Of a stretch of DNA of 64,000 nt, positions 1 to 64,000 are shown in pieces (the stretch's first letter is position 1; every line of letters begins with the position of its first letter). Position numbers and translations under genes: made by a program. Source of the stretch: Jacaranda mimosifolia (taxonomy: Eukaryota; Streptophyta; Magnoliopsida; Lamiales; Bignoniaceae); NCBI GenBank assembly GCA_018894105.1, contig CM032127.1, forward strand, positions 31,302,369-31,366,368. The letters are read 5' to 3'. The notes beneath the pieces are model-generated. The model saw nothing but the letters and a program-made list of their open reading frames with translations. It was not told where the DNA came from and did no database searches.

Positions 1-1364
1 AAGAAGCAACTCAATAAATTATTATTAGTCAATCAAAATAAGAGCATATTAAATGATTACAAGCAGAGTACAATCAGACAGAAAACAGTCAGATTACAAG
101 CGAATTGAATACAAAAAGACAAACAGATCATAATAGGAAATCAGAATATTTTCAGGCAGAACATACATTTTCAAATTTCAAGAGTATCTGTAGGAACTGG
201 CTCAGGAGTTGTGGCTGTCGGCTCGAATGGCCTGGGATCGTCTCAACCGGATCAATTCAAGAGGAATGGTCTATCTCAATCGAATCAATTCGGCCTGGAC
301 AACAACCCGATCTAGACCAATAAACTTATGCAACCTTATTGCTCCATGAACGATATACGAACAATCAGAATACAGTCAGAAAATAGAACAGAACTTGTCG
401 ATCAGATTTTCTTATCACAAGTTGTGGGCTTACGGCTTATCCTGCGCACCTAGAAAGGATTAACGTCCCAGGGCTTACAGCTTATCCCTCACACAGCAGG
501 GATTCAGGGCTTACGACTTATCCCATGCTCACACAGTAAGGATTAACATTCCCAAAATAACAGTACAGGCAGATAACAAACAGTCAAATAACTGATCGAA
601 CAAATAATAGTACAAACAGTGCAGAACAGTCCAGAAATGCCGACAAGGCAACAGATAACAGAACAAAACAGAACAGATAACAGACAGTAACAGATAACAG
701 ATCAGTACAGATAACAAATAGGAGTTCTGGGTGCCAAACAGACAAAAACAAAATTGATATCAAAGATAACTCTCACAGGGGTGTTCAAATCGGATAATAG
801 ATAAAATCAGAAATCAACACATTTCAGATTTCAAACAAACAGAGTACGGTATAGAAATAGAAAACCCACACAGGGGCTTATCACAATAATAGATAGTTAG
901 GAAGGGTACCAGATTGGCAGACCCTCACCTCTGTATTCTCAAAAAAGTTGTTGCCGCCTACAGATCTGCGAGACCCACTTCGTCGTCACCTAACCAAAGG
1001 AATAATCCATAATCACAATCCTTATTCAACCTCGATAACTTTCAATAATTACAATCTTACTATTAACCTTATATTGATCCCAAATCATCAACAATAGGTT
1101 AATTAGCTTAATAACCCAATTATTGCCATTAGGTCCCAAATTCATAAAATTAGGGTTTTCTCGTCTAATTAACTCGGTAATTCCTAATATTTTCAAAAGA
1201 TGATCAATTAGGTTTCCTAAAATTGTAAATCTCACCCCAAAACTTTCTAAATTTTGCAATCACATCCTTTATATTTCTTTTTCGAGCCCTAAAATCCGAC
1301 CAATCAATTTCCTATTTTTTCTCAATTCTTATTTTCCAAAATACCGAATTTTAGGGGTGTTACA
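1..1364 (-). repeat. Ty3/gypsy LTR, partial (cut by window edge)
   Basis: The right end reads ...TTAGGGGTGTTACA, so the minus strand begins TGTAACACCCC, a usual start for plant chromovirus-type LTRs. Blocks near 860-1000 (CACAGGGGCTTATCAC, a wording close to CAGATTGGCAGACCCTCAC, CGTCACCTAA) recur in the same order in the complete LTR at 3475-6397, so the two LTRs are related and share orientation. The stretch 410-530 holds imperfect repeats of GGGCTTACRRCTTATCC, and 540-720 is a low-complexity run of ATAACAGA/CAGT words. No internal region is seen, so it may be a solo LTR or the end of an element lying to the left. Small reading frames inside it look meaningless. Confidence 0.7.
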
Positions 1365-2555
1365 GGTGTAGCTTCAAGTCTTGGTTCCTTTTATTACTGT
1401 CTGGATAGGAACTATAGCAGGATCGATGGGCTTCATTTAAAATTTTCTTTTTCAAATAATCATTTCATGCAAATTCTACCTCAAAATTATGGAATTCATA
1501 AGTAATTTTCTCTTAAAAAAAATTAAATTATTAAATATTTTTGATAACCATAGAAAATAAAGATTAAAAAAATTATTAAATTATGTTTGGTAAATTAAAT
1601 ATGTTATAAAGGTTGTCATTTTAATAGAATAATGCTATTTCAAATTTTGTGGGTTAATCAAAATTCGACCTTAATAAAGCACTTGATACATGTATCCATA
1701 TATATATATATATACTTAGATAATAAAATACAAAAAAATACCTCCTAAATCATGGAGAAATAATAAAATATGATAAATATATAATAATATCATTAGTAAA
1801 GATTTTTCTTACTTATCATATCTTCAGGCCAATTCAAAATAAAGCAAAAATTTCAAGGACCTCCCTAGGCAAATAACAAAACATGTACTTCTATAGATAG
1901 GTGCCAAGCCCCATTGCCATTTCCACACAAAACTTCTCTTCTCTCTTAAGGCTGCCCAAAACCCAGTTTCAAACACTCCAAACCCTCATTCACTAGCCAT
2001 CAAAATTATAGCCAAATCCTCTTCAGCCCATCAAAAATCAAAATCCTCATAAAATTTCCCCAAAATTCCAGTCTCAAACTCTAGAATTTCTATCAAAATC
2101 AAGAAGAAACCCGCTAGTTTGTAGAACGGCTGCCCAAACTATAATTTTCAAAAAATAGAAAACCATCCCTCCGGCCACCTTATCACCCACACAAATATAC
2201 CATTAGAAATCTCTCTATCTATGTAAATTGTCGAGGTGGAATAGGATTTCAAAAATTATGCTGGAATCACACTTGAATTGCTGTCGAAATTGATATTACC
2301 ACACACAAGCAGAATAACAGGTGATATTGTTTTGCTTATAACTGGAGAAAGCACCATCCAATTAGAAAAGGGAACCATGGATTGATGAAGCCCTACGAGT
2401 GTAGATAATGTTAGAAGGTAGGATTCATTGAAATTGAATTTTGGCCTAAACGTGTAAAAACCGCAACCTGCCACCAAGACGCGACTCGGGTCAGAACTCA
2501 ACTTTGAATAGGAATTACTAAAGATCGACCCGTTTACCAATTTTCTTTCTGTTCT
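1365..2555 (+). repeat. Isolated, diverged monomer of the 12.6-52.5 kb array
   Basis: The sequence follows the array monomer in order: GGTGTAGCTTCAAGTCTTGG, the GGATCGATGGGCTTCATTT landmark (about 1420), AAGTAATTTTCTCTTAAAAA, a (TA)n run (about 1700), a TATA-like CTATAGATAG (1891), then GCTGCCCAAAACCCAG, the CGAGGTGGA block and the AAGATCGACCCGTTT block (about 2520). It differs from array copies at many sites, and lacks the roughly 30-bp CTTTTGGGTTTATAACATCCCATC piece near 1497. It is therefore an old copy that escaped homogenisation. It starts exactly where the LTR on the left ends, in the middle of the monomer, consistent with an LTR insertion into the repeat. Confidence 0.85.
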
Positions 2556-2827
2556 CTCATTCTGAGTGGAACTCCTCTCTGGAACTCAAGAGCTTTGCCT
2601 GATTTCTTCCCGCTATTATAGTGGGTTTTTTTCCTTCATCTTCCTGGTTTGCTTCCATTGTCCCTTTCTTGATTCCCCATCAGATTGTTCCTCTTTTTTT
2701 GTGTTCTTTTCCTTCTTTATTTCTAGTAACTGGCCCATCTACTCCCCTTTTATCCTTTTCCCCAACACTTTATCCCTCATCTTTTTACTCAATCGTGAGC
2801 AATTATTGCAATACCCATAATGCAATT
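2556..2827 (+). other. Pyrimidine-rich leader of the ORF1-like gene
   Basis: This 270-bp stretch lies between the stray array monomer and the first ATG of the ORF1-like pseudogene. It is rich in CTT/TTC words (2620-2770) and has no recognisable domain in any frame. It is most simply read as the 5' untranslated leader of the LINE-like element. The frames seen in it give Phe/Ser/Leu-rich peptides with no family resemblance. Confidence 0.4.
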
Positions 2828-3474
2828 ATGGGCAACAAAACTCAAGATACAAATCTGTCATTTGATTGCAATCCCAAAGAAACCATCCCCCAGCCTTCAA
2901 ATCCCACTACTAAAACCAATATTGCCATCATTGCTAGAGTCCTAAGTGATAAAGCATAAACCTTACTGCCCTTAGAAATATTCTAATCCAAGTTTGGAGT
3001 CCTAGGAGTAAAGTGATATCAAACAACTTGGGGAAAAATACAATTGCCTTTATTTTTGAAGATGACAGATACTATAACAAGGTTTGGGAATCGGCTCCAT
3101 GGAATTTCAACAGAAACCATATTGTCATACAAAAATGGACTGATGACAAAGCTTTTCAAGAAGTTGATCTTTCAAAGACTCGCATCTGGGTAAGAGCTTT
3201 TAATATTCCTATCCGTCTTGTTAACCACGAAACCGCAAGAAAAATTGGAGATGCTGTTGGATGCTTCATCAAAATAGACCTTTATTCAGATACCCACCCC
3301 TGCAAAGTGGCCGTGTGTATTGGAGTAGAGGTGGATATTTCTAGACCACTCCAGCACTATTTCTTTCTTGACAAAGGGAATGGAGAGGAAATCTTAGTGG
3401 AAATTCGCTATGAAAGGCTTGGAGAATTTTGTTTCTATTGTGGCATCATTGGCCACAAGGTACAAAATTGCAAG
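2828..3474 (+). pseudogene. LINE ORF1-like DUF4283 / CCHC zinc-knuckle protein, broken
   Basis: The reading starts at an ATG at 2828 and runs to a stop at 2957. Homologous sequence resumes in another frame by about 2963 and stays open from 3013, so there is one frameshift. The second part has the DUF4283 pattern (APWNFNRNHIVIQKW, then RIWVRAFNIPIRL) followed by a CCHC knuckle, CFYCGIIGHKVQNC, near 3430-3470. This domain pair is typical of ORF1 (the RNA-binding protein) of plant L1-type LINEs and of related domesticated or captured copies. Just after the knuckle the frame runs into the LTR of the next element at 3475. The expected ORF2 (endonuclease/RT) is absent from the window. Confidence 0.75.
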
Positions 3475-4104
3475 TGTAGCACCCCCACTCGGGATATCAC
3501 CCAAATGCTAGAATGCCACTCAAATCAATCCTATAACATACAATAACATATCTGATAGGCCCATAAATTTTTTTCCAAAACTCTCCAATAAACCACAGTG
3601 ATCACAACTCACGGCATGCTTTAACTTAATACAATAATATCAGAGTGTGGAAGTCATACTAATAACCCATTGTCATTCAAAATAGATATCAACATAAGAA
3701 ATATTATACATACATGCCAAAAGTCTCATACTCTTCCTGACATATCACATCGTTTCTAATATCCATACATATTAAATGGTGAATTCATATATGAACATAC
3801 ATTCACCAAACTTAATACAAAATGTCAGGCCATAACTCTCAGTCCAAGCCTCCAGTCTCATACTTATCTGAAAGGCAATAAACGATACGAGGGTGAGTCA
3901 TAAGGACTCAGTGAGGAATAAGGCAAAGCAATGGATGGCTGTCTAGAGTCAATAATAACAATGAAGCTCGATAACACGAAACTGTGGAAGCTCAAAACAA
4001 GCTAGAATGAAGATAATGAACATTTTTCAAACAATAACAATTGTCAGGTCGGGATGCTGTAATCGTCAGCTCAAAAGGCCCGGGATCATCTCGATTGATG
4101 CTGC

Positions 4105-4176
4105 TCGGGAGGTTTAGAGCATCTCAACCGATCACAGTCGGGAGGTTTAGAGCATCTCAACCGATCACAGTCGGGA
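4105..4176. repeat. 33-bp tandem duplication inside the LTR
   Basis: Two exact 33-bp copies, TCGGGAGGTTTAGAGCATCT plus 13 more bases, lie at 4105-4137 and 4138-4170, followed by the start of a third. It is a simple replication-slippage repeat inside the LTR. Confidence 0.85.
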
Positions 4177-4373
4177 GGGAATACAGACAGACTCAGTTGG
4201 CTTGGCTTCAGCCCGATCCAGATTGGAAACTCACTCCAGCCTTATTGCTCCACGAGCTAAAACAATTTAAGAGTGCAAACCCAACAGACTATGCATATCA
4301 AATAAAAATAATTATGCATATAAGATTTTCCTTATGCCTCGATAATAGTACAATCGATCAATCAATAACAATT

Positions 4374-4492
4374 TAGTGGCACGAGTAGGACAGCTCGGTA
4401 ATAACAATAGCACAAGCATGACAGCTTGGTAACAACAGTGGCACAAGCACGACGACTTGGCAAAACAATAGCACAAGCATAACAGCTTGGGA
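4374..4492. repeat. Imperfect tandem repeat, about 30-35 bp, four copies
   Basis: The words GCACGAGTAGGACAGCTCGG, GCACAAGCATGACAGCTTGG, GCACAAGCACGACGACTTGG and GCACAAGCATAACAGCTTGG follow one another, separated by short ATAACAATA spacers. Length-variable repeats of this kind are common in plant LTRs. Confidence 0.7.
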
Positions 4493-6397
4493 AGGCTCTC
4501 TGCTCAACAATTCTCCTGTATCATTTTCTATCAATATTTTGAACGATCAATTGCCAACATGGCAAAGTAATTGAACAATGATGCCAACACGGCAAATCCA
4601 CGATATACGGATCAATTAAGGAAATCAATACGATATTTAACACTCAAAACACCAATTCAATAGGAATGATATAGTAACATTGTGAAAAGTTCATGGCGCC
4701 AGAACAGTAAATCAGTGTGTTCAGAATGATTTTAAAGAAAACACAGGCCACTCAGCTGCAAAGTTCAATTTTCAAAAAAAGAAATCACTTTTCACAAAGC
4801 TTCATAGAAGCCGATATGGACAGTCATTTTCAATAAAACGGAACAAATATCAATCAATTTCAAATCAAAAGAACCTCACAGGTTCGAGAATCAATAACAA
4901 ATTACGATAGATATCAATAGCAGAACCTAACAAGCTCAACGATAACTATAGATTAGGCTCAAACAAATCGAGAAGCAATCGGTAGAACCCTCACAGGGGT
5001 AACAATAATCAACAGAGTACGATAAACAAAGTAATACTAACCCTCATAGGGGTTTATCACGGAATCAAAAGGTACAAAGGTTGCCAAATTGGTGGATCCT
5101 CATTGGTCACCAGGCCCCAAGTCCTCGTCACCTAATAAGATAATACGATTCAGTTCTTAACTTACCCATTTAACCCTTATAACACATGCTAATCAATAAT
5201 AACAATCCAACTTTTTATAACATCCCAAATTTTTTTACCTAAGTCGCCATAACACAAATTTAGGGTTTTCTATACTTAATAAGCCATCTAACCTATAGTT
5301 CACATGAAATAATACCATATCGAATTCAATAAACTTAATTATCATGCATGAACGTTCAAATCTTATGCATGGTTGTTCTGATCTATCATTTCCTTCATTA
5401 TCCTCCAAAATACAAGATTTGAATAAGGAATACATGTATACAAATACATGAAACAATCTAAATTTCATTTTCAGACAATTACCCAAATATTGAGTTATCA
5501 AAAAAGAGAAACGATGATCAGCCTTCATGCATGTCTTCTCCTCGATGAGACGAATATTCTGTCCGGTCATCACTACCGAAAACTTCTGAAACTTCTGAAA
5601 TCGCCACCAAAACTGCTCCTCAACCCCATGAATCCAATGCTCCAATTGCTTTTTCAATCCAACACCGGGAAGACCCTCAAATTGCCAGAAAATAATAGCT
5701 CTGCCACCAATACCACCGTGCAATTTTTGTGGAGTTTCTCCCTCTACGGTGGTCCGTTCAACGATCCGAGACTACTGGAGTGATCCTTGAGCTGAGCCCG
5801 ATAGAACGGTACTGATTTTGGCAGCCAAAAGTTGCCAAAATAATAACCCATTTTCTCTTCCATTTCAGTCAGTCCTCCTCAAGTTCGCCGGTTTTCTCAC
5901 CAGAAATGGCCTAGGTTTGGTGGTTTCCGAGTTTAGGGTGGTTGGGTGATGGTGAATGTTGGTTGATATAGGGTGGTTCAAGGTGGAGTTCAGTGTTGTT
6001 GGTGGTGAAGAGATGGTGTGTATACGGTGGTGAAGATGATGAATGGAGGGGGAGGAAATGGAAAAAGAAAAAACTTATTTTTATTATTAAATTTTTTCAT
6101 AATCACAATTGAGCCCACAGAATTTCTACTGGTCATACTTAAGTCCTTCAATTCAGAACTTACCTCAAATGAGTCATAGAATTAAATGATGGTTTCACAT
6201 TGAATCCAAATCTAATAAAATTTCAAAAATTAACCCCTATTAAAAATAAAATGATGAAATTTAATCCTCTAAATCTATATTTAAACCCACGAATTAACAA
6301 AATATATATATATATTTATTAGTTTAGATATTATCTTAATTATTAATTTTGGAAAAATTCAAAATTATTATTAAAATAAAATTCTAGGGATGTTACA

Positions 6398-6415
6398 ATC
6401 CCCCTCTCTTAAAGG
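6398..6415 (-). other. Polypurine tract of the 3.5-12.6 kb element
   Basis: The minus strand reads CCTTTAAGAGAGGGGGAT directly before the LTR start TGTAACATCC. A purine run touching the 3' LTR is where plus-strand DNA synthesis is primed in LTR retrotransposons. It fixes the element's orientation and the LTR boundary at 6397. Confidence 0.9.
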
Positions 6416-6424
6416 AATCCGGTC

Positions 6425-6870
6425 CCCCAGATTCTCACCTGAATACTGAAAAAGACCGGGATATTGTTGGCACATAACTTCTTCAAGCTGCCAAGTTGCT
6501 TCTTCAACATTATGGTTTCGCCAAAGGACTTTTACTTGAGGAATAGATTCCTCAATTCCCGAAATATTTGATCCACAATTTTGACCGGTTGTTCTTCATA
6601 TATAAGATCACTCTGCAGAGACATACTAGTATAGGGAATGATATGAGAGGGGTCAGGATGATACGTTTGAAGTTGTGATACGTGGAAAACATCATGAATG
6701 CCCGTCACGTCAGGAGGTAACTCTAATCGATATGCTACTGATCCGATTCTTTCGCATATTCGATAGGGTCTAATATATCTAGGGGTAAGTTCTCCACCTT
6801 TTTTGATTCTTCGAGTACCCTTCCTTGGAAATTTTTTAAGAAATACCTGATCACCGACTTCAAATTCCAA
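6425..6870 (-). pseudogene. Pol C-terminus: integrase C-terminal domain and chromodomain-like tail
   Basis: From 6870 downwards the frame reads FEVGDQVFLKKFPRKGTRR, then LTPRYIRPYRICERIGSVAY and FHVSQLQTYHPDPSHIIPY. This is the usual GPY/F-like C-terminal region of Ty3 integrases, ending in the HDVFHVSQL motif. The frame breaks near 6535. Continuing in another frame, 6530-6430 encodes VKVLWRNHNVEEATWQLEE, the core of the degenerate chromodomain that marks chromoviruses, where it is thought to guide integration into heterochromatin. The single frameshift separates the two halves. Confidence 0.85.
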
Positions 6871-7700
6871 ATCCCTTCTTCTCTTATCTGCATGACTTTT
6901 TTATCTGTCTTGTGCAGTTCTCATTCTCTGCTTAATGATCTGTGTTTTTTCAATAGTCTCCTGGATCAGTTCAGGTCTTATGGTTTCCAAAGACTAAAGT
7001 TTATTGCTCTTATATTCCTCAAGATCCTAATGTAGTGGAGATCGACACTTTCTGCCATATAGATCTTCATACAGAGCCATCTGAATTGTTGTTTGATAAC
7101 TATTATTGTATGTAAATTCAACCAGAGGTAGATGTCGATCCAACTTTTACTAAAATCCAAAACACATGCGCGTAACATATCCTCCAAAAATTGTATAGTT
7201 CTTTTCAATTGTCCATCCGTTTGAGGGTGAACAGCGGAACTGAAATACAACCTCATGCCTAGATGTTCCTGCAGGGCCTTCCAAAGTCTCGATGTGAACT
7301 TGGGATCCCGATCAGACACGATACTAACTGGAATTCCATGCAACCTGACTATCTCCTTAATATATACTTCAGCCAATTTCTCGACTACCCATATACTATT
7401 TTATCCACCTTGAACTACTGGCTGTAATGATTTGTTCCCATTTCCAATCTGGTATTGGGAGTAGCTGAAGTAATCCTAACGGTCGCTAGTGTTCTGCCTT
7501 TACTAACTGATAGGTTAGACATCTTCGTACATATTCAGTGACATCTTTCTTCATTCCGTTCCACCAAAACTGTTTTCTCAAGTCTCGGTACATTTTGGTA
7601 CCTCCAGGATGGATTGGAAACCTTGATTTGTGTGCCTCTTCCAATAATCTTGCTCTTAATTCTTCAGGCACGCAAATTCTCTAACGAAACAAAATAGTAC
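6871..7700 (-). pseudogene. Ty3-type integrase, inactive
   Basis: The N-terminal zinc-binding (HHCC) region lies at about 7671-7486: EEAHKSRFPIHPGGTKMYRD followed by RRCLTYQ. The second zinc-ligand Cys is Tyr here (TAT for TGT). The core follows at 7376-6978 with VSIVSDRDPKFTSRLW and SSAVHPQTDGQLKRTIQFLE. In the family that last motif is usually GQSER, so the catalytic Glu of the DD35E triad is Lys (AAA). Between 7480 and 7380 the first-Asp region is frameshifted and shortened. Three separate lesions therefore remove zinc binding and catalysis. Both substitutions are G-to-A on the sense strand, as expected from deamination of methylated DNA. Confidence 0.85.
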
Positions 7701-7812
7701 CTTGACTGTCGGTGCTGAATTCTGATTCCCCAAACTTCTTGAATATTTTATTCTTTTCAAATAGCCATTTATCATTAGTTTGAGCCTGCTGTATTTTTGC
7801 ATGCAATTCTGA

Positions 7813-9447
7813 TTACACGTTTACTCTCGCAAGCCAAACTTTTTGTTTCATTCTCATCACTCCATCTGACTGTTGAACCTTCATCTTTGTTCCTGTCAAA
7901 TGAGCTAATCCAACTCCACAACTCAGTGCATCCGCTACCACATTGGCTTTTCCTGGGTGGTATGAAATTGAAAAATCATAATCCTCAAGGAATTCCACCC
8001 ATCGTCGTTGCCTCATATTCAAATATTTTTGATAGCGTAGACACTTGAGACTCTTATGATTAGTATATACTTCAAATATGGCCCCATATAAATAATGTCT
8101 CCATTTAGATAAAGCGAATATCACCGCAGCTAACTCCAAATCATGAGTTGGGTAATTCCCTTCATGTGGTTTAAGTTTCCAAGACACATAAGCAATAACA
8201 CGTCCTCTTTGCATCAGTACATATCCCAATCCTTCCTTGGAAGCGTCTGTATAAACCACAAAGTCTTTTAACCTATCAGGCAAGGCTAAAACCGGGGCTG
8301 TGACTAGCCGAATCTTTAGCTCTTGGAAGTTCTGTTCACATTCTTCATTCCAGTCAAAGGGTTGATTCTTTTGGGTAAACTTAGTCAAGGGACTGGCTAT
8401 TTTAGAGAAGTCTTGAACAAATCTTCGATAATAACCAGCTAAACCCAAAAAACTACGAACTTCTGTAACATTTTCAAGTCTCTTCCAATTAGTTATTGCC
8501 TTTACCTTGGAGGGATCAACTTCTACTCCATTCTGAGAAATGATATGTCCAAGAAATGTTACTTGTTCTATCCAGAACTCGCATTTACTAAACTTAGCAT
8601 ATAACTGATGCTCCTTCAAAGTTCTAAGTACTAAGTGTAAATGCTTTGCATGCTCTTCTCTAGTCTTCGAATATACCAAGATGTCATCTATGAAGATAAT
8701 GAAAAATTGGTCTAGATATGGTTGAAATACTCGATGTATCATATCCATAAATGCTATTGGAGCATTGGTCAAATCAAAAGGCATCACCACAAATTCAAAA
8801 TGACCATACCGGGAATTGAAGGCAGTTTTCGGTATATCCTCTTCTCTGATGTTTAACTGGTAATACCCTTGCCTTAAATCCAATTTTGAAAAGATTGTAG
8901 CCCCTTGTAACAAATCAAATAACTCTTCTATGTGTGGTAGGGGATACTTATTTTTAATTGTGACCTTATTGAGCTCCTATAATCAATGCACATTCTCAGA
9001 GATCCATCTTTTTTCTTAACAAACAACACTGGGGCTCTCAAAGGAGAAGTGCTTGGTCTAATAAACTTTTTTCTCCAACAGCTCCTGAAGTTGCTCCTTT
9101 AACTCCTTCAACTCTGCTGGAGCCATTCTGTAGGGAGTTTTTGATATAGACTCTGCTCCTGGTAGAGTTTGAATAACAAATTCTATTTCTCTATCAAGAG
9201 GAGGTATTGAATTCAGCTCTTCTAGAAATACTTCAAGATACTTAGCCACTATATCCACTTCTTCCAACTTTGCGGTATCTCGAGGCTTATTTATGAGATA
9301 AGCTAAGAATCCTTGTCCACCTTCCTTGAGAATTCTTTCTACCTCCAATGCGGATATTAGTGACAACGAGGTAGTTTTATCCAAGGTGGAGTGATTAGAT
9401 ATCGGCATTTTACCTCCAAGTGTGATACTTTTTGTGTAACAGTTCAT
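7813..9447 (-). pseudogene. Reverse transcriptase and RNase H of the Ty3 element
   Basis: The RT N-terminal side is at 9447-9058 (protease-RT linker with PPLDREIEFVIQTLPGAE and [19 protein letters not shown]). It is frameshifted near 9060 and again near 8970. The main frame 8913-7813 continues with [25 protein letters not shown], the polymerase active site FIDDILVYS, and the FLGHIIS and [13 protein letters not shown] motifs. RNase H follows with [15 protein letters not shown] (first Asp) and [10 protein letters not shown] (Glu). The motif usually written YTDHKSL reads YTNHKSLK, so the third catalytic Asp is Asn. The domain ends with [14 protein letters not shown]. The polymerase core is well kept, but frameshifts prevent a full polyprotein. 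Confidence 0.9.
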
Positions 9448-9534
9448 TTGCGCCTAATGTTTATATAACCAATCCATTCAAAAATCAGATCATATCCCTA
9501 AAGAGGCATCTATATAAGGTTAGCCGAATATATC

Positions 9535-10015
9535 TCATCTCCTATCAGCACTGGACAATCCCGGTACATTATATCTGTGGTCAAACTTTACCCTAGTGGA
9601 ATCAAAAATCTCTATTTGATAGGTCATAGTTTCTGGTTGTTTGCTCAATTTTTGAGAAAAAGTAGAAAATACAAAGGAATGAGATGCACCAGGATCATAT
9701 AAGGCATTACCAAAAATACCAGTTATGGAGACCATACCTTCAACTACCTCATTTGGGCTAGGTGCGTCTTCTTCAGTTAAAGCATATGCGCGAGCCTGAA
9801 CCTTTTGTTTGCCTTTAGCACCCACCACTTGTTTCTCTTTAGCTGCTATGGTCGGGGCTTCCCTTCTAGGACAGTTTTTTAAGAAATGTTGGTCACTGCC
9901 ACATCTCAGACACTTCCCTTGTTTCAACCAGCAAGTAGCCTCTTCATGTCCTGATCTACCACAATATCCACACTGTCGTTGTGTGTCTAGTTGAGATTTC
10001 TACCAGACTGGGGTA
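9535..10015 (-). pseudogene. Gag zinc knuckles and aspartic protease
   Basis: One open stretch encodes two adjacent CCHC knuckles, CGYCGRSGHEEATC (about 9970-9930) and CLRCGSDQHFLKNC (about 9915-9875). These bind genomic RNA during packaging. After a basic/acidic linker comes FGNALYDPGASHSFVFSTF (about 9710-9655), the retropepsin active site in its usual Ty3 form D-[PS]-G-A-[ST]-H. The frame stops near 9535, before the usual end of the protease domain (the AMDWL-type region is missing). About 90 bp then separate it from the RT linker. Confidence 0.85.
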
Positions 10016-10930
10016 CACGAGATAGTGAATTCCCAATCTATAAACAAGGCTATTTTCTTCCCGACCTGCTTTGTCCTCCATGATATGGCCTATTCTTTCG
10101 AGTTATGTCCTCGATCCTTCGAATGTCTTGGAGTTCTAACTCCAGTTGTAGAGCTTTACTGATCGCCACATTATATAGTTTTGGTATATAACAAAGAGCT
10201 AATCCACGTATAAATTATGGTCGTATCCTTGAATAAATTACCATGTTTGTCGACTTTCATCTTCTAATAATGTAAGGAGCGTACTAAATCAATCGACTGT
10301 AGGCAGCATCATACTAACTAATGGTTTGCCCTCCTTGTATCAAGTTCATAAACTCTCTTTCCTACGACTGCTTAACTACCAGCGGAACATATTTGCCCGT
10401 AAATTCACCGGTAAAATTTGCCCAAGTCCGTTGGGTTCCTACTGTAGTCCATCTTCAGTCAACCATGTTCCACCAACTGCGTTCAAGACGAGCTAATAGG
10501 AAAGCAGCAAAATGAACCTTTTGCTCATCCAAATAGTGAAGAGTTTCAAATATGTTATCCATATTATCTAACCACTCTTCTGCTTTTCTGTCATCAGGTT
10601 TTCCTGAAAACTTAGGAGGTTAGAATCGTAAGAATCTCTCCGAAGCTCGATCATCAACAACCTCATGAACTACTCTCGCCCTTCCTCCTCTTGCATGCCC
10701 ACGTGGCTGTTGCCTAAGCCCCTTTGAATTTCTAGGTTCAGTAGGTTGACCTATAGGCGACTGACCATCCAAATTTGTCTGTGAAACTTCCTCTTCATTC
10801 CAAGGTTGCTGATATATAGGGGCTTCTCATCTAAGGTTTCGAGCCACATTAGGTCTCCTTCCAATTGGCCTTCCCTTACGACCCAGTAAATACTCAAGCA
10901 TGAGACGCCATCGCCTTTATTAAATACTCA
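10016..10930 (-). pseudogene. Gag capsid region, heavily decayed
   Basis: Minus-strand translation gives capsid motifs broken by stops: GHARGGRARVVHEVV (about 10700-10660), then PPKFSGKPDDRKAEEWLDN (about 10620-10563), which is the classic start of the retrotransposon gag domain. KVHFAAFLLARLERSWW and a YVPLVVKQ-like segment follow. There are stops near 10620, 10435, 10370 and beyond. Below about 10330 the similarity becomes weak up to the knuckles. No start codon is assignable. Confidence 0.75.
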
Positions 10931-11310
10931 AGCATGAATCATCAATTCATGAGTAATTCTCAATCATTAATAAATTCTGAAAATTTCAAAATTTTTTAAA
11001 GAAAAACCTATATAATACCACACACCATATAGTTCATAATAACAGGTGGAAATTTCATTTATAAAATAAGTTAGCATTAGCAGTTACGATAGTATGTACA
11101 AGTCAAAATTCAAAATTTCAAAAAGTTGCTAAACTATATGCCAGGTCTTGGAAAATGACCGGACTAATGTGAGAGATCACTCATCGCCTGCAAGCTACAA
11201 GCTCGTACTAACCTACCTAGGTCATACCGATAGTCTATATACATAAAAGTGTCATATCTAGGCCTACTACCATTTATATACACAAAAGCCCACATCTTAG
11301 TTAGAAATAC
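10931..11310. other. Spacer between gag and the extra ORF
   Basis: This 380-bp AT-rich spacer lies inside the retrotransposon. It has no convincing frame, promoter or known motif. It holds a short direct repeat, AAATACTCAAGCATGA, at about 10887 and 10923. Confidence 0.5.
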
Positions 11311-12210
11311 TCAGTCCACATCCTCAACATCAGTAATAACTGACTCAGTGTCCTCCTCATCAACCTCTTCATCATCCATAGGTATCTCTATCTTATCATC
11401 ATCAGCGGGTATCATCAACTCCATATCCACCTTATCTGGCATCAATATCTCCACATCCTCATCTGGTATTGGTATCTCTACATCTTCATTGGGTATCAAT
11501 ATCTCTACATCCTCATCAGGTATCGGTATCTCTACATCAACATCCTCAGGTGGCTCATCCACCAAAAACTCCAGTACCGGATCTATCTCAGGCTCCTCCT
11601 CTGGATCCTCATTATCTCTGTCCTCTACTGGCTCTACTGCAGGTGCCGCAGTCAGGACTCTCTCAACTACCCCCTTGATACATATGCCGGATCCTTGTCC
11701 CTGCTCTGAGGTAGGACGTATACTCGAAGGTCCTGCACTAACATCGATACCTAAACCCACACCAATAACCTGATCAATAGCTCTATCAAAATAAGCCATC
11801 ATTCCTCGAATCTCATTTATGTTGAGGTGATTCAGCTCATGAATTCTCATAGAGTCAACTTGCAACAACTTAAAAATTTCTTCCAAATGCTCACAAATAG
11901 AACGAAGCTCTTCAACTTGAGCTTGAGCAATGATAACCCTTCGTTCTTCCCTTTCCACATCTTCCATCGACTTAGCCACCAAATAATTCCTATTCACCAT
12001 AACAGACCTCAGATAATTATTCTCAGCCTGGCTGTCTCTCAGATTTTCTCTCATATCATAAAGTCTATCCTGAAGATTTTTACATATTTCATTCATCTTT
12101 TTCTTTTCAGCTTCTAATGCCTCAATTCTATTCCTAAGAGACTCCAAACTCTCGTCTTCTTCCATAGGTTCATTACCCGCTATTTGCCCATTCGCCATCC
12201 TAAAATACAT
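11311..12210 (-). CDS. Extra ORF upstream of gag: coiled-coil plus acidic repeat protein, intact
   Basis: A 299-codon uninterrupted frame in the same sense as gag-pol, between the primer binding site and gag. It starts at ATG 12210; a second in-frame Met four codons later (MANGQIAGN) is an alternative start. Residues about 20-75 have heptad-like Leu/Ile spacing with many Glu/Lys (SLRNRIEALEAEKKKMNEI), a likely coiled coil; a second helical stretch covers about 80-125. Residues about 190-299 are strongly acidic and contain a roughly 9-residue repeat based on DVEIPIPDE / DVEILIPNE, at least four times. I recognise no known domain. Extra ORFs between the 5' LTR and gag are known in Ogre/Tat-type Ty3 elements, but an equivalent in a chromovirus-like element is less familiar to me. 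It is striking that this frame is intact while gag and pol are ruined. It could be functional, recently acquired, or open by luck. Confidence 0.7.
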   Translation of the reverse strand: MYFRMANGQIAGNEPMEEDESLESLRNRIEALEAEKKKMNEICKNLQDRLYDMRENLRDSQAENNYLRSVMVNRNYLVAKSMEDVEREERRVIIAQAQVEELRSICEHLEEIFKLLQVDSMRIHELNHLNINEIRGMMAYFDRAIDQVIGVGLGIDVSAGPSSIRPTSEQGQGSGICIKGVVERVLTAAPAVEPVEDRDNEDPEEEPEIDPVLEFLVDEPPEDVDVEIPIPDEDVEILIPNEDVEIPIPDEDVEILMPDKVDMELMIPADDDKIEIPMDDEEVDEEDTESVITDVEDVD

Positions 12211-12344
12211 GACTTCTTTTGATTAACAACAATTCACTTAAAGCTAAAGTTGTAAAACACATTACAATCTTGTCCCAGGCAAAACAGTACAAAAGTTAAT
12301 TCCTTAAATATTGTATCAATATAGCTCAGGTTTCCCAAACCTAA

Positions 12345-12356
12345 GCTCTGATACCA
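12345..12356 (-). other. Primer binding site (initiator tRNA-Met type)
   Basis: The minus strand reads TGGTATCAGAGC a few bases inside the 5' LTR end. This is the standard plant primer site complementary to the 3' end of initiator tRNA-Met. Its position sets the LTR boundary at about 12360 and confirms minus-strand orientation. Confidence 0.95.
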
Positions 12357-12359
12357 CCT

Positions 12360-12580
12360 CTTAGCACCCCCACTCGAGATATCACCCAAATGCCAGAATG
12401 CCACTCAAATCAATCCTATAGCATGCAATAACATATCCGATAGGCCTATAAATTTTTTTTCCAAAACTCTCCAATAAACTACAGTGATCACAACTCATGG
12501 CATGCTTTAACTTAATACAATAATATCAGAGTGCGGAAGTCATACTAATAACCCATTGTCACTCAAAATATATATCAACA
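12360..12580 (-). repeat. Remnant of the 5' LTR (about 220 bp of 2.9 kb)
   Basis: From TTAGCACCCCCACTCGAGA it matches 3475 onward of the 3' LTR up to CAACAT near 12580, then switches without spacer to array sequence (TGATGGTCTTTGATG). About 2.7 kb of LTR, including its promoter, has been lost at the array edge. Confidence 0.9.
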
Positions 12581-13585
12581 TGATGGTCTTTGATGTTCAG
12601 CTGTCACTCATTTGCATGCTAGGCATTTTTGCCACATATTTTGAAATCTTCCTTTTCATATCATTCGACCAGTGGTGTAGATTCAAGTCTTGGTACATTT
12701 TATTACTGCTGCGATAGATACTACAACAAGATCGATGGGGTTCATTTAAAATTTCCCTTTTCAAATTATTGTTTTGCGCAAATTCTACCTCAAAATTTTA
12801 GAATTTCTTTTGGGTTTATAACATCCCATCTTTTCTCATAAGTAATTTTCTCTTAAAAAAAATTAAATTATTAAATCTTTTTGATAACTATAGAAAATCA
12901 AGATTATAAAAACTTATTAAATTATGTGTGGTAAATAAACTATGTTATAAAGGCTGCCATTTGGATAAAATTAACGGGATTTCAAATCCCTCCAGTCATC
13001 TGATCACCCACGCAAATATACCATTAGAAATCTCTATCTGTGTAAAATATCGAGGTGGACTAGGATTTCAAAAATTATGCCGAAATCACACCTGAATTGC
13101 TGTCAAAATTGACATTGTCACACGCAGACATAACATGAGGTGATATTGTTTTGCTTATAATTTGAGAAACCGCAATCCAACTAGAGAAGGGAACCATGGA
13201 TAGAAAAAGCCCTAGCCCTACAACTGTAGATAAGGTTAGAAGGTAGGATTCACTGAAATTGATTCTGTGTACCGGCCTAACAAGTGTAAAAACCGCACCC
13301 TGCCACCTGGACGTGACCAAGGTCAAAATTCAACTTTGGATGGGAATTAGTGAAGATCAACCCGTTTCATCATCAAATTTAAGCTACAACTAGAAAATTC
13401 ATTGAGTTGTAAGTCCTTTTGAGGTGGATATCACCATTAAACTTTCTTAGCTTTGGCTAAAATATAGTTTTGATTAAAATTATCAAAGCTGCCTGTGTAG
13501 GATACAGGTTCTGAAAATGGGTGATTGTGTTAAATGATTGTGGGTGTTTGTGATGGTTGAGAATGTCAAATTAAATGTCAAGTTA

Positions 13586-13622
13586 CATTCTCAACCACAT
13601 TTATCAAAAGAAAAATGTCAAG
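13586..13622. other. Micro-inversion of about 37 bp within monomer 1
   Basis: Other monomers read CTTGACATTTTCCTTTTGAT AAATGTGGTTGAGAATG here (for example about 16287-16324). Monomer 1 has the reverse complement, starting CATTCTCAACCACATTTATC and ending ATGTCAAG. Upstream (13556-13566) an upright GGTTGAGAATG remains, so the inverted copy can pair with it as a hairpin. Fold-back template switching during replication would produce this. Confidence 0.75.
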
Positions 13623-14689
13623 TTAATTGAATTTCGTGGAAAAAAAAAACATGATTTAGATAATAATTTTGTTATTAAATGTGATTTTGGAACTATATGA
13701 CAAGCAAAGTATTAGGACATATTTGATTCGTTTAGGAATTTATAGGTAGGAAAGGTTACTCTTATACTCAAGCTATTAATGAAATTAATCACTTAGATTA
13801 TTAGATAATTAACTTCTCTGTCTTAAGTATTTGAGATAATAATACTAATTAAATCAAAAATTAACAAGATACATAGTAGTACTCCTAATTAAATTAGTTT
13901 TTCATAATACACTTATAACCAAAAGAACAACAAGAAATGATTGAATCTCGAATCCAGGTGATTGAGCTTACAAGTTTGTTGGAGAATTCAATTACAAGAA
14001 TCAGTTAGGTTTTCTATTCCTTCTAAGTTTTTATTCTCTTACCTTAATTCTTTTTCCTGAAAAACCTTGAATATTGATATGTGAGATCTTTTGTTCCTTC
14101 GCAATTTTATTCTGTTATCTGGTAATATGTTTTCTGAAATCATATGCCTATCTCGTATTTTCTGGAACACCTCGATTATTGGTATGTGAGGACTCCTATG
14201 CCATCTTAATTTCATCCTATTACTTGTTGATATTTTCCAGAAATCACATACCTATGTTATGTCTCCTCGAACACCTTTATTAGTGATACGGTAAGGTCTT
14301 CTACTCCTTTCTAATTTCTATTTGTTACTTGTTAATAGCAACTTCTTGAAATCACATATCCTTTATGCTATTCCTAAAAATGCTGTGATAATTGTTTGAC
14401 CTTCTTGGTAAGTTTTAGCCAATTGAAATCTTGAATTATTCCTAATTTCTTTTAATCAAAAGATCGTGTCATTATCAATAACTATTTCGTTTGCTTCTTT
14501 ATAATCAAAACTATGTTACTCAAATAAGCAAAGCAAGAGCCCCCTATGCCAAATACTTTCAGAACATCTGAAAAAGGAGTGTTTAAAAGAAAAGAAGAAT
14601 AGTTTTCTGAAAAAGTTTTCTTACTCCAAATAAATTATAACTTGAAAAGGTTCTAGTTTTCTAATTATTAAAAATATTGTCATCCTACT

Positions 14690-15255
14690 TGTCGAATTGG
14701 GGACTAAGTGCCACACTTGTTGACGGGAGTTGTGCGGCGGGGGCCACCTCGCATGACAAGAACCCTGGATCTCAATCCGAGATAATATTGATGGGCACCC
14801 CATCCAGTCGAATAACCTCATCCTTATATATATCTCAGCTAGTCATTCCACTCTATATATACACCATATTAATTGGCAAGAAGTGTGCTGATTTAGTAAG
14901 CTGATCGATAATGACCCAAATGAAATCATGCCCATTTCTAGTTCGAGGTAGCCCAGTAACAAAGTACACGGTTATTGCTTCCCATTTCCATTGTGGTATT
15001 GGCAATGATTGGAGAAACCCTGATGGTCTTTGATGTTTAGCTGTCGCTCATTGGCTTACTTGGCATTTTTGCCACATATTCTGAAATCTTCCTTTTCATA
15101 TTATTTTACCAATGGTGTAGCTTCATGTCTTGGTACATTTTATTACTGTCGGGATGATACTATAGCACGATCGATGGGGTTCATTTAAAATTTCCTTTTT
15201 CAAATCGTCGGTTCGTGCAAATTCTACGTCAAAATTTTAGAATTCATTTTTGGGT
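14690..15255 (-). pseudogene. Antisense Ty3 integrase fragment in monomer 1 (best preserved copy)
   Basis: On the minus strand, from about 15250 down, translation gives integrase in its normal order. The zinc-binding region comes first (ILNEAHRS-like, then KYVAKCLACK-like in sister copies), then [20 protein letters not shown], then NGHDFIWVIIDQLTKSAHFL, then EVIRLDGVPINIISD. The family residues WKWE, DFVTGLP, TKSAHFLP and the second catalytic region ISD-DP are recognisable. Frameshifts and stops are present, and the first-Asp position reads VYFVTGL instead of the usual DFVTGL. The fragment ends near 14690, before the catalytic Glu. It is about 560 bp of a roughly 1.2-kb integrase, from an element other than the one at 3475-12580. 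Confidence 0.85.
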
Positions 15256-15440
15256 TTATAACATCCCATCTTTTCTCATAAGTAATTTCTCTAAAAAAAA
15301 TTAAATTATTAAATCTTTTTGATAACTTCAGAAAATCAAGTTTAAAATTTTTTTCTTACTTATTTAATATCTTTGGGCCAATTCAAAATAAAGTAAAAAA
15401 TTCAAGAACCTCCCCAAGCAAATAACAAAACATGTACTTC

Positions 15441-15500
15441 TATAAATAGGGGTCAAGCCACATTGCCATTTCCACACAAAACTTCTCTTCTCTCTGCAGG
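15441..15500 (+). promoter_or_regulatory. TATA-type core promoter of the monomer
   Basis: TATAAATAGG at 15441 is followed about 30-40 bp later by a pyrimidine-rich, CA-containing stretch (TTCCACACAAAACTTCTCTTCTCTCT). TATA at this distance from a CA plus Y-patch is the normal layout of a plant core promoter and of LTR promoters. The equivalent TATAAATGGG sites lie at about 19316, 22184, 25041, 28883, 33885, 42416, 43150, 49713, 50446 and 51179. Activity is an inference. Confidence 0.6.
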
Positions 15501-18389
15501 CTGCCCAAAACCCAGTTTCTAAAACTCCAACCCCTCATCGATTAGACATCAAAAATTATAGCAAAATCCTCTTTAGCCCATCAAAGATCAAAATCATCAT
15601 AAAATTTCCCCAAAATTCCAGTCCCAAACTCTAGAATTACTATTAAAATCAAGAAGAAACTCGCTAGTTTGTAGAACGGCTGCCCAAACTTAAATTTTCA
15701 AAAAATTGAAAACCTGTCCCTCCAGCCACATGATCACCCACACTAGATATACCGTTAGAAATCTCTACCAGTGTAAATTATTGGGGTGGACTAGGATTTC
15801 AAAAATTATGCCGAAATCACACCTGAATTGCTGTCGAAATTGACATTGCCACACGCAGGCAGAACATGAGGTGATATTGCTTTGCTTGTAACTGGAGAAA
15901 CTGCCATCCTGTTAGAAAAGGGAACCGTGGATAGAAGAAGCGCTACGAGTGTAGATAAGGTTTGAAGGTAGGCTTCACTGAAATGGAGTTTGTATTCTGG
16001 CCTAAAAAGTCTAAACACCACAACTCGCCACTAGGACACGACCACAATCAGAACTCAACTTTGAATGGGAATTAGCGAAGATCGACTCCTTTGATCATCA
16101 AATTGAAGCTACAATTCAAAAATTCATTGAGTTGTAAGACTTTTGAGGTAGATATCTCCATTAAACTTCCTTAGATTTGGCTAAAATATAGTTTTGATGA
16201 AAATTATCAAAGTTGCCCATGTAGGAGATGGGTCTTAGATATGGGGAGATTGTGTTAAATGATTGTAGGTGTTTGTGATGGTGATAACTTGACATTTTCC
16301 TTTTGATAAATGTGGTTGAGAATGAATCCTCAGATTGTGGAGTTACATTGGATAATTAGAATTTGAAGTTAATTGAATTTGGTGGAAAAAATGAAACATG
16401 ATTTAGATAATAATGCTGTTATTAAATGTGATTTTGGAACTATGTGACAAGCAAAGTATTAGGACATATTTGATTCATTTAGAAATTTATAGGTAGGAAA
16501 GGCCACTCTTATACTTAAGCTATTAATGAAATTAATCACTTAGATTATTACATAATAATTTCTCTGTCTTAAGTATTTGAGATAACAATGCCAATTAGAT
16601 CCAAAATTAAAATGACACATAGTAGTACTCCAAATTAAAATAGTTTTTCATAAAACAATTATTACCAAAAGAACAATCAATAACGATTGAATCTTGAATC
16701 CAGGCAATTGAGCTTACAAGTTTTTTGGAGAATTCAATTACAAGATTAGGTTAGGTTTTCTATTCCTTCTAAATTTTTATTCTCTTACCATAATTCTTTT
16801 TCCTGAAACACCTTGAGTATTGATACGTGAGGTTTTCTGTTCCTTCGCAATTTCATTCTGTTACCTCTTAATATCTTTTCTGAAATCATATATCAATCTT
16901 GTATTTTTTGGAACAGCTCAATTATTGGTATGTACGGTCTCCTGTGCCCTCTTTATTTCATCCTGTTACTTGTCAATATTTTCTAGAAATCACATACCTA
17001 TCTTATTAGTGATAGGTAAGGTCTTCCACTCCTTTCTAATTTCAATTTGTAAATTGTTAATAGCTACTTATTGAAATCAACCAGTTTGATCATCAAATTG
17101 ATGCTACAACTAGAAAATTCATTGAGTCGCAAGACCTTCTGAGGTAGATATCACGATTAAACTTCCACAGATTTGCCTAAAATATACTTTCGATGAAATT
17201 TATCAAAGCTGTCTATGTAGGTGACGGGTCTTGGATATGGGTAGATTGTGCTAAATGATTGTGGGTGTTTGGGATGGCGATAACTTGAAATTTTCCTTTT
17301 GATAAATGTGGTTGAGAATGAATCCTCAGATTGTGGAGTTACATTGGATAATTAGAATTTGAAGTTAATTCAATTTGGTGGAAAAAAATGAAACTTGATT
17401 TAGATAATAATGTTGTTATTAAATGTGATTTTGGAACTATGTGACAAGCAAAGTATTAGGACATATTTGATTCATTTAGGAATTTATAGGTAGGAAAGGT
17501 CACTCTTATACTTAAGCTATTGATGAAATTAATCACTTAGATTATCAGATAATAATTTCTCTGTCTTAACAATGCCAATTAGATCCAAAATTAAAATGAC
17601 ACATAGTAGTACTCCAAATTAAATTAGTTTTTCTTACTACACTTATTACCAAGAGAACAATAAAAAACGATTGAATCTTGAATCCAGGCAATTGAGCTTA
17701 CAAGTTTGTTGGAGAATTCAATTACAAGATTAGGTTAGGTTTTCGATTCCTTCTAAATTTTTATTCTCTTACCTTAATTCTTTTTCCTGAAACACCTTCA
17801 GTATTGATACGTGAGGTCTTCTGTTCCTTTGCAATTTCATTCTGTTAACTCTTAAAATCTTTTCTGAAATCATATACCTATCTTGTATTTTTTGGAACAC
17901 CTCGATTATTGGCTTGTGGGGTCTCCTGTGCCCTCTTTATTTCATCCTATTACTTGTTAATATTTTCCAAAAATCACATACCTGTCTTATTAGTGACAGG
18001 TAAGGTCTTCTACTCCTTTCTAATTTCTATTTGTTAATTGTTAATAGCTATTTCTTGAAATCATATATCCTTTACGCACTTCCTAAAAATGCCTCGCTTA
18101 TTATGATGATAATTGTTTGACCTTCTTGGTAAGGTTAAGCCGGTTGAAATCCTGAATTATTCCTCCTTTCTTTTAATCAAAAGATCATGTCGTTATCAAT
18201 AATTGTTTCGTTTGCTTCTTCAAAATCAAAACTATGTTACCCAAATGATCAATGTGAGAACCCCCCCTATGCCAAATACTTTCAGAACATCTCAAAAAGG
18301 AGTGTTTAAATGAAAAGAAGAATATTTTTATGAAAAAGTTTTCTTACTCCAAATAAATTATTTCGTGTTTTCTAATTATTATAAATGTT

Positions 18390-18885
18390 CTCATCCTACT
18401 TGTCGAATCGGGAACTAAGTGCCACACTTGTTGACAGGGGTGTATGGTGGGGGCCACCTCTCGTGACCAGTACCTTGGATCTCAATCTAAGATAATATTG
18501 ATGGGTACCGCATGCAGTCGAATAACCGATCGATAATGACCCAAACGAAATCATGCCCATTTTCGGTTCATGGTTGCCCAACAACAAAGTACACGGCTGT
18601 TGCTTCCCATTTCCATTGCGGTATTGGCAATGATTGGAGAAGCTTCGACGGTCTTTGATGTTCAGCTGTCGCTCATTTACATGCTAGGTATTTTTGCCAC
18701 AAATTTTGAAATCTTCATTTTCATATATATTGTTCGACTAGTGGTGCAGCTTCAAGTCTTGGTACATTTTATTACTGCTGGGATAGATACTACAGTAGGA
18801 TCGATGGGCTTCATTTAAAATTTCCTTTTCCAAATCATCATTTTGCGCAAATTCTACCTCAAAATTTTAGAATTCCTTTTGGGTT
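18390..18885 (-). pseudogene. Antisense integrase fragment in monomer 2/3
   Basis: This is the same integrase piece as at 14690-15255, but about 85 bp shorter. At about 18523 the text jumps from CAGTCGAATAAC to CGATCGATAATGACC, losing the KSAHFLP-coding part. Minus-strand traces of ...RLRSKVLVT, WVIID-type and zinc-binding-domain sequence remain. The plus-strand 82-codon frame over it (18570-18818) is only the antisense shadow. Confidence 0.75.
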
Positions 18886-21259
18886 TATCCCATCCCATCT
18901 TTTCTCATAAGTAATTTTCCCTAAAAAAAATTGAATTATTAAATCCTTTTTGATAACTATAGAAAATCAAGATTATAAAGAATTGTTAAATTATGTGTGG
19001 TAAATAAACTACGTTATAAAGGCTGTCATTTGGATAAAATTAACGCGATTTCAAATTTTATGGGTTAATCAAAATTCGACCTTAATAAATCACTAAATAT
19101 ATGTATCCATATATGATATATATACTTAGATGATAAAACACAAAAAACACACCTCCTAAATCATGGATATATAATTAAATATGATAAATATATAATAATA
19201 CCTTTAGTAAAGAATTTCTCTTACACATTTAATATCTTTGGGCCAAATCAAAATAAAGTAAAAATTTCAAGGACCTCCCCTGGCAAATAACAAAACTTGT
19301 ACTTCTATAAATGGGAGCCAAGCCCCATTGCCTTTTCCACACAAAACTTATCTTCTCTCTGCAGGATGCTAAAAACCCAGCTTCTAACACTCCGGCCCCT
19401 CATCCATTGGACGTCAAAATTATACCCAAATCCTCTTTAGCCCATAAAAAATAAAAATCCTCAGAAAATTTCCCCAAAATTCCAGTCCCAAACTCTAGAG
19501 TTTCTGTCATAATCTAGAAGAGACCTGCTAGTTTGTAGAATGGCTGCCCAAACTTAAATTTTCAAAAAATCAAAACCCATCCCTCCAACCACCTGATCAC
19601 CCACGCAGATATACCGTTAGAAATCTCTATCTGTGTAAATTATCGAGGTGGACTAGGATTTCAAAAATTATGACGAAATCACACCTGAATTGTTGTCGAA
19701 ATTGACATTGCCACACGCTGGCAGAACAGGAGGTGATATTATTTTGCTTATAACTGGAGAAACCACCATCCAATTAGAAAAGGGAACTATGGATAGAAAA
19801 CGCCCTGCATGTGTAGATAAGGTTTTAATGTAGGATTCACTGAAATTGAATCTGTATTATGGCCTAAAAAGTGTAAAATACCGCAACCCACCACCAGGAC
19901 GCAACCATGGTCAGAACTCAACTTTGAATGGGAATTAGTGAAGATCAACCCGTTTGATCATCAAATTGATGCTACAACTAGAAAATTCATTGAGTCGCAA
20001 GACCTTTTGAGGTAGATATCACCATTAAACTTCCTTAGATTTGGCTAAAATATACTTTCGATGAAATTTATGAAAGCTGCCTATGTAGGAGACGGGTCTT
20101 GGATATGGGTAGATTGTGTTAAATGATTGTGGGTGTTTGTGATGGTGATAACTTGACATTTTCCTTTTGATAAATGTGGTTGTGAATGAATCCTCAGATT
20201 GTGGAATTACATTGGATAATTAGAATTTGAAGTTAATTGAATTTGGTGGAAAAAAATAAAACATGATTTGGATAATAATGCTGTTATTAAATGTGATTTT
20301 GGAACTATGTGACAGGCAAAGTATTAGGACATATTTGATTCATTTAGGAATTTATAGGTAGGAAAGGTCACTCTTATACTTAAGCTATTGATGAAATTAA
20401 TCACTTAGATTATCATATAATAATTTCTCTGTCTTAACAATGCCAATTAGATCCAAAATTAAAATGACACATAGTAGTACTCCAAATTAAATTAGTTTTT
20501 CGTACAACACATATTACCAAGAGAACAATAAAAAATTATTGAATCTTGAATCCAGGCAATTGAGCTTACAAGTTTGTTGGAGAATTCAATTACAAGATTA
20601 GGTTGGGTTTTTGATTCCTTCTAAATTTTTATTCTCTTACCTTAATTCTTTTTCCAGAAACACCTTCAGTATTGATACGTGAGGTCTTCTGTTCCTTTGC
20701 AATTTCATTCTGTTAACTCCTAAAATCTTTTCTGAAATCATATACCTATCTTGTATTTTTTGGAACACCTCGATTATTGGCTTGTGGGGTCTCCTGTGCC
20801 CTCTTTATTTCATCCTATTACTTGTTAATATTTTCCAAAAATCACATACCTGTCTTATTAGTGACAGGTAAGGTCTTCTACTCCTTTCTAATTTCTATTT
20901 GTTAATTGTTAATAGCTATTTCTTGAAATCATATATCCTTTACGCACTTCCTAAAAATGCCTCGCTTATTATGATGATAATTGTTTGACCTTCTTGGTAA
21001 GGTTAAGCCGGTTGAAATCCTGAATTATTCCTCCTTTCTTTTAATCAAAAGATCATGTCGTTATCAATAATTGTTTCGTTTGCTTCTTCAAAATCAAAAC
21101 TATGTTACCCAAATGATCAATGTGAGAACCCCCCCTATGCCAAATACTTTCAGAACATCTCAAAAAGGAGTGTTTAAATGAAAAGAAGAATATTTTTATG
21201 AAAAAGTTTTCTTACTCCAAATAAATTATTTCGTGTTTTCTAATTATTATAAATGTTCT

Positions 21260-21752
21260 CATCCTACTTGTCGAATCGGGAACTAAGTGCCACACTTGTT
21301 GACAGGGGTGTATGGTGGGGGCCACCTCTCGTGACCAGTACCTTGGATCTCAATCTAAGATAATATTAATGGGTACCGCATGCAGTCGAATAACCGATCG
21401 ATAATGACCCAAACGAAATCATGCCCATTTTCGGTTCATGGTAGCCCAGCAACAAAGTACACGGCTGTTGCTTCCCATTTCCATTGCGGTATTGGCAATG
21501 ATTGGAGAAGCTTCGACGGTCTTTGATGTTCAGCTGTCGCTCATTTACATGCTAGGTATTTTTGCCACAAATTTTGAAATCTTCATTTTCATATATATTG
21601 TTCGACTAGTGGTGCAGCTTCAAGTCTTGGTACATTTTATTACTGCTGGGATAGATACTACAGTAGGATCGATGGGCTTCATTTAAAATTTCCTTTTCCA
21701 AATCATCATTTTGCGCAAATTCTACCTCAAAATTTTAGAATTCCTTTTGGGT
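21260..21752 (-). pseudogene. Antisense integrase fragment in monomer 3/4
   Basis: It is nearly identical to the fragment at 18390-18885, with the same 85-bp internal deletion. Minus-strand integrase similarity includes the WKWEA-type segment and the zinc-binding region. Confidence 0.75.
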
Positions 21753-24129
21753 TTATCCCATCCCATCTTTTCTCATAAGTAATTTTCCCTAAAAAAAATT
21801 GAATTATTAAATCCTTTTTGATAACTATAGAAAATCAAGATTATAAAGAATTGTTAAATTATGTGTGGTAAATAAACTATGTTATAAAGGCTGTCATTTG
21901 GATAAAACTAACGCGATTTCAAATTTTATGGGTTAATCAAAATTCGACCTTAATAAATCACTAAATACATGTATCCATATATGATGTATATACTTAGATG
22001 ATAAAACACAAAAAACACACCTCCTAAATCATGGATATAAAATTAAATATGATAAATATATAATAATACCTTTAGTAAAGAATTTCTCTTACACATTTAA
22101 TATCTTTGGGCCAAATCAAAATAAAGTAAAAATTTCAAGGACCTCCCCTGGCAAATAACAAAACTTGTACTTCTATAAATGGGAGCCAAGCCCCATTGCC
22201 TTTTCCACACAAAACTTATCTTCTCTCTGCAGGATGCTAAAAACCCAGCTTCTAACACTCCGGCCCCTCATCCATTGGACGTCAAAATTATACCCAAATC
22301 CTCTTTAGCCCATAAAAAATAAAAATCCTCAGAAAATTTCCTCAAAATTCCAGTCCCAAACTCTAGAGTTTCTGTCATAATCTAGAAGAGACCTGCTAGT
22401 TTGTAGAATGGCTGCCCAAACTTAAATTTTCAAAAAATCAAAACCCATCCCTCCAGCCACCTGATCACCAACGCAGATATACCATTAGAAATCTCTATCT
22501 GTGTAAATTATCGAGGTGGACTAGGATTTCAAAAATTACGACGAAATCACACCTGAATTGTTGTCGAAATTGACATTGCCACACGCTGGCAGAACAGGAG
22601 GTGATATTATTTTGCTTATAACTGGAGAAACCACCATCCAATTAGAAAAGGGAACTATGGATAGAAAACGCCCTGCATGTGTAGATAAGGTTTTAATGTA
22701 GGATTCACTGAAATTGAGTCTGTATTATGGCCTAAAAAGTGTACAATACCGCAACCCACCACCAGGACGCAACCGTGGTCAGAACTCAACTTTGAATGGG
22801 AATTAGTGAAGATCAACCCGTTTGATCATCAAATTGATGCTACAACTAGAAAATTCATTGAGTCGCAAGACCTTTTGTGGTAGATATCACCATTAAACTT
22901 CCTTAGATTTGGCTAAAATATACTTTCGATGAAATTTATGAAAGCTGCCTATGTAGGAGACGGGTCTTGGATATGGGTAGATTGTGTTAAATGATTGTGG
23001 GTGTTTGTGATGGTGATAACTTGACATTTTCCTTTTGATAAATGTGGTTGTGAATGAATCCTCAGATTGTGGAATTACATTGGATAATTCGAATTTGAAG
23101 TTAATTGAATTTGGTGGAAAAAAATAAAACCTGATTTAGATAATAATGCTGTTATTAAATGTGATTTTGGAACTATGTGACAGGCAAAGTATTAGGACAT
23201 ATTTGATTCATTTAGGAATTTATAGGTAGGAAAGGTCACTCTTATACTTAAGCTATTGATGAAATTAATCACTTAGATTATCATATAATAATTTCTCTGT
23301 CTTAACAATGCCAATTAGATCCAAAATTAAAATGACACATAGTAGTACTCCAAATTAAATTAGTTTTTCGTACTACACTTATTACCAAGAGAACAATAAA
23401 AAACGATTGAATCTTGAATCCAGGCAATTGAGCTTACAAGTTTGTTGGAGAATTCAATTACAAGATTAGGTTGGGTTTTTGATTCCTTCTAAATTTTTAT
23501 TCTCTTACCTTAATTCTTTTTCCTGAAACACCTTCAGTATTGATACGTGAGGTCTTCTGTTCCTTTGCAATTTCATTCTGTTAACTCTTAAAATCTTTTC
23601 TGAAATCATATACCTATCTTGTATTTTTTGGAACACCTCGATTATTGGCTTGTGGGGTCTCCTGTGCCCTCTTTATTTCATCCTATTACTTGTTAATATT
23701 TTCCAAAAATCACATACCTGTCTTATTAGTAACAGGTAAGGTCTTCTACTCCTTTCTAATTTCTATTTGTTAATTGTTAATAGCTATTTCTTGAAATCAT
23801 ATATCCTTTACGCACTTCCTAAAAATGCCTCGGTTATTATGATGATAATTGTTTGACCTCCTTGGTGAGGTTAAGCCGGTTGAAATCCTGAATTATTCCT
23901 CGTTTCTTTTAATCAAAAGATCATGTCGTTATCAATAATTGTTTCGTTTGCTTCTTCAAAATCAAAACTATGTTACCCAAATGATCAATGTGAGAACCCC
24001 CCCTATGCCAAATACTTTCAGAACATCTCAAAAAGGAGTGTTTAAATGAAAAGAAGAATATTTTTATGAAAAAGTTTTCTTACTCCAAATAAATTATTTC
24101 GTGATTTCTAATTATTATAAATGTTCTCA

Positions 24130-24620
24130 TCCTACTTGTCGAATCGGGAACTAAGTGCCACACTTGTTGACAGGGGTGTATGGTGGGGGCCACCTCTCGT
24201 GACCAGTACCTTGGATCTCAATCTAAGATAATATTGATGGGTACCGCATGCAGTCGAATAACCGATCGATAATGACCCAAACGAAATCATGCCCATTTCG
24301 GTTCATGGTAGCCCAGCAACAAAGTACACGGCTGTTGCTTCCCATTTCCATTGCGGTATTGGCAATGATTGGAGAAGCTTCGACGGTCTTTGATGTTCAG
24401 CTGTCGCTCATTTACATGCTAGGTATTTTTGCCACAAATTTTGAAATCTTCCTTTTCATATATATTGTTCGACTAGTGGTGCAGCTTCAAGTCTTGGTAC
24501 ATTTTATTACTGCTGGGATAGATACTACAGTAGGATCGATGGGCTTCATTTAAAATTTCCTTTTCCAAATCATCATTTTGCGCAAATTCTACCTCAAAAT
24601 TTTAGAATTCCTTTTGGGTT
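24130..24620 (-). pseudogene. Antisense integrase fragment in monomer 4/5
   Basis: This is the third copy of the shortened fragment, differing by single bases (for example GCCCATTTCGG for GCCCATTTTCGG near 24290). The one-base change alters the length of the antisense frame, showing that those frames are not under selection. Confidence 0.75.
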
Positions 24621-27600
24621 TATCCCATCCCATCTTTTCTCATAAGTAATTTTCCCTAAAAAAAATTGAATTATTAAATCCTTTTTGATAACTATAGAAA
24701 ATCAAGATTATAAAGAATTGTTAAATTATGTGTGGTAAATAAACTATGTTATAAAGGCTGTCATTTGGATAAAATTAACGCGATTTCAAATTTTATGGGT
24801 TAATCAAAATTCGACCTTAATAAATCACTAAATACATGTATCCATATATGATGTATATACTTAGATGATAAAACACAAAAAACACACCTCCTAAATCATG
24901 GATATATAATTAAATATGATAAATATATAATAATACCTTTAGTAAAGAATTTCTCTTACACATTTAATATCTTTGGGCCAAATCAAAATAAAGTAAAAAT
25001 TTCAAGGACCTCCCCGGGCAAATAACAAAACTTGTACTTCTATAAATGGGAGCCTTTTCCACACAGAACTTCTCTTCTCTCTGTAGGCTGCCAAAAACCC
25101 AGCATCTAACACTCCGGCCCCTCATCCATTGGCCGTCAAAATTATAGCCAAATCCTCTTTAGCCCATAAAAAATAAAAATCCTCAAAAAATTTCCCCAAA
25201 ATTCCAGTCCCAAACTCTAGAATTTCTATCATAATCTAGAAGGAACCTGCTAGTTTGTAGAATGGCTGCCCAAACTTAAATTTTCAAAAAATCAAAACCC
25301 ATCCCTCCAACCACCTGATCACCCACGCAGATATACCATTAGAAATCTCTATCTGTGTAAATTATCGAGGTGGACTAGGATTTCAAAAATTATGACGAAA
25401 TCACACCTGAATTGTTGTCGAAATTGACATTGCCACACGCTGGCAGAACAGGAGGTGATATTATTTTGCTTATAACTGGAGAAACCACCATCCAATTAGA
25501 AAAGGGAACCACGGATAGAAAAAGCCCTAGCCCTCCAAGTGTAGATAGGAATGAAAGTAGGATTCACTTAAATTGATTCTGTGTACGCCTAACAAGTGTA
25601 AAAACCGCAGCCTGCCACCAGGACACGACCAGGGTTAGAACTCAACTTTGAATGGGAATTAGTGAAGATCAACCTGTTCGATCATCAAATTGATGCTACA
25701 ACTAAAAAATTCATTGAGTCGCAAGACCTTTTCAGGGAGATATCACCATAGAAAATCAAGATTATAAATAATTATTAAATTATGTGTGGTAAATAAACTA
25801 TGTTATAAAGGCTGTCGTTTGGATAAAGTTAACACTATTTCAAATTTTATGGGTTAATCAAAATTCGACCTTAATAAATCACTAAATACATGTATCCATA
25901 TATAATATATATATATATATACTTAGATGATAAAACACAAAAAACATACCTCCTAAATCATGGATATATAATTAAATGTGATAAATATATAATAATATCT
26001 TCTATAAAGAATTTGTCTGACTTATTTAATATCTTTGGGCCAATTCAAAATAAAGTAAAAATTTCAAGGACCTCCCTTGGTAAATAACAAAACTTGTACT
26101 TCTATAAATCGGAGCCTTTTCCACACAGAACTTCTCTTCTCTCTGCAGGCTTTCAAAAACCCAGCTTCTAACACTCCGGCCCCTCATCCTCTTTAGCCCA
26201 AAAAGAATCAAAATCCTCAGAAAAATTCCACAAAATTCTACTCCCAAACTCTATGGTACATTTTATTACTGTTGGGATAGATACTGCAGTAGGATCGATG
26301 GGCTTCATTTAAAATTTCCTTTTTCAAATCATCGTTTTGCGCAAATTCTACCTCAAAATTTTAGAATTCCTTTTGGGTTTATCACATCCCATCTTTTCTC
26401 ATAAGTAATTTTCGATGTGGAGTAGGATTTCAAGAATTATGCATAAATCACACCTGGATTGCTGTCAAAATTGACATTGCCACACGCTGGCAGAACATGA
26501 GGTGATATTATTTTGCTTAAAACTGGAGAAACCACCATCTAATTAGAAAAGGGAACCACGGATAGGAAAAGCCCTAGCCCTCCAAGTGTAGATTAGAATG
26601 AAGCCCTAGCCCTCCAAGTGTAGATAGGAATGAAAGTAGGATTCACTGAAATTGAGTCTGTATTCTGGCCTAAAAAGTGTAAAATACCGCAACCCACCAC
26701 CTGGACGCAACCATGGTCAGAACTCAACTTTGAATGGGAATTAGTGAAGATCAACCCGTTTGATCATCAAATTGATGCTACAACTAGAAAATTCATTGAG
26801 TCGCAAGACCTTTTCAGGTAGATATCACCATTAAACTTCCTTAGATTTGGCTAAATATAGTCTTGACGAAATTTATCACAGCTGCCAATGTAGGAGATGG
26901 GTCTTGGATATGGGTAGATTGTGTTAAATGATTGTGGGTGTTTGTGATGGTGATAACTTGACATTTTCCTGTTGATAAATGTGGTTGAGAATGAATCCTC
27001 AGATTATGGAGTTATATTGGATAATTGGAATTTGAAGTTAATTGAATTTGGTGGAAAAAAATGAAACATGATTAGAATAATAATGCTGTTATTAAATGTG
27101 ATTTTGGAACTATGTGACAAGTAAAGTATTCGGACATATTTGATTCATTTAGGAATTTATAGGTAGCAAAGGTCACCCTTATACTTAAGCTATTAGTGAA
27201 ATTAATCACTTAGATTATCAGATAATAATTTCTCTGTCTTATGTATTTGAGATAACAGTGCCAATTAGATCCAAAATTAAAATGACACATAGTAGTACTC
27301 CAAATTAAATTAGTTTTTCATAATACACTTATTACCAAAAGAACAATTAATAACGATTGAATCTTGAATCCAGGCAATTGAGCTTACAAGTTTGTTGGAG
27401 AATTAAATTACAAGATTAGGTTAGGTTTTCTATTCCTTCTAAATTTTTATTATCTTACCTTAATTCTTTTTCCTGAAACACCTTGGGTATCGATACGCGA
27501 GGTCTTCTGTTCCTCCGCAATTTCACTCTTTTACCTCTTAATATCTTTTCTGAAATCATATACCTATCTTGTAGTTTTTGGAACACCTCGATTATTGGTA

Positions 27601-28331
27601 TGTGGGGTCTGCTGTGCCCTCTTTATTTCATCCTATTACTTGTTAATATTTTCCAGAAATCACATACCTATCTTATGTTTCCCCGAAGACCTTTATTAGT
27701 GACAGGTAAGGTCTTCCACTCCTTTCTAATTTCTATTTGTTAATTGTTAGTAGCTACTTCTTGAAATCATATATCCTTTACGCACTTCCTAAAAATGCCT
27801 CACTTATTATGGTGATAATTGTTTGACCTTCTTGGTAAGGTTAAGCCGGTTGAAATCCTAAATTATTCCTCTTTTCTTTCAATCAAAAGATCGTGTCGTT
27901 ATCAATAATTGTTTCGTTTGCTTCTTCAAAATCAAAACTATGTTACTCAAACAATCAATGTGAGAACCCCTCTCCCCCCCCCCCCCCCCCCGATGCCAAA
28001 TACTTTCAGAGCATCTCATAAGGAGTGTTTAAATGAAAAGAAGAATATTTTTATAAAAAATTTTCTTACTCCAAATAAATTATTTCGTGTTTTCTAATTA
28101 TTATAAATGTTCTCATCCTACTTGTGGAATCGGGAACTAAGTGCCACACTTGTTGACAAGGGTGTATGGTGGGGGCCACCTCTCGTGACTAGTACCTTGG
28201 ATCTCAATCTGAGATAATATTGATGGGTACCCCATGCAGTCGAATAACCTAATCCTTATACATCTTAGCTAGTCATTCCACTCTCTATATACCCCGTATT
28301 AATTCGACCAGTGGTGAAGCTACAAGTCTTG
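24621..28331 (+). repeat. Transition zone: truncated monomer 5 and first L module
   Basis: Monomer 5 has its TATA at 25041. At about 25748 it jumps from GGGAGATATCACCATA back to GAAAATCAAGATTATAAATA, so a second TATA-bearing piece follows (TATAAATC at 26103). At 26252 the first short-module junction appears (CCAAACTCTATGGTACATTTTA). An L-type module then runs from about 26256 to 28331, with AAGTAATTTTCGATGTGGAG as its internal deletion join. It includes a duplicated phrase, AAGCCCTAGCCCTCCAAGTG, near 26567 and 26601. Confidence 0.8.
27974..27991 (+). repeat. Poly-C run of 18
   Basis: A run of 18 C follows CCCCTCT. The same site in other modules has about 7-8 C (for example near 30785, 35787, 41515, 45785). 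It is a homopolymer length mutation hotspot and also a likely place for sequencing error. Confidence 0.8.
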
Positions 28332-29063
28332 GTACATTTTATTACTGCTGGGATAGATACTACAGTAGGATCGATGGGCTTCATTTAAAATTCCCTTTTC
28401 AAATCATCGTTTTGCGCAAATTCTACCTCAAATTTTTTGAATTCCTTTTGGGTTTATCACATCCCATCTTTTCTCATAAGTAATTTTCTCTTAAAAAAAT
28501 TGAATTATTAAATCCTTTTTGATAACTATAGAAAATCAAGATTATAAAAAATTATTAAATTATGTGTGGTAAATAAACTATGTTATAAAGGCTGTCATTT
28601 GGATAAAATTAACGCGATTTCAAATTTTATGGGTTAATCAAAATTCGACCTTAATAAATCACTAAGTACATGTATCCATATATAATATATATATATATAT
28701 ACTTAGATGATAAAACACAAAAAACATACCTCCTAAATCATGGATATATAATTAAATGTGATAAATATATAATAATATCTTCTATAAAGAATTTGTCTGA
28801 CTTATTTAATATCTTTGGGCCAATTCAAAATAAAGTAAAAATTTCAAGGACCTCCCTTGGGAAATAACAAAACTTGTACTTCTATAAATGGGAGCCTTTT
28901 CCACACAGAACTTCTCTTCTCTCTGCAGGCTGCCAAAAACCCAGCTTCTAACACTCCGGCCCCTCATCCATTGGCCGTCAAAATTATAGCCAAATCCTCT
29001 TTAGCCCAAAAAGAATCAAAATCCTCAGAAAAATTCCCGAAAATTCTACTCCCAAACTCTATG
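28332..29063 (+). repeat. S block 1: one short module (about 731 bp)
   Basis: The module runs from GTACATTTTATTACTGCTGG to the next copy of that phrase at the ACTCTATG|GTACATTTT join. It contains the antisense integrase zinc-domain coding part, the (TA)n run (about 28680-28700), TATAAATG at 28883 and the CACACAGAACTTCTCTTCTC stretch. Confidence 0.9.
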
Positions 29064-31130
29064 GTACATTTTATTACTGTTGGGATAGATACTGCAGTAG
29101 GATCGATGGGCTTCATTTAAAATTTCCTTTTTCAAATCATCGTTTTGCGCAAATTCTACCTCAAAATTTTAGAATTCCTTTTGGGTTTATCACATCCCAT
29201 CTTTTCTCATAAGTAATTTTCTAGGTGGAGTAGGATTTCAAGAATTATGCATAAATCACACCTGGATTGCTGTCCAAATTGACATTGCCACACGCTGGCA
29301 GAACATGAGGTGATATTATTTTGCTTAAAATTGGAGAAACCACCATCTAATTAGAAAAGGGAACCACGGATAGGAAAAGCCCTAGCCCTCCAAGTGTAGA
29401 TTAGAATGAAGCCCTAGCCCTCCAAGTGTAGATAGGAATGAAAGTAGGATTCACTGAAATTGAGTCTGTATTCTGGCCTAAAAAGTGTAAAATACCGCAA
29501 CCCACCACCTGGACGCAACCATGGTCAGAACTCAACTTTGAATGGGAATTAGTGAAGATCAACCCGTTTGATCATCAAATTGATGCTACAACTAGAAAAT
29601 TCATTAAGTCGCAAGACCTTTTCAGGTAGATATCACCACTAAACTTCCTTAGATTTGGCTAAAATATAGTCTTGACGAAATTTATCAAAGCTGCCAATGT
29701 AGGTGATGGGTCTTGGATATGGGTAGATTGTGTTAAATGATTGTGGGTGTTTGTGATGGTGATAACTTGACATTTTCCTGTTGATAAATGTGGTTGAGAA
29801 TGAATCCTCAGATTATGGAGTTATATTGGATAATTGGAATTTGAAGTTAATTGAATTTGGTGGAAAAAAATGAAACATGATTAGAATAATAATGCTGTTA
29901 TTAAATGTGATTTTGGAACTATGTGACAAGCAAAGTATTCGGACATATTTGATTCATTTAGGAATTTATAGGTAGCAAAGGTCACCCTTATACTTAAGCT
30001 ATTAGTGAAATTAATCACTTAGATTATCAGATAATAATTTCTCTGTCTTATGTATTTGAGATAACAGTGCCAATTAGATCCAAAATTAAAATGACACATA
30101 GTAGTAATCCAAATTAAATTAGTTTTTCATAATACACTTATTACCAAAAGAACAATTAATAACGATTGAATCTTGAATCCAGGCAATTGAGCTTACAAGT
30201 TTGTTGGAGAATTAAATTACAAGATTAGGTTAGGTTTTCTATTCCTTCTAAATTTTTATTATCTTACCTTAATTCTTTTTCCTGAAACACCTTGGGTATC
30301 GATACGCGAGGTCTTCTGTTCCTCCGCAATTTCACTCTTTTACCTCTTAATATCTTTTCTGAAATCATATACCTATCTTGTAGTTTTTGGAACACCTCGA
30401 TTATTGGTATGTGGGGTCTCCTGTGCCCTCTTTATTTCATCCTATTACTTGTTAATATTTTCCAGAAATCATATACCTATCTTATGTTTCCCCGAAGACC
30501 TTTATTAGTGACAGGTAAGGTCTTCCACTCCTTTCTAATTTCTATTTGTTAATTGTTAGTAGCTACTTCTAGAAATCATTTATCCTTTACGCACTTCCTA
30601 AAAATGCCTCACTTATTATGGTGATAATTGTTTGACCTTCTTGGTAAGGTTAAGCCGGTTGAAATCCTGAATTATTCCTCTTTCCTTTCAATCAAAAGAT
30701 CGTGTCGTTATCAATAATTGTTTCGTTTGCTTCTTCAAAATCAAAACTATGTTACTCAAACAATCAATGTGAGAACCCCTCTCCCCCCCGATGCCAAATA
30801 CTTTCGGAGCATCTCATAAGGAGTGTTTAAATGAAAAGAAGAATATTTTTATGAAAAAGTTTTCTTACTCCAAATAAAATATTTCGTGTTTTCTAATTAT
30901 TATAAATGTTCTCATCCTACTTGTGGAATCGGGAACTAAGTGCCACACTTGTTGACAAGGGTGTATGGTGGGGGCCACCTCTCGTGACTAGTACATTGGA
31001 TCTCAATCTGAGATAATATTGATGGGTACCCCATGCAGTCGAATAACCTAATCCTTATACATCTTAGCTAGTCATTCCACTCTCTATATACCCCGTATTA
31101 ATTCGACCAGTGGTGTAGCTACAAGTCTTG
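29064..31130 (+). repeat. L module 1 (2067 bp)
   Basis: It starts with the same GTACATTTT phrase. At about 29220 it jumps from AAGTAATTTTC to TAGGTGGAGTAGG, skipping the (TA)n/TATA part. It then carries the long segment (29230-31080). The integrase fragment is reduced: the text goes from CCCCGTATTAATT directly to CGACCAGTGGTG, lacking 229 bp present in the module at 46868-49165. The landmark-to-landmark length equals that of the three later L modules. Confidence 0.9.
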
Positions 31131-34066
31131 GTACATTTTATTACTGCTGGGATAGATACTACAGTAGGATCGATGGGCTTCATTTAAAATTCCCTTTTCA
31201 AATCATCGTTTTGCGCAAATTCTACCTCAAATTTTTTGAATTCCTTTTGGGTTTATCACATCCCATCTTTTCTCATAAGTAATTTTCTCTTAAAAAAATT
31301 GAATTATTAAATCCTTTTTGATAACTATAGAAAATCAAGATTATAAAAAATTATTAAATTATGTGTGGTAAATAAACTATGTTATAAAGGCTGTCATTTG
31401 GATAAAATTAATGCGATTTCAAATTTTATGGGTTAATCAAAATTCGACCTTAATAAATCACTAAGTACATGTATCCATATATAATATATATATATACTTA
31501 GATGATAAAACACAAAAAACATACCTCCTAAATCATGGATATATAATTAAATGTGATAAATATATAATAATATCTTCTATAAAGAATTTGTCTGACTTAT
31601 TTAATATCTTTGGGCCAATTCAAAATAATGTAAAAATTTCAAGGACCTCCCTTGGCAAATAACAAAACTTGTACTTCTACAAATGGGAGCCTTTTCCACA
31701 CAGAACTTCTCTTCTCTCTGCAGGCTGCCAAAAACCCGGCTTCTAACACTCCGGCCCCTCATCCATTGGCCGTCAAAATTATGGCCAAATCCTCTTTAGC
31801 CCAAAAAGAATCAAAATCCTCAGAAAACTTCCCCAAAATTCTACTCCCAAACTCTATGGTACATTTTATTATTGCTGGGATAGATACTACAGTAGGATCG
31901 ATGGGCTTCATTTAAAATTTCCTTTTTCAAATCATCGTTTTGCGCAAATTCTACCTCAAAATTTTAGAATTCCTTTTGGGTTTATCACATCCCACCTTTT
32001 CTCATAAGTAATTTTCTCTTAAAAAAACTGAATTATTAAATCCTTTTTGATAACTATAGAAAATCAAGATTATAAAAAATTATTAAATTATGTGTGGTAA
32101 ATAAACTATGTTATAAAGGCTGTCATTTGGATGAAGTTAACGCGATTTCAAATTTTATGGGTTAATCAAAATTCGACTTTAATAGATCACTAAATACATG
32201 TATCCATATAATATATATATATATATATATACTTAGATGATAAAACACAAAAAACATACTTCCTAAATCATGGATATATAATTAAATGTGATAAATATAT
32301 AATAATATCTTCTATAAAGAATTTGTCTGACTTATTTAATATCTTTGGGCCAATTCAAAATAAAGTAAAAATTTCAAGGACCTCCCTTGGCAAATAACAA
32401 AACTTGTACTTCCATAAATGGGAGCCTTTTCCACACAGAACTTCTCTTCTCTCTGCAGGCTGCCAAAAACCCAGCTTCTAACACTCCGGCCTCTCATCCA
32501 TTGGTCGTCAAAATTATAGCCAAATCCTCTCTAGCCCAAAAAGAATCAAAATCCTCAGAAAAATTCCCCAAAATTCTACTACCAAACTCTATGGTACATT
32601 TTATTACTGCTGGGATAGATATTACAGTAGGATCGATGGGCTTCATTTAAAATTTCCTTTTTCAAATCATCGTTTTGCGCAAATTCTACCTCAAAATTTT
32701 AGAATTCCTTTTGGGTTTATCACATCCCATCTTTTCTCATAAGTAATTTTCTCTTAAAAAAATTGAATTATTAAATCCTTTTTGATAACTATAGAAAATC
32801 AAGATTATAAAAAATTATTAAATTATGTGTGGTAAATAAACTATGTTATAAAGGCTGTCATTTGTATAAAATTAACGCGATTTCAAATTTTATGGGTTAA
32901 TCAAAATTCGACCTTAATAAATCACTAAATACATGTATCCATATAATAATATATATATATATATATACTTAGATGATAAAACACAAAAAACATACCTCCT
33001 AAATCATGGATATATAATTAAATGTGATAAATATATAATAATATCTTCTATAAAGAATTTGTCTGACTTATTTAATATCTTTGGAACAATTCAAAATAAA
33101 GTAAAAATTTCAAGGACCTCCCTTGGCAAATAACAAAACTTGTACTTCCATAAATGGGAGCCTTTTCCACACAGAACTTCTCTTCTCTCTGCAGGCTGCC
33201 AAAAACCCAGCTTCTAACACTCCGGCCTCTCATCCATTGGTCGTCAAAATTATAGCCAAATCCTCTCTAGCCCAAAAAGAATCAAAATCCTCAGAAAAAT
33301 TCCCCAAAATTCTACTCCCAAACTCTATGGTACATTTTATTACTGCTGGGATAGATATTACAGTAGGATCGATGGGCTTCATTTAAAATTTCCTTTTTCA
33401 AATCATCGTTTTGCGCAAATTCTACCTCAAAATTTTAGAATTCCTTTTGGGTTTATCACATCCCATCTTTTCTCATAAGTAATTTTCTCTTAAAAAAATT
33501 GAATTATTAAATCCCTTTTGATAACTATAGAAAATCAAGATTATAAAAAATTATTAAATTATGTGTGGTAAATAAACTATGTTATAAAGGCTGTCATTTG
33601 TATAAAATTAACGCGATTTCAAATTTTATGGGTTAATCAAAATTCGACCTTAATAAATCACTAAATACATGTATCCATATATAATATATATATATATATA
33701 TATACTTAGATGATAAAACACAAAAAACATACCTCCTAAATCATGGATATATAATTAAATGTGATAAATATATAATAATATCTTCTATAAAGAATTTGTC
33801 TGACTTATTTAATATCTTTGGGCCAATTCAAAATAAAGTAAAAATTTCAAGGACCTCCCTTGGCAAATAACAAAACTTGTACTTCTATAAATGGGAGCCT
33901 TTTCCACACAGAACTTCTCTTCTCTCTGTAGGCTGCCAAAAACCCAGCTTCTAACACTCCGGCCCCTCATCCATTGGCCGTCAAAATTATAGCCAAATCC
34001 TCTTTAGCCCAAAAAGAATCAAAATCCTCAGAAAAATTCCCCAAAATTCTACTCCCAAACTCTATG
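31131..34066 (+). repeat. S block 2: four short modules
   Basis: Modules start near 31131, 31861, 32594 and 33330. TATA sites differ by module: TACAAATG (about 31678), CATAAATG (32413), CATAAATG (33149), TATAAATG (33885). (TA)n lengths also differ. The order is therefore X, Y, Y, Z, where Z is the copy that joins the next L module. Confidence 0.9.
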
Positions 34067-36133
34067 GTACATTTTATTGCTCCTGGGATAGATACTGCAG
34101 TAGGATCGATGGGCTTCATTTAAAATTTCCTTTTTCAAATCATCGTTTTGCGCAAATTCTACCTCAAAATTTTAGAATTCCTTTTGGGTTTATCACATCC
34201 CATCTTTTCTCATAAGTAATTTTCGAGGTGGAGTAGGATTTCAAGAATTATGCAGAAATCACACCTGGATTGCTGTCGAAGTTGACATTGCCACACGCTG
34301 GCAGAACATGAGGTGATATTATTTTGCTTAAAACTGGAGAAACCACCATCTAATTAGAAAAGGGAACCACGGATAGAAAAAGCCCTAGCCCTCCAAGTGT
34401 AGATTAGAATGAAGCCCTAGCCCTCGAAGTGTAGATAGGAATGAAAGTAGGATTCACTGAAATTGAGTCTGTATTCTGGCCTAAAAAGTGTAAAATACCG
34501 CAACCCACCACCTGGACGCAACCATGGTCAGAACTCAACTTTGAATAGGAATTAGTGAAGATCAACCCGTTTGATCATCAAATTGGTGCTACGACTAGAA
34601 AATTCATTTAGTCGCAAGACCTTTTCAAGTAGATATCACCATTAAACTTCCTTAGATTTGGCTAAAATATAGTTTTGACGAAATTTATCAAAGCTGCCAA
34701 TGTAGGAGATGGGTCTTGGATATGGGTAGATTGTGTTAAATGATTGTGGGTGTTTGTGATGGTGATAACTTGACATTTTCCTGTTGATAAATGTGGTTGA
34801 GAATGAATCCTCAGATTATGGAGTTATATTGGATAATTGGAATTTGAAGTTAATTGAATTTGGTGGAAAAAAATGAAACATGATTAGGATAATAATGCTG
34901 TTATTAAATGTGATTTTGGAACTATGTGACAAGCAAAGTATTCGGACATATTTGATTCATTTAGGAATTTATAGGTAGCAAAGGTCACCCTTATACTTAA
35001 GCTATTAGTGAAATTAATCACTTAGATTATCAGATAATAATTTCTCTATCTTATGTATTTGAGATAACAGTGCCAATTAGATCCAAAATTAAAATGACAC
35101 ATAGTAGTACTCCAAATTAAATTAGTTTTTCGTAATACACTTATTACCAAAAGGATAATTAATAACGATTGAATCTTGAATCCAGGCAATTGAGCTTACA
35201 AGTTTGTTGGAGAATTAAATTACAAGATTAGGTTAGGTTTTCTATTCCTTCTAAATTTTTATTATCTTACCTTAATTCTTTTTCCTGAAACACCTTGGGT
35301 ATCGATACGCGAGGTCTTCTGTTCCTCCGCAATTTCACTCTTTTACCTCTTAATATCTTTTCTGAAATCATATACCTATCTTGTAGTTTTTGGAACACCT
35401 CGATTATTGGTATGTGGGGTCTCCTGTGCCCTCTTTATTTCATCCTATTACTTGTTAATATTTTCCAGAAATCACATACCTATCTTATGTTTCCCCGAAG
35501 ACCTTTATTAGTGACAGGTAAGGTCTTCCACTCCTTTCTAATTTCTATTTGTTAATTGTTAGTAGCTACTTCTTGAAATCATATATCCTTTACGCACTTC
35601 CTAAAAATGCCTCACTTATTATGGTGATAATTGTTTGACCTTCTTGGTAAGGTTAAGCCGGTTGAAATCCTGAATTATTCCTCTTTCCTTTCAATCAAAA
35701 GATCGTGTCGTTATCAATAATTGTTTCGTTTGCTTCTTCAAAATCAAAACTATGTTACTCAAACAATCAATGTGAGAACCCCTCTCCCCCCCGATGCCAA
35801 ATACTTTCGGAGCATCTCATAAGGAGTGTTTAAATGAAAAGAAGAATATTTTTATGAAAAAGTTTTCTTACTCCAAATAAAATATTTCGTGTTTTCTAAT
35901 TATTATAAATGTTCTCATCCTACTTGTGGAATCGGGAACTAAGTGCCACACTTGTTGACAAGGGTGTATGGTGGGGGCCACCTCTCGTGACTAGTACATT
36001 GGATCTCAATCTGAGATAATATTGATGGGTACCCCATGCAGTCGAATAACCTAATCCTTATGCATCTTAGCTAGTCATTCCACACTCTATATAACCCGTA
36101 TTAATTCGACCAGTGGTGTAGCTACAAGTCTTG
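34067..36133 (+). repeat. L module 2 (2067 bp)
   Basis: It has the same structure as L module 1, with the join AAGTAATTTTCGAGGTGGAGTAGG at about 34222. Private variants AATTGGTGCTACGAC, CATTTAGTCGC and TTTTCAAGTAG are shared with the module at 46868-49165 and not with L modules 1, 3 or 4. It has the short C run and lacks the 229-bp integrase piece. Confidence 0.9.
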
Positions 36134-39100
36134 GTACATTTTATTACTGCTGGGATAGATACTACAGTAGGATCGATGGGCTTCATTTAAAATTCCCTTT
36201 TCAAATCATCGTTTTGCGCAAATTCTACCTCAAATTTTTTGAATTCCTTTTGGGTTTATCACATCCCATCTTTTCTCATAAGTAATTTTCTCTTAAAAAA
36301 ATTGAATTATTAAATCCTTTTTGATAACTATAGAAAATCAAGATTATAAAAAATTATTAAATTATGTGTGGTAAATAAACTATGTTATAAAGGCTGTCAT
36401 TTGGATAAAATTAATGCGATTTCAAATTTTATGGGTTAATCAAAATTCGACCTTAATAAATCACTAAGTACATGTATCCATATATAATATATATATATAT
36501 ATACTTAGATGATAAAACACAAAAAACATACCTCCTAAATCATGGATATATAATTAAATGTGATAAATATATAATAATATCTTCTATAAAGAATTTGTCT
36601 GACTTATTTAATATCTTTGGGCCAATTCAAAATAATGTAAAAATTTCAAGGACCTCCCTTGGCAAATAACAAAACTTGTACTTCTACAAATGGGAGCCTT
36701 TTCCACACAGAACTTCTCTTCTCTCTGCAGGCTGCCAAAAACCCGGCTTCTAACACTCCGGCCCCTCATCCATTGGCCGTCAAAATTATAGCCAAATCCT
36801 CTTTAGCCCAAAAAGAATCAAAATCCTCAGAAAACTTCCCCAAAATTCTACTCCCAAACTCTATGGTACATTTTATTATTGCTGGGATAGATACTACAGT
36901 AGGATCGATGGGCTTCGTTTAAAATTTCCTTTTTCAAATCATCGTTTTGCGCAAATTCTACCTCAAAATTTTAGAATTCCTTTTGGGTTTATCACATCCC
37001 ACCTTTTCTCATAAGTAATTTTCTCTTAAAAAAACTGAATTATTAAATCCTTTTTGATAACTATAGAAAATCAAGATTATAAAAAATTATTAAATTATGT
37101 GTGGTAAATAAACTATGTTATAAAGGCTGTCATTTGGATGAAGTTAACGCGATTTCAAATTTTATGGGTTAATCAAAATTCGACTTTAATAAATCACTAA
37201 ATACATGTATCCATATAATATATATATATATATACTTAGATGATAAAACACAAAAAACATACTTCCTAAATCATGGATATATAATTAAATGTGATAAATA
37301 TATAATAATATCTTCTATAAAGAATTTGTCTGACTTATTTAATATCTTTGGGCCAATTCAAAATAAAGTAAAAATTTCAAGGACCTCCCTTGGCAAATAA
37401 CAAAACTTGTACTTCCATAAATGGGAGCCTTTTCCACACAGAACTTCTCTTCTCTCTGCAGGCTGCCAAAAACCCAGCTTCTAACACTCTGGCCCCTCAT
37501 CCATTGGTCGTCAAAATTATAGCCAAATCCTCTCTAGCCCAAAAAGAATCAAAATCCTCAGAAAAATTCCCCAAAATTCTACTCCCAAACTCTATGGTAC
37601 ATTTTATTACTGCTGGGATAGATATTACAGTAGGATCGATGGGCTTCATTTAAAATTTCCTTTTTCAAATCATCGTTTTGCGCAAATTCTACCTCAAAAT
37701 TTTAGAATTCCTTTTGGGTTTATCACATCCCATCTTTTCTCATAAGTAATTTTCTCTTAAAAAAATTGAATTATTAAATCCCTTTGGATAACTATAGAAA
37801 ATCAAGATTATAAAAAATTATTAAATTATGTGTGGTAAATAAACTATGTTATAAAGGCTGTCATTTGTATAAAATTAACGCGATTTCAAATTTTATGGGT
37901 TAATCAAAATTCGATCTTAATAAATCACTAAATACATGTATCCATATAATATATATATATATACTTAGATGATAAAACACAAAAAACATGCCTCCTAAAT
38001 CATGGATATATAATTAAATGTGATAAATATATAATAATATCTTCTATAAAGAATTTGTCTGACTTATTTAATATCTTTGGGCCAATTCAAAATAATGTAA
38101 AAATTTCAAGGACCTCCCTTGGCAAATAACAAAACTTGTACTTCTACAAATGGGAGCCTTTTCCACACAGAACTTCTCTTCTCTCTGCAGGCTGCCAAAA
38201 ACCCGGCTTCTAACACTCCGGCCCCTCATCCATTGGCCGTCAAAATTATAGCCAAATCCTCTTTAGCCCAAAAAGAATCAAAATCCTCAGAAAACTTCCC
38301 CAAAATTCTACTCCCAAACTCTATGGTACATTTTATTATTGCTGGGATAGATACTACAGTAGGATCGATGGGCTTCGTTTAAAATTTCCTTTTTCAAATC
38401 ATCGTTTTGCGCAAATTCTACCTCAAAATTTTAGAATTCCTTTTGGGTTTATCACATCCCACCTTTTCTCATAAGTAATTTTCTCTTAAAAAACCTGAAT
38501 TATTAAATCCTTTTTGATAACTATAGAAAATCAAGATTATAAAAAATTATTAAATTATGTGTGGTAAATAAACTATGTTATAAAGGCTGTCATTTGGATG
38601 AAGTTAACGCGATTTCAAATTTTATGGGTTAATCAAAATTCGACTTTAATAAATCACTAAATACATGTATCCATATAATATATATATATATATATACTTA
38701 GATGATAAAACACAAAAAACATACTTCCTAAATCATGGATATATAATTAAATGTGATAAATATATAATAATATCTTCTATAAAGAATTTGTCTGACTTAT
38801 TTAATATCTTTGGGCCAATTCAAAATAAAGTAAAAATTTCAAGGACCTCCCTTGGCAAATAACAAAACTTGTACTTCCATAAATGGGAGCCTTTTCCACA
38901 CAGAACTTCTCTTCTCTCTGCAGGCTGCCAAAAACCCAGCTTCTAACACTCCGGCCCCTCATCCATTGGTCGTCAAAATTATAGCCAAATCCTCTCTAGC
39001 CCAAAAAGAATCAAAATCCTCAGAAAAATTCCCCAAAATTCTACTCCCAAACTCTATGGTACATTTTATTACTGCTGGGATAGATATTACAGTAGGATCG

Positions 39101-39795
39101 ATGGGCTTCATTTAAAATTTCCTTTTTCAAATCATCGTTTTGCGCAAATTCTACCTCAAAATTTTAGAATTCCTTTTGGGTTTATGACATCCCATCTTTT
39201 CTCATAAGTAATTTTCTCTTAAAAAAATTGAATTATTAAATCCCTTTTGATAACTATAGAAAATCAAGATTATAAAAAATTATTAAATTATGTGTGGTAA
39301 ATAAACTATGTTATAAAGGCTGTCATTTGTATAAAATTAACGCGATTTCAAATTTTATGGGTTAATCAAAATTCGACCTTAATAAATCACTAAATACATG
39401 TATCCATATAATATATATATATATATATATATACTTAGATGATAAAACACAAAAAACATACCTCCTAAATCATGGATATATAATTAAATGTGATAAATAT
39501 ATAATAATATCTTCTATAAAGAATTTGTCTGACTTATTTAATATCTTTGGGCCAATTCAAAATAAAGTAAAAATTTCAAGGACCTCCCTTGGCAAATAAC
39601 AAAACTTGTACTTCTATAAATCGGAGCCTTTTCCACACAGAACTTCTCTTCTCTCTATAGGCTGCGAAAAACCCAGCTTCTAACACTCCGGCCCCTCATC
39701 CATTGGCCGTCAAAATTATAGCCAAATCCTCTTTAGCCCAAAAAGAATCAAAATCCTCAGAAAAATTCCCCAAAATTCTACTCCCAAACTCTATG
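36134..39795 (+). repeat. S block 3: five short modules with a repeated dimer
   Basis: Modules start near 36134, 36866, 37598, 38328 and 39059. TATA variants in order are TACAAATG (36685), CATAAATG (37416), TACAAATG (38145), CATAAATG (38878), TATAAATC (39618). Both TACAAATG modules also share GGGCTTCGTTT where others have GGGCTTCATTT. The pattern X-Y-X-Y-Z shows that a two-module block (about 1.46 kb) was duplicated as a unit. Confidence 0.9.
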
Positions 39796-41862
39796 GTACT
39801 TTTTATTACTGTTGGGATAGATACTGCAGTAGGATCGATGGGCTTCATTTAAAATTTCCTTTTTCAAATCATCGTTTTGCGCAAATTCTACCTCAAAATT
39901 TTAGAATTCCTTTTGGGTTTATCACATCCCATCTTTTCTCATAAGTAATTTTCGAGGTGGAGTAGGATTTCAAGAATTATGCATAAATCACACCTGGATT
40001 GCTGTCCAAATTGACATTGCCACACGCTGGCAGAACATGAGGTGATATTATTTTGCTTAAAACTGGAGAAACCACCATCTAATTAGAAAAGGGAACCACG
40101 GATAGGAAAAGCCCTAGCCCTCCAAGTGTAGATTAGAATGAAGCCCTAGCCCTCCAAGTGTAGATAGGAATGAAAGTAGGATTCACTGAAATTGAGTCTG
40201 TATTCTGGCCTAAAAAGTGTAAAATACCGCAACCCACCACCTGGACGCAACCATGGTCAGAACTCAACTTTGAATGGGAATTAGTGAAGATCAACCCGTT
40301 TGATCATCAAATTGATGCTACAACTAGAAAATTCATTAAGTCGCAAGACCTTTTCAGGTAGATATCACCACTAAACTTCCTTAGATTTGGCTAAAATATA
40401 GTTTTGGCGAAATTTGTCAAAGCTGCCAATGTAGGAGATGGGTCTTGGATATGGGTAGATTGTGTTAAATGATTGTGGGTGTTTGTGATGGTGATAACTT
40501 GACATTTTCCTGTTGATAAATGTGGTTGAGAATGAATCCTCAGATTATGGAGTTATATTGGATAATTGGAATTTGAAGTTAATTGAATTTGGTGGAAAAA
40601 AATGAAACATGATTAGAATAATAATGCTGTTATTAAATGTGATTTTGGAACTATGTGACAAGCAAAGTATTCGGACATATTTGATTCATTTAGGAATTTA
40701 TAGGTAGCAAAGGTCACCCTTATACTTAAGCTATTAGTGAAATTAATCACTTAGATTATCAGATAATAATTTCTCTGTCTTATGTATTTGAGATAACAGT
40801 GCCAATTAGATCCAAAATTAAAATGACACATAGTAGTACTCCAAATTAAATTAGTTTTTCATAATACACTTATTACCAAAAGAACAATTAATAACGATTG
40901 AATCTTGAATCCAGGCAATTGAGCTTACAAGTTTGTTGGAGAATTAAATTACAAGATTAGGTTAGGTTTTCTATTCCTTCTAAATTTTTATTATCTTACC
41001 TTAATTCTTTTTCCTGAAACACCTTGGGTATCGATACGCGAGGTCTTCTGTTCCTCCGCAATTTCACTCTTTTACCTCTTAATATCTTTTCTGAAATCAT
41101 ATACCTATCTTGTAGTTTTTGGAACACCTCGATTATTGGTATGTGGGGTCTCCTGTGCCCTCTTTATTTCATCCTATTACTTGTTAATATTTTCCAGAAA
41201 TCACATACCTATCTTATGTTTCCTCGAAGACCTTTATTAGTGACAGGTAAGGTCTTCCACTCCTTTCTAATTTCTATTTGTTAATTGTTAGTAGCTACTT
41301 CTTGAAATCATATATCCTTTACGCACTTCCTAAAAATGCCTCACTTATTATGGTGATAATTGTTTGACCTTCTTGGTAAGGTTAAGCCGGTTGAAATCCT
41401 GAATTATTCCTCTTTCCTTTCAATCAAAAGATCGTGTCGTTATCAATAATTGTTTCGTTTGCTTCTTCAAAATCAAAACTATGTTACTCAAACAATCAAT
41501 GTGAGAACCCCTCTCCCCCCCGATGCCAAATACTTTCGGAGCATCTCATAAGGAGTGTTTAAATGAAAAGAAGAATATTTTTATGAAAAAGTTTTCTTAC
41601 TCCAAATAAATTATTTCGTGTTTTCTAATTATTATAAATGTTCTCATCCTACTTGTGGAATCGGGAACTAAGTGCCACACTTGTTGACAAGGGTGTATGG
41701 TGGGGGCCACCTCTCGTGACTAGTACATTGGATCTCAATCTGAGATAATATTGATGGGTACCCCATGCAGTCGAATAACCTAATCCTTATACATCTTAGC
41801 TAGTCATTCCACTCTCTATATACCCCGTATTAATTCGACCAGTGGTGTAGCTACAAGTCTTG
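39796..41862 (+). repeat. L module 3 (2067 bp)
   Basis: It begins with the variant GTACTTTTTATTACTGTTGG. It carries private variants GTTTTGGCGAAATTTGTCAA, TCCTCGAAGACC, CTGGCATAGATAC and TTTTGGATTTATC, all shared only with L module 4, 4270 bp downstream. Confidence 0.9.
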
Positions 41863-44065
41863 GTACATTTTATTACTGCTGGCATAGATACTACAGTAGG
41901 ATCGATGGGCTTCATTTAAAATTCCCTTTTCAAATCATCGTTTTGCGCAAATTCTACCTCAAATTTTTTGAATTCCTTTTGGATTTATCACATCCCATCT
42001 TTTCTCATAAGTAATTTTCTCTTAAAAAAATTGAATTATTAAATCCTTTTTGATAACTATAGAAAATCAAGATTATAAAAAATTATTAAATTATGTGTGG
42101 TAAATAAACTATGTTATAAAGGCTGTCATTTGGATAAAATTAATGCGATTTCAAATTTTATGGGTTAATCAAAATTCGACCTTAATAAATCACTAAGTAC
42201 ATGTATCCATATATAATATATATATATATATATACTTAGATGATAAAACACAAAAAACATACCTCCTAAATCACGGATATATAATTAAATGTGATAAATA
42301 TATAATAATATCTTCTATAAAGAATTTGTCTGACTTATTTAATATCTTTGGGCCAATTCAAAATAATGTAAAAATTTCAAGGACCTCCCTTGGCAAATAA
42401 CAAAACTTGTACTTCTATAAATGGGAGCCTTTTCCACACAGAACTTCTCTTCTCTCTGCAGGCTGCCAAAAACCAGGCTTCTAACACTCCGGCCCCTCAT
42501 CCATTGGCCGTCAAAATTATAGCCAAATCCTCTTTAGCCCAAAAAGAATCAAAATCCTCAGAAAACTTCCCCAAAATTCTACTCCCAAACTCTATGGTAC
42601 ATTTTATTATTGCTGGGATGGATACTACAGTAGGATCGATGGGCTTCATTTAAAATTTCCTTTTTCAAATCATCGTTTTGCGCAAATTCTACCTCAAAAT
42701 TTTAGAATTCCTTTTGGGTTTATCACATCCCACCTTTTCTCATAAGTAATTTTCTCTTAAAAAAACTGAATTATTAAATCCTTTTTGATAACTATAGAAA
42801 ATCAAGATTATACAAAATTATTAAATTATGTGTGGTAAATAAACTATGTTATAAAGGCTGTCATTTGGATAAAATTAATGCGATTTCAAATTTTATGGGT
42901 TAATCAAAATTCGACCTTAATAAATCACTAAGTACATGTATCCATATATAATATATATATATATATACTTAGATGATAAAACACAAAAAAACATACCTCC
43001 TAAATCACGGATATATAATTAAATGTGATAAATATATAATAATATCTTCTATAAAGAATTTGTCTGACTTATTTAATATCTTTGGGCCAATTCAAAATAA
43101 AGTAAAAATTTCAAGGACCTCCCTTGGTAAATAACAAAACTTGTACTTCTATAAATGGGAGCCTTTTCCACACAGAACTTCTCTTCTCTCTGCAGGCTGC
43201 CAAAAACCCAGCTTCTAACACTCCGGCCCCTCATCCATTGGCCGTCAAAATTATAGCCAAATCCTCTTTAGCCCAAAAAGAATCAAAATCCTCAGAAAAA
43301 TTCCCCAAAATTCTACTCCCAAACTCTATGGTACATTTTATTACTGCTGGGATAGATATTACAGTAGGATCGATGGGCTTCATTTAAAATTTCCTTTTTC
43401 AAATCATCGTTTTGCGCAAATTCTACCTCAAAATTTTAGAATTCCTTTTGGGTTTATCAAATCCCATCTTTTCTCATAAGTAGTTTTCTCTTAAAAAAAT
43501 TGAATTATTAAATCCCTTTTGATAACTATAGAAAATCAAGATTATAAAAAATTATTAAATTATGTGTGGTAAATAAACTATGTTATAAAGGCTGTCATTT
43601 GTATAAAATTAACGCGATTTCAAATTTTATGGGTTAATCAAAATTCGACCTTAATAAATCACTAAATACATGTATCCATATAATATATATATATATATAT
43701 ATACTTAGATGATAAAACACAAAAAACATACCTCCTAAATCATGGATATATAATTAAATGTGATAAATATATAATAATATCTTCTATAAAGAATTTGTCT
43801 GACTTATTTAATATCTTTGGGCCAATTCAAAATAAAGTAAAAATTTCAAGGACCTCCCTTGGCAAATAACAAAACTTGTACTTCTATAAATCGGAGCCTT
43901 TTCCACACAGAACTTCTCTTCTCTCTATAGGCTGCGAAAAACCCAGCTTCTAACACTCCGGCCCCTCATCCATTGGCCGTCAAAATTATAGCCAAATCCT
44001 CTTTAGCCCAAAAAGAATCAAAATCCTCAGAAAAATTCCCCAAAATTCTACTCCCAAACTCTATG
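41863..44065 (+). repeat. S block 4: three short modules
   Basis: Modules start near 41863, 42600 and 43332. TATA sites are TATAAATG (42416), TATAAATG (43150) and TATAAATC (43887). The last one (TCGGAGCC variant, CTCTATAGGCTGCGAAAAAC) matches the last module of S block 3, as expected if the two blocks' right ends were copied together with their L modules. Confidence 0.9.
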
Positions 44066-46132
44066 GTACTTTTTATTACTGTTGGGATAGATACTGCAGT
44101 AGGATCGATGGGCTTCATTTAAAATTTCCTTTTTCAAATCATCGTTTTGCGCAAATTCTACCTCAAAATTTTAGAATTCCTTTTGGGTTTATCACATCCC
44201 ATCTTTTCTCATAAGTAATTTTCGAGGTGGAGTAGGATTTCAAGAATTATGCATAAATCACACCTGGATTGCTGTCCAAATTGACATTGCCACACGCTGG
44301 CAGAACATGAGGTGATATTATTTTGCTTAAAACTGGAGAAACCACCATCTAATTAGAAAAGGGAACCACGGATAGGAAAAGCCCTAGCCCTCCAAGTGTA
44401 GATTAGAATGAAGCCCTAGCCCTCCAAGTGTAGATAGGAATGAAAGTAGGATTCACTGAAATTGAGTCTGTATTCTGGCCTAAAAAGTGTAAAATACCGC
44501 AACCCACCACCTGGACGCAACCATGGTCAGAACTCAACTTTGAATGGGAATTAGTGAAGATCAACCCGTTTGATCATCAAATTGATGCTACAACTAGAAA
44601 ATTCATTAAGTCGCAAGACCTTTTCAGGTAGATATCACCACTAAACTTCCTTAGATTTGGCTAAAATATAGTTTTGGCGAAATTTGTCAAAGCTGCCAAT
44701 GTAGGAGATGGGTCTTGGATATGGGTAGATTGTGTTAAATGATTGTGGGTGTTTGTGATGGTGATAACTTGACATTTTCCTGTTGATAAATGTGGTTGAG
44801 AATGAATCCTCAGATTATGGAGTTATATTGGATAATTGGAATTTGAAGTTAATTGAATTTGGTGGAAAAAAATGAAACATGATTAGAATAATAATGCTGT
44901 TATTAAATGTGATTTTGGAACTATGTGACAAGCAAAGTATTCGGACATATTTGATTCATTTAGGAATTTATAGGTAGCAAAGGTCACCCTTATACTTAAG
45001 CTATTAGTGAAATTAATCACTTAGATTATCAGATAATAATTTCTCTGTCTTATGTATTTGAGATAACAGTGCCAATTAGATCCAAAATTAAAATGACACA
45101 TAGTAGTACTCCAAATTAAATTAGTTTTTCATAATACACTTATTACCAAAAGAACAATTAATAACGATTGAATCTTGAATCCAGGCAATTGAGCTTACAA
45201 GTTTGTTGGAGAATTAAATTACAAGATTAGGTTAGGTTTTCTATTCCTTCTAAATTTTTATTATCTTACCTTAATTCTTTTTCCTGAAACACCTTGGGTA
45301 TCGATACGCGAGGTCTTCTGTTCCTCCGCAATTTCACTCTTTTACCTCTTAATATCTTTTCTGAAATCATATACCTATCTTGTAGTTTTTGGAACACCTC
45401 GATTATTGGTATGTGGGGTCTCCTGTGCCCTCTTTATTTCATCCTATTACTTGTTAATATTTTCCAGAAATCACATACCTATCTTATGTTTCCTCGAAGA
45501 CCTTTATTAGTGACAGGTAAGGTCTTCCACTCCTTTCTAATTTCTATTTGTTAATTGTTAGTAGCTACTTCTTGAAATCATATATCCTTTACGCACTTCC
45601 TAAAAATGCCTCACTTATTATGGTGATAATTGTTTGACCTTCTTGGTAAGGTTAAGCCGGTTGAAATCCTGAATTATTCCTCTTTCCTTTCAATCAAAAG
45701 ATCGTGTCGTTATCAATAATTGTTTCGTTTGCTTCTTCAAAATCAAAACTATGTTACTCAAACAATCAATGTGAGAACCCCTCTCCCCCCCGATGCCAAA
45801 TACTTTCGGAGCATCTCATAAGGAGTGTTTAAATGAAAAGAAGAATATTTTTATGAAAAAGTTTTCTTACTCCAAATAAATTATTTCGTGTTTTCTAATT
45901 ATTATAAATGTTCTCATCCTACTTGTGGAATCGGGAACTAAGTGCCACACTTGTTGACAAGGGTGTATGGTGGGGGCCACCTCTCGTGACTAGTACATTG
46001 GATCTCAATCTGAGATAATATTGATGGGTACCCCATGCAGTCGAATAACCTAATCCTTATACATCTTAGCTAGTCATTCCACTCTCTATATACCCCGTAT
46101 TAATTCGACCAGTGGTGTAGCTACAAGTCTTG
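44066..46132 (+). repeat. L module 4 (2067 bp), twin of L module 3
   Basis: It shares all private variants with L module 3. Together with the preceding module end and the following segment, it forms a duplicated block of period 4270 bp (about 39.6-42.2 kb versus 43.9-46.4 kb) with almost no differences by eye. Confidence 0.9.
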
Positions 46133-46867
46133 GTACATTTTATTACTGCTGGCATAGATACTACAGTAGGATCGATGGGCTTCATTTAAAATTCCCTTTT
46201 CAAATCATCGTTTTGCGCAAATTCTACCTCAAATTTTTTGAATTCCTTTTGGATTTATCACATCCCATCTTTTCTCATAAGTAATTTTCTCTTAAAAAAA
46301 TTGAATTATTAAATCCTTTTTGATAACTATAGAAAATCAAGATTATAAAAAATTATTAAATTATGTGTGGTAAATAAACTATGTTATAAAGGCTGTCATT
46401 TGGATAAAATTAATGCGATTTCAAATTTTATGGGTTAATCAAAATTCGACCTTAATAAATCACTAAATACATGTATCCATATATAATATATATATATATA
46501 TATACTTAGATGATAAAACTCAAAAAACATACCTCCTAAATCATGGATATATAATTAAATGTGATAAATATATAATAATATCTTCTATAAAGAATTTGTC
46601 TGACTTATTTAATATCTTTGGGCCAATTCAAAATAAAGTAAAAATTTCAAGGACCTCCCTTGGCAAATAACAAAACTTGTACTTCTATAAATCGGAGCCT
46701 TTTCCACACAGAACTTCTCTTCTCTCTGTAGGCTGCCAAAAACCCAGCTTCTAACACTCCGGCCCCTCATCCATTGGCCGTCAAAATTATAGCTAAAATC
46801 CTCTTTAGCCCAAAAAGAATCAAAATCCTCAGAAAAATTCCCCAAAATTCTACTCCCAAACTCTATG
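46133..46867 (+). repeat. S block 5: one short module
   Basis: A single module of about 735 bp with TATAAATCGG at about 46685, ending at the ACTCTATG|GTACATTTT join at 46866. It has an extra base in GCTAAAATCCTC near 46792. Confidence 0.9.
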
Positions 46868-49165
46868 GTACATTTTATTGCTGCTGGGATAGATACTGCA
46901 GTAGGATCGATGGGCTTCATTTAAAATTTCCTTTTTCAAATCATCGTTTTGCGCAAATTCTACCTCAAAATTTTAGAATTCCTTTTAGGTTTATCACATC
47001 CCATCTTTTCTCATAAGTAATTTTCGAGGTGGAGTAGGATTTCAAGAATTATGCAGAAATCACACCTGGATTGCTGTCGAAATTGACATTGCCACACGCT
47101 GGCAGAACATGAGGTGATATTATTTTGCTTAAAACTGGAGAAACCACCATCTAATTAGAAAGGGAACCACGGATAGAAAAAGCCCTAGCCCTCCAAGTGT
47201 AGATAAGAATGAAGCCCTAGCCCTCCAAGTGTAGATAGGAATGAAAGTAGGATTCACTGAAATTGAGTCTGTATTCTGGCCTAAAAAGTGTAAAATACCG
47301 CAACCCACCACCTGGACGCAACCATGGTCAGAACTCAACTTTGAATGGGAATTAGTGAAGATCAACCCGTTTGATCATCAAATTGGTGCTACGACTAGAA
47401 AATTCATTTAGTCGCAAGACCTTTTCAAGTAGATATCACCATTAAACTTCCTTAGATTTGGCTAAAATATAGTTTTGACGAAATTTATCAAAGCTGCCAA
47501 TGTAGGAGATGGGTCTTGGATATGGGTAGATTGTGTTAAATGATTGTGGGTGTTTGTGATGGTGATAACTTGACATTTTCCTGTTGATAAATGTGGTTGA
47601 GAATGAATCCTCAGATTATGGAGTTATATTGGATAATTGGAATTTGAAGTTAATTGAATTTGGTGGAAAAAAATGAAACATGATTAGGATAATAATGCTG
47701 TTATTAAATGTGATTTTGGAACTATGTGACAAGCAAAGTATTCGGACATATTTGATTCATTTAGGAATTTATAGGTAGCAAAGGTCACCCTTATACTTAA
47801 GCTATTAGTGAAATTAATCACTTAGATTATAAGATAATAATTTCTCTGTCTTATGTATTTGAGATAACAGTGCCAATTAGATCCAAAATTAAAATGACAC
47901 ATAGTAGTACTCCAAATTAAATTAGTTTTTCGTAATACACTTATTACCAAAAGGACAATTAATAACGATTGAATCTTGAATCCAGGCAATTGAGCTTACA
48001 AGTTTGTTGGAGAATTAAATTACAAGATTAGGTTAGGTTTTCTATTCCTTCTAAATTTTTATTATCTTACCTTAATTCTTTTTCCTAAAACACCTTGGGT
48101 ATTGATACGCGAGGTCTTCTGTTCCTCCGCAATTTCACTCTTTTACCTCTTAATATCTTTTCTGAAATCATATACCTATCTTGTAGTTTTTGGAACACCT
48201 CGATTATTGGTATGTGGGGTCTCCTGTGCCCTCTTTATTTCATCCTATTACTTGTTAATATTTTCCAGAAATCACATACCTATCTTATGTTTCCCCGAAG
48301 ACCTTTATTAGTGACAGGTAAGGTCTTCCACTCCTTTCTAATTTCTATTTGTTAATTGTTAGTAGCTACTTCTTGAAATCATATATCCTTTACGCACTTC
48401 CTAAAAATGCCTCACTTATTATGGTGATAATTGTTTGACCTTCTTGGTAAGGTTAAGCCGGTTGAAATCCTGAATTATTCCTCTTTTCTTTCAATCAAAA
48501 GATCGTGTCGTTATCAATAATTGTTTCGTTTGCTTCTTCAAAATCAAAACTATGTTACTCAAACAATCAATGTGAGAACCCCTCTCCCCCCCCGATGCCA
48601 AATACTTTCAGAGCATCTCATAAGGAGTGTTTAAATGAAAAGAAGAAAATTTTTATGAAAAATTTTTCTTACTCCAAATAAATTATTTCGTGTTTTCTAA
48701 TTATTATAAATGTTCTCATCCTACTTGTGGAATCGGGAACTAAGTGCCACACTTGTTGACAAGGGTGTATGGTGGGGGCCACCTCTCGTGACTAGTACCT
48801 TGGATCTCAATCTGAGATAATATTGATGGGTACCCCATGCAGCCGAATAACCTAATCCTTATACATCTTAGCTAGTCATTCCACTCTCTATATACCCCGT
48901 ATTAATTGGCAAGAAGTGTGCTGATTTAGTAAGCCGATCGATAATGACCCAAACGAAATCATGCCCATTTTCGGTTCATGGTAGCCCAGCAACAAAGTAC
49001 ACGGCTATTGCTTCCCATGTCCATTGCGGTATTGGCAATGATTGGAGAAGCTTCGACGATCTTTGATGTTCAGCTGTCACTCATTTGCATGCTAGGTATT
49101 TTTGCCACATATTTTGAAATCTTCCTTTTCATATTGTTCGACCAGTGGTGTAGCTACAAGTCTTG
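46868..49165 (+). repeat. L-prime module: L module that keeps the full integrase piece
   Basis: It is about 2296 bp, 229 bp longer than the other L modules. The whole excess lies between CCCCGTATTAATT (about 48906) and CGACCAGTGGTG (about 49139). There it retains GGCAAGAAGTGTGCTGATTT through CCTTTTCATATTGTT, as in monomer 1. It shares private variants with L module 2. It therefore represents the state before the 229-bp deletion. Confidence 0.9.
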
Positions 49166-49285
49166 GTACATTTTATTACTGCTGGGATAGATACTACAGT
49201 AGGATCGATGGGCTTCATTTAAAATTTCCTTTTCAAATCATCGTTTTGCGCAAATTCTACCTCAAAATTTTAGAATTCCTTTTGG
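48740..49285 (-). pseudogene. Antisense integrase fragment in the L-prime module
   Basis: This is the full-length version of the integrase fragment, comparable to 14690-15255: zinc-binding part at about 49280-49080, WKWEA-type part near 49020, TKSAHFL-type part near 48930, and the second-Asp region near 48810. All are degenerate. The plus-strand 70-codon frame at 48978-49190 is the antisense shadow. Confidence 0.8.
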
Positions 49286-51358
49286 GTTTATCACATCCCA
49301 TCTTTTCTCATAAGTAATTTTCTCTTAAAAAAATTGAATTATTAAATCCTTTTTGATAACTATAGAAAATCAAGATTATAAAAAATTATTAAATTATGTG
49401 TGGTAAATAAACTATGTTATAAAGGCTGTCATTTGGATAAAATTAACGCGATTTCAAATTTTATGGGTTAATCAAAATTCGACCTTAATAAACCACTTAG
49501 TACATGTATCCATATATAATATATATATATACTTAGATGATAAAACACAAAAAACATACCTCCTAAATCATGGATATATAATTAAATGTGATAAATATAT
49601 AATAATATCTTCTATAAAGAATTTGTCTGACTTATTTAATATCTTTGGGCCAATTCAAAATAATGTAAAAATTTCAAGGACCTCCCTTGGCAAATAACAA
49701 AACTTGTACTTCTATAAATGGGAGCCTTTTCCACACAGAACTTCTCTTCTCTCTGCAGGCTGCCAAAAACCCGGCTTCTAACACTCCGGCCCCTCATCCA
49801 TTGGCCGTCAAAATTATAGCCAAATCCTCTTTAGCCCAAAAAGAATCAAAATCCTCAGAAAAATTCCCCAAAATTCTACTCCCAAACTCTATGGTACATT
49901 TTATTATTGCTGGGATAGATACTACAGTAGGATCGATGGGCTTCATTTAAAATTTCCTTTTTCAAATCATTGTTCTGCGCAAATTCTACCTCAAAATTTT
50001 AGAATTCCTTTTGGGTTTATCACATCCCACCTTTTCTCATAAGTAATTTTCTCTTAAAAAAACTGAATTATTAAATCCTTTTTGATAACTATAGAAAATC
50101 AAGATTATAAAAAATTATTAAATTATGTGTGGTAAATAAACTATGTTATAAAGGCTGTCATTTGGATAAAGTTAACGCGATTTCAAATTTTATGGGTTAA
50201 TCAAAATTCGACCTTAATAAATCACTAAATACATGTATCCATATAATATATATATATATATATACTTAGATGATAAAACACAAAAAACATACTTCCTAAA
50301 TCATGGATATATAATTAAATGTGATAAATATATAATAATATCTTCTATAAAGAATTTGTCTGACTTATTTAATATCTTTGGGCCAATTCAAAATAAAGTA
50401 AAAATTTCAAGGACCTCCCTTGGCAAATAACAAAACTTGTACTTCTATAAATGGGAGCCTTTTCCACACAGAACTTCTCTTCTCTCTGCAGGCTGCCAAA
50501 AACCCAGCTTCTAACACTCCGGCCCCTCATCCATTGGTCGTCAAAATTATAGCCAAATCCTCTTTAGCCCAAAAAGAATCAAAATCCTCAGAAAAATTCC
50601 CCAAAATTCTACTCCCAAACTCTATGGTACATTTTATTACTGCTGGGATAGATATTACAGTAGGATCGATGGGCTTCATTTAAAATTTCCTTTTTCAAAT
50701 CTTCGTTTTGCGCAAATTCTACCTGAAAATTTTAGAATTCCTTTTGGGTTTATCACATCCCATCTTTTCTCATAAGTAATTTTCTCTTAAAAAAATTGAA
50801 TTATTAAATCCTTTTAGATAACTATAGAAAATCAAGATTATAAAAAATTATTAAATTATGTGTGGTAAATAAACTATGTTATAAAGGCTGTCATTTGGAT
50901 AAAATTAACGCGATTTCAAATTTTATGGGTTAATCAAAATTCGACCTTAATAAATCACTAAATACATGTATCCATATATAATATATATATATATATACTT
51001 AGATGATAAAAAACAAAAAACATACCTCCTAAATCATGGATATATAATTAAATGTGATAAATATATAATAATATCTTCTATAAAGAATTTGTCTGACTTA
51101 TTTAATATCTTTGGGCCAATTCAAAATAAAGTAAAAATTTCAAGGACCTCCCTTGGCAAATAACAAAACTTGTACTTCTATAAATGGGAGCCTTTTCCAC
51201 ACAGAACTTCTTTCTCTCTGTAGGCTGCCAAAAACCCAGCTTCTAACACTCCGGCCCCTCATCCATTGGCCGTCAAAATTATAGCCAAATCCTCTTTAGC
51301 CCAAAAAGAATCAAAATCCTCAGAAAAATTCCCCAAAATTCTACTCCCAAACTCTATG
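49166..51358 (+). repeat. S block 6: three short modules
   Basis: Modules start near 49166, 49894 and 50630. TATA sites are intact in all three (TATAAATG at about 49713, 50446 and 51179). The third has a two-base shorter leader (GAACTTCTTTCTCTCTG, about 51205). Confidence 0.9.
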
Positions 51359-52545
51359 GTACATTTTATTACTGCTGGGATAGATACTGCAGTAGGATCG
51401 ATGGGCTTAATTTAAAATTTCCTTTTTCAAATCATCGTTTTGCGCAAATTCTACCTCAAAATTTTAGAATTCCTTTTGGGTTTATCACATCCCTTCTTTT
51501 CTCATAAGTAATTTTCGAGGTGGAGTAGGATTTCAAGAATTATGCAGAAATCACACCTGAATTGCTGTCGAAATTGACATTGCTACACGCTGGCAGAACA
51601 TGAGGTGATATTATTTTGCTTAAAACTGGAGAAACCACCATCCAATTAGAAAAGGGTACCACGGATAGAAAAAGCCCTAGCCCTCCAAGTGTAGATAAGA
51701 ATGAAGCCCTAGCCCTCCAAGTGTAGATAAGAATGAAAGTAGGATTCACTGAAATTGAGTCTGTATTCTGGCCTAAAAAGTGTTAAATACTGCAACCCAC
51801 CACCTAGACGCAACCATGGTCAGAACTCAACTTTGAATGGGAATTAGTGAAGATCAACCCGTTTGATCATCAAATTGATGCTACAACTAGAAAATTCATT
51901 GAGTCGCAAGACCTTTTCAGGTAGATATCACCGTTCAACTTCCTTAGATTTGGCTAAAATATAGTTTTGATGAAATTTATCAAAGCTGCCAATGTAGGAG
52001 ATGGGTCTTGGATATGGGTAGATTGTGTTAAATGATTGTGGGTGTTTGTGATGGTGATAACTTGACATTTTCCTTTTGATAAATGTGGTTGAGAATGAAT
52101 CCTCAGATTATGGAGTTATATTGGATAATTGGAATTTGAAGTTAATTGAATTTGGTGGAAAAAAATGAAACATGATTTAGATAATAATGTTGTTATTAAA
52201 TGTGATTTTGGAACTACATGACAAGCAAAGTATTAGGACATATTTGATTCATTTAGGAATTTATAGGTAGCAAAGGTCACCCTTATACTTAAGCTATTAG
52301 TGAAATTAATCACTTAGATTATCAGATAATAATTTCTCTGTCTTAAGTATTTGAGATAACAGTGCCAATTAGATCCAAAATTAAAATGACACATAGTAGT
52401 ACTCCAAATTAAATTAGTTTTTCATAATACACTTATTACCAAAAGAACAATCAATAACTATTGAATCTTGAATCCAGGCAATTGAGCTTACAAGTTTGTT
52501 GGAGAATTCAATTACAAGATTAGGTTAGGTTTTCTATTCCTTCTA
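51359..52545 (+). repeat. Last, truncated L module and right edge of the array
   Basis: It has the L-type join AAGTAATTTTCGAGGTGGAG at about 51512, then the long segment. It stops at TTTTCTATTCCTTCTAA (52545), where every other copy continues with ATTTTTATT. The next base starts gag-like sequence. It has some older-type bases (for example GATTTAGATAATAATG as in 18-24 kb). Confidence 0.9.
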
Positions 52546-53034
52546 ATGTGGCCAGCATAACCACAATAATTGCACAATGTTGGTTGGGACAACTGGTAGG
52601 GGTTTGTCTTGGATGATTGTCTATATTTAAGTTCTCTCTGTAAGGACTTCGAGCTTTTTGTCTTTCTCCTTGATTCCTTCTAGTTTGCCAATGCACTGCT
52701 GGAGGCCTTGGCCTTTTGCCTTGTCTTAGTGAGTCTCCAAGTTCAACTAAGCCACTTTCCACTCTTAATGTCTTCTCTACTACCTTCGTTTACACTTCTA
52801 TATTACGAGAGAGAAGATTCCATTAAATTTCACCATGGAAACCCCTTAAATGAGTAAGGACCTTAAATATTTATTTCATTCCTTCTAGCCATAATGAAAG
52901 CCTTCAAATCATCAGTTCCCCAAAAATTTTGGAGGTTGAAAACATAGGCAGCGATCTAACATTTGATTAGGTTGTACCTGCTCTTGTCTAAGTTGATTTT
53001 GAATCTCATAAGTAAATTATTCTAATGCAGCCAC
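52546..53034 (-). pseudogene. Ty3 gag fragment ending at its zinc knuckle
   Basis: On the minus strand from about 53034 the translation runs MVAALE, stop, FTYEIQNQLRQEQ, then PPKFLG-like and MARRNEI segments. It ends with PTLCNYCGYAGH at about 52583-52546, the first half of a CCHC knuckle. The array starts within the knuckle. Several stops and frameshifts are present. The knuckle differs in wording from those of the element at 3475-12580, so it derives from another element. Confidence 0.7.
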
Positions 53035-53039
53035 CATGC

Positions 53040-53469
53040 TGATGCGGAACCCCAATGATATATTGATCCCGAAACCCCAAACACACATATTGATATTGAA
53101 TGAACCCTAGAATAAAAAGCCCTCCCTATTGAACCGCTAAGATACCTGATCTTGGAAACGCAAATAATTGGAAATAAGAATCAAAGAATTGAATAAATAC
53201 TAGCAGGAATTAGTAACTTGAAAGAACCTATTCAATTTCTTGATGCAACAAGCAAAGTTGGTTTTTCTTGAGAGAAAAACGTAGAAAATAAATCAATATT
53301 CATCAAAATCTGCCATACATGTTTTTGAAAGAGTATTTATACTCTCCTTGCAAGCCCTAATTAAAATAAGATATAAAATAATCCTACGAATAATAATTCA
53401 AGCCCAAATCCAATTAGGAATAAGAGTTTGACATGGTCAGAACTTCTTCTTTTCTCCATGAGTCCCACA
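53040..53469 (-). repeat. LTR of the 54.9-60.1 kb element family, minus strand
   Basis: On the minus strand it starts TGTGGGACTCATGG (53469) and ends GGGGTTCCGCATCA (53040), about 430 bp. It is the reverse complement of the plus-strand LTR at 54877-55304, with scattered differences. As a 3' LTR its outer end touches the gag fragment, so the element it belonged to was inserted there. Confidence 0.85.
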
Positions 53470-53905
53470 TATTAAGGAATTCTTTTGGCCTTCTTGGGCC
53501 TTTTCAAGCCTTATACACCAAGCAAAAGGTGATGGGCTGTCTAACTTCATTTTTTTGGCTTCTTGACATGCTCTTATTTCCCTTTGCCCATTCTTGATGC
53601 ATCCCTTCAACAAAAGACTCAGCCAAATTTGCAAAGCCATCTTTCAACCGCTTTTCTTTTGCTCTTGTGATAGGTCCTATTGGCATGTTGCAATCTCCAT
53701 TCTGCCCTCCAATGCCAAAATAACCATCTTGCCTTCCAGTGCTCATATCACAGGCGATCCTCTCTATCATTCCTTGCTGCTATAGGTTCTTGTCCTTGTT
53801 CTTCTAAATCATGTTCCCCCTATAGATGTCGAGGACTGAGTATATCGCTGTCTACTCCTTGTTCTTTTTTGTGTTGCCATCTATTTATATTTCAAAATGC
53901 ATTTA
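53470..53905 (-). pseudogene. C-terminal tail of a Ty3 polyprotein
   Basis: It sits just inside the minus-strand LTR. The frame ending at 53504 reads CDMSTGRQDGYFGIGGQNGD, then MPIGPITRAKEKRLKDGF. The GPITRA[KR] motif is the usual end of the polyprotein in this group of plant Ty3 elements. The rest of that element's pol is not present to the right. Confidence 0.6.
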
Positions 53906-54139
53906 AACTTTAAAATACATGTACATCATGTATAAATTTCAAAAGCATAGTAGGGAGAACAAAAAGAGCCATTTATATATAATACAAGCAAAGCTTCTAT
54001 ATCATACAAGGTTGAACATTCACATAAAACCTATACAAACAAAAGGAACACTCAGCCCAAACGTGTACAAGAAAAAGTAACAAATTACTAAACCATCCTA
54101 TTATTCTTATCATTATTATAGTATAGGAACTACTTTATG
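53906..54139. other. AT-rich stretch, nothing recognised
   Basis: AT-rich sequence between the polyprotein tail and the next decayed frame. I see no motif, repeat or promoter that I can support. Confidence 0.4.
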
Positions 54140-54640
54140 TTTTGCTAAGCATTTCTTGCTGAACCCTCAGAAGATCCTCAGAAGAATCTCAACCTTCGTG
54201 ACTTCCATGCCTCGGACTAGGTTTAGGATTTGCCCAAGCTTCATCCCATATTATTTCATAGAGTTAATTGGCATACCTCTTAATTGTCTGCCAAATATTT
54301 CTATTATGCTCTCTCCCTCTCCCTTATTATCCTTGTTCTAGCAATCTCAATCTTTAGGTATTGAATATGCGTTTGGAGCTTATGAACTTGATGCTGGAGT
54401 TCTTCAACAATTCCTACCCTTGTACTTAGCCTATAGTATCGATTCCTATTTCTTCTAAGTGGTGAAACATCCGGTTTGGGTATGCCCCATGAAGCCTTCT
54501 CAATGTTCCCGTCGCATGCCATCGAGGCGCCTGTGGGGTATATATAATTTGAGGTCCTGCTCTCCTAACAAAAATTATCCTTGCAAGCGAGTCTTCTCTT
54601 GGTGCATTATTCTCATTATCCATCCTAAGAAAATTCAAAA
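54140..54640 (-). pseudogene. Decayed coiled-coil ORF of unknown origin
   Basis: Two overlapping minus-strand frames appear to be halves of one protein. The first (54638-54426) starts near MDNENNAPREDSLARIIFV and is followed by RRAGPQIIYTPQAPRWH. The second (to 54304) contains VGIVEELQHQVHKLQTHIQY and ends in a Glu/Arg-rich run, a likely coiled coil. I do not recognise the family. Its place beside Ty3 debris, in the same orientation as the LTR at 53040, suggests an N-terminal gag or pre-gag protein. That is inference. Confidence 0.4.
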
Positions 54641-54714
54641 TGCTAGAACCAGAAATAATAATCTAAAACAATTTACTTAAAAAAAAAAAAAAAGGTAAAG
54701 AACCAAACAACCTG

Positions 54715-54876
54715 CAAATTTGGCTAAGTCATTTGTTGAAGAGATGCGTCAAGAATGGGCTAAGAAAGAGAAGAACATGTCAAGAAGCCAAAAGAATGAA
54801 GTTGGACGGCCCATCACCTTACGCTTGGTGTATAAGGCTTGAAAAGGCCCAAGAAGGCCAAAATAAATCCCAAATG
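54715..54876 (+). other. Internal 3'-end fragment of a Ty3 element upstream of an LTR
   Basis: The plus-strand text AAATTTGGCTAAGTCATTTG onward matches the reverse complement of the polyprotein tail near 53630 (FANLA.SFVE). It is followed by AAAGGCCCAAGAAGGCCAAAA just before the LTR start at 54877. A polyprotein tail in front of what is also a 5' LTR means that either two elements shared this LTR in tandem, or a recombinant is seen. A poly-A run (54680-54692) lies just upstream. Confidence 0.55.
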
Positions 54877-55304
54877 TGTGGGACTCACTGAGAAAAGAAG
54901 CTGCGACCAACTCAAACTCTTATTTCTAATTCGATTTGGGCTTGAATTATTATCAGTAGACTTAGTTTATATCTTATTTTAATTAAGGCTTGCAAGGAGA
55001 GTATAAGTACTCTCTTAAAAATGTGTATGGCAGATTTTGATGAATTTTGAATTATTTTCTGCATTTTTCTCTCAAGAAAAACCACAACTTTGCTTGTTGC
55101 ATCAAGAAATTGAATAGGTTCTTTTAAGGTACTAATTCCTACTTGTATTTATTCAATTTTCTGGTTCTTATTCCCAATTATTTGCATTTCTAAGATCAAG
55201 TATCTTAGGGGTTCAATAGGGAGGGTTTTTATTCTAGGGTTCGTTCAATATCAACTTGTGTGTTTGGGGTTTCGGGATCAATATATCCTTGGGGTTCTGC
55301 ATCA
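54877..55304 (+). repeat. 5' LTR of the plus-strand element
   Basis: Starts TGTGGGACTCACTG and ends GGGGTTCTGCATCA, with TG...CA ends, and is followed two bases later by the primer site. It is the best-preserved plus-strand copy of this LTR family in the window; the 3' copy at 59741 lacks its first part. Confidence 0.85.
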
Positions 55305-55306
55305 TT

Positions 55307-55320
55307 TGGTATCTAGAGCC
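55307..55320 (+). other. Primer binding site
   Basis: TGGTATCTAGAGCC follows the LTR end by two bases. It equals the initiator-Met primer site TGGTATCAGAGCC with one inserted T, suggesting decay. Confidence 0.8.
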
Positions 55321-56248
55321 AACTTGAGACAAATTCCTATTTATCTTTTCTTTTTTTCCAGCCCCAAAAAAAAATTGAAAAAAAAGAAAAAGAAATCAGA
55401 TTGTGAATTGACTATGGTTTTGTGATTCTTTTGCAATATTTTGCATATTCCTGTCTTGGAGAATGCCAATTGAACAAAAAAAGTTGAATTTGCAGAATAT
55501 ACACCTTGGATTGCTCTAATTTTGAGAAATTAAAGTTAGGGCTCTTGAGTCATTCAATTTGGGGGGTTTTTGACCTAGTCTTTCAAATTCAAAATTTCCA
55601 TTGCATAAGCTAAATTGGCTGCTTTTAGTTGCTGTTTGGAGTTGATTACATTAATTGGGTTAGAATTGAGTCATAATCGGCCTTCCATTGGGATTGACCA
55701 AATTCTTTGTGTATTTTCTGTTTTGTCGTTTTTTATTCATTCTTTGTTTTTACTTTTTAGTCTAATTTGCATATGTTCATGTTAGATGAGTAACATATTG
55801 CATTCTTGTTACTTAACTTGCATAAAAATCACATGATACACATTATTTCTGGTGTGTCATCATATCATTTTGCTTGCTGGTCACATTTACTTTGCCTCTA
55901 GACTATGTGCTTTTTCTTCTTCTTTTTTTTTGTTAGGTTTTTCATTGCTACTCCTATATAAATACTACTGGTGAATTTGCTTTGAATTGAAATTAGTTTG
56001 ATTTCTGAAGTGCAACATTCACTGTGGTCAATAGAGGTAAAAGGCATAAATAAGTGAGCACATAAAGAAGGCAAAAAGCCAGAATTGAGTGCAAACACGA
56101 GGGTTCACATCTACTTGAGTCAAACACGTGAGGGAGTGTTTCTTTTGTGAGGCTATTTTTGCTAACACTTTTTGCAGGTTTTTTTTTTTTTTTAAAAAAA
56201 ATGAGTACTATTCTTCTAAAGAGGAGGGTAAAAAACTAGGAAGCTAAT
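55321..56248 (+). other. Untranslated leader between primer site and gag
   Basis: About 0.9 kb, T-rich, with A and T homopolymers near 55370-55390, 55920 and 56180-56200. No domain is recognised. It corresponds to the long leader common in plant Ty3 elements. Confidence 0.55.
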
Positions 56249-57094
56249 ATGACACCAGATATGAAGGTGATGTACAGGACATTTACTAGTCGATTTCAAA
56301 AGTTGAATAGCAGGATTGATGAGATGGATGAATGGAGAAAGGAGGAGGTACATAATATTTTTGGGAATGGTAGATGAAATAGGCCTTGATATGGATTTAA
56401 TCAAGAGATGTTTGAGGTTGAGTTTGATGATAGTAGTTCGGCTAGGAATAGAGGGGGTGCAGCTAGATTCAAAGCTAGGAGGGACAACAATTTAAATGCC
56501 ATCAAAATAAAAATTCCATCATTTAAAGGGAAAAATGATGCTGAAGCATACTTGGAGTGGGAGAGAAAGGTGGAGTTGATCTTTGACTACCACAACTACT
56601 CTGAAGAGAAGAAAGTGAGACTTGCAGCAGTTGAATTCACTGACTATGCATTAGTTTGGTGGGATCAATTAGTGCAGTCTAGGAGAACAAATGGTGAGAG
56701 ACCTATTGAGACTTGGGCAGATATGAAGGCCGTTATGAAGAAAAGATTTGTTCCATCTTACTAATATAGGGAGATACACCAAAAACCACAAAGGCTCATT
56801 CAAGGGTCTAAGTTAGTTGAGGACTACCATAAGGAGATGGAGATGATGATTAAGGCCAACGTAGAGGAGGCTACAAAAGTGACAATGGCTAGATTTGTTA
56901 GTGGTTTGAATAGAGAAATTGCTGATGTTGTGGACCTACAACATTATGTGGAGGTGGAGGATCTGGTAAGTATGGCTATGAAGGTGGAGAAACAACAAAA
57001 GCAAAGAGGGCGGCCTGCGCATTTCAGAATTCCAAGTCAAAAAGGGGTTCAAAATGGCAAGATTATGATGAAAAGAAGAGAGACAAGGGCTTAG
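56249..57094 (+). pseudogene. Gag (capsid domain), interrupted by stops
   Basis: One frame from ATG 56249 (MTPDMKVMYRTFTSRFQKLN) runs through two early stops (about 56375-56395), then through AIKIKIPSFKGKNDAEAYLE, the start of the retrotransposon gag domain, YALVWWDQL, and ETWADMKAVMKKRFVPSY. A further in-frame TAA follows at 56762, after which the same frame continues (EDYHKEMEMMI, VARFVSGL-like) to 57094. There are thus three nonsense changes and no frameshift until about 57055. Gag forms the particle that packages the element's RNA. Confidence 0.85.
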
Positions 57095-58032
57095 TTTCCA
57101 AGGAGAAAGGGTTGGATGCATCAAGGAACAAGAATAAGAAGTCCATTCTACAAAACGGTACTTCTACTTCTTCTTCTTCCACTACTACTTCTAGACATAG
57201 GGATATTGAGTGCTTTAAATGTCAAGGTTTGGGTCATTATGCATCTGAATGTCCAAACAAAAGAACTATGATTCTTATGGGTAGTGAAATTGTATCTGAG
57301 TCTGATAATGATAATAAGTCTGATGATAGTGATAATGATATGCCACCTTTAGAGGATGTTACTTGTGATGATGATAATATTGAATATGTTGTTCATGATG
57401 AATCTCTTGTTGCTAGGCGTGCATTGAACTTGAATGTTAAGAAGGAGAGCTTAGAACAAAGAGAAAATATATTTCACACTAGACGCTTGATAGGTGGTAA
57501 TTTGTGTTGTTTAATAATTGATGGGGGTAGTTGTGCTAATGTGGCTAGCACCACCTTAGTTGAGAAATTGGGGCTGAAGTGTGACAAACACCCTAATCCA
57601 TATAGGCTGCAATGGTTGAATGATAGTGGAGAGGTGAAAGTTACTAGGCAGGTTGTGGTAGCTTTTACTATTGGGAGATATAGTGATGAGGTAGTTTGTG
57701 ATGTAGTACCCATGCAGGCTGGCCATATGTTGATGGGTAGGCCATGGAAATTTGATAGGCATGTAATACGTGATGAGTACAATAATAGATATTCCTTTGA
57801 GCATAATGGACATAAAGTCACTCTTGCACCTCTATCACCCAAGGAAGTTTACCTTGACCAGATTAAACTTCAACAATCTTCTTGTGGGAGTTTGTGTAGT
57901 GAGGTTGAAAAAAATAATGAGAGAAAAGAGGCCATGAGAGAAAAGAATAAAGATAAAGGCCTAATGGTGAGTGATTGGACAAGTGCAAACAAGAGAGAGG
58001 GGATTTGCAAGAGAGAAAAAGTTGGTGAGTGA
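57095..58032 (+). pseudogene. Zinc knuckle and aspartic protease region
   Basis: An open 306-codon frame, shifted relative to gag. CFKCQGLGHYASECPNKR (about 57210-57264) is a perfect CCHC knuckle. An acidic linker follows, then LCCLIIDGGSCANVAS (about 57500-57550), the retropepsin active site as DGGS. GHMLMGRPWKFDRHVI (about 57722-57765) is the conserved C-terminal protease motif. The region is well preserved and could have been functional before the frameshift on each side. It ends in a Lys/Glu-rich spacer. Confidence 0.85.
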
Positions 58033-59225
58033 AAGGAGAGAAAAGAACGAGAAAGTTGAAGGAAGTGAAAAGCAAGAGTTCGTGAAGAGTGAAACAGTTG
58101 AGAAAAAACAATGCTTCTATGCAAAAAAGAGAGATTTAAAGAATGCTTTTCTAGGCAAGAGAGCTTTGATAGTGATTAGGTATAGGGAGGTTTTATTATC
58201 TAAAACTGACCTTAACCCCGATTTGCCTAGTGTTTTTATCTCTTTATTGCATGAATTTGGTGATGTATTCCCTAATGAGATGCCTATATGTTTACCACCA
58301 TTGAGAGGAATTGAGCATTAAATTAACTTTGTACTTAGATCTCAAATTCCTAACCGACCAGCCTACAGATGTAATCATGAGGAGACGAAAGAACTTCAAA
58401 GGCAAGTGGAAGAGTTGCTAGCAAAAGGACATGTGAGGGAGAGCATGAGTCCGTGTGCTATACCTGTGCTACTAGTTCCAAAAAAGGATGAAACTTGGCG
58501 GATGTGCATTGATCTACAGCAGTTAACAAAATTACAATTAAGTATTGCTATCCTATCCCTAGGTTGGATGATATGCTTGAAGAATTACATTTTGCATGTA
58601 TTTTCACTAAGATTGATTTGAAAGCGGTTATCATCAAATTAGGATGAAACCTGGGGATGAATGAAAAACTGCATTTAAAACAAAATATGGGTCATATGAA
58701 TGGTTGGTTATGCCATTGGGTGACTAATGCACCTAGTACTTTCATGAGATTAATGAACCATGTATTGCGTGATTTTCTGGGTAAATTTGTTGTTGTTTAT
58801 TTTGATGATATCTTGATATACATCAAATGCTTAGATGATCATATAATGCATGTTAGGCTTATTTTTAACTCTTCTTAGGAAGGAGAAGTTGTATGCAAAC
58901 CTTAAGAAATGTACTTTTTGCATTGATAAACTTGCATTTCTTGGGTTTGTTGTGAGTACACATGGCATTGAGATGGATGAGGAGAAGGTGAAGGCTATTA
59001 AAGAATGGCCAACTCCTAAGACAATTAGTGAAGTTAGGAGTTTTCATGGATTAGCTAGTTTTTATAGGAGGTTTGTGTGTGATTTTTCTACTATAGCTGC
59101 TCCATTAACTGAGATTATTAAGAAAGAAGTTGTGTTTAGATGGGGAAAGGAACAAGAACATGCATTCAATACATTGAAAGATAACTTGTGTTTTGCTATT
59201 CTTGTTTTACCTGATTTTTGATAAG
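58033..59225 (+). pseudogene. Reverse transcriptase, frameshifted
   Basis: RT starts in the frame 57971-58321 (EFGDVFPNEMP, LPPLRGIEH), which ends at an in-frame TAA where CAA would be expected. It continues with [36 protein letters not shown], a frameshift near 58535, and the polymerase motif [11 protein letters not shown] at about 58785-58820. After another shift come [18 protein letters not shown] and [18 protein letters not shown]. Active-site residues YFDD are intact. At least four breaks prevent translation. Confidence 0.85.
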
Positions 59226-59740
59226 ACTTTTGAGATTTAGTGTGATGCATCTAGGATTGGGATTGGTGCTGTTTTAATGCAAGAAAAACATCCCATTGCA
59301 TACTTTAGTAAGAAATTGAGTGGTGCTTAGCTTAGATATTCCACTTATGATGAGAAATTATATGCCTTAGTTCGTGCATTGGATGTTTGGCAACATTACA
59401 TGCTTCCTAAAGAATTTGTTATACATACTGATCATGAATCTTTGAAGCATTTAAAGGGCCAAGGAAAATTGAATAAAAGGTATGCTAAGTGGGTAGAATT
59501 TATTGAGGCTTTTCCATATGTGATTTGCTATAAGCTGGAAAAGGAAAACATTGTTGATGATGAATTGTCAAGGAGATATGCTTTAATCATTACACTTACA
59601 TCTAAGTTGTTAGGGTTTGAGCAAGTTAAAGATATGTATGCAACTGATGTTGACTTTGCTGATTTGTATATTACATATGAGCATGCATTTAATAAATTCT
59701 ATAGACATGAAGGTTTTCTATTTTGTGGCAATTTAATAAG
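59226..59740 (+). pseudogene. RNase H, 3' end joined to LTR by deletion
   Basis: CDASRIGIGAVLMQ (first Asp, about 59240), [15 protein letters not shown] (Glu) and [12 protein letters not shown] (third Asp, about 59415) are all kept, with stops in between. The segment [17 protein letters not shown] and a decayed VADALSRR motif (VDDELSRR) follow. The linker ends at [12 protein letters not shown]. Integrase should follow, but sequence homologous to the LTR begins at about 59741. Confidence 0.85.
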
Positions 59741-60097
59741 TTTATCTGTAGGCTTAGTTTATATCTTATTTTAATTAAGGCTTGCAAGGAGAGTATAAGT
59801 ACTCTCTTAAAAATGTGTATGGCAGATTTTGATGAATTTTGAATTATTTTCTGCGTTTTTCTCTCAAGAAAAACCACAACTTTGCTTGTTGCATCAATAA
59901 ATTGAATAGGTTCTTTCAAGGTACTAATTCTTGCTAGTATTTATTCAATTTTCTGATTCTTATTCCCAATTCTTTGCGTTTCTAAGATCAGGTATCTTAG
60001 GGGTTCAATAGGGAGGGGTTTTTATTCTAGGGTTCGCTCAATATCAATATGTGTGTTTGGTGTTTCGGGATCAATATATCCTTGGGGTTCCGCATCA
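59741..60097 (+). repeat. Truncated 3' LTR
   Basis: From TAGGCTTAGTTTATATCTTA it matches 54955-55304 of the 5' LTR, with few differences, and ends GGGGTTCCGCATCA. The first 70-80 bp of the LTR are missing with the integrase deletion. Confidence 0.85.
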
Positions 60098-60390
60098 GAA
60101 CCCCTAAAATACTTGATCTTAGAAACACAAATAATTGGGAATAAGAATAACAAATTAAATAAACACTAGAAGAAATTAGTAGCTTGAAAGAATCTATGCA
60201 ATTTCTTGATGTAACAAGCAACATCGTAGTTTTTCTCACAAGAAAAAACGTAGAAAATAAATTAATATTCATAAAAAATCTGCCATATACTTTTTTATGA
60301 GAGTGTTGATACTCTTCTTGCAAGCCCTAATTAAAATAAGATATAAGCATAACCTATGGATTATCCATGCCCAAATGCAAATTCTATAAA
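60098..60390 (-). repeat. Inverted LTR fragment, tail-to-tail with the preceding LTR
   Basis: GAACCCCTAAAATACTTGAT onward is the reverse complement of the LTR interior, truncated at both ends. It directly abuts the plus LTR, so GGGGTTC CGCATCA GAACCCC forms the tip of a palindrome with an imperfect stem of up to about 270 bp, because the plus copy holds some 20 LTR bases not mirrored here. Confidence 0.8.
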
Positions 60391-60690
60391 AGTCAAACAA
60401 TCCTCCCAAGTTTTTCTCTTGGCTTCTTGACATGTTTTTCTCTTCCTTAGCCTATTCTTGATACATCTCTTCAACAAATGACTTAGCCAAATTTGCAAAG
60501 CCATCTTTCAACCTCTTTGCTTTGGCTCTTGCGATATGTCCCATTGGCAATTTGCAATCTCCATTTTGTTCTCCAATGCCAAAATAACCATCTTGCCCTC
60601 TAGTGCCTCCAGTGCTCATATCACCTTTCCATAAAATCTTATGGGCTTGAGCAGTTGACATAATCATCATATCCAAATTTCCTCGATTCT
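60391..60690 (-). pseudogene. C-terminal polyprotein tail of another minus-strand element
   Basis: Minus-strand frame with GDMSTGGTRGQDGYFGIGEQ, then KLPMGHIARAKAKRLKDGF. It is a second copy of the tail at 53470-53905. It lies between the inverted LTR and a gag-protease fragment, so RT through integrase have been lost from this element. Confidence 0.65.
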
Positions 60691-61240
60691 GCCTCTAGTT
60701 TCTCAAGTACACAAAGTTAACCATCTTAGCACGACGAAAATCAAGTTGGGCATGATTTGATGACAACCAATCCATTGCAAGTACAATTAGATTGGCAAGA
60801 AAACTTTTATCACCATTAAATCCAACATCTGTTGCTATTGATGTACGCATAGGCAAACTAATTTCCACATTATAGGGCAAGTTTCTGGTTTTTTTTCTAG
60901 GCCTTGAGCAAAATGAGATGCAATAAAAGAGTGTGAAGTTCCAGGATCAAAAAGAATTTTGCCAAGATTTTGAGAGATGAGTATTGTAGGTTCAACTATA
61001 GAGGTTAGGTCTGGCTCGATAAGGCCTTCATTTCCCAATGCAAATACACGACTTGGAATTTTTAGTTCTTGTGATTTTCCACTACTTGCAAGTGGAGGTT
61101 GTGGCTTACTCATCTGTTGGATAATTTTTGAGAACATGTTGATCGCTCCTGCACCTGAAACACCACCCAGCCTTTTTTCGACACATTGTAACAACAAATT
61201 TTCTTGTTTGCAATAACTAAAATCACAAAACAAGAGAAAT
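60691..61240 (-). pseudogene. Ty3 zinc knuckle and protease fragment
   Basis: On the minus strand a degenerate knuckle (CFRCRSDQHVLKNY, last Cys replaced) lies near 61170-61125. Next come SQELKIPSRVFALGNEG and ILFDPGTSHSFIASHFAQG (about 60965-60905), the retropepsin site DPGTSH. The LIVLAMDWLSSNHAQLDF motif is at about 60800-60740. The protease type resembles the 3475-12580 element, not the adjoining DGGS element, so at least two lineages are spliced together here. Confidence 0.75.
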
Positions 61241-61344
61241 TGTACAAATAAAATTAAAATTTAAAATCAATTAATCAACTGTGGATTCTATCTCTAATCT
61301 AATCCTCTGATTCTTCTCTTCCAAATATAATCTTGAATTTAATG
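61241..61344. other. AT-rich spacer
   Basis: A short AT-rich spacer between the knuckle fragment and the 105-bp repeats. No motif can be supported. Confidence 0.4.
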
Positions 61345-61700
61345 AGCTCCGTGAGAAACGCCTTAAACACCGTGGATCTCCTTTGAATTTGATTGGAATA
61401 GAATAACGCCAATTCGAGGGCTTCGCACTTTAATCTCGAATCAGACGCCAAAAATATATGGATTCCACGAAGAACGCCTTGAACATCGTGGATCTCCTTG
61501 AACAAAAATAATGCCAATTCAAGAGCTTCGCACCTTAATCTCGAATCAAATGCCAAAAATATATGGATTCCGTGAAGAACGCCTTGAACGTCGTGGATAT
61601 CTGGAACAAAAATAACGCTGATTCGAGAGCTTAGCACCTTAATCTCGAATCAAATGCCAAAAATATATGAATTCCTCAAAGGACACCTTGAATTTCGTGG
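61345..61700. repeat. Tandem repeat, unit about 105 bp, roughly 3.4 copies
   Basis: The words CTTAATCTCGAATCA, GCCAAAAATATATGGATTCC and AACGCCTTGAA.RTCGTGGAT recur at offsets of 105 and 104 bp (AATTCGAGGG at 61411, AATTCAAGAG at 61516, GATTCGAGAG at 61620). Copies differ by several bases. On the minus strand they lie downstream of a TATA box, so they may be part of a transcribed leader. Confidence 0.85.
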
Positions 61701-61793
61701 TTCTCCTTGAATTTGCTTGAGAGAATTGCTGGACTCCTTCAAAGTTTCTCTCGTCTACTGGAATTTTCTGTTATGTCAAATGAGCTGGAATTA

Positions 61794-61807
61794 CCCCTTT
61801 ATATAGG
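61794..61807 (-). promoter_or_regulatory. TATA box on the minus strand
   Basis: The minus strand reads CCTATATAAAGGGG, a good plant TATA box. It would start transcription about 30 bp further on (near 61760), running through the 105-bp repeats towards the gag-protease fragment at 61240. This is the layout of an LTR promoter and leader, but no LTR ends were identified. Confidence 0.45.
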
Positions 61808-63045
61808 TGCTTGATGGAAGACTTCTAGATTGACTTGAACTCCTTCAAAGGTTATCTCTTTGATAAAATAATATCAAATATCAAGAGATAATATCATATA
61901 TATTTGATTTGATAATATCAAATATTAAAAGATAATATTAATATCAAATATCTCTAATTTGATTGGTCCATAGATGCGGACACTCCATCTTTGACACATG
62001 TCAATATTTGATTTGAGTATAAAATAAATATTAAATTATTAATTAAAATTAACTATTTATTTTTTTGGAATTAAATTTAATATATCCCAAAATTTAAATA
62101 GAAAATTTTAAATTGATATTTAATATATTTTTTACATGTGTCACTTCTCAATTGGTCAAAAATTTAATATGTTTGCTAATGCCCCCGCTTCAAGGCTTGA
62201 CGACCGAGGCATAAATCATTTACGAGAGAGGTATGACTTGAAGTATATAATTCTCCACACTTTATACTATATATACCCGTATATATATGTAATACATATA
62301 TATTATGTATATATATCACATGACCATAATTCCATTTGTTTGCATTAATTTAAGCGGACCCAATTGACAGCCACAAATTTACATTATGTCTGCACTAGCC
62401 AAATTTATCCCATTCAAATTCTTACTCCACTAGACCTTACAATTATATCAACTCTAAACCTCACGGTCAAACACATCTCTGCTTGGCATGTGACTTCTTT
62501 TCTTGCAAAGCGGCATTAGGCAAAGCTGTAAGTTGACATCTTATTTTAATTCCACCATGCTACTGACGTGCAAACCGAATCCTTTTCCTTAGAGTTAGAC
62601 TTGAATTGAAACTCAAATGTGTTCATCATTCGCTAGGATTAACACTTCAAGAGATTAAATTGATTGGGACTAAGACTTAATCTTTGATATGCACTTGGAT
62701 TGAAACTCTTCAAAATAAGGCTATAAAAACATGTCACCACAGAATCAGACCCATCTAGCAAAGTTTGGAACATTGAATTGGGAATTGTTGGGTTTTTCCA
62801 TCTCTCCATTCAATCATATGCTTCTTTCTTTGTTTCTGCACGCCAATTGTTTGACAAAAGGAATTTCACAGAATTTACACAATTGTCAACTCTATTCATT
62901 CAAGGATCGATTGTTGCAATTGAAGGAAGATTGTTCTACCATTCTTTAGCATCCAAACATGAGTTTCACCCAGGTATCAATTGACTAGCATATTTCAAGT
63001 AAGTCATCAAACTAAAGGGTATTTCCACCATTACTTGATTCCTTT
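61808..63045. other. AT-rich intergenic stretch
   Basis: Contains ATATCAAATAT words (61860-61950), an A/T microsatellite (62270-62320), and otherwise unassigned sequence. 62731-63045 may be 5' untranslated sequence of the gene that follows. No supported gene is seen. Confidence 0.5.
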
Positions 63046-64000
63046 ATGATTATCAATCTTCTTAAAACATCCTATTTTCTTCTTCTTTTCTTTTTCAACA
63101 ACTTGATTGACTTTTCTCATATTATTGCGGATTGCACCATGTTTCACTTTAAAGATGTTTCAACTGGCGTTGGAGTACAACACTTGATTATTCTTATTGA
63201 AGAGAATCAACCTATGGAGAAAGGCACACTTTTGACTACTTATAATCTACTTATTCGTAGATATGCAGCAAAGTGGCCAAGGCTAACTAACTTACTTGAT
63301 AACAAGGAGTGGTCCTAGGAGATCAAAACTTCCAAGGTGTGGGCTTTAAGAGTAACTCATCATTGTCCTCCAAACGAATTAAGTCGTCATCAACAATCAA
63401 ATGAATCAATTCTTTTTCCAACATTGGGTCGCAACATTATTGAGGGGAAAGCCAAGTGGGGAGAAACTCTTCAATTCAATGGCGAATTCCATTATATCAA
63501 AGGATACTGGGAGTGGACTGAAGATGTCCTTAGCCGATGCAAGCACAAGCTGATTGCCGCACAAATATATGATCCGGTGTATGCTTCATTATTCACATAT
63601 GATAGAAATTCTGAGATTATCAAAGCATTTTGTGAGGTATGGTGTCCACTTACAAATACTTTTTTAACTTCCTTTGGAGAATTGTCCATATCGCTATGGG
63701 ATTTGCACAACTTTGCAGGCCCCCCTATTATAGGAATTCTTTATAATGAAGTGATTCCTTGTGCCAAGAAGCTTACTGGCATTGATGAGAAAGGATGTAA
63801 ATTTATCCCTAATTCCTGCAAATACTTATTTCAAGCTTATCATTTACTTCAAAGGAGTGCCCATGGAGGTCAACTTTCTCAAGTTATTATGGAAAAATGG
63901 GTGAAGTATTGGTCCTGGAAAGCAACAAAACACCATCAACCACCATCACGCAAGGAGAAAAAGATGGTCCGGCCCAAATCAACTCATAATCCTCTTGGCG
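63046..64000 (+). pseudogene. Plant mobile domain (PMD) protein, partial, with an in-frame TAG
   Basis: One plus-strand frame runs from 63046 to the window end, broken only by TAG at 63316-63318 (after NLLDNKEWS). The start is unclear; ATG 63139 (MFHFKDVSTG) is an alternative. Downstream are GYWEWTEDVLSRCKHKLIAA, VYASLFTYDRNSEIIKAF, SFGELSISLWDLHNFAG and GCKFIPNSCKYLFQAYH. These match the 'plant mobile domain' (aminotransferase-like) family found in many plant genomes, in host proteins such as Arabidopsis MAIL1/MAIN and in transposons. TAG is one C-to-T change from CAG (Gln). It may be a nonsense mutation, a sequencing error, or part of an intron. The reading frame is otherwise in very good state, about 227 codons after the stop without another. 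Confidence 0.75.

What the first reader, a model, noticed from the sequence alone, without database searches (positions are those of the whole stretch)
12581..52545. A 40-kb tandem array with a 2.87-kb monomer and nested higher-order structure
Seen: 29 copies of one landmark, all in one orientation, with spacings that resolve into full monomers on the left and a mixture of about 733-bp S modules and 2067-bp L modules on the right (S runs of 1, 4, 5, 3, 1, 3 between L modules). Each module type lacks a part that the other keeps, so (S)n-L is a rearranged monomer that was then amplified. Known: plant satellites are usually 150-400 bp, but multi-kilobase, retrotransposon-derived satellites occur, for example in potato centromeres. 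Inference: this may be a previously undescribed satellite family, possibly pericentromeric or centromeric.
Basis: partly seen in the sequence, partly recalled or inferred. Interest (0 to 1): 0.85.

Follow-up and report, generated by a model that had tools for sequence, protein, structure and literature searches.

The report
Retrotransposon-derived plant tandem repeat array
A plant chromosome carries a long head-to-tail array of a roughly three-kilobase unit made from the end of one jumping gene joined to a backwards piece of an integrase gene, probably from a different jumping gene, part of which was later reshuffled into a second layer of repeats; it is a well-preserved case of a known process, seen at two places in this genome, and nothing here marks it as a general centromere repeat.

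Summary
12,582-52,546 is a one-orientation tandem array with 29 landmark copies: full monomers (2,867-2,868 bp), then S (727-737 bp) and L (mostly 2,068 bp) modules in S-runs 1,4,5,3,1,3. It is the right part of a 108.6-kb array on C11; a 12-kb sister array lies on C12. A junction pattern has 45 matches in the 707-Mb assembly, 42 on C11 and 3 on C12, control 0. The monomer is a chimera. M1-2444 is the first two thirds of a roughly 3.5-kb gypsy LTR with 18 dispersed relatives found. M2445-2868 is antisense gypsy integrase with 19 relatives outside the arrays among 40 listed, probably another family. The LTR terminus is base-exact in two of three C12 units, as nested insertion would leave it. 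One S plus one L is one monomer in which about 140 bp were replaced by a second copy of about 163 bp. S modules group by position in the run, not by run: blocks were copied. Retrotransposon origin is supported; a genome-wide centromeric satellite is not. New member of a known kind.

The parts
12582..52546 (+). tandem array inside the window, right-hand part of a 108.6-kb array
1365..2535 (+). isolated array fragment (M2726-2858 + M20-1070), separated from the array by LINE-like and gypsy DNA; its left edge abuts ...GGGGTGTTACA, which looks like an LTR end on the minus strand
   Evidence: LTR-end reading is by eye
12582..17067 (+). older, rearranged units (85-94% to M)
17068..25749 (+). block of full and partial monomers close to M (94-99%)
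18886..21329 (+). M1-2444 of the reference monomer: first two thirds of a gypsy LTR, from its 5' terminus
19306..19312 (+). TATAAAT at M421, presumed LTR core promoter; intact in both M and 10 of 17 S modules, changed by one base in the other 7; L modules lack the region
   Evidence: activity inferred
21330..21753 (-). M2445-2868: antisense integrase fragment (H2C2 zinc-binding region to start of core) of a gypsy element
   Evidence: tblastn; tblastx; genome search with an older unit
14818..15255 (-). the same integrase fragment in an older unit that keeps the ~80 bp lost from M
26247..52546 (+). S/L higher-order block
28455..31253 (+). one S-L unit: a monomer in which M613-752 is replaced by a second copy of about M2743-35
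29055..29221 (+). example of the extra ~163-bp landmark copy that makes S and L separate modules
46859..49157 (+). L' module, keeps the integrase part deleted from the other L modules

Best explanation
A local, long-monomer satellite born from nested gypsy LTR retrotransposons. (1) Anatomy shown, event inferred: an element with a ~3.5-kb LTR inserted, in opposite orientation, into the integrase gene of another gypsy element, leaving its LTR terminus joined to antisense integrase. (2) Inferred: an illegitimate join between LTR position ~2,444 and the integrase fragment created a tandem unit of about 3.0 kb. (3) Shown: the unit was amplified and homogenised in blocks on C11, with a small sister array on C12; compared units are 98-100% alike inside a block and 85-92% between blocks. 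(4) Shown by junctions: in one lineage 140 bp (M613-752) were replaced by a second copy of ~163 bp. (5) The extra direct repeat let unequal exchange or gene conversion add or drop 733-bp S modules (inferred), and whole L-S...S blocks were copied (shown by position-specific S types). No product or function is needed: it is a neutral or selfish product of recombination in TE-rich DNA.
For: LTR part: the genome search lists 18 places outside the two arrays (a lower bound: 23 of 386 candidates were scored); longest match per place 70-80%. Their mutual similarity reaches beyond the monomer (4 of the 18 used as queries); five measured LTRs are 3.0-3.8 kb. Of 12 starts printed 10 begin TGTAA; of 12 ends printed 7 have GCCACA and 5 a one-base variant; 3 ends (L009, L011, L018) are followed by a primer-binding site within one mismatch of the initiator-Met type, and two starts (L010, L016) follow a purine tract. 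A copy at C5:32.229-32.241 Mb has two LTRs 89.2% alike around protease, RT, RNase H, H2C2 and SH3_Tf2-1 domains. Integrase part: tblastn on the minus strand, E 8e-47 in an older unit, 3e-27 in M; 19 of 40 listed genome matches lie outside the arrays at 80-84% (40 of 172 candidates scored). Two families: the array integrase is 57-60% like that of the LTR family's own copies L038 and L040, less than the LTR parts are to each other. Terminus: two of three C12 units read GGGTT|TGTAACATCCC; C11 units differ by a few bases. Both arrays share outer and inner junctions. Blocks. S-L derivation. Position classes: within 98.46% vs between 97.50%, 0 of 10,000 permutations; landmark removed 98.42 vs 97.81, 2 of 10,000; grouping by run goes the other way.
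Against: Only one side of the presumed insertion survives in the monomer, so a target-site duplication cannot be shown. Direct parents were not found: best near-full-length dispersed LTR 76%, best dispersed integrase 84%. The integrase tree leaves the array on a long branch next to none of the fetched copies. In Pfam the array piece reaches only 15.8 bits for H2C2 (cutoff 25.5). S-L junctions show little or no microhomology, so the repair route is open; unequal exchange, gene conversion and rolling circles are not separated. L modules at 39,787 and 44,057 are 100.0% identical, and no reads were available to check the assembly.
Confidence: 0.85

Rival explanations
1. Self-integration chimera: the LTR element's own cDNA attacked its own integrase region in inverse orientation, and the resulting circle was amplified and re-inserted on C11 and C12.
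For: Also gives an exact LTR terminus joined to inverted integrase and would explain one unit on two chromosomes.
Against: The array integrase is 57-60% like that of the LTR family's own copies L038 and L040 but 80-84% like other dispersed copies.
Confidence: 0.09
2. A true pericentromeric or centromeric satellite with kinetochore function.
For: Long retrotransposon-derived monomers occur in potato centromeres (PMC3648361 discussion; PMC9659126 passages); higher-order structure; TE-rich surroundings.
Against: Junction found at two loci only, 45 copies; C11 array at 31.3 of 36.1 Mb. A repeat of a single centromere is not excluded.
Confidence: 0.05
3. Assembly artefact of a shorter repeat.
For: Two L modules are 100.0% identical over 2,068 bp.
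Against: Blocks differ by 8-15%, S types are position-specific, and a second array on another contig shares the junctions.
Confidence: 0.03
4. A tandem gene cluster (protein or structured RNA).
For: TATAAAT at M421, kept in both M and 10 of 17 S modules.
Against: No Rfam match at gathering score and no tRNA in the window; no Pfam match above its cutoff in six frames of M (best AmyB_C, 20.4 bits, cutoff 27); longest frame, 108 aa, had 4 candidates and none at E<=1; the TATA box is accounted for by the LTR and is changed in 7 of 17 S modules.
Confidence: 0.02

Closest known systems
CRM1TR / CRM4TR of maize (PMC3648361: abstract, discussion and the CRM1TR section read)
   Same: Tandem repeats derived from gypsy LTR plus neighbouring element DNA; few loci; locally distinct, homogenised variants; internal repeats that vary in number; arrays interrupted by younger retrotransposons; illegitimate recombination proposed as the start.
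   Different: They come from one element's LTR and UTR; CRM1TR monomers average 0.7-0.8 kb. Here LTR plus antisense integrase, ~3 kb, base-exact LTR terminus in C12 units, and a two-module S/L layer.
Sobo and the St3-58 group of potato satellites (as cited in PMC3648361 and PMC9659126 passages; original papers not read)
   Same: Kilobase monomers with LTR similarity; sobo monomer 4.7 kb, ~360 kb in the chromosome 7 pericentromere, composite with other DNA.
   Different: The potato centromeric ones span centromere cores; no centromere link is shown here. Sequences could not be compared.
Tandem LTR-retrotransposon structures in rice and other plants (PMC11899658: abstract and discussion read)
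   Same: Tandem copies of LTR-retrotransposon DNA, often gypsy, variable copy number.
   Different: Those alternate LTRs and internal regions; here the LTR is cut at ~2.44 kb and no PBS, PPT or gag-pol lies between copies.
Ogre 3'UTR-derived satellites of Lathyrus (PMC7004042: abstract and passages read)
   Same: Satellites from LTR retrotransposons.
   Different: Those grow from short tandem repeats already inside the element's 3'UTR; this monomer is LTR plus antisense integrase.

Membership tests
LTR-retrotransposon-derived tandem repeat / satellite | monomer homologous to dispersed LTR-retrotransposon sequence | tested here: met
LTR-retrotransposon-derived tandem repeat / satellite | head-to-tail array of locally homogenised copies | tested here: met
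LTR-retrotransposon-derived tandem repeat / satellite | the joined unit occurs in tandem | tested here: met
   junction matches lie in the two arrays, 45 of 45
Abundant satellite DNA family | high copy number, megabase scale or many chromosomes | tested here: not met
   two loci, 45 junction matches; 82,568 bp matching M in the C11 stretch; assembly may be incomplete
Centromeric satellite | present at most centromeres | tested here: not met
   a repeat of a single centromere is not excluded
Centromeric satellite | CENH3 occupancy | not testable with these tools
   no ChIP data
Tandem LTR-RT (LTR-internal-LTR) | PBS, PPT and internal region between whole LTRs | tested here: not met
   no initiator-Met-type PBS within 2 mismatches in M and no purine tract at the junction (other primer types not tested); LTR cut at M2444
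Chromovirus-type gypsy (parent of the LTR) | gypsy domain order with chromodomain | tested here: inconclusive
   in one copy RVP, RT, RNase H, H2C2, SH3_Tf2-1 pass their cutoffs; integrase core (18.1 of 32.6 bits) and chromo domain (17.5 of 25.1) do not
rDNA-spacer satellite | rRNA match | tested here: not met
   0 Rfam matches in the window; spacer sequence itself not tested

The most novel reading that the evidence does not exclude
The array is an accidental silencing locus: full units carry an LTR promoter whose transcript would run into an antisense copy of the integrase of a gypsy family still dispersed at 80-84% identity, so the array could make antisense or small RNA against it, and S-module growth would multiply promoter plus antisense piece. 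Against it: the TATA box is changed in 7 of 17 S modules.
Probability: 0.04. Interest if true: 0.75.

Novelty: new member of a known kind. Interest (0 to 1): 0.4.

Why it matters
It is a readable record of how a long-monomer satellite starts and grows: the origin junction, later rearrangements, block-wise homogenisation and a second array with the same junctions are preserved in one assembly. It supports the view, already in print for maize and potato (PMC3648361), that retrotransposon LTRs seed new tandem repeats.

Tried and rejected
Protein-coding or RNA-gene origin: Rfam, tRNA, six-frame Pfam and a protein search with the longest frame gave nothing convincing; AmyB_C (E 4.7e-4, below cutoff, no stretch passing alone) was dismissed. 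The six-frame Pfam scan missed the integrase because the frames are broken; tblastn found it.

Derivation from the gypsy copy in the window (LTR match 3,477-3,695 / 12,362-12,581): no similarity to M at word size 11. Parentage of the integrase fragment from the LTR family's own pol, from the window gypsy or from the L031 gypsy: not supported by identity (56-61%) or tree. The 7-base overlaps of BLAST pieces at the S-L junctions, which I first took for microhomology, were dropped on reading the bases. Naming the species from protein hits: best 75% (Sesamum; 120 of 7,992 listed) and 63% (Aristolochia; 120 of 901 listed), so left open. In one search two of seven sources (L041, window right flank) gave no integrase stretch and were left out of the tree. 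Between the first and the final filing I added (TATA count), which lowered the bold reading from 0.05 to 0.04, and lowered the main confidence from 0.87 to 0.85 because the second integrase family was not read; the self-integration rival went from 0.08 to 0.09 for the same reason.
Full report
What is there. The window lies at C11:31,302,369-31,366,368 of an unnamed 707-Mb assembly in 65 contigs; its mobile-element proteins have plant relatives. The array runs from 12,582 to 52,546 and holds 29 landmark copies in one orientation; a further fragment lies at 1,365-2,535. Three zones are seen: old rearranged units (12.6-17.1 kb), units close to M including two complete 2,867-2,868-bp repeats 98.9% alike (17.1-25.7 kb), and S/L modules (26.2-52.5 kb) in S-runs of 1,4,5,3,1,3.

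Extent. Fetched flanks show array sequence from C11:31,246,310 to 31,354,914, i.e. 108.6 kb, of which 82,568 bp match M. The three gaps over 300 bp measure 11.9, 1.9 and 10.0 kb; the first and third hold gypsy pol. The 10 kb left of it hold one 53-bp match, the 20 kb right of the window none. 44 landmarks were mapped on C11, one of them inverted. A regular run left of the window has spacings of 3,013-3,055 bp; five compared units of it are 98-100% alike, while two older units (L032a, L030a) are 86-90% like everything else. M-block, S/L-block, left run and C12 unit are 85-92% alike (12 units compared). A second array lies on C12 at 19,016,741-19,028,868, reverse strand, with three landmarks and an inner gap of 3.4 kb. 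A 31-base junction pattern with up to 3 mismatches has 45 matches in the assembly, 42 in the C11 array and 3 in the C12 array; the reversed control has 0. So this is a two-locus repeat in this assembly.

Origin of the LTR part. The genome search with the monomer listed 71 matches, a lower bound since 23 of 386 candidates were scored. Outside the two arrays they fall at 18 places, all 18 fetched (L009-L026). Similarity between loci extends beyond the monomer (four of them as queries); five measured copies are 3,032-3,804 bp long. Of 12 starts printed, 10 begin TGTAA, L016 differs by a base and L021 is truncated. Of 12 ends printed, 7 show GCCACA and 5 a one-base variant; L009, L011 and L018 go on with a primer site within one mismatch of TGGTATCAGAGC, and L010 and L016 are preceded by a purine tract. 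These are LTR features; the primer-site motif is recalled knowledge. L018 with L038 is one copy with two LTRs 89.2% alike around protease, RT, RNase H and the integrase zinc domain. M1 sits at the LTR's first bases and M2444 lies inside the LTR. TATAAAT at M421 is where an LTR promoter would be; it is intact in both M and 10 of 17 S modules.

Origin of the rest. M2445-2868 matches gypsy integrase on the minus strand: the zinc-binding region and the start of the core, with frame breaks; older units score best. A genome search with 438 bp of an older unit lists 40 matches (40 of 172 candidates scored): 18 in the C11 array, 3 in the C12 array and 19 elsewhere at 80-84%, one of these 4 kb from the C12 array. 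The LTR family's own integrase copies that I could read are 57-60% alike to it, less than the LTR parts are to each other. So the monomer most likely joins two families; the 19 copies themselves could not be read. In two of three C12 units the join reads GGGTT|TGTAACATCCC, the LTR terminus to the base; the third C12 unit and the C11 units differ by a few bases there. That is what an integration event would leave.

Origin of S and L. One S plus one L aligns to one monomer, with M613-752 missing and a second copy of about M2743-35 in its place. L has also lost about M2511-2715, which L' keeps, and M has lost about 80 bp that L' and left units keep. The extra copy makes direct repeats about 733 and 2,068 bp apart, a natural substrate for adding S modules. 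S modules at the same position in different runs are more alike than others: 98.46 vs 97.50%, 0 of 10,000 permutations; landmark removed, 2 of 10,000; single-S runs also removed, 12 of 10,000; grouping by run, 9,380 of 10,000. Two pairs of 3.5-kb blocks are 99.5 and 98.9% alike and one pair of 2.8 kb 98.75%. So blocks were copied rather than each run grown alone. The position classes were defined by me from the map, and the landmark difference between first and later S modules follows partly from the derivation, which is why the landmark-free test was run.

Function. None is shown. In S modules transitions hit C/G sites more often in CG and CHG than in CHH context, on few sites (3/16, 4/25, 9/174); in L modules this holds for CHG (5/76) but not CG (1/64), against 8/583 for CHH. 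That is at most weakly in line with methylated DNA. The centromere idea has no support here beyond the general resemblance to potato centromere repeats.

Verdict. A well-preserved new example of a known kind. The interest lies in the legible history, not in a new principle.

Noticed in passing
window 3473-12581: Gypsy element on the minus strand (initiator-Met PBS complement at 12345-12356, protease 9535-9999, RT/RNase H 7813-8976) whose right LTR seems cut where the array begins; LTR remnants 94.5% alike over 220 bp.
   Followed up: partly
window 2953-3546: Open frame with DUF4283 and a zinc knuckle, typical of plant LINE ORF1 (recalled), between the array fragment and the gypsy element.
   Followed up: no
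window 53039-60606: Nested inverted repeats (arms 596 bp at 89% and 357 bp at 92%), foldback-like, right of the array; between them a frame at 56926-58032 with a zinc knuckle and a below-cutoff protease match.
   Followed up: no
window 61402-61711: Three tandem copies of a 105-bp unit.
   Followed up: no
C11:31254715-31266637 (L030-L032): 11.9-kb gap in the array with gypsy pol, next to a locally inverted stretch of array units.
   Followed up: partly
C12:19012550-19012981: An integrase relative (82%) lies about 4 kb from the C12 array on the same strand; it may be a remnant of the founding locus.
   Followed up: no
window 39787-41854 and 44057-46124: Two L modules 100.0% identical while their neighbouring S modules differ by over 1%: a very recent exchange or an assembly effect.
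   Followed up: no
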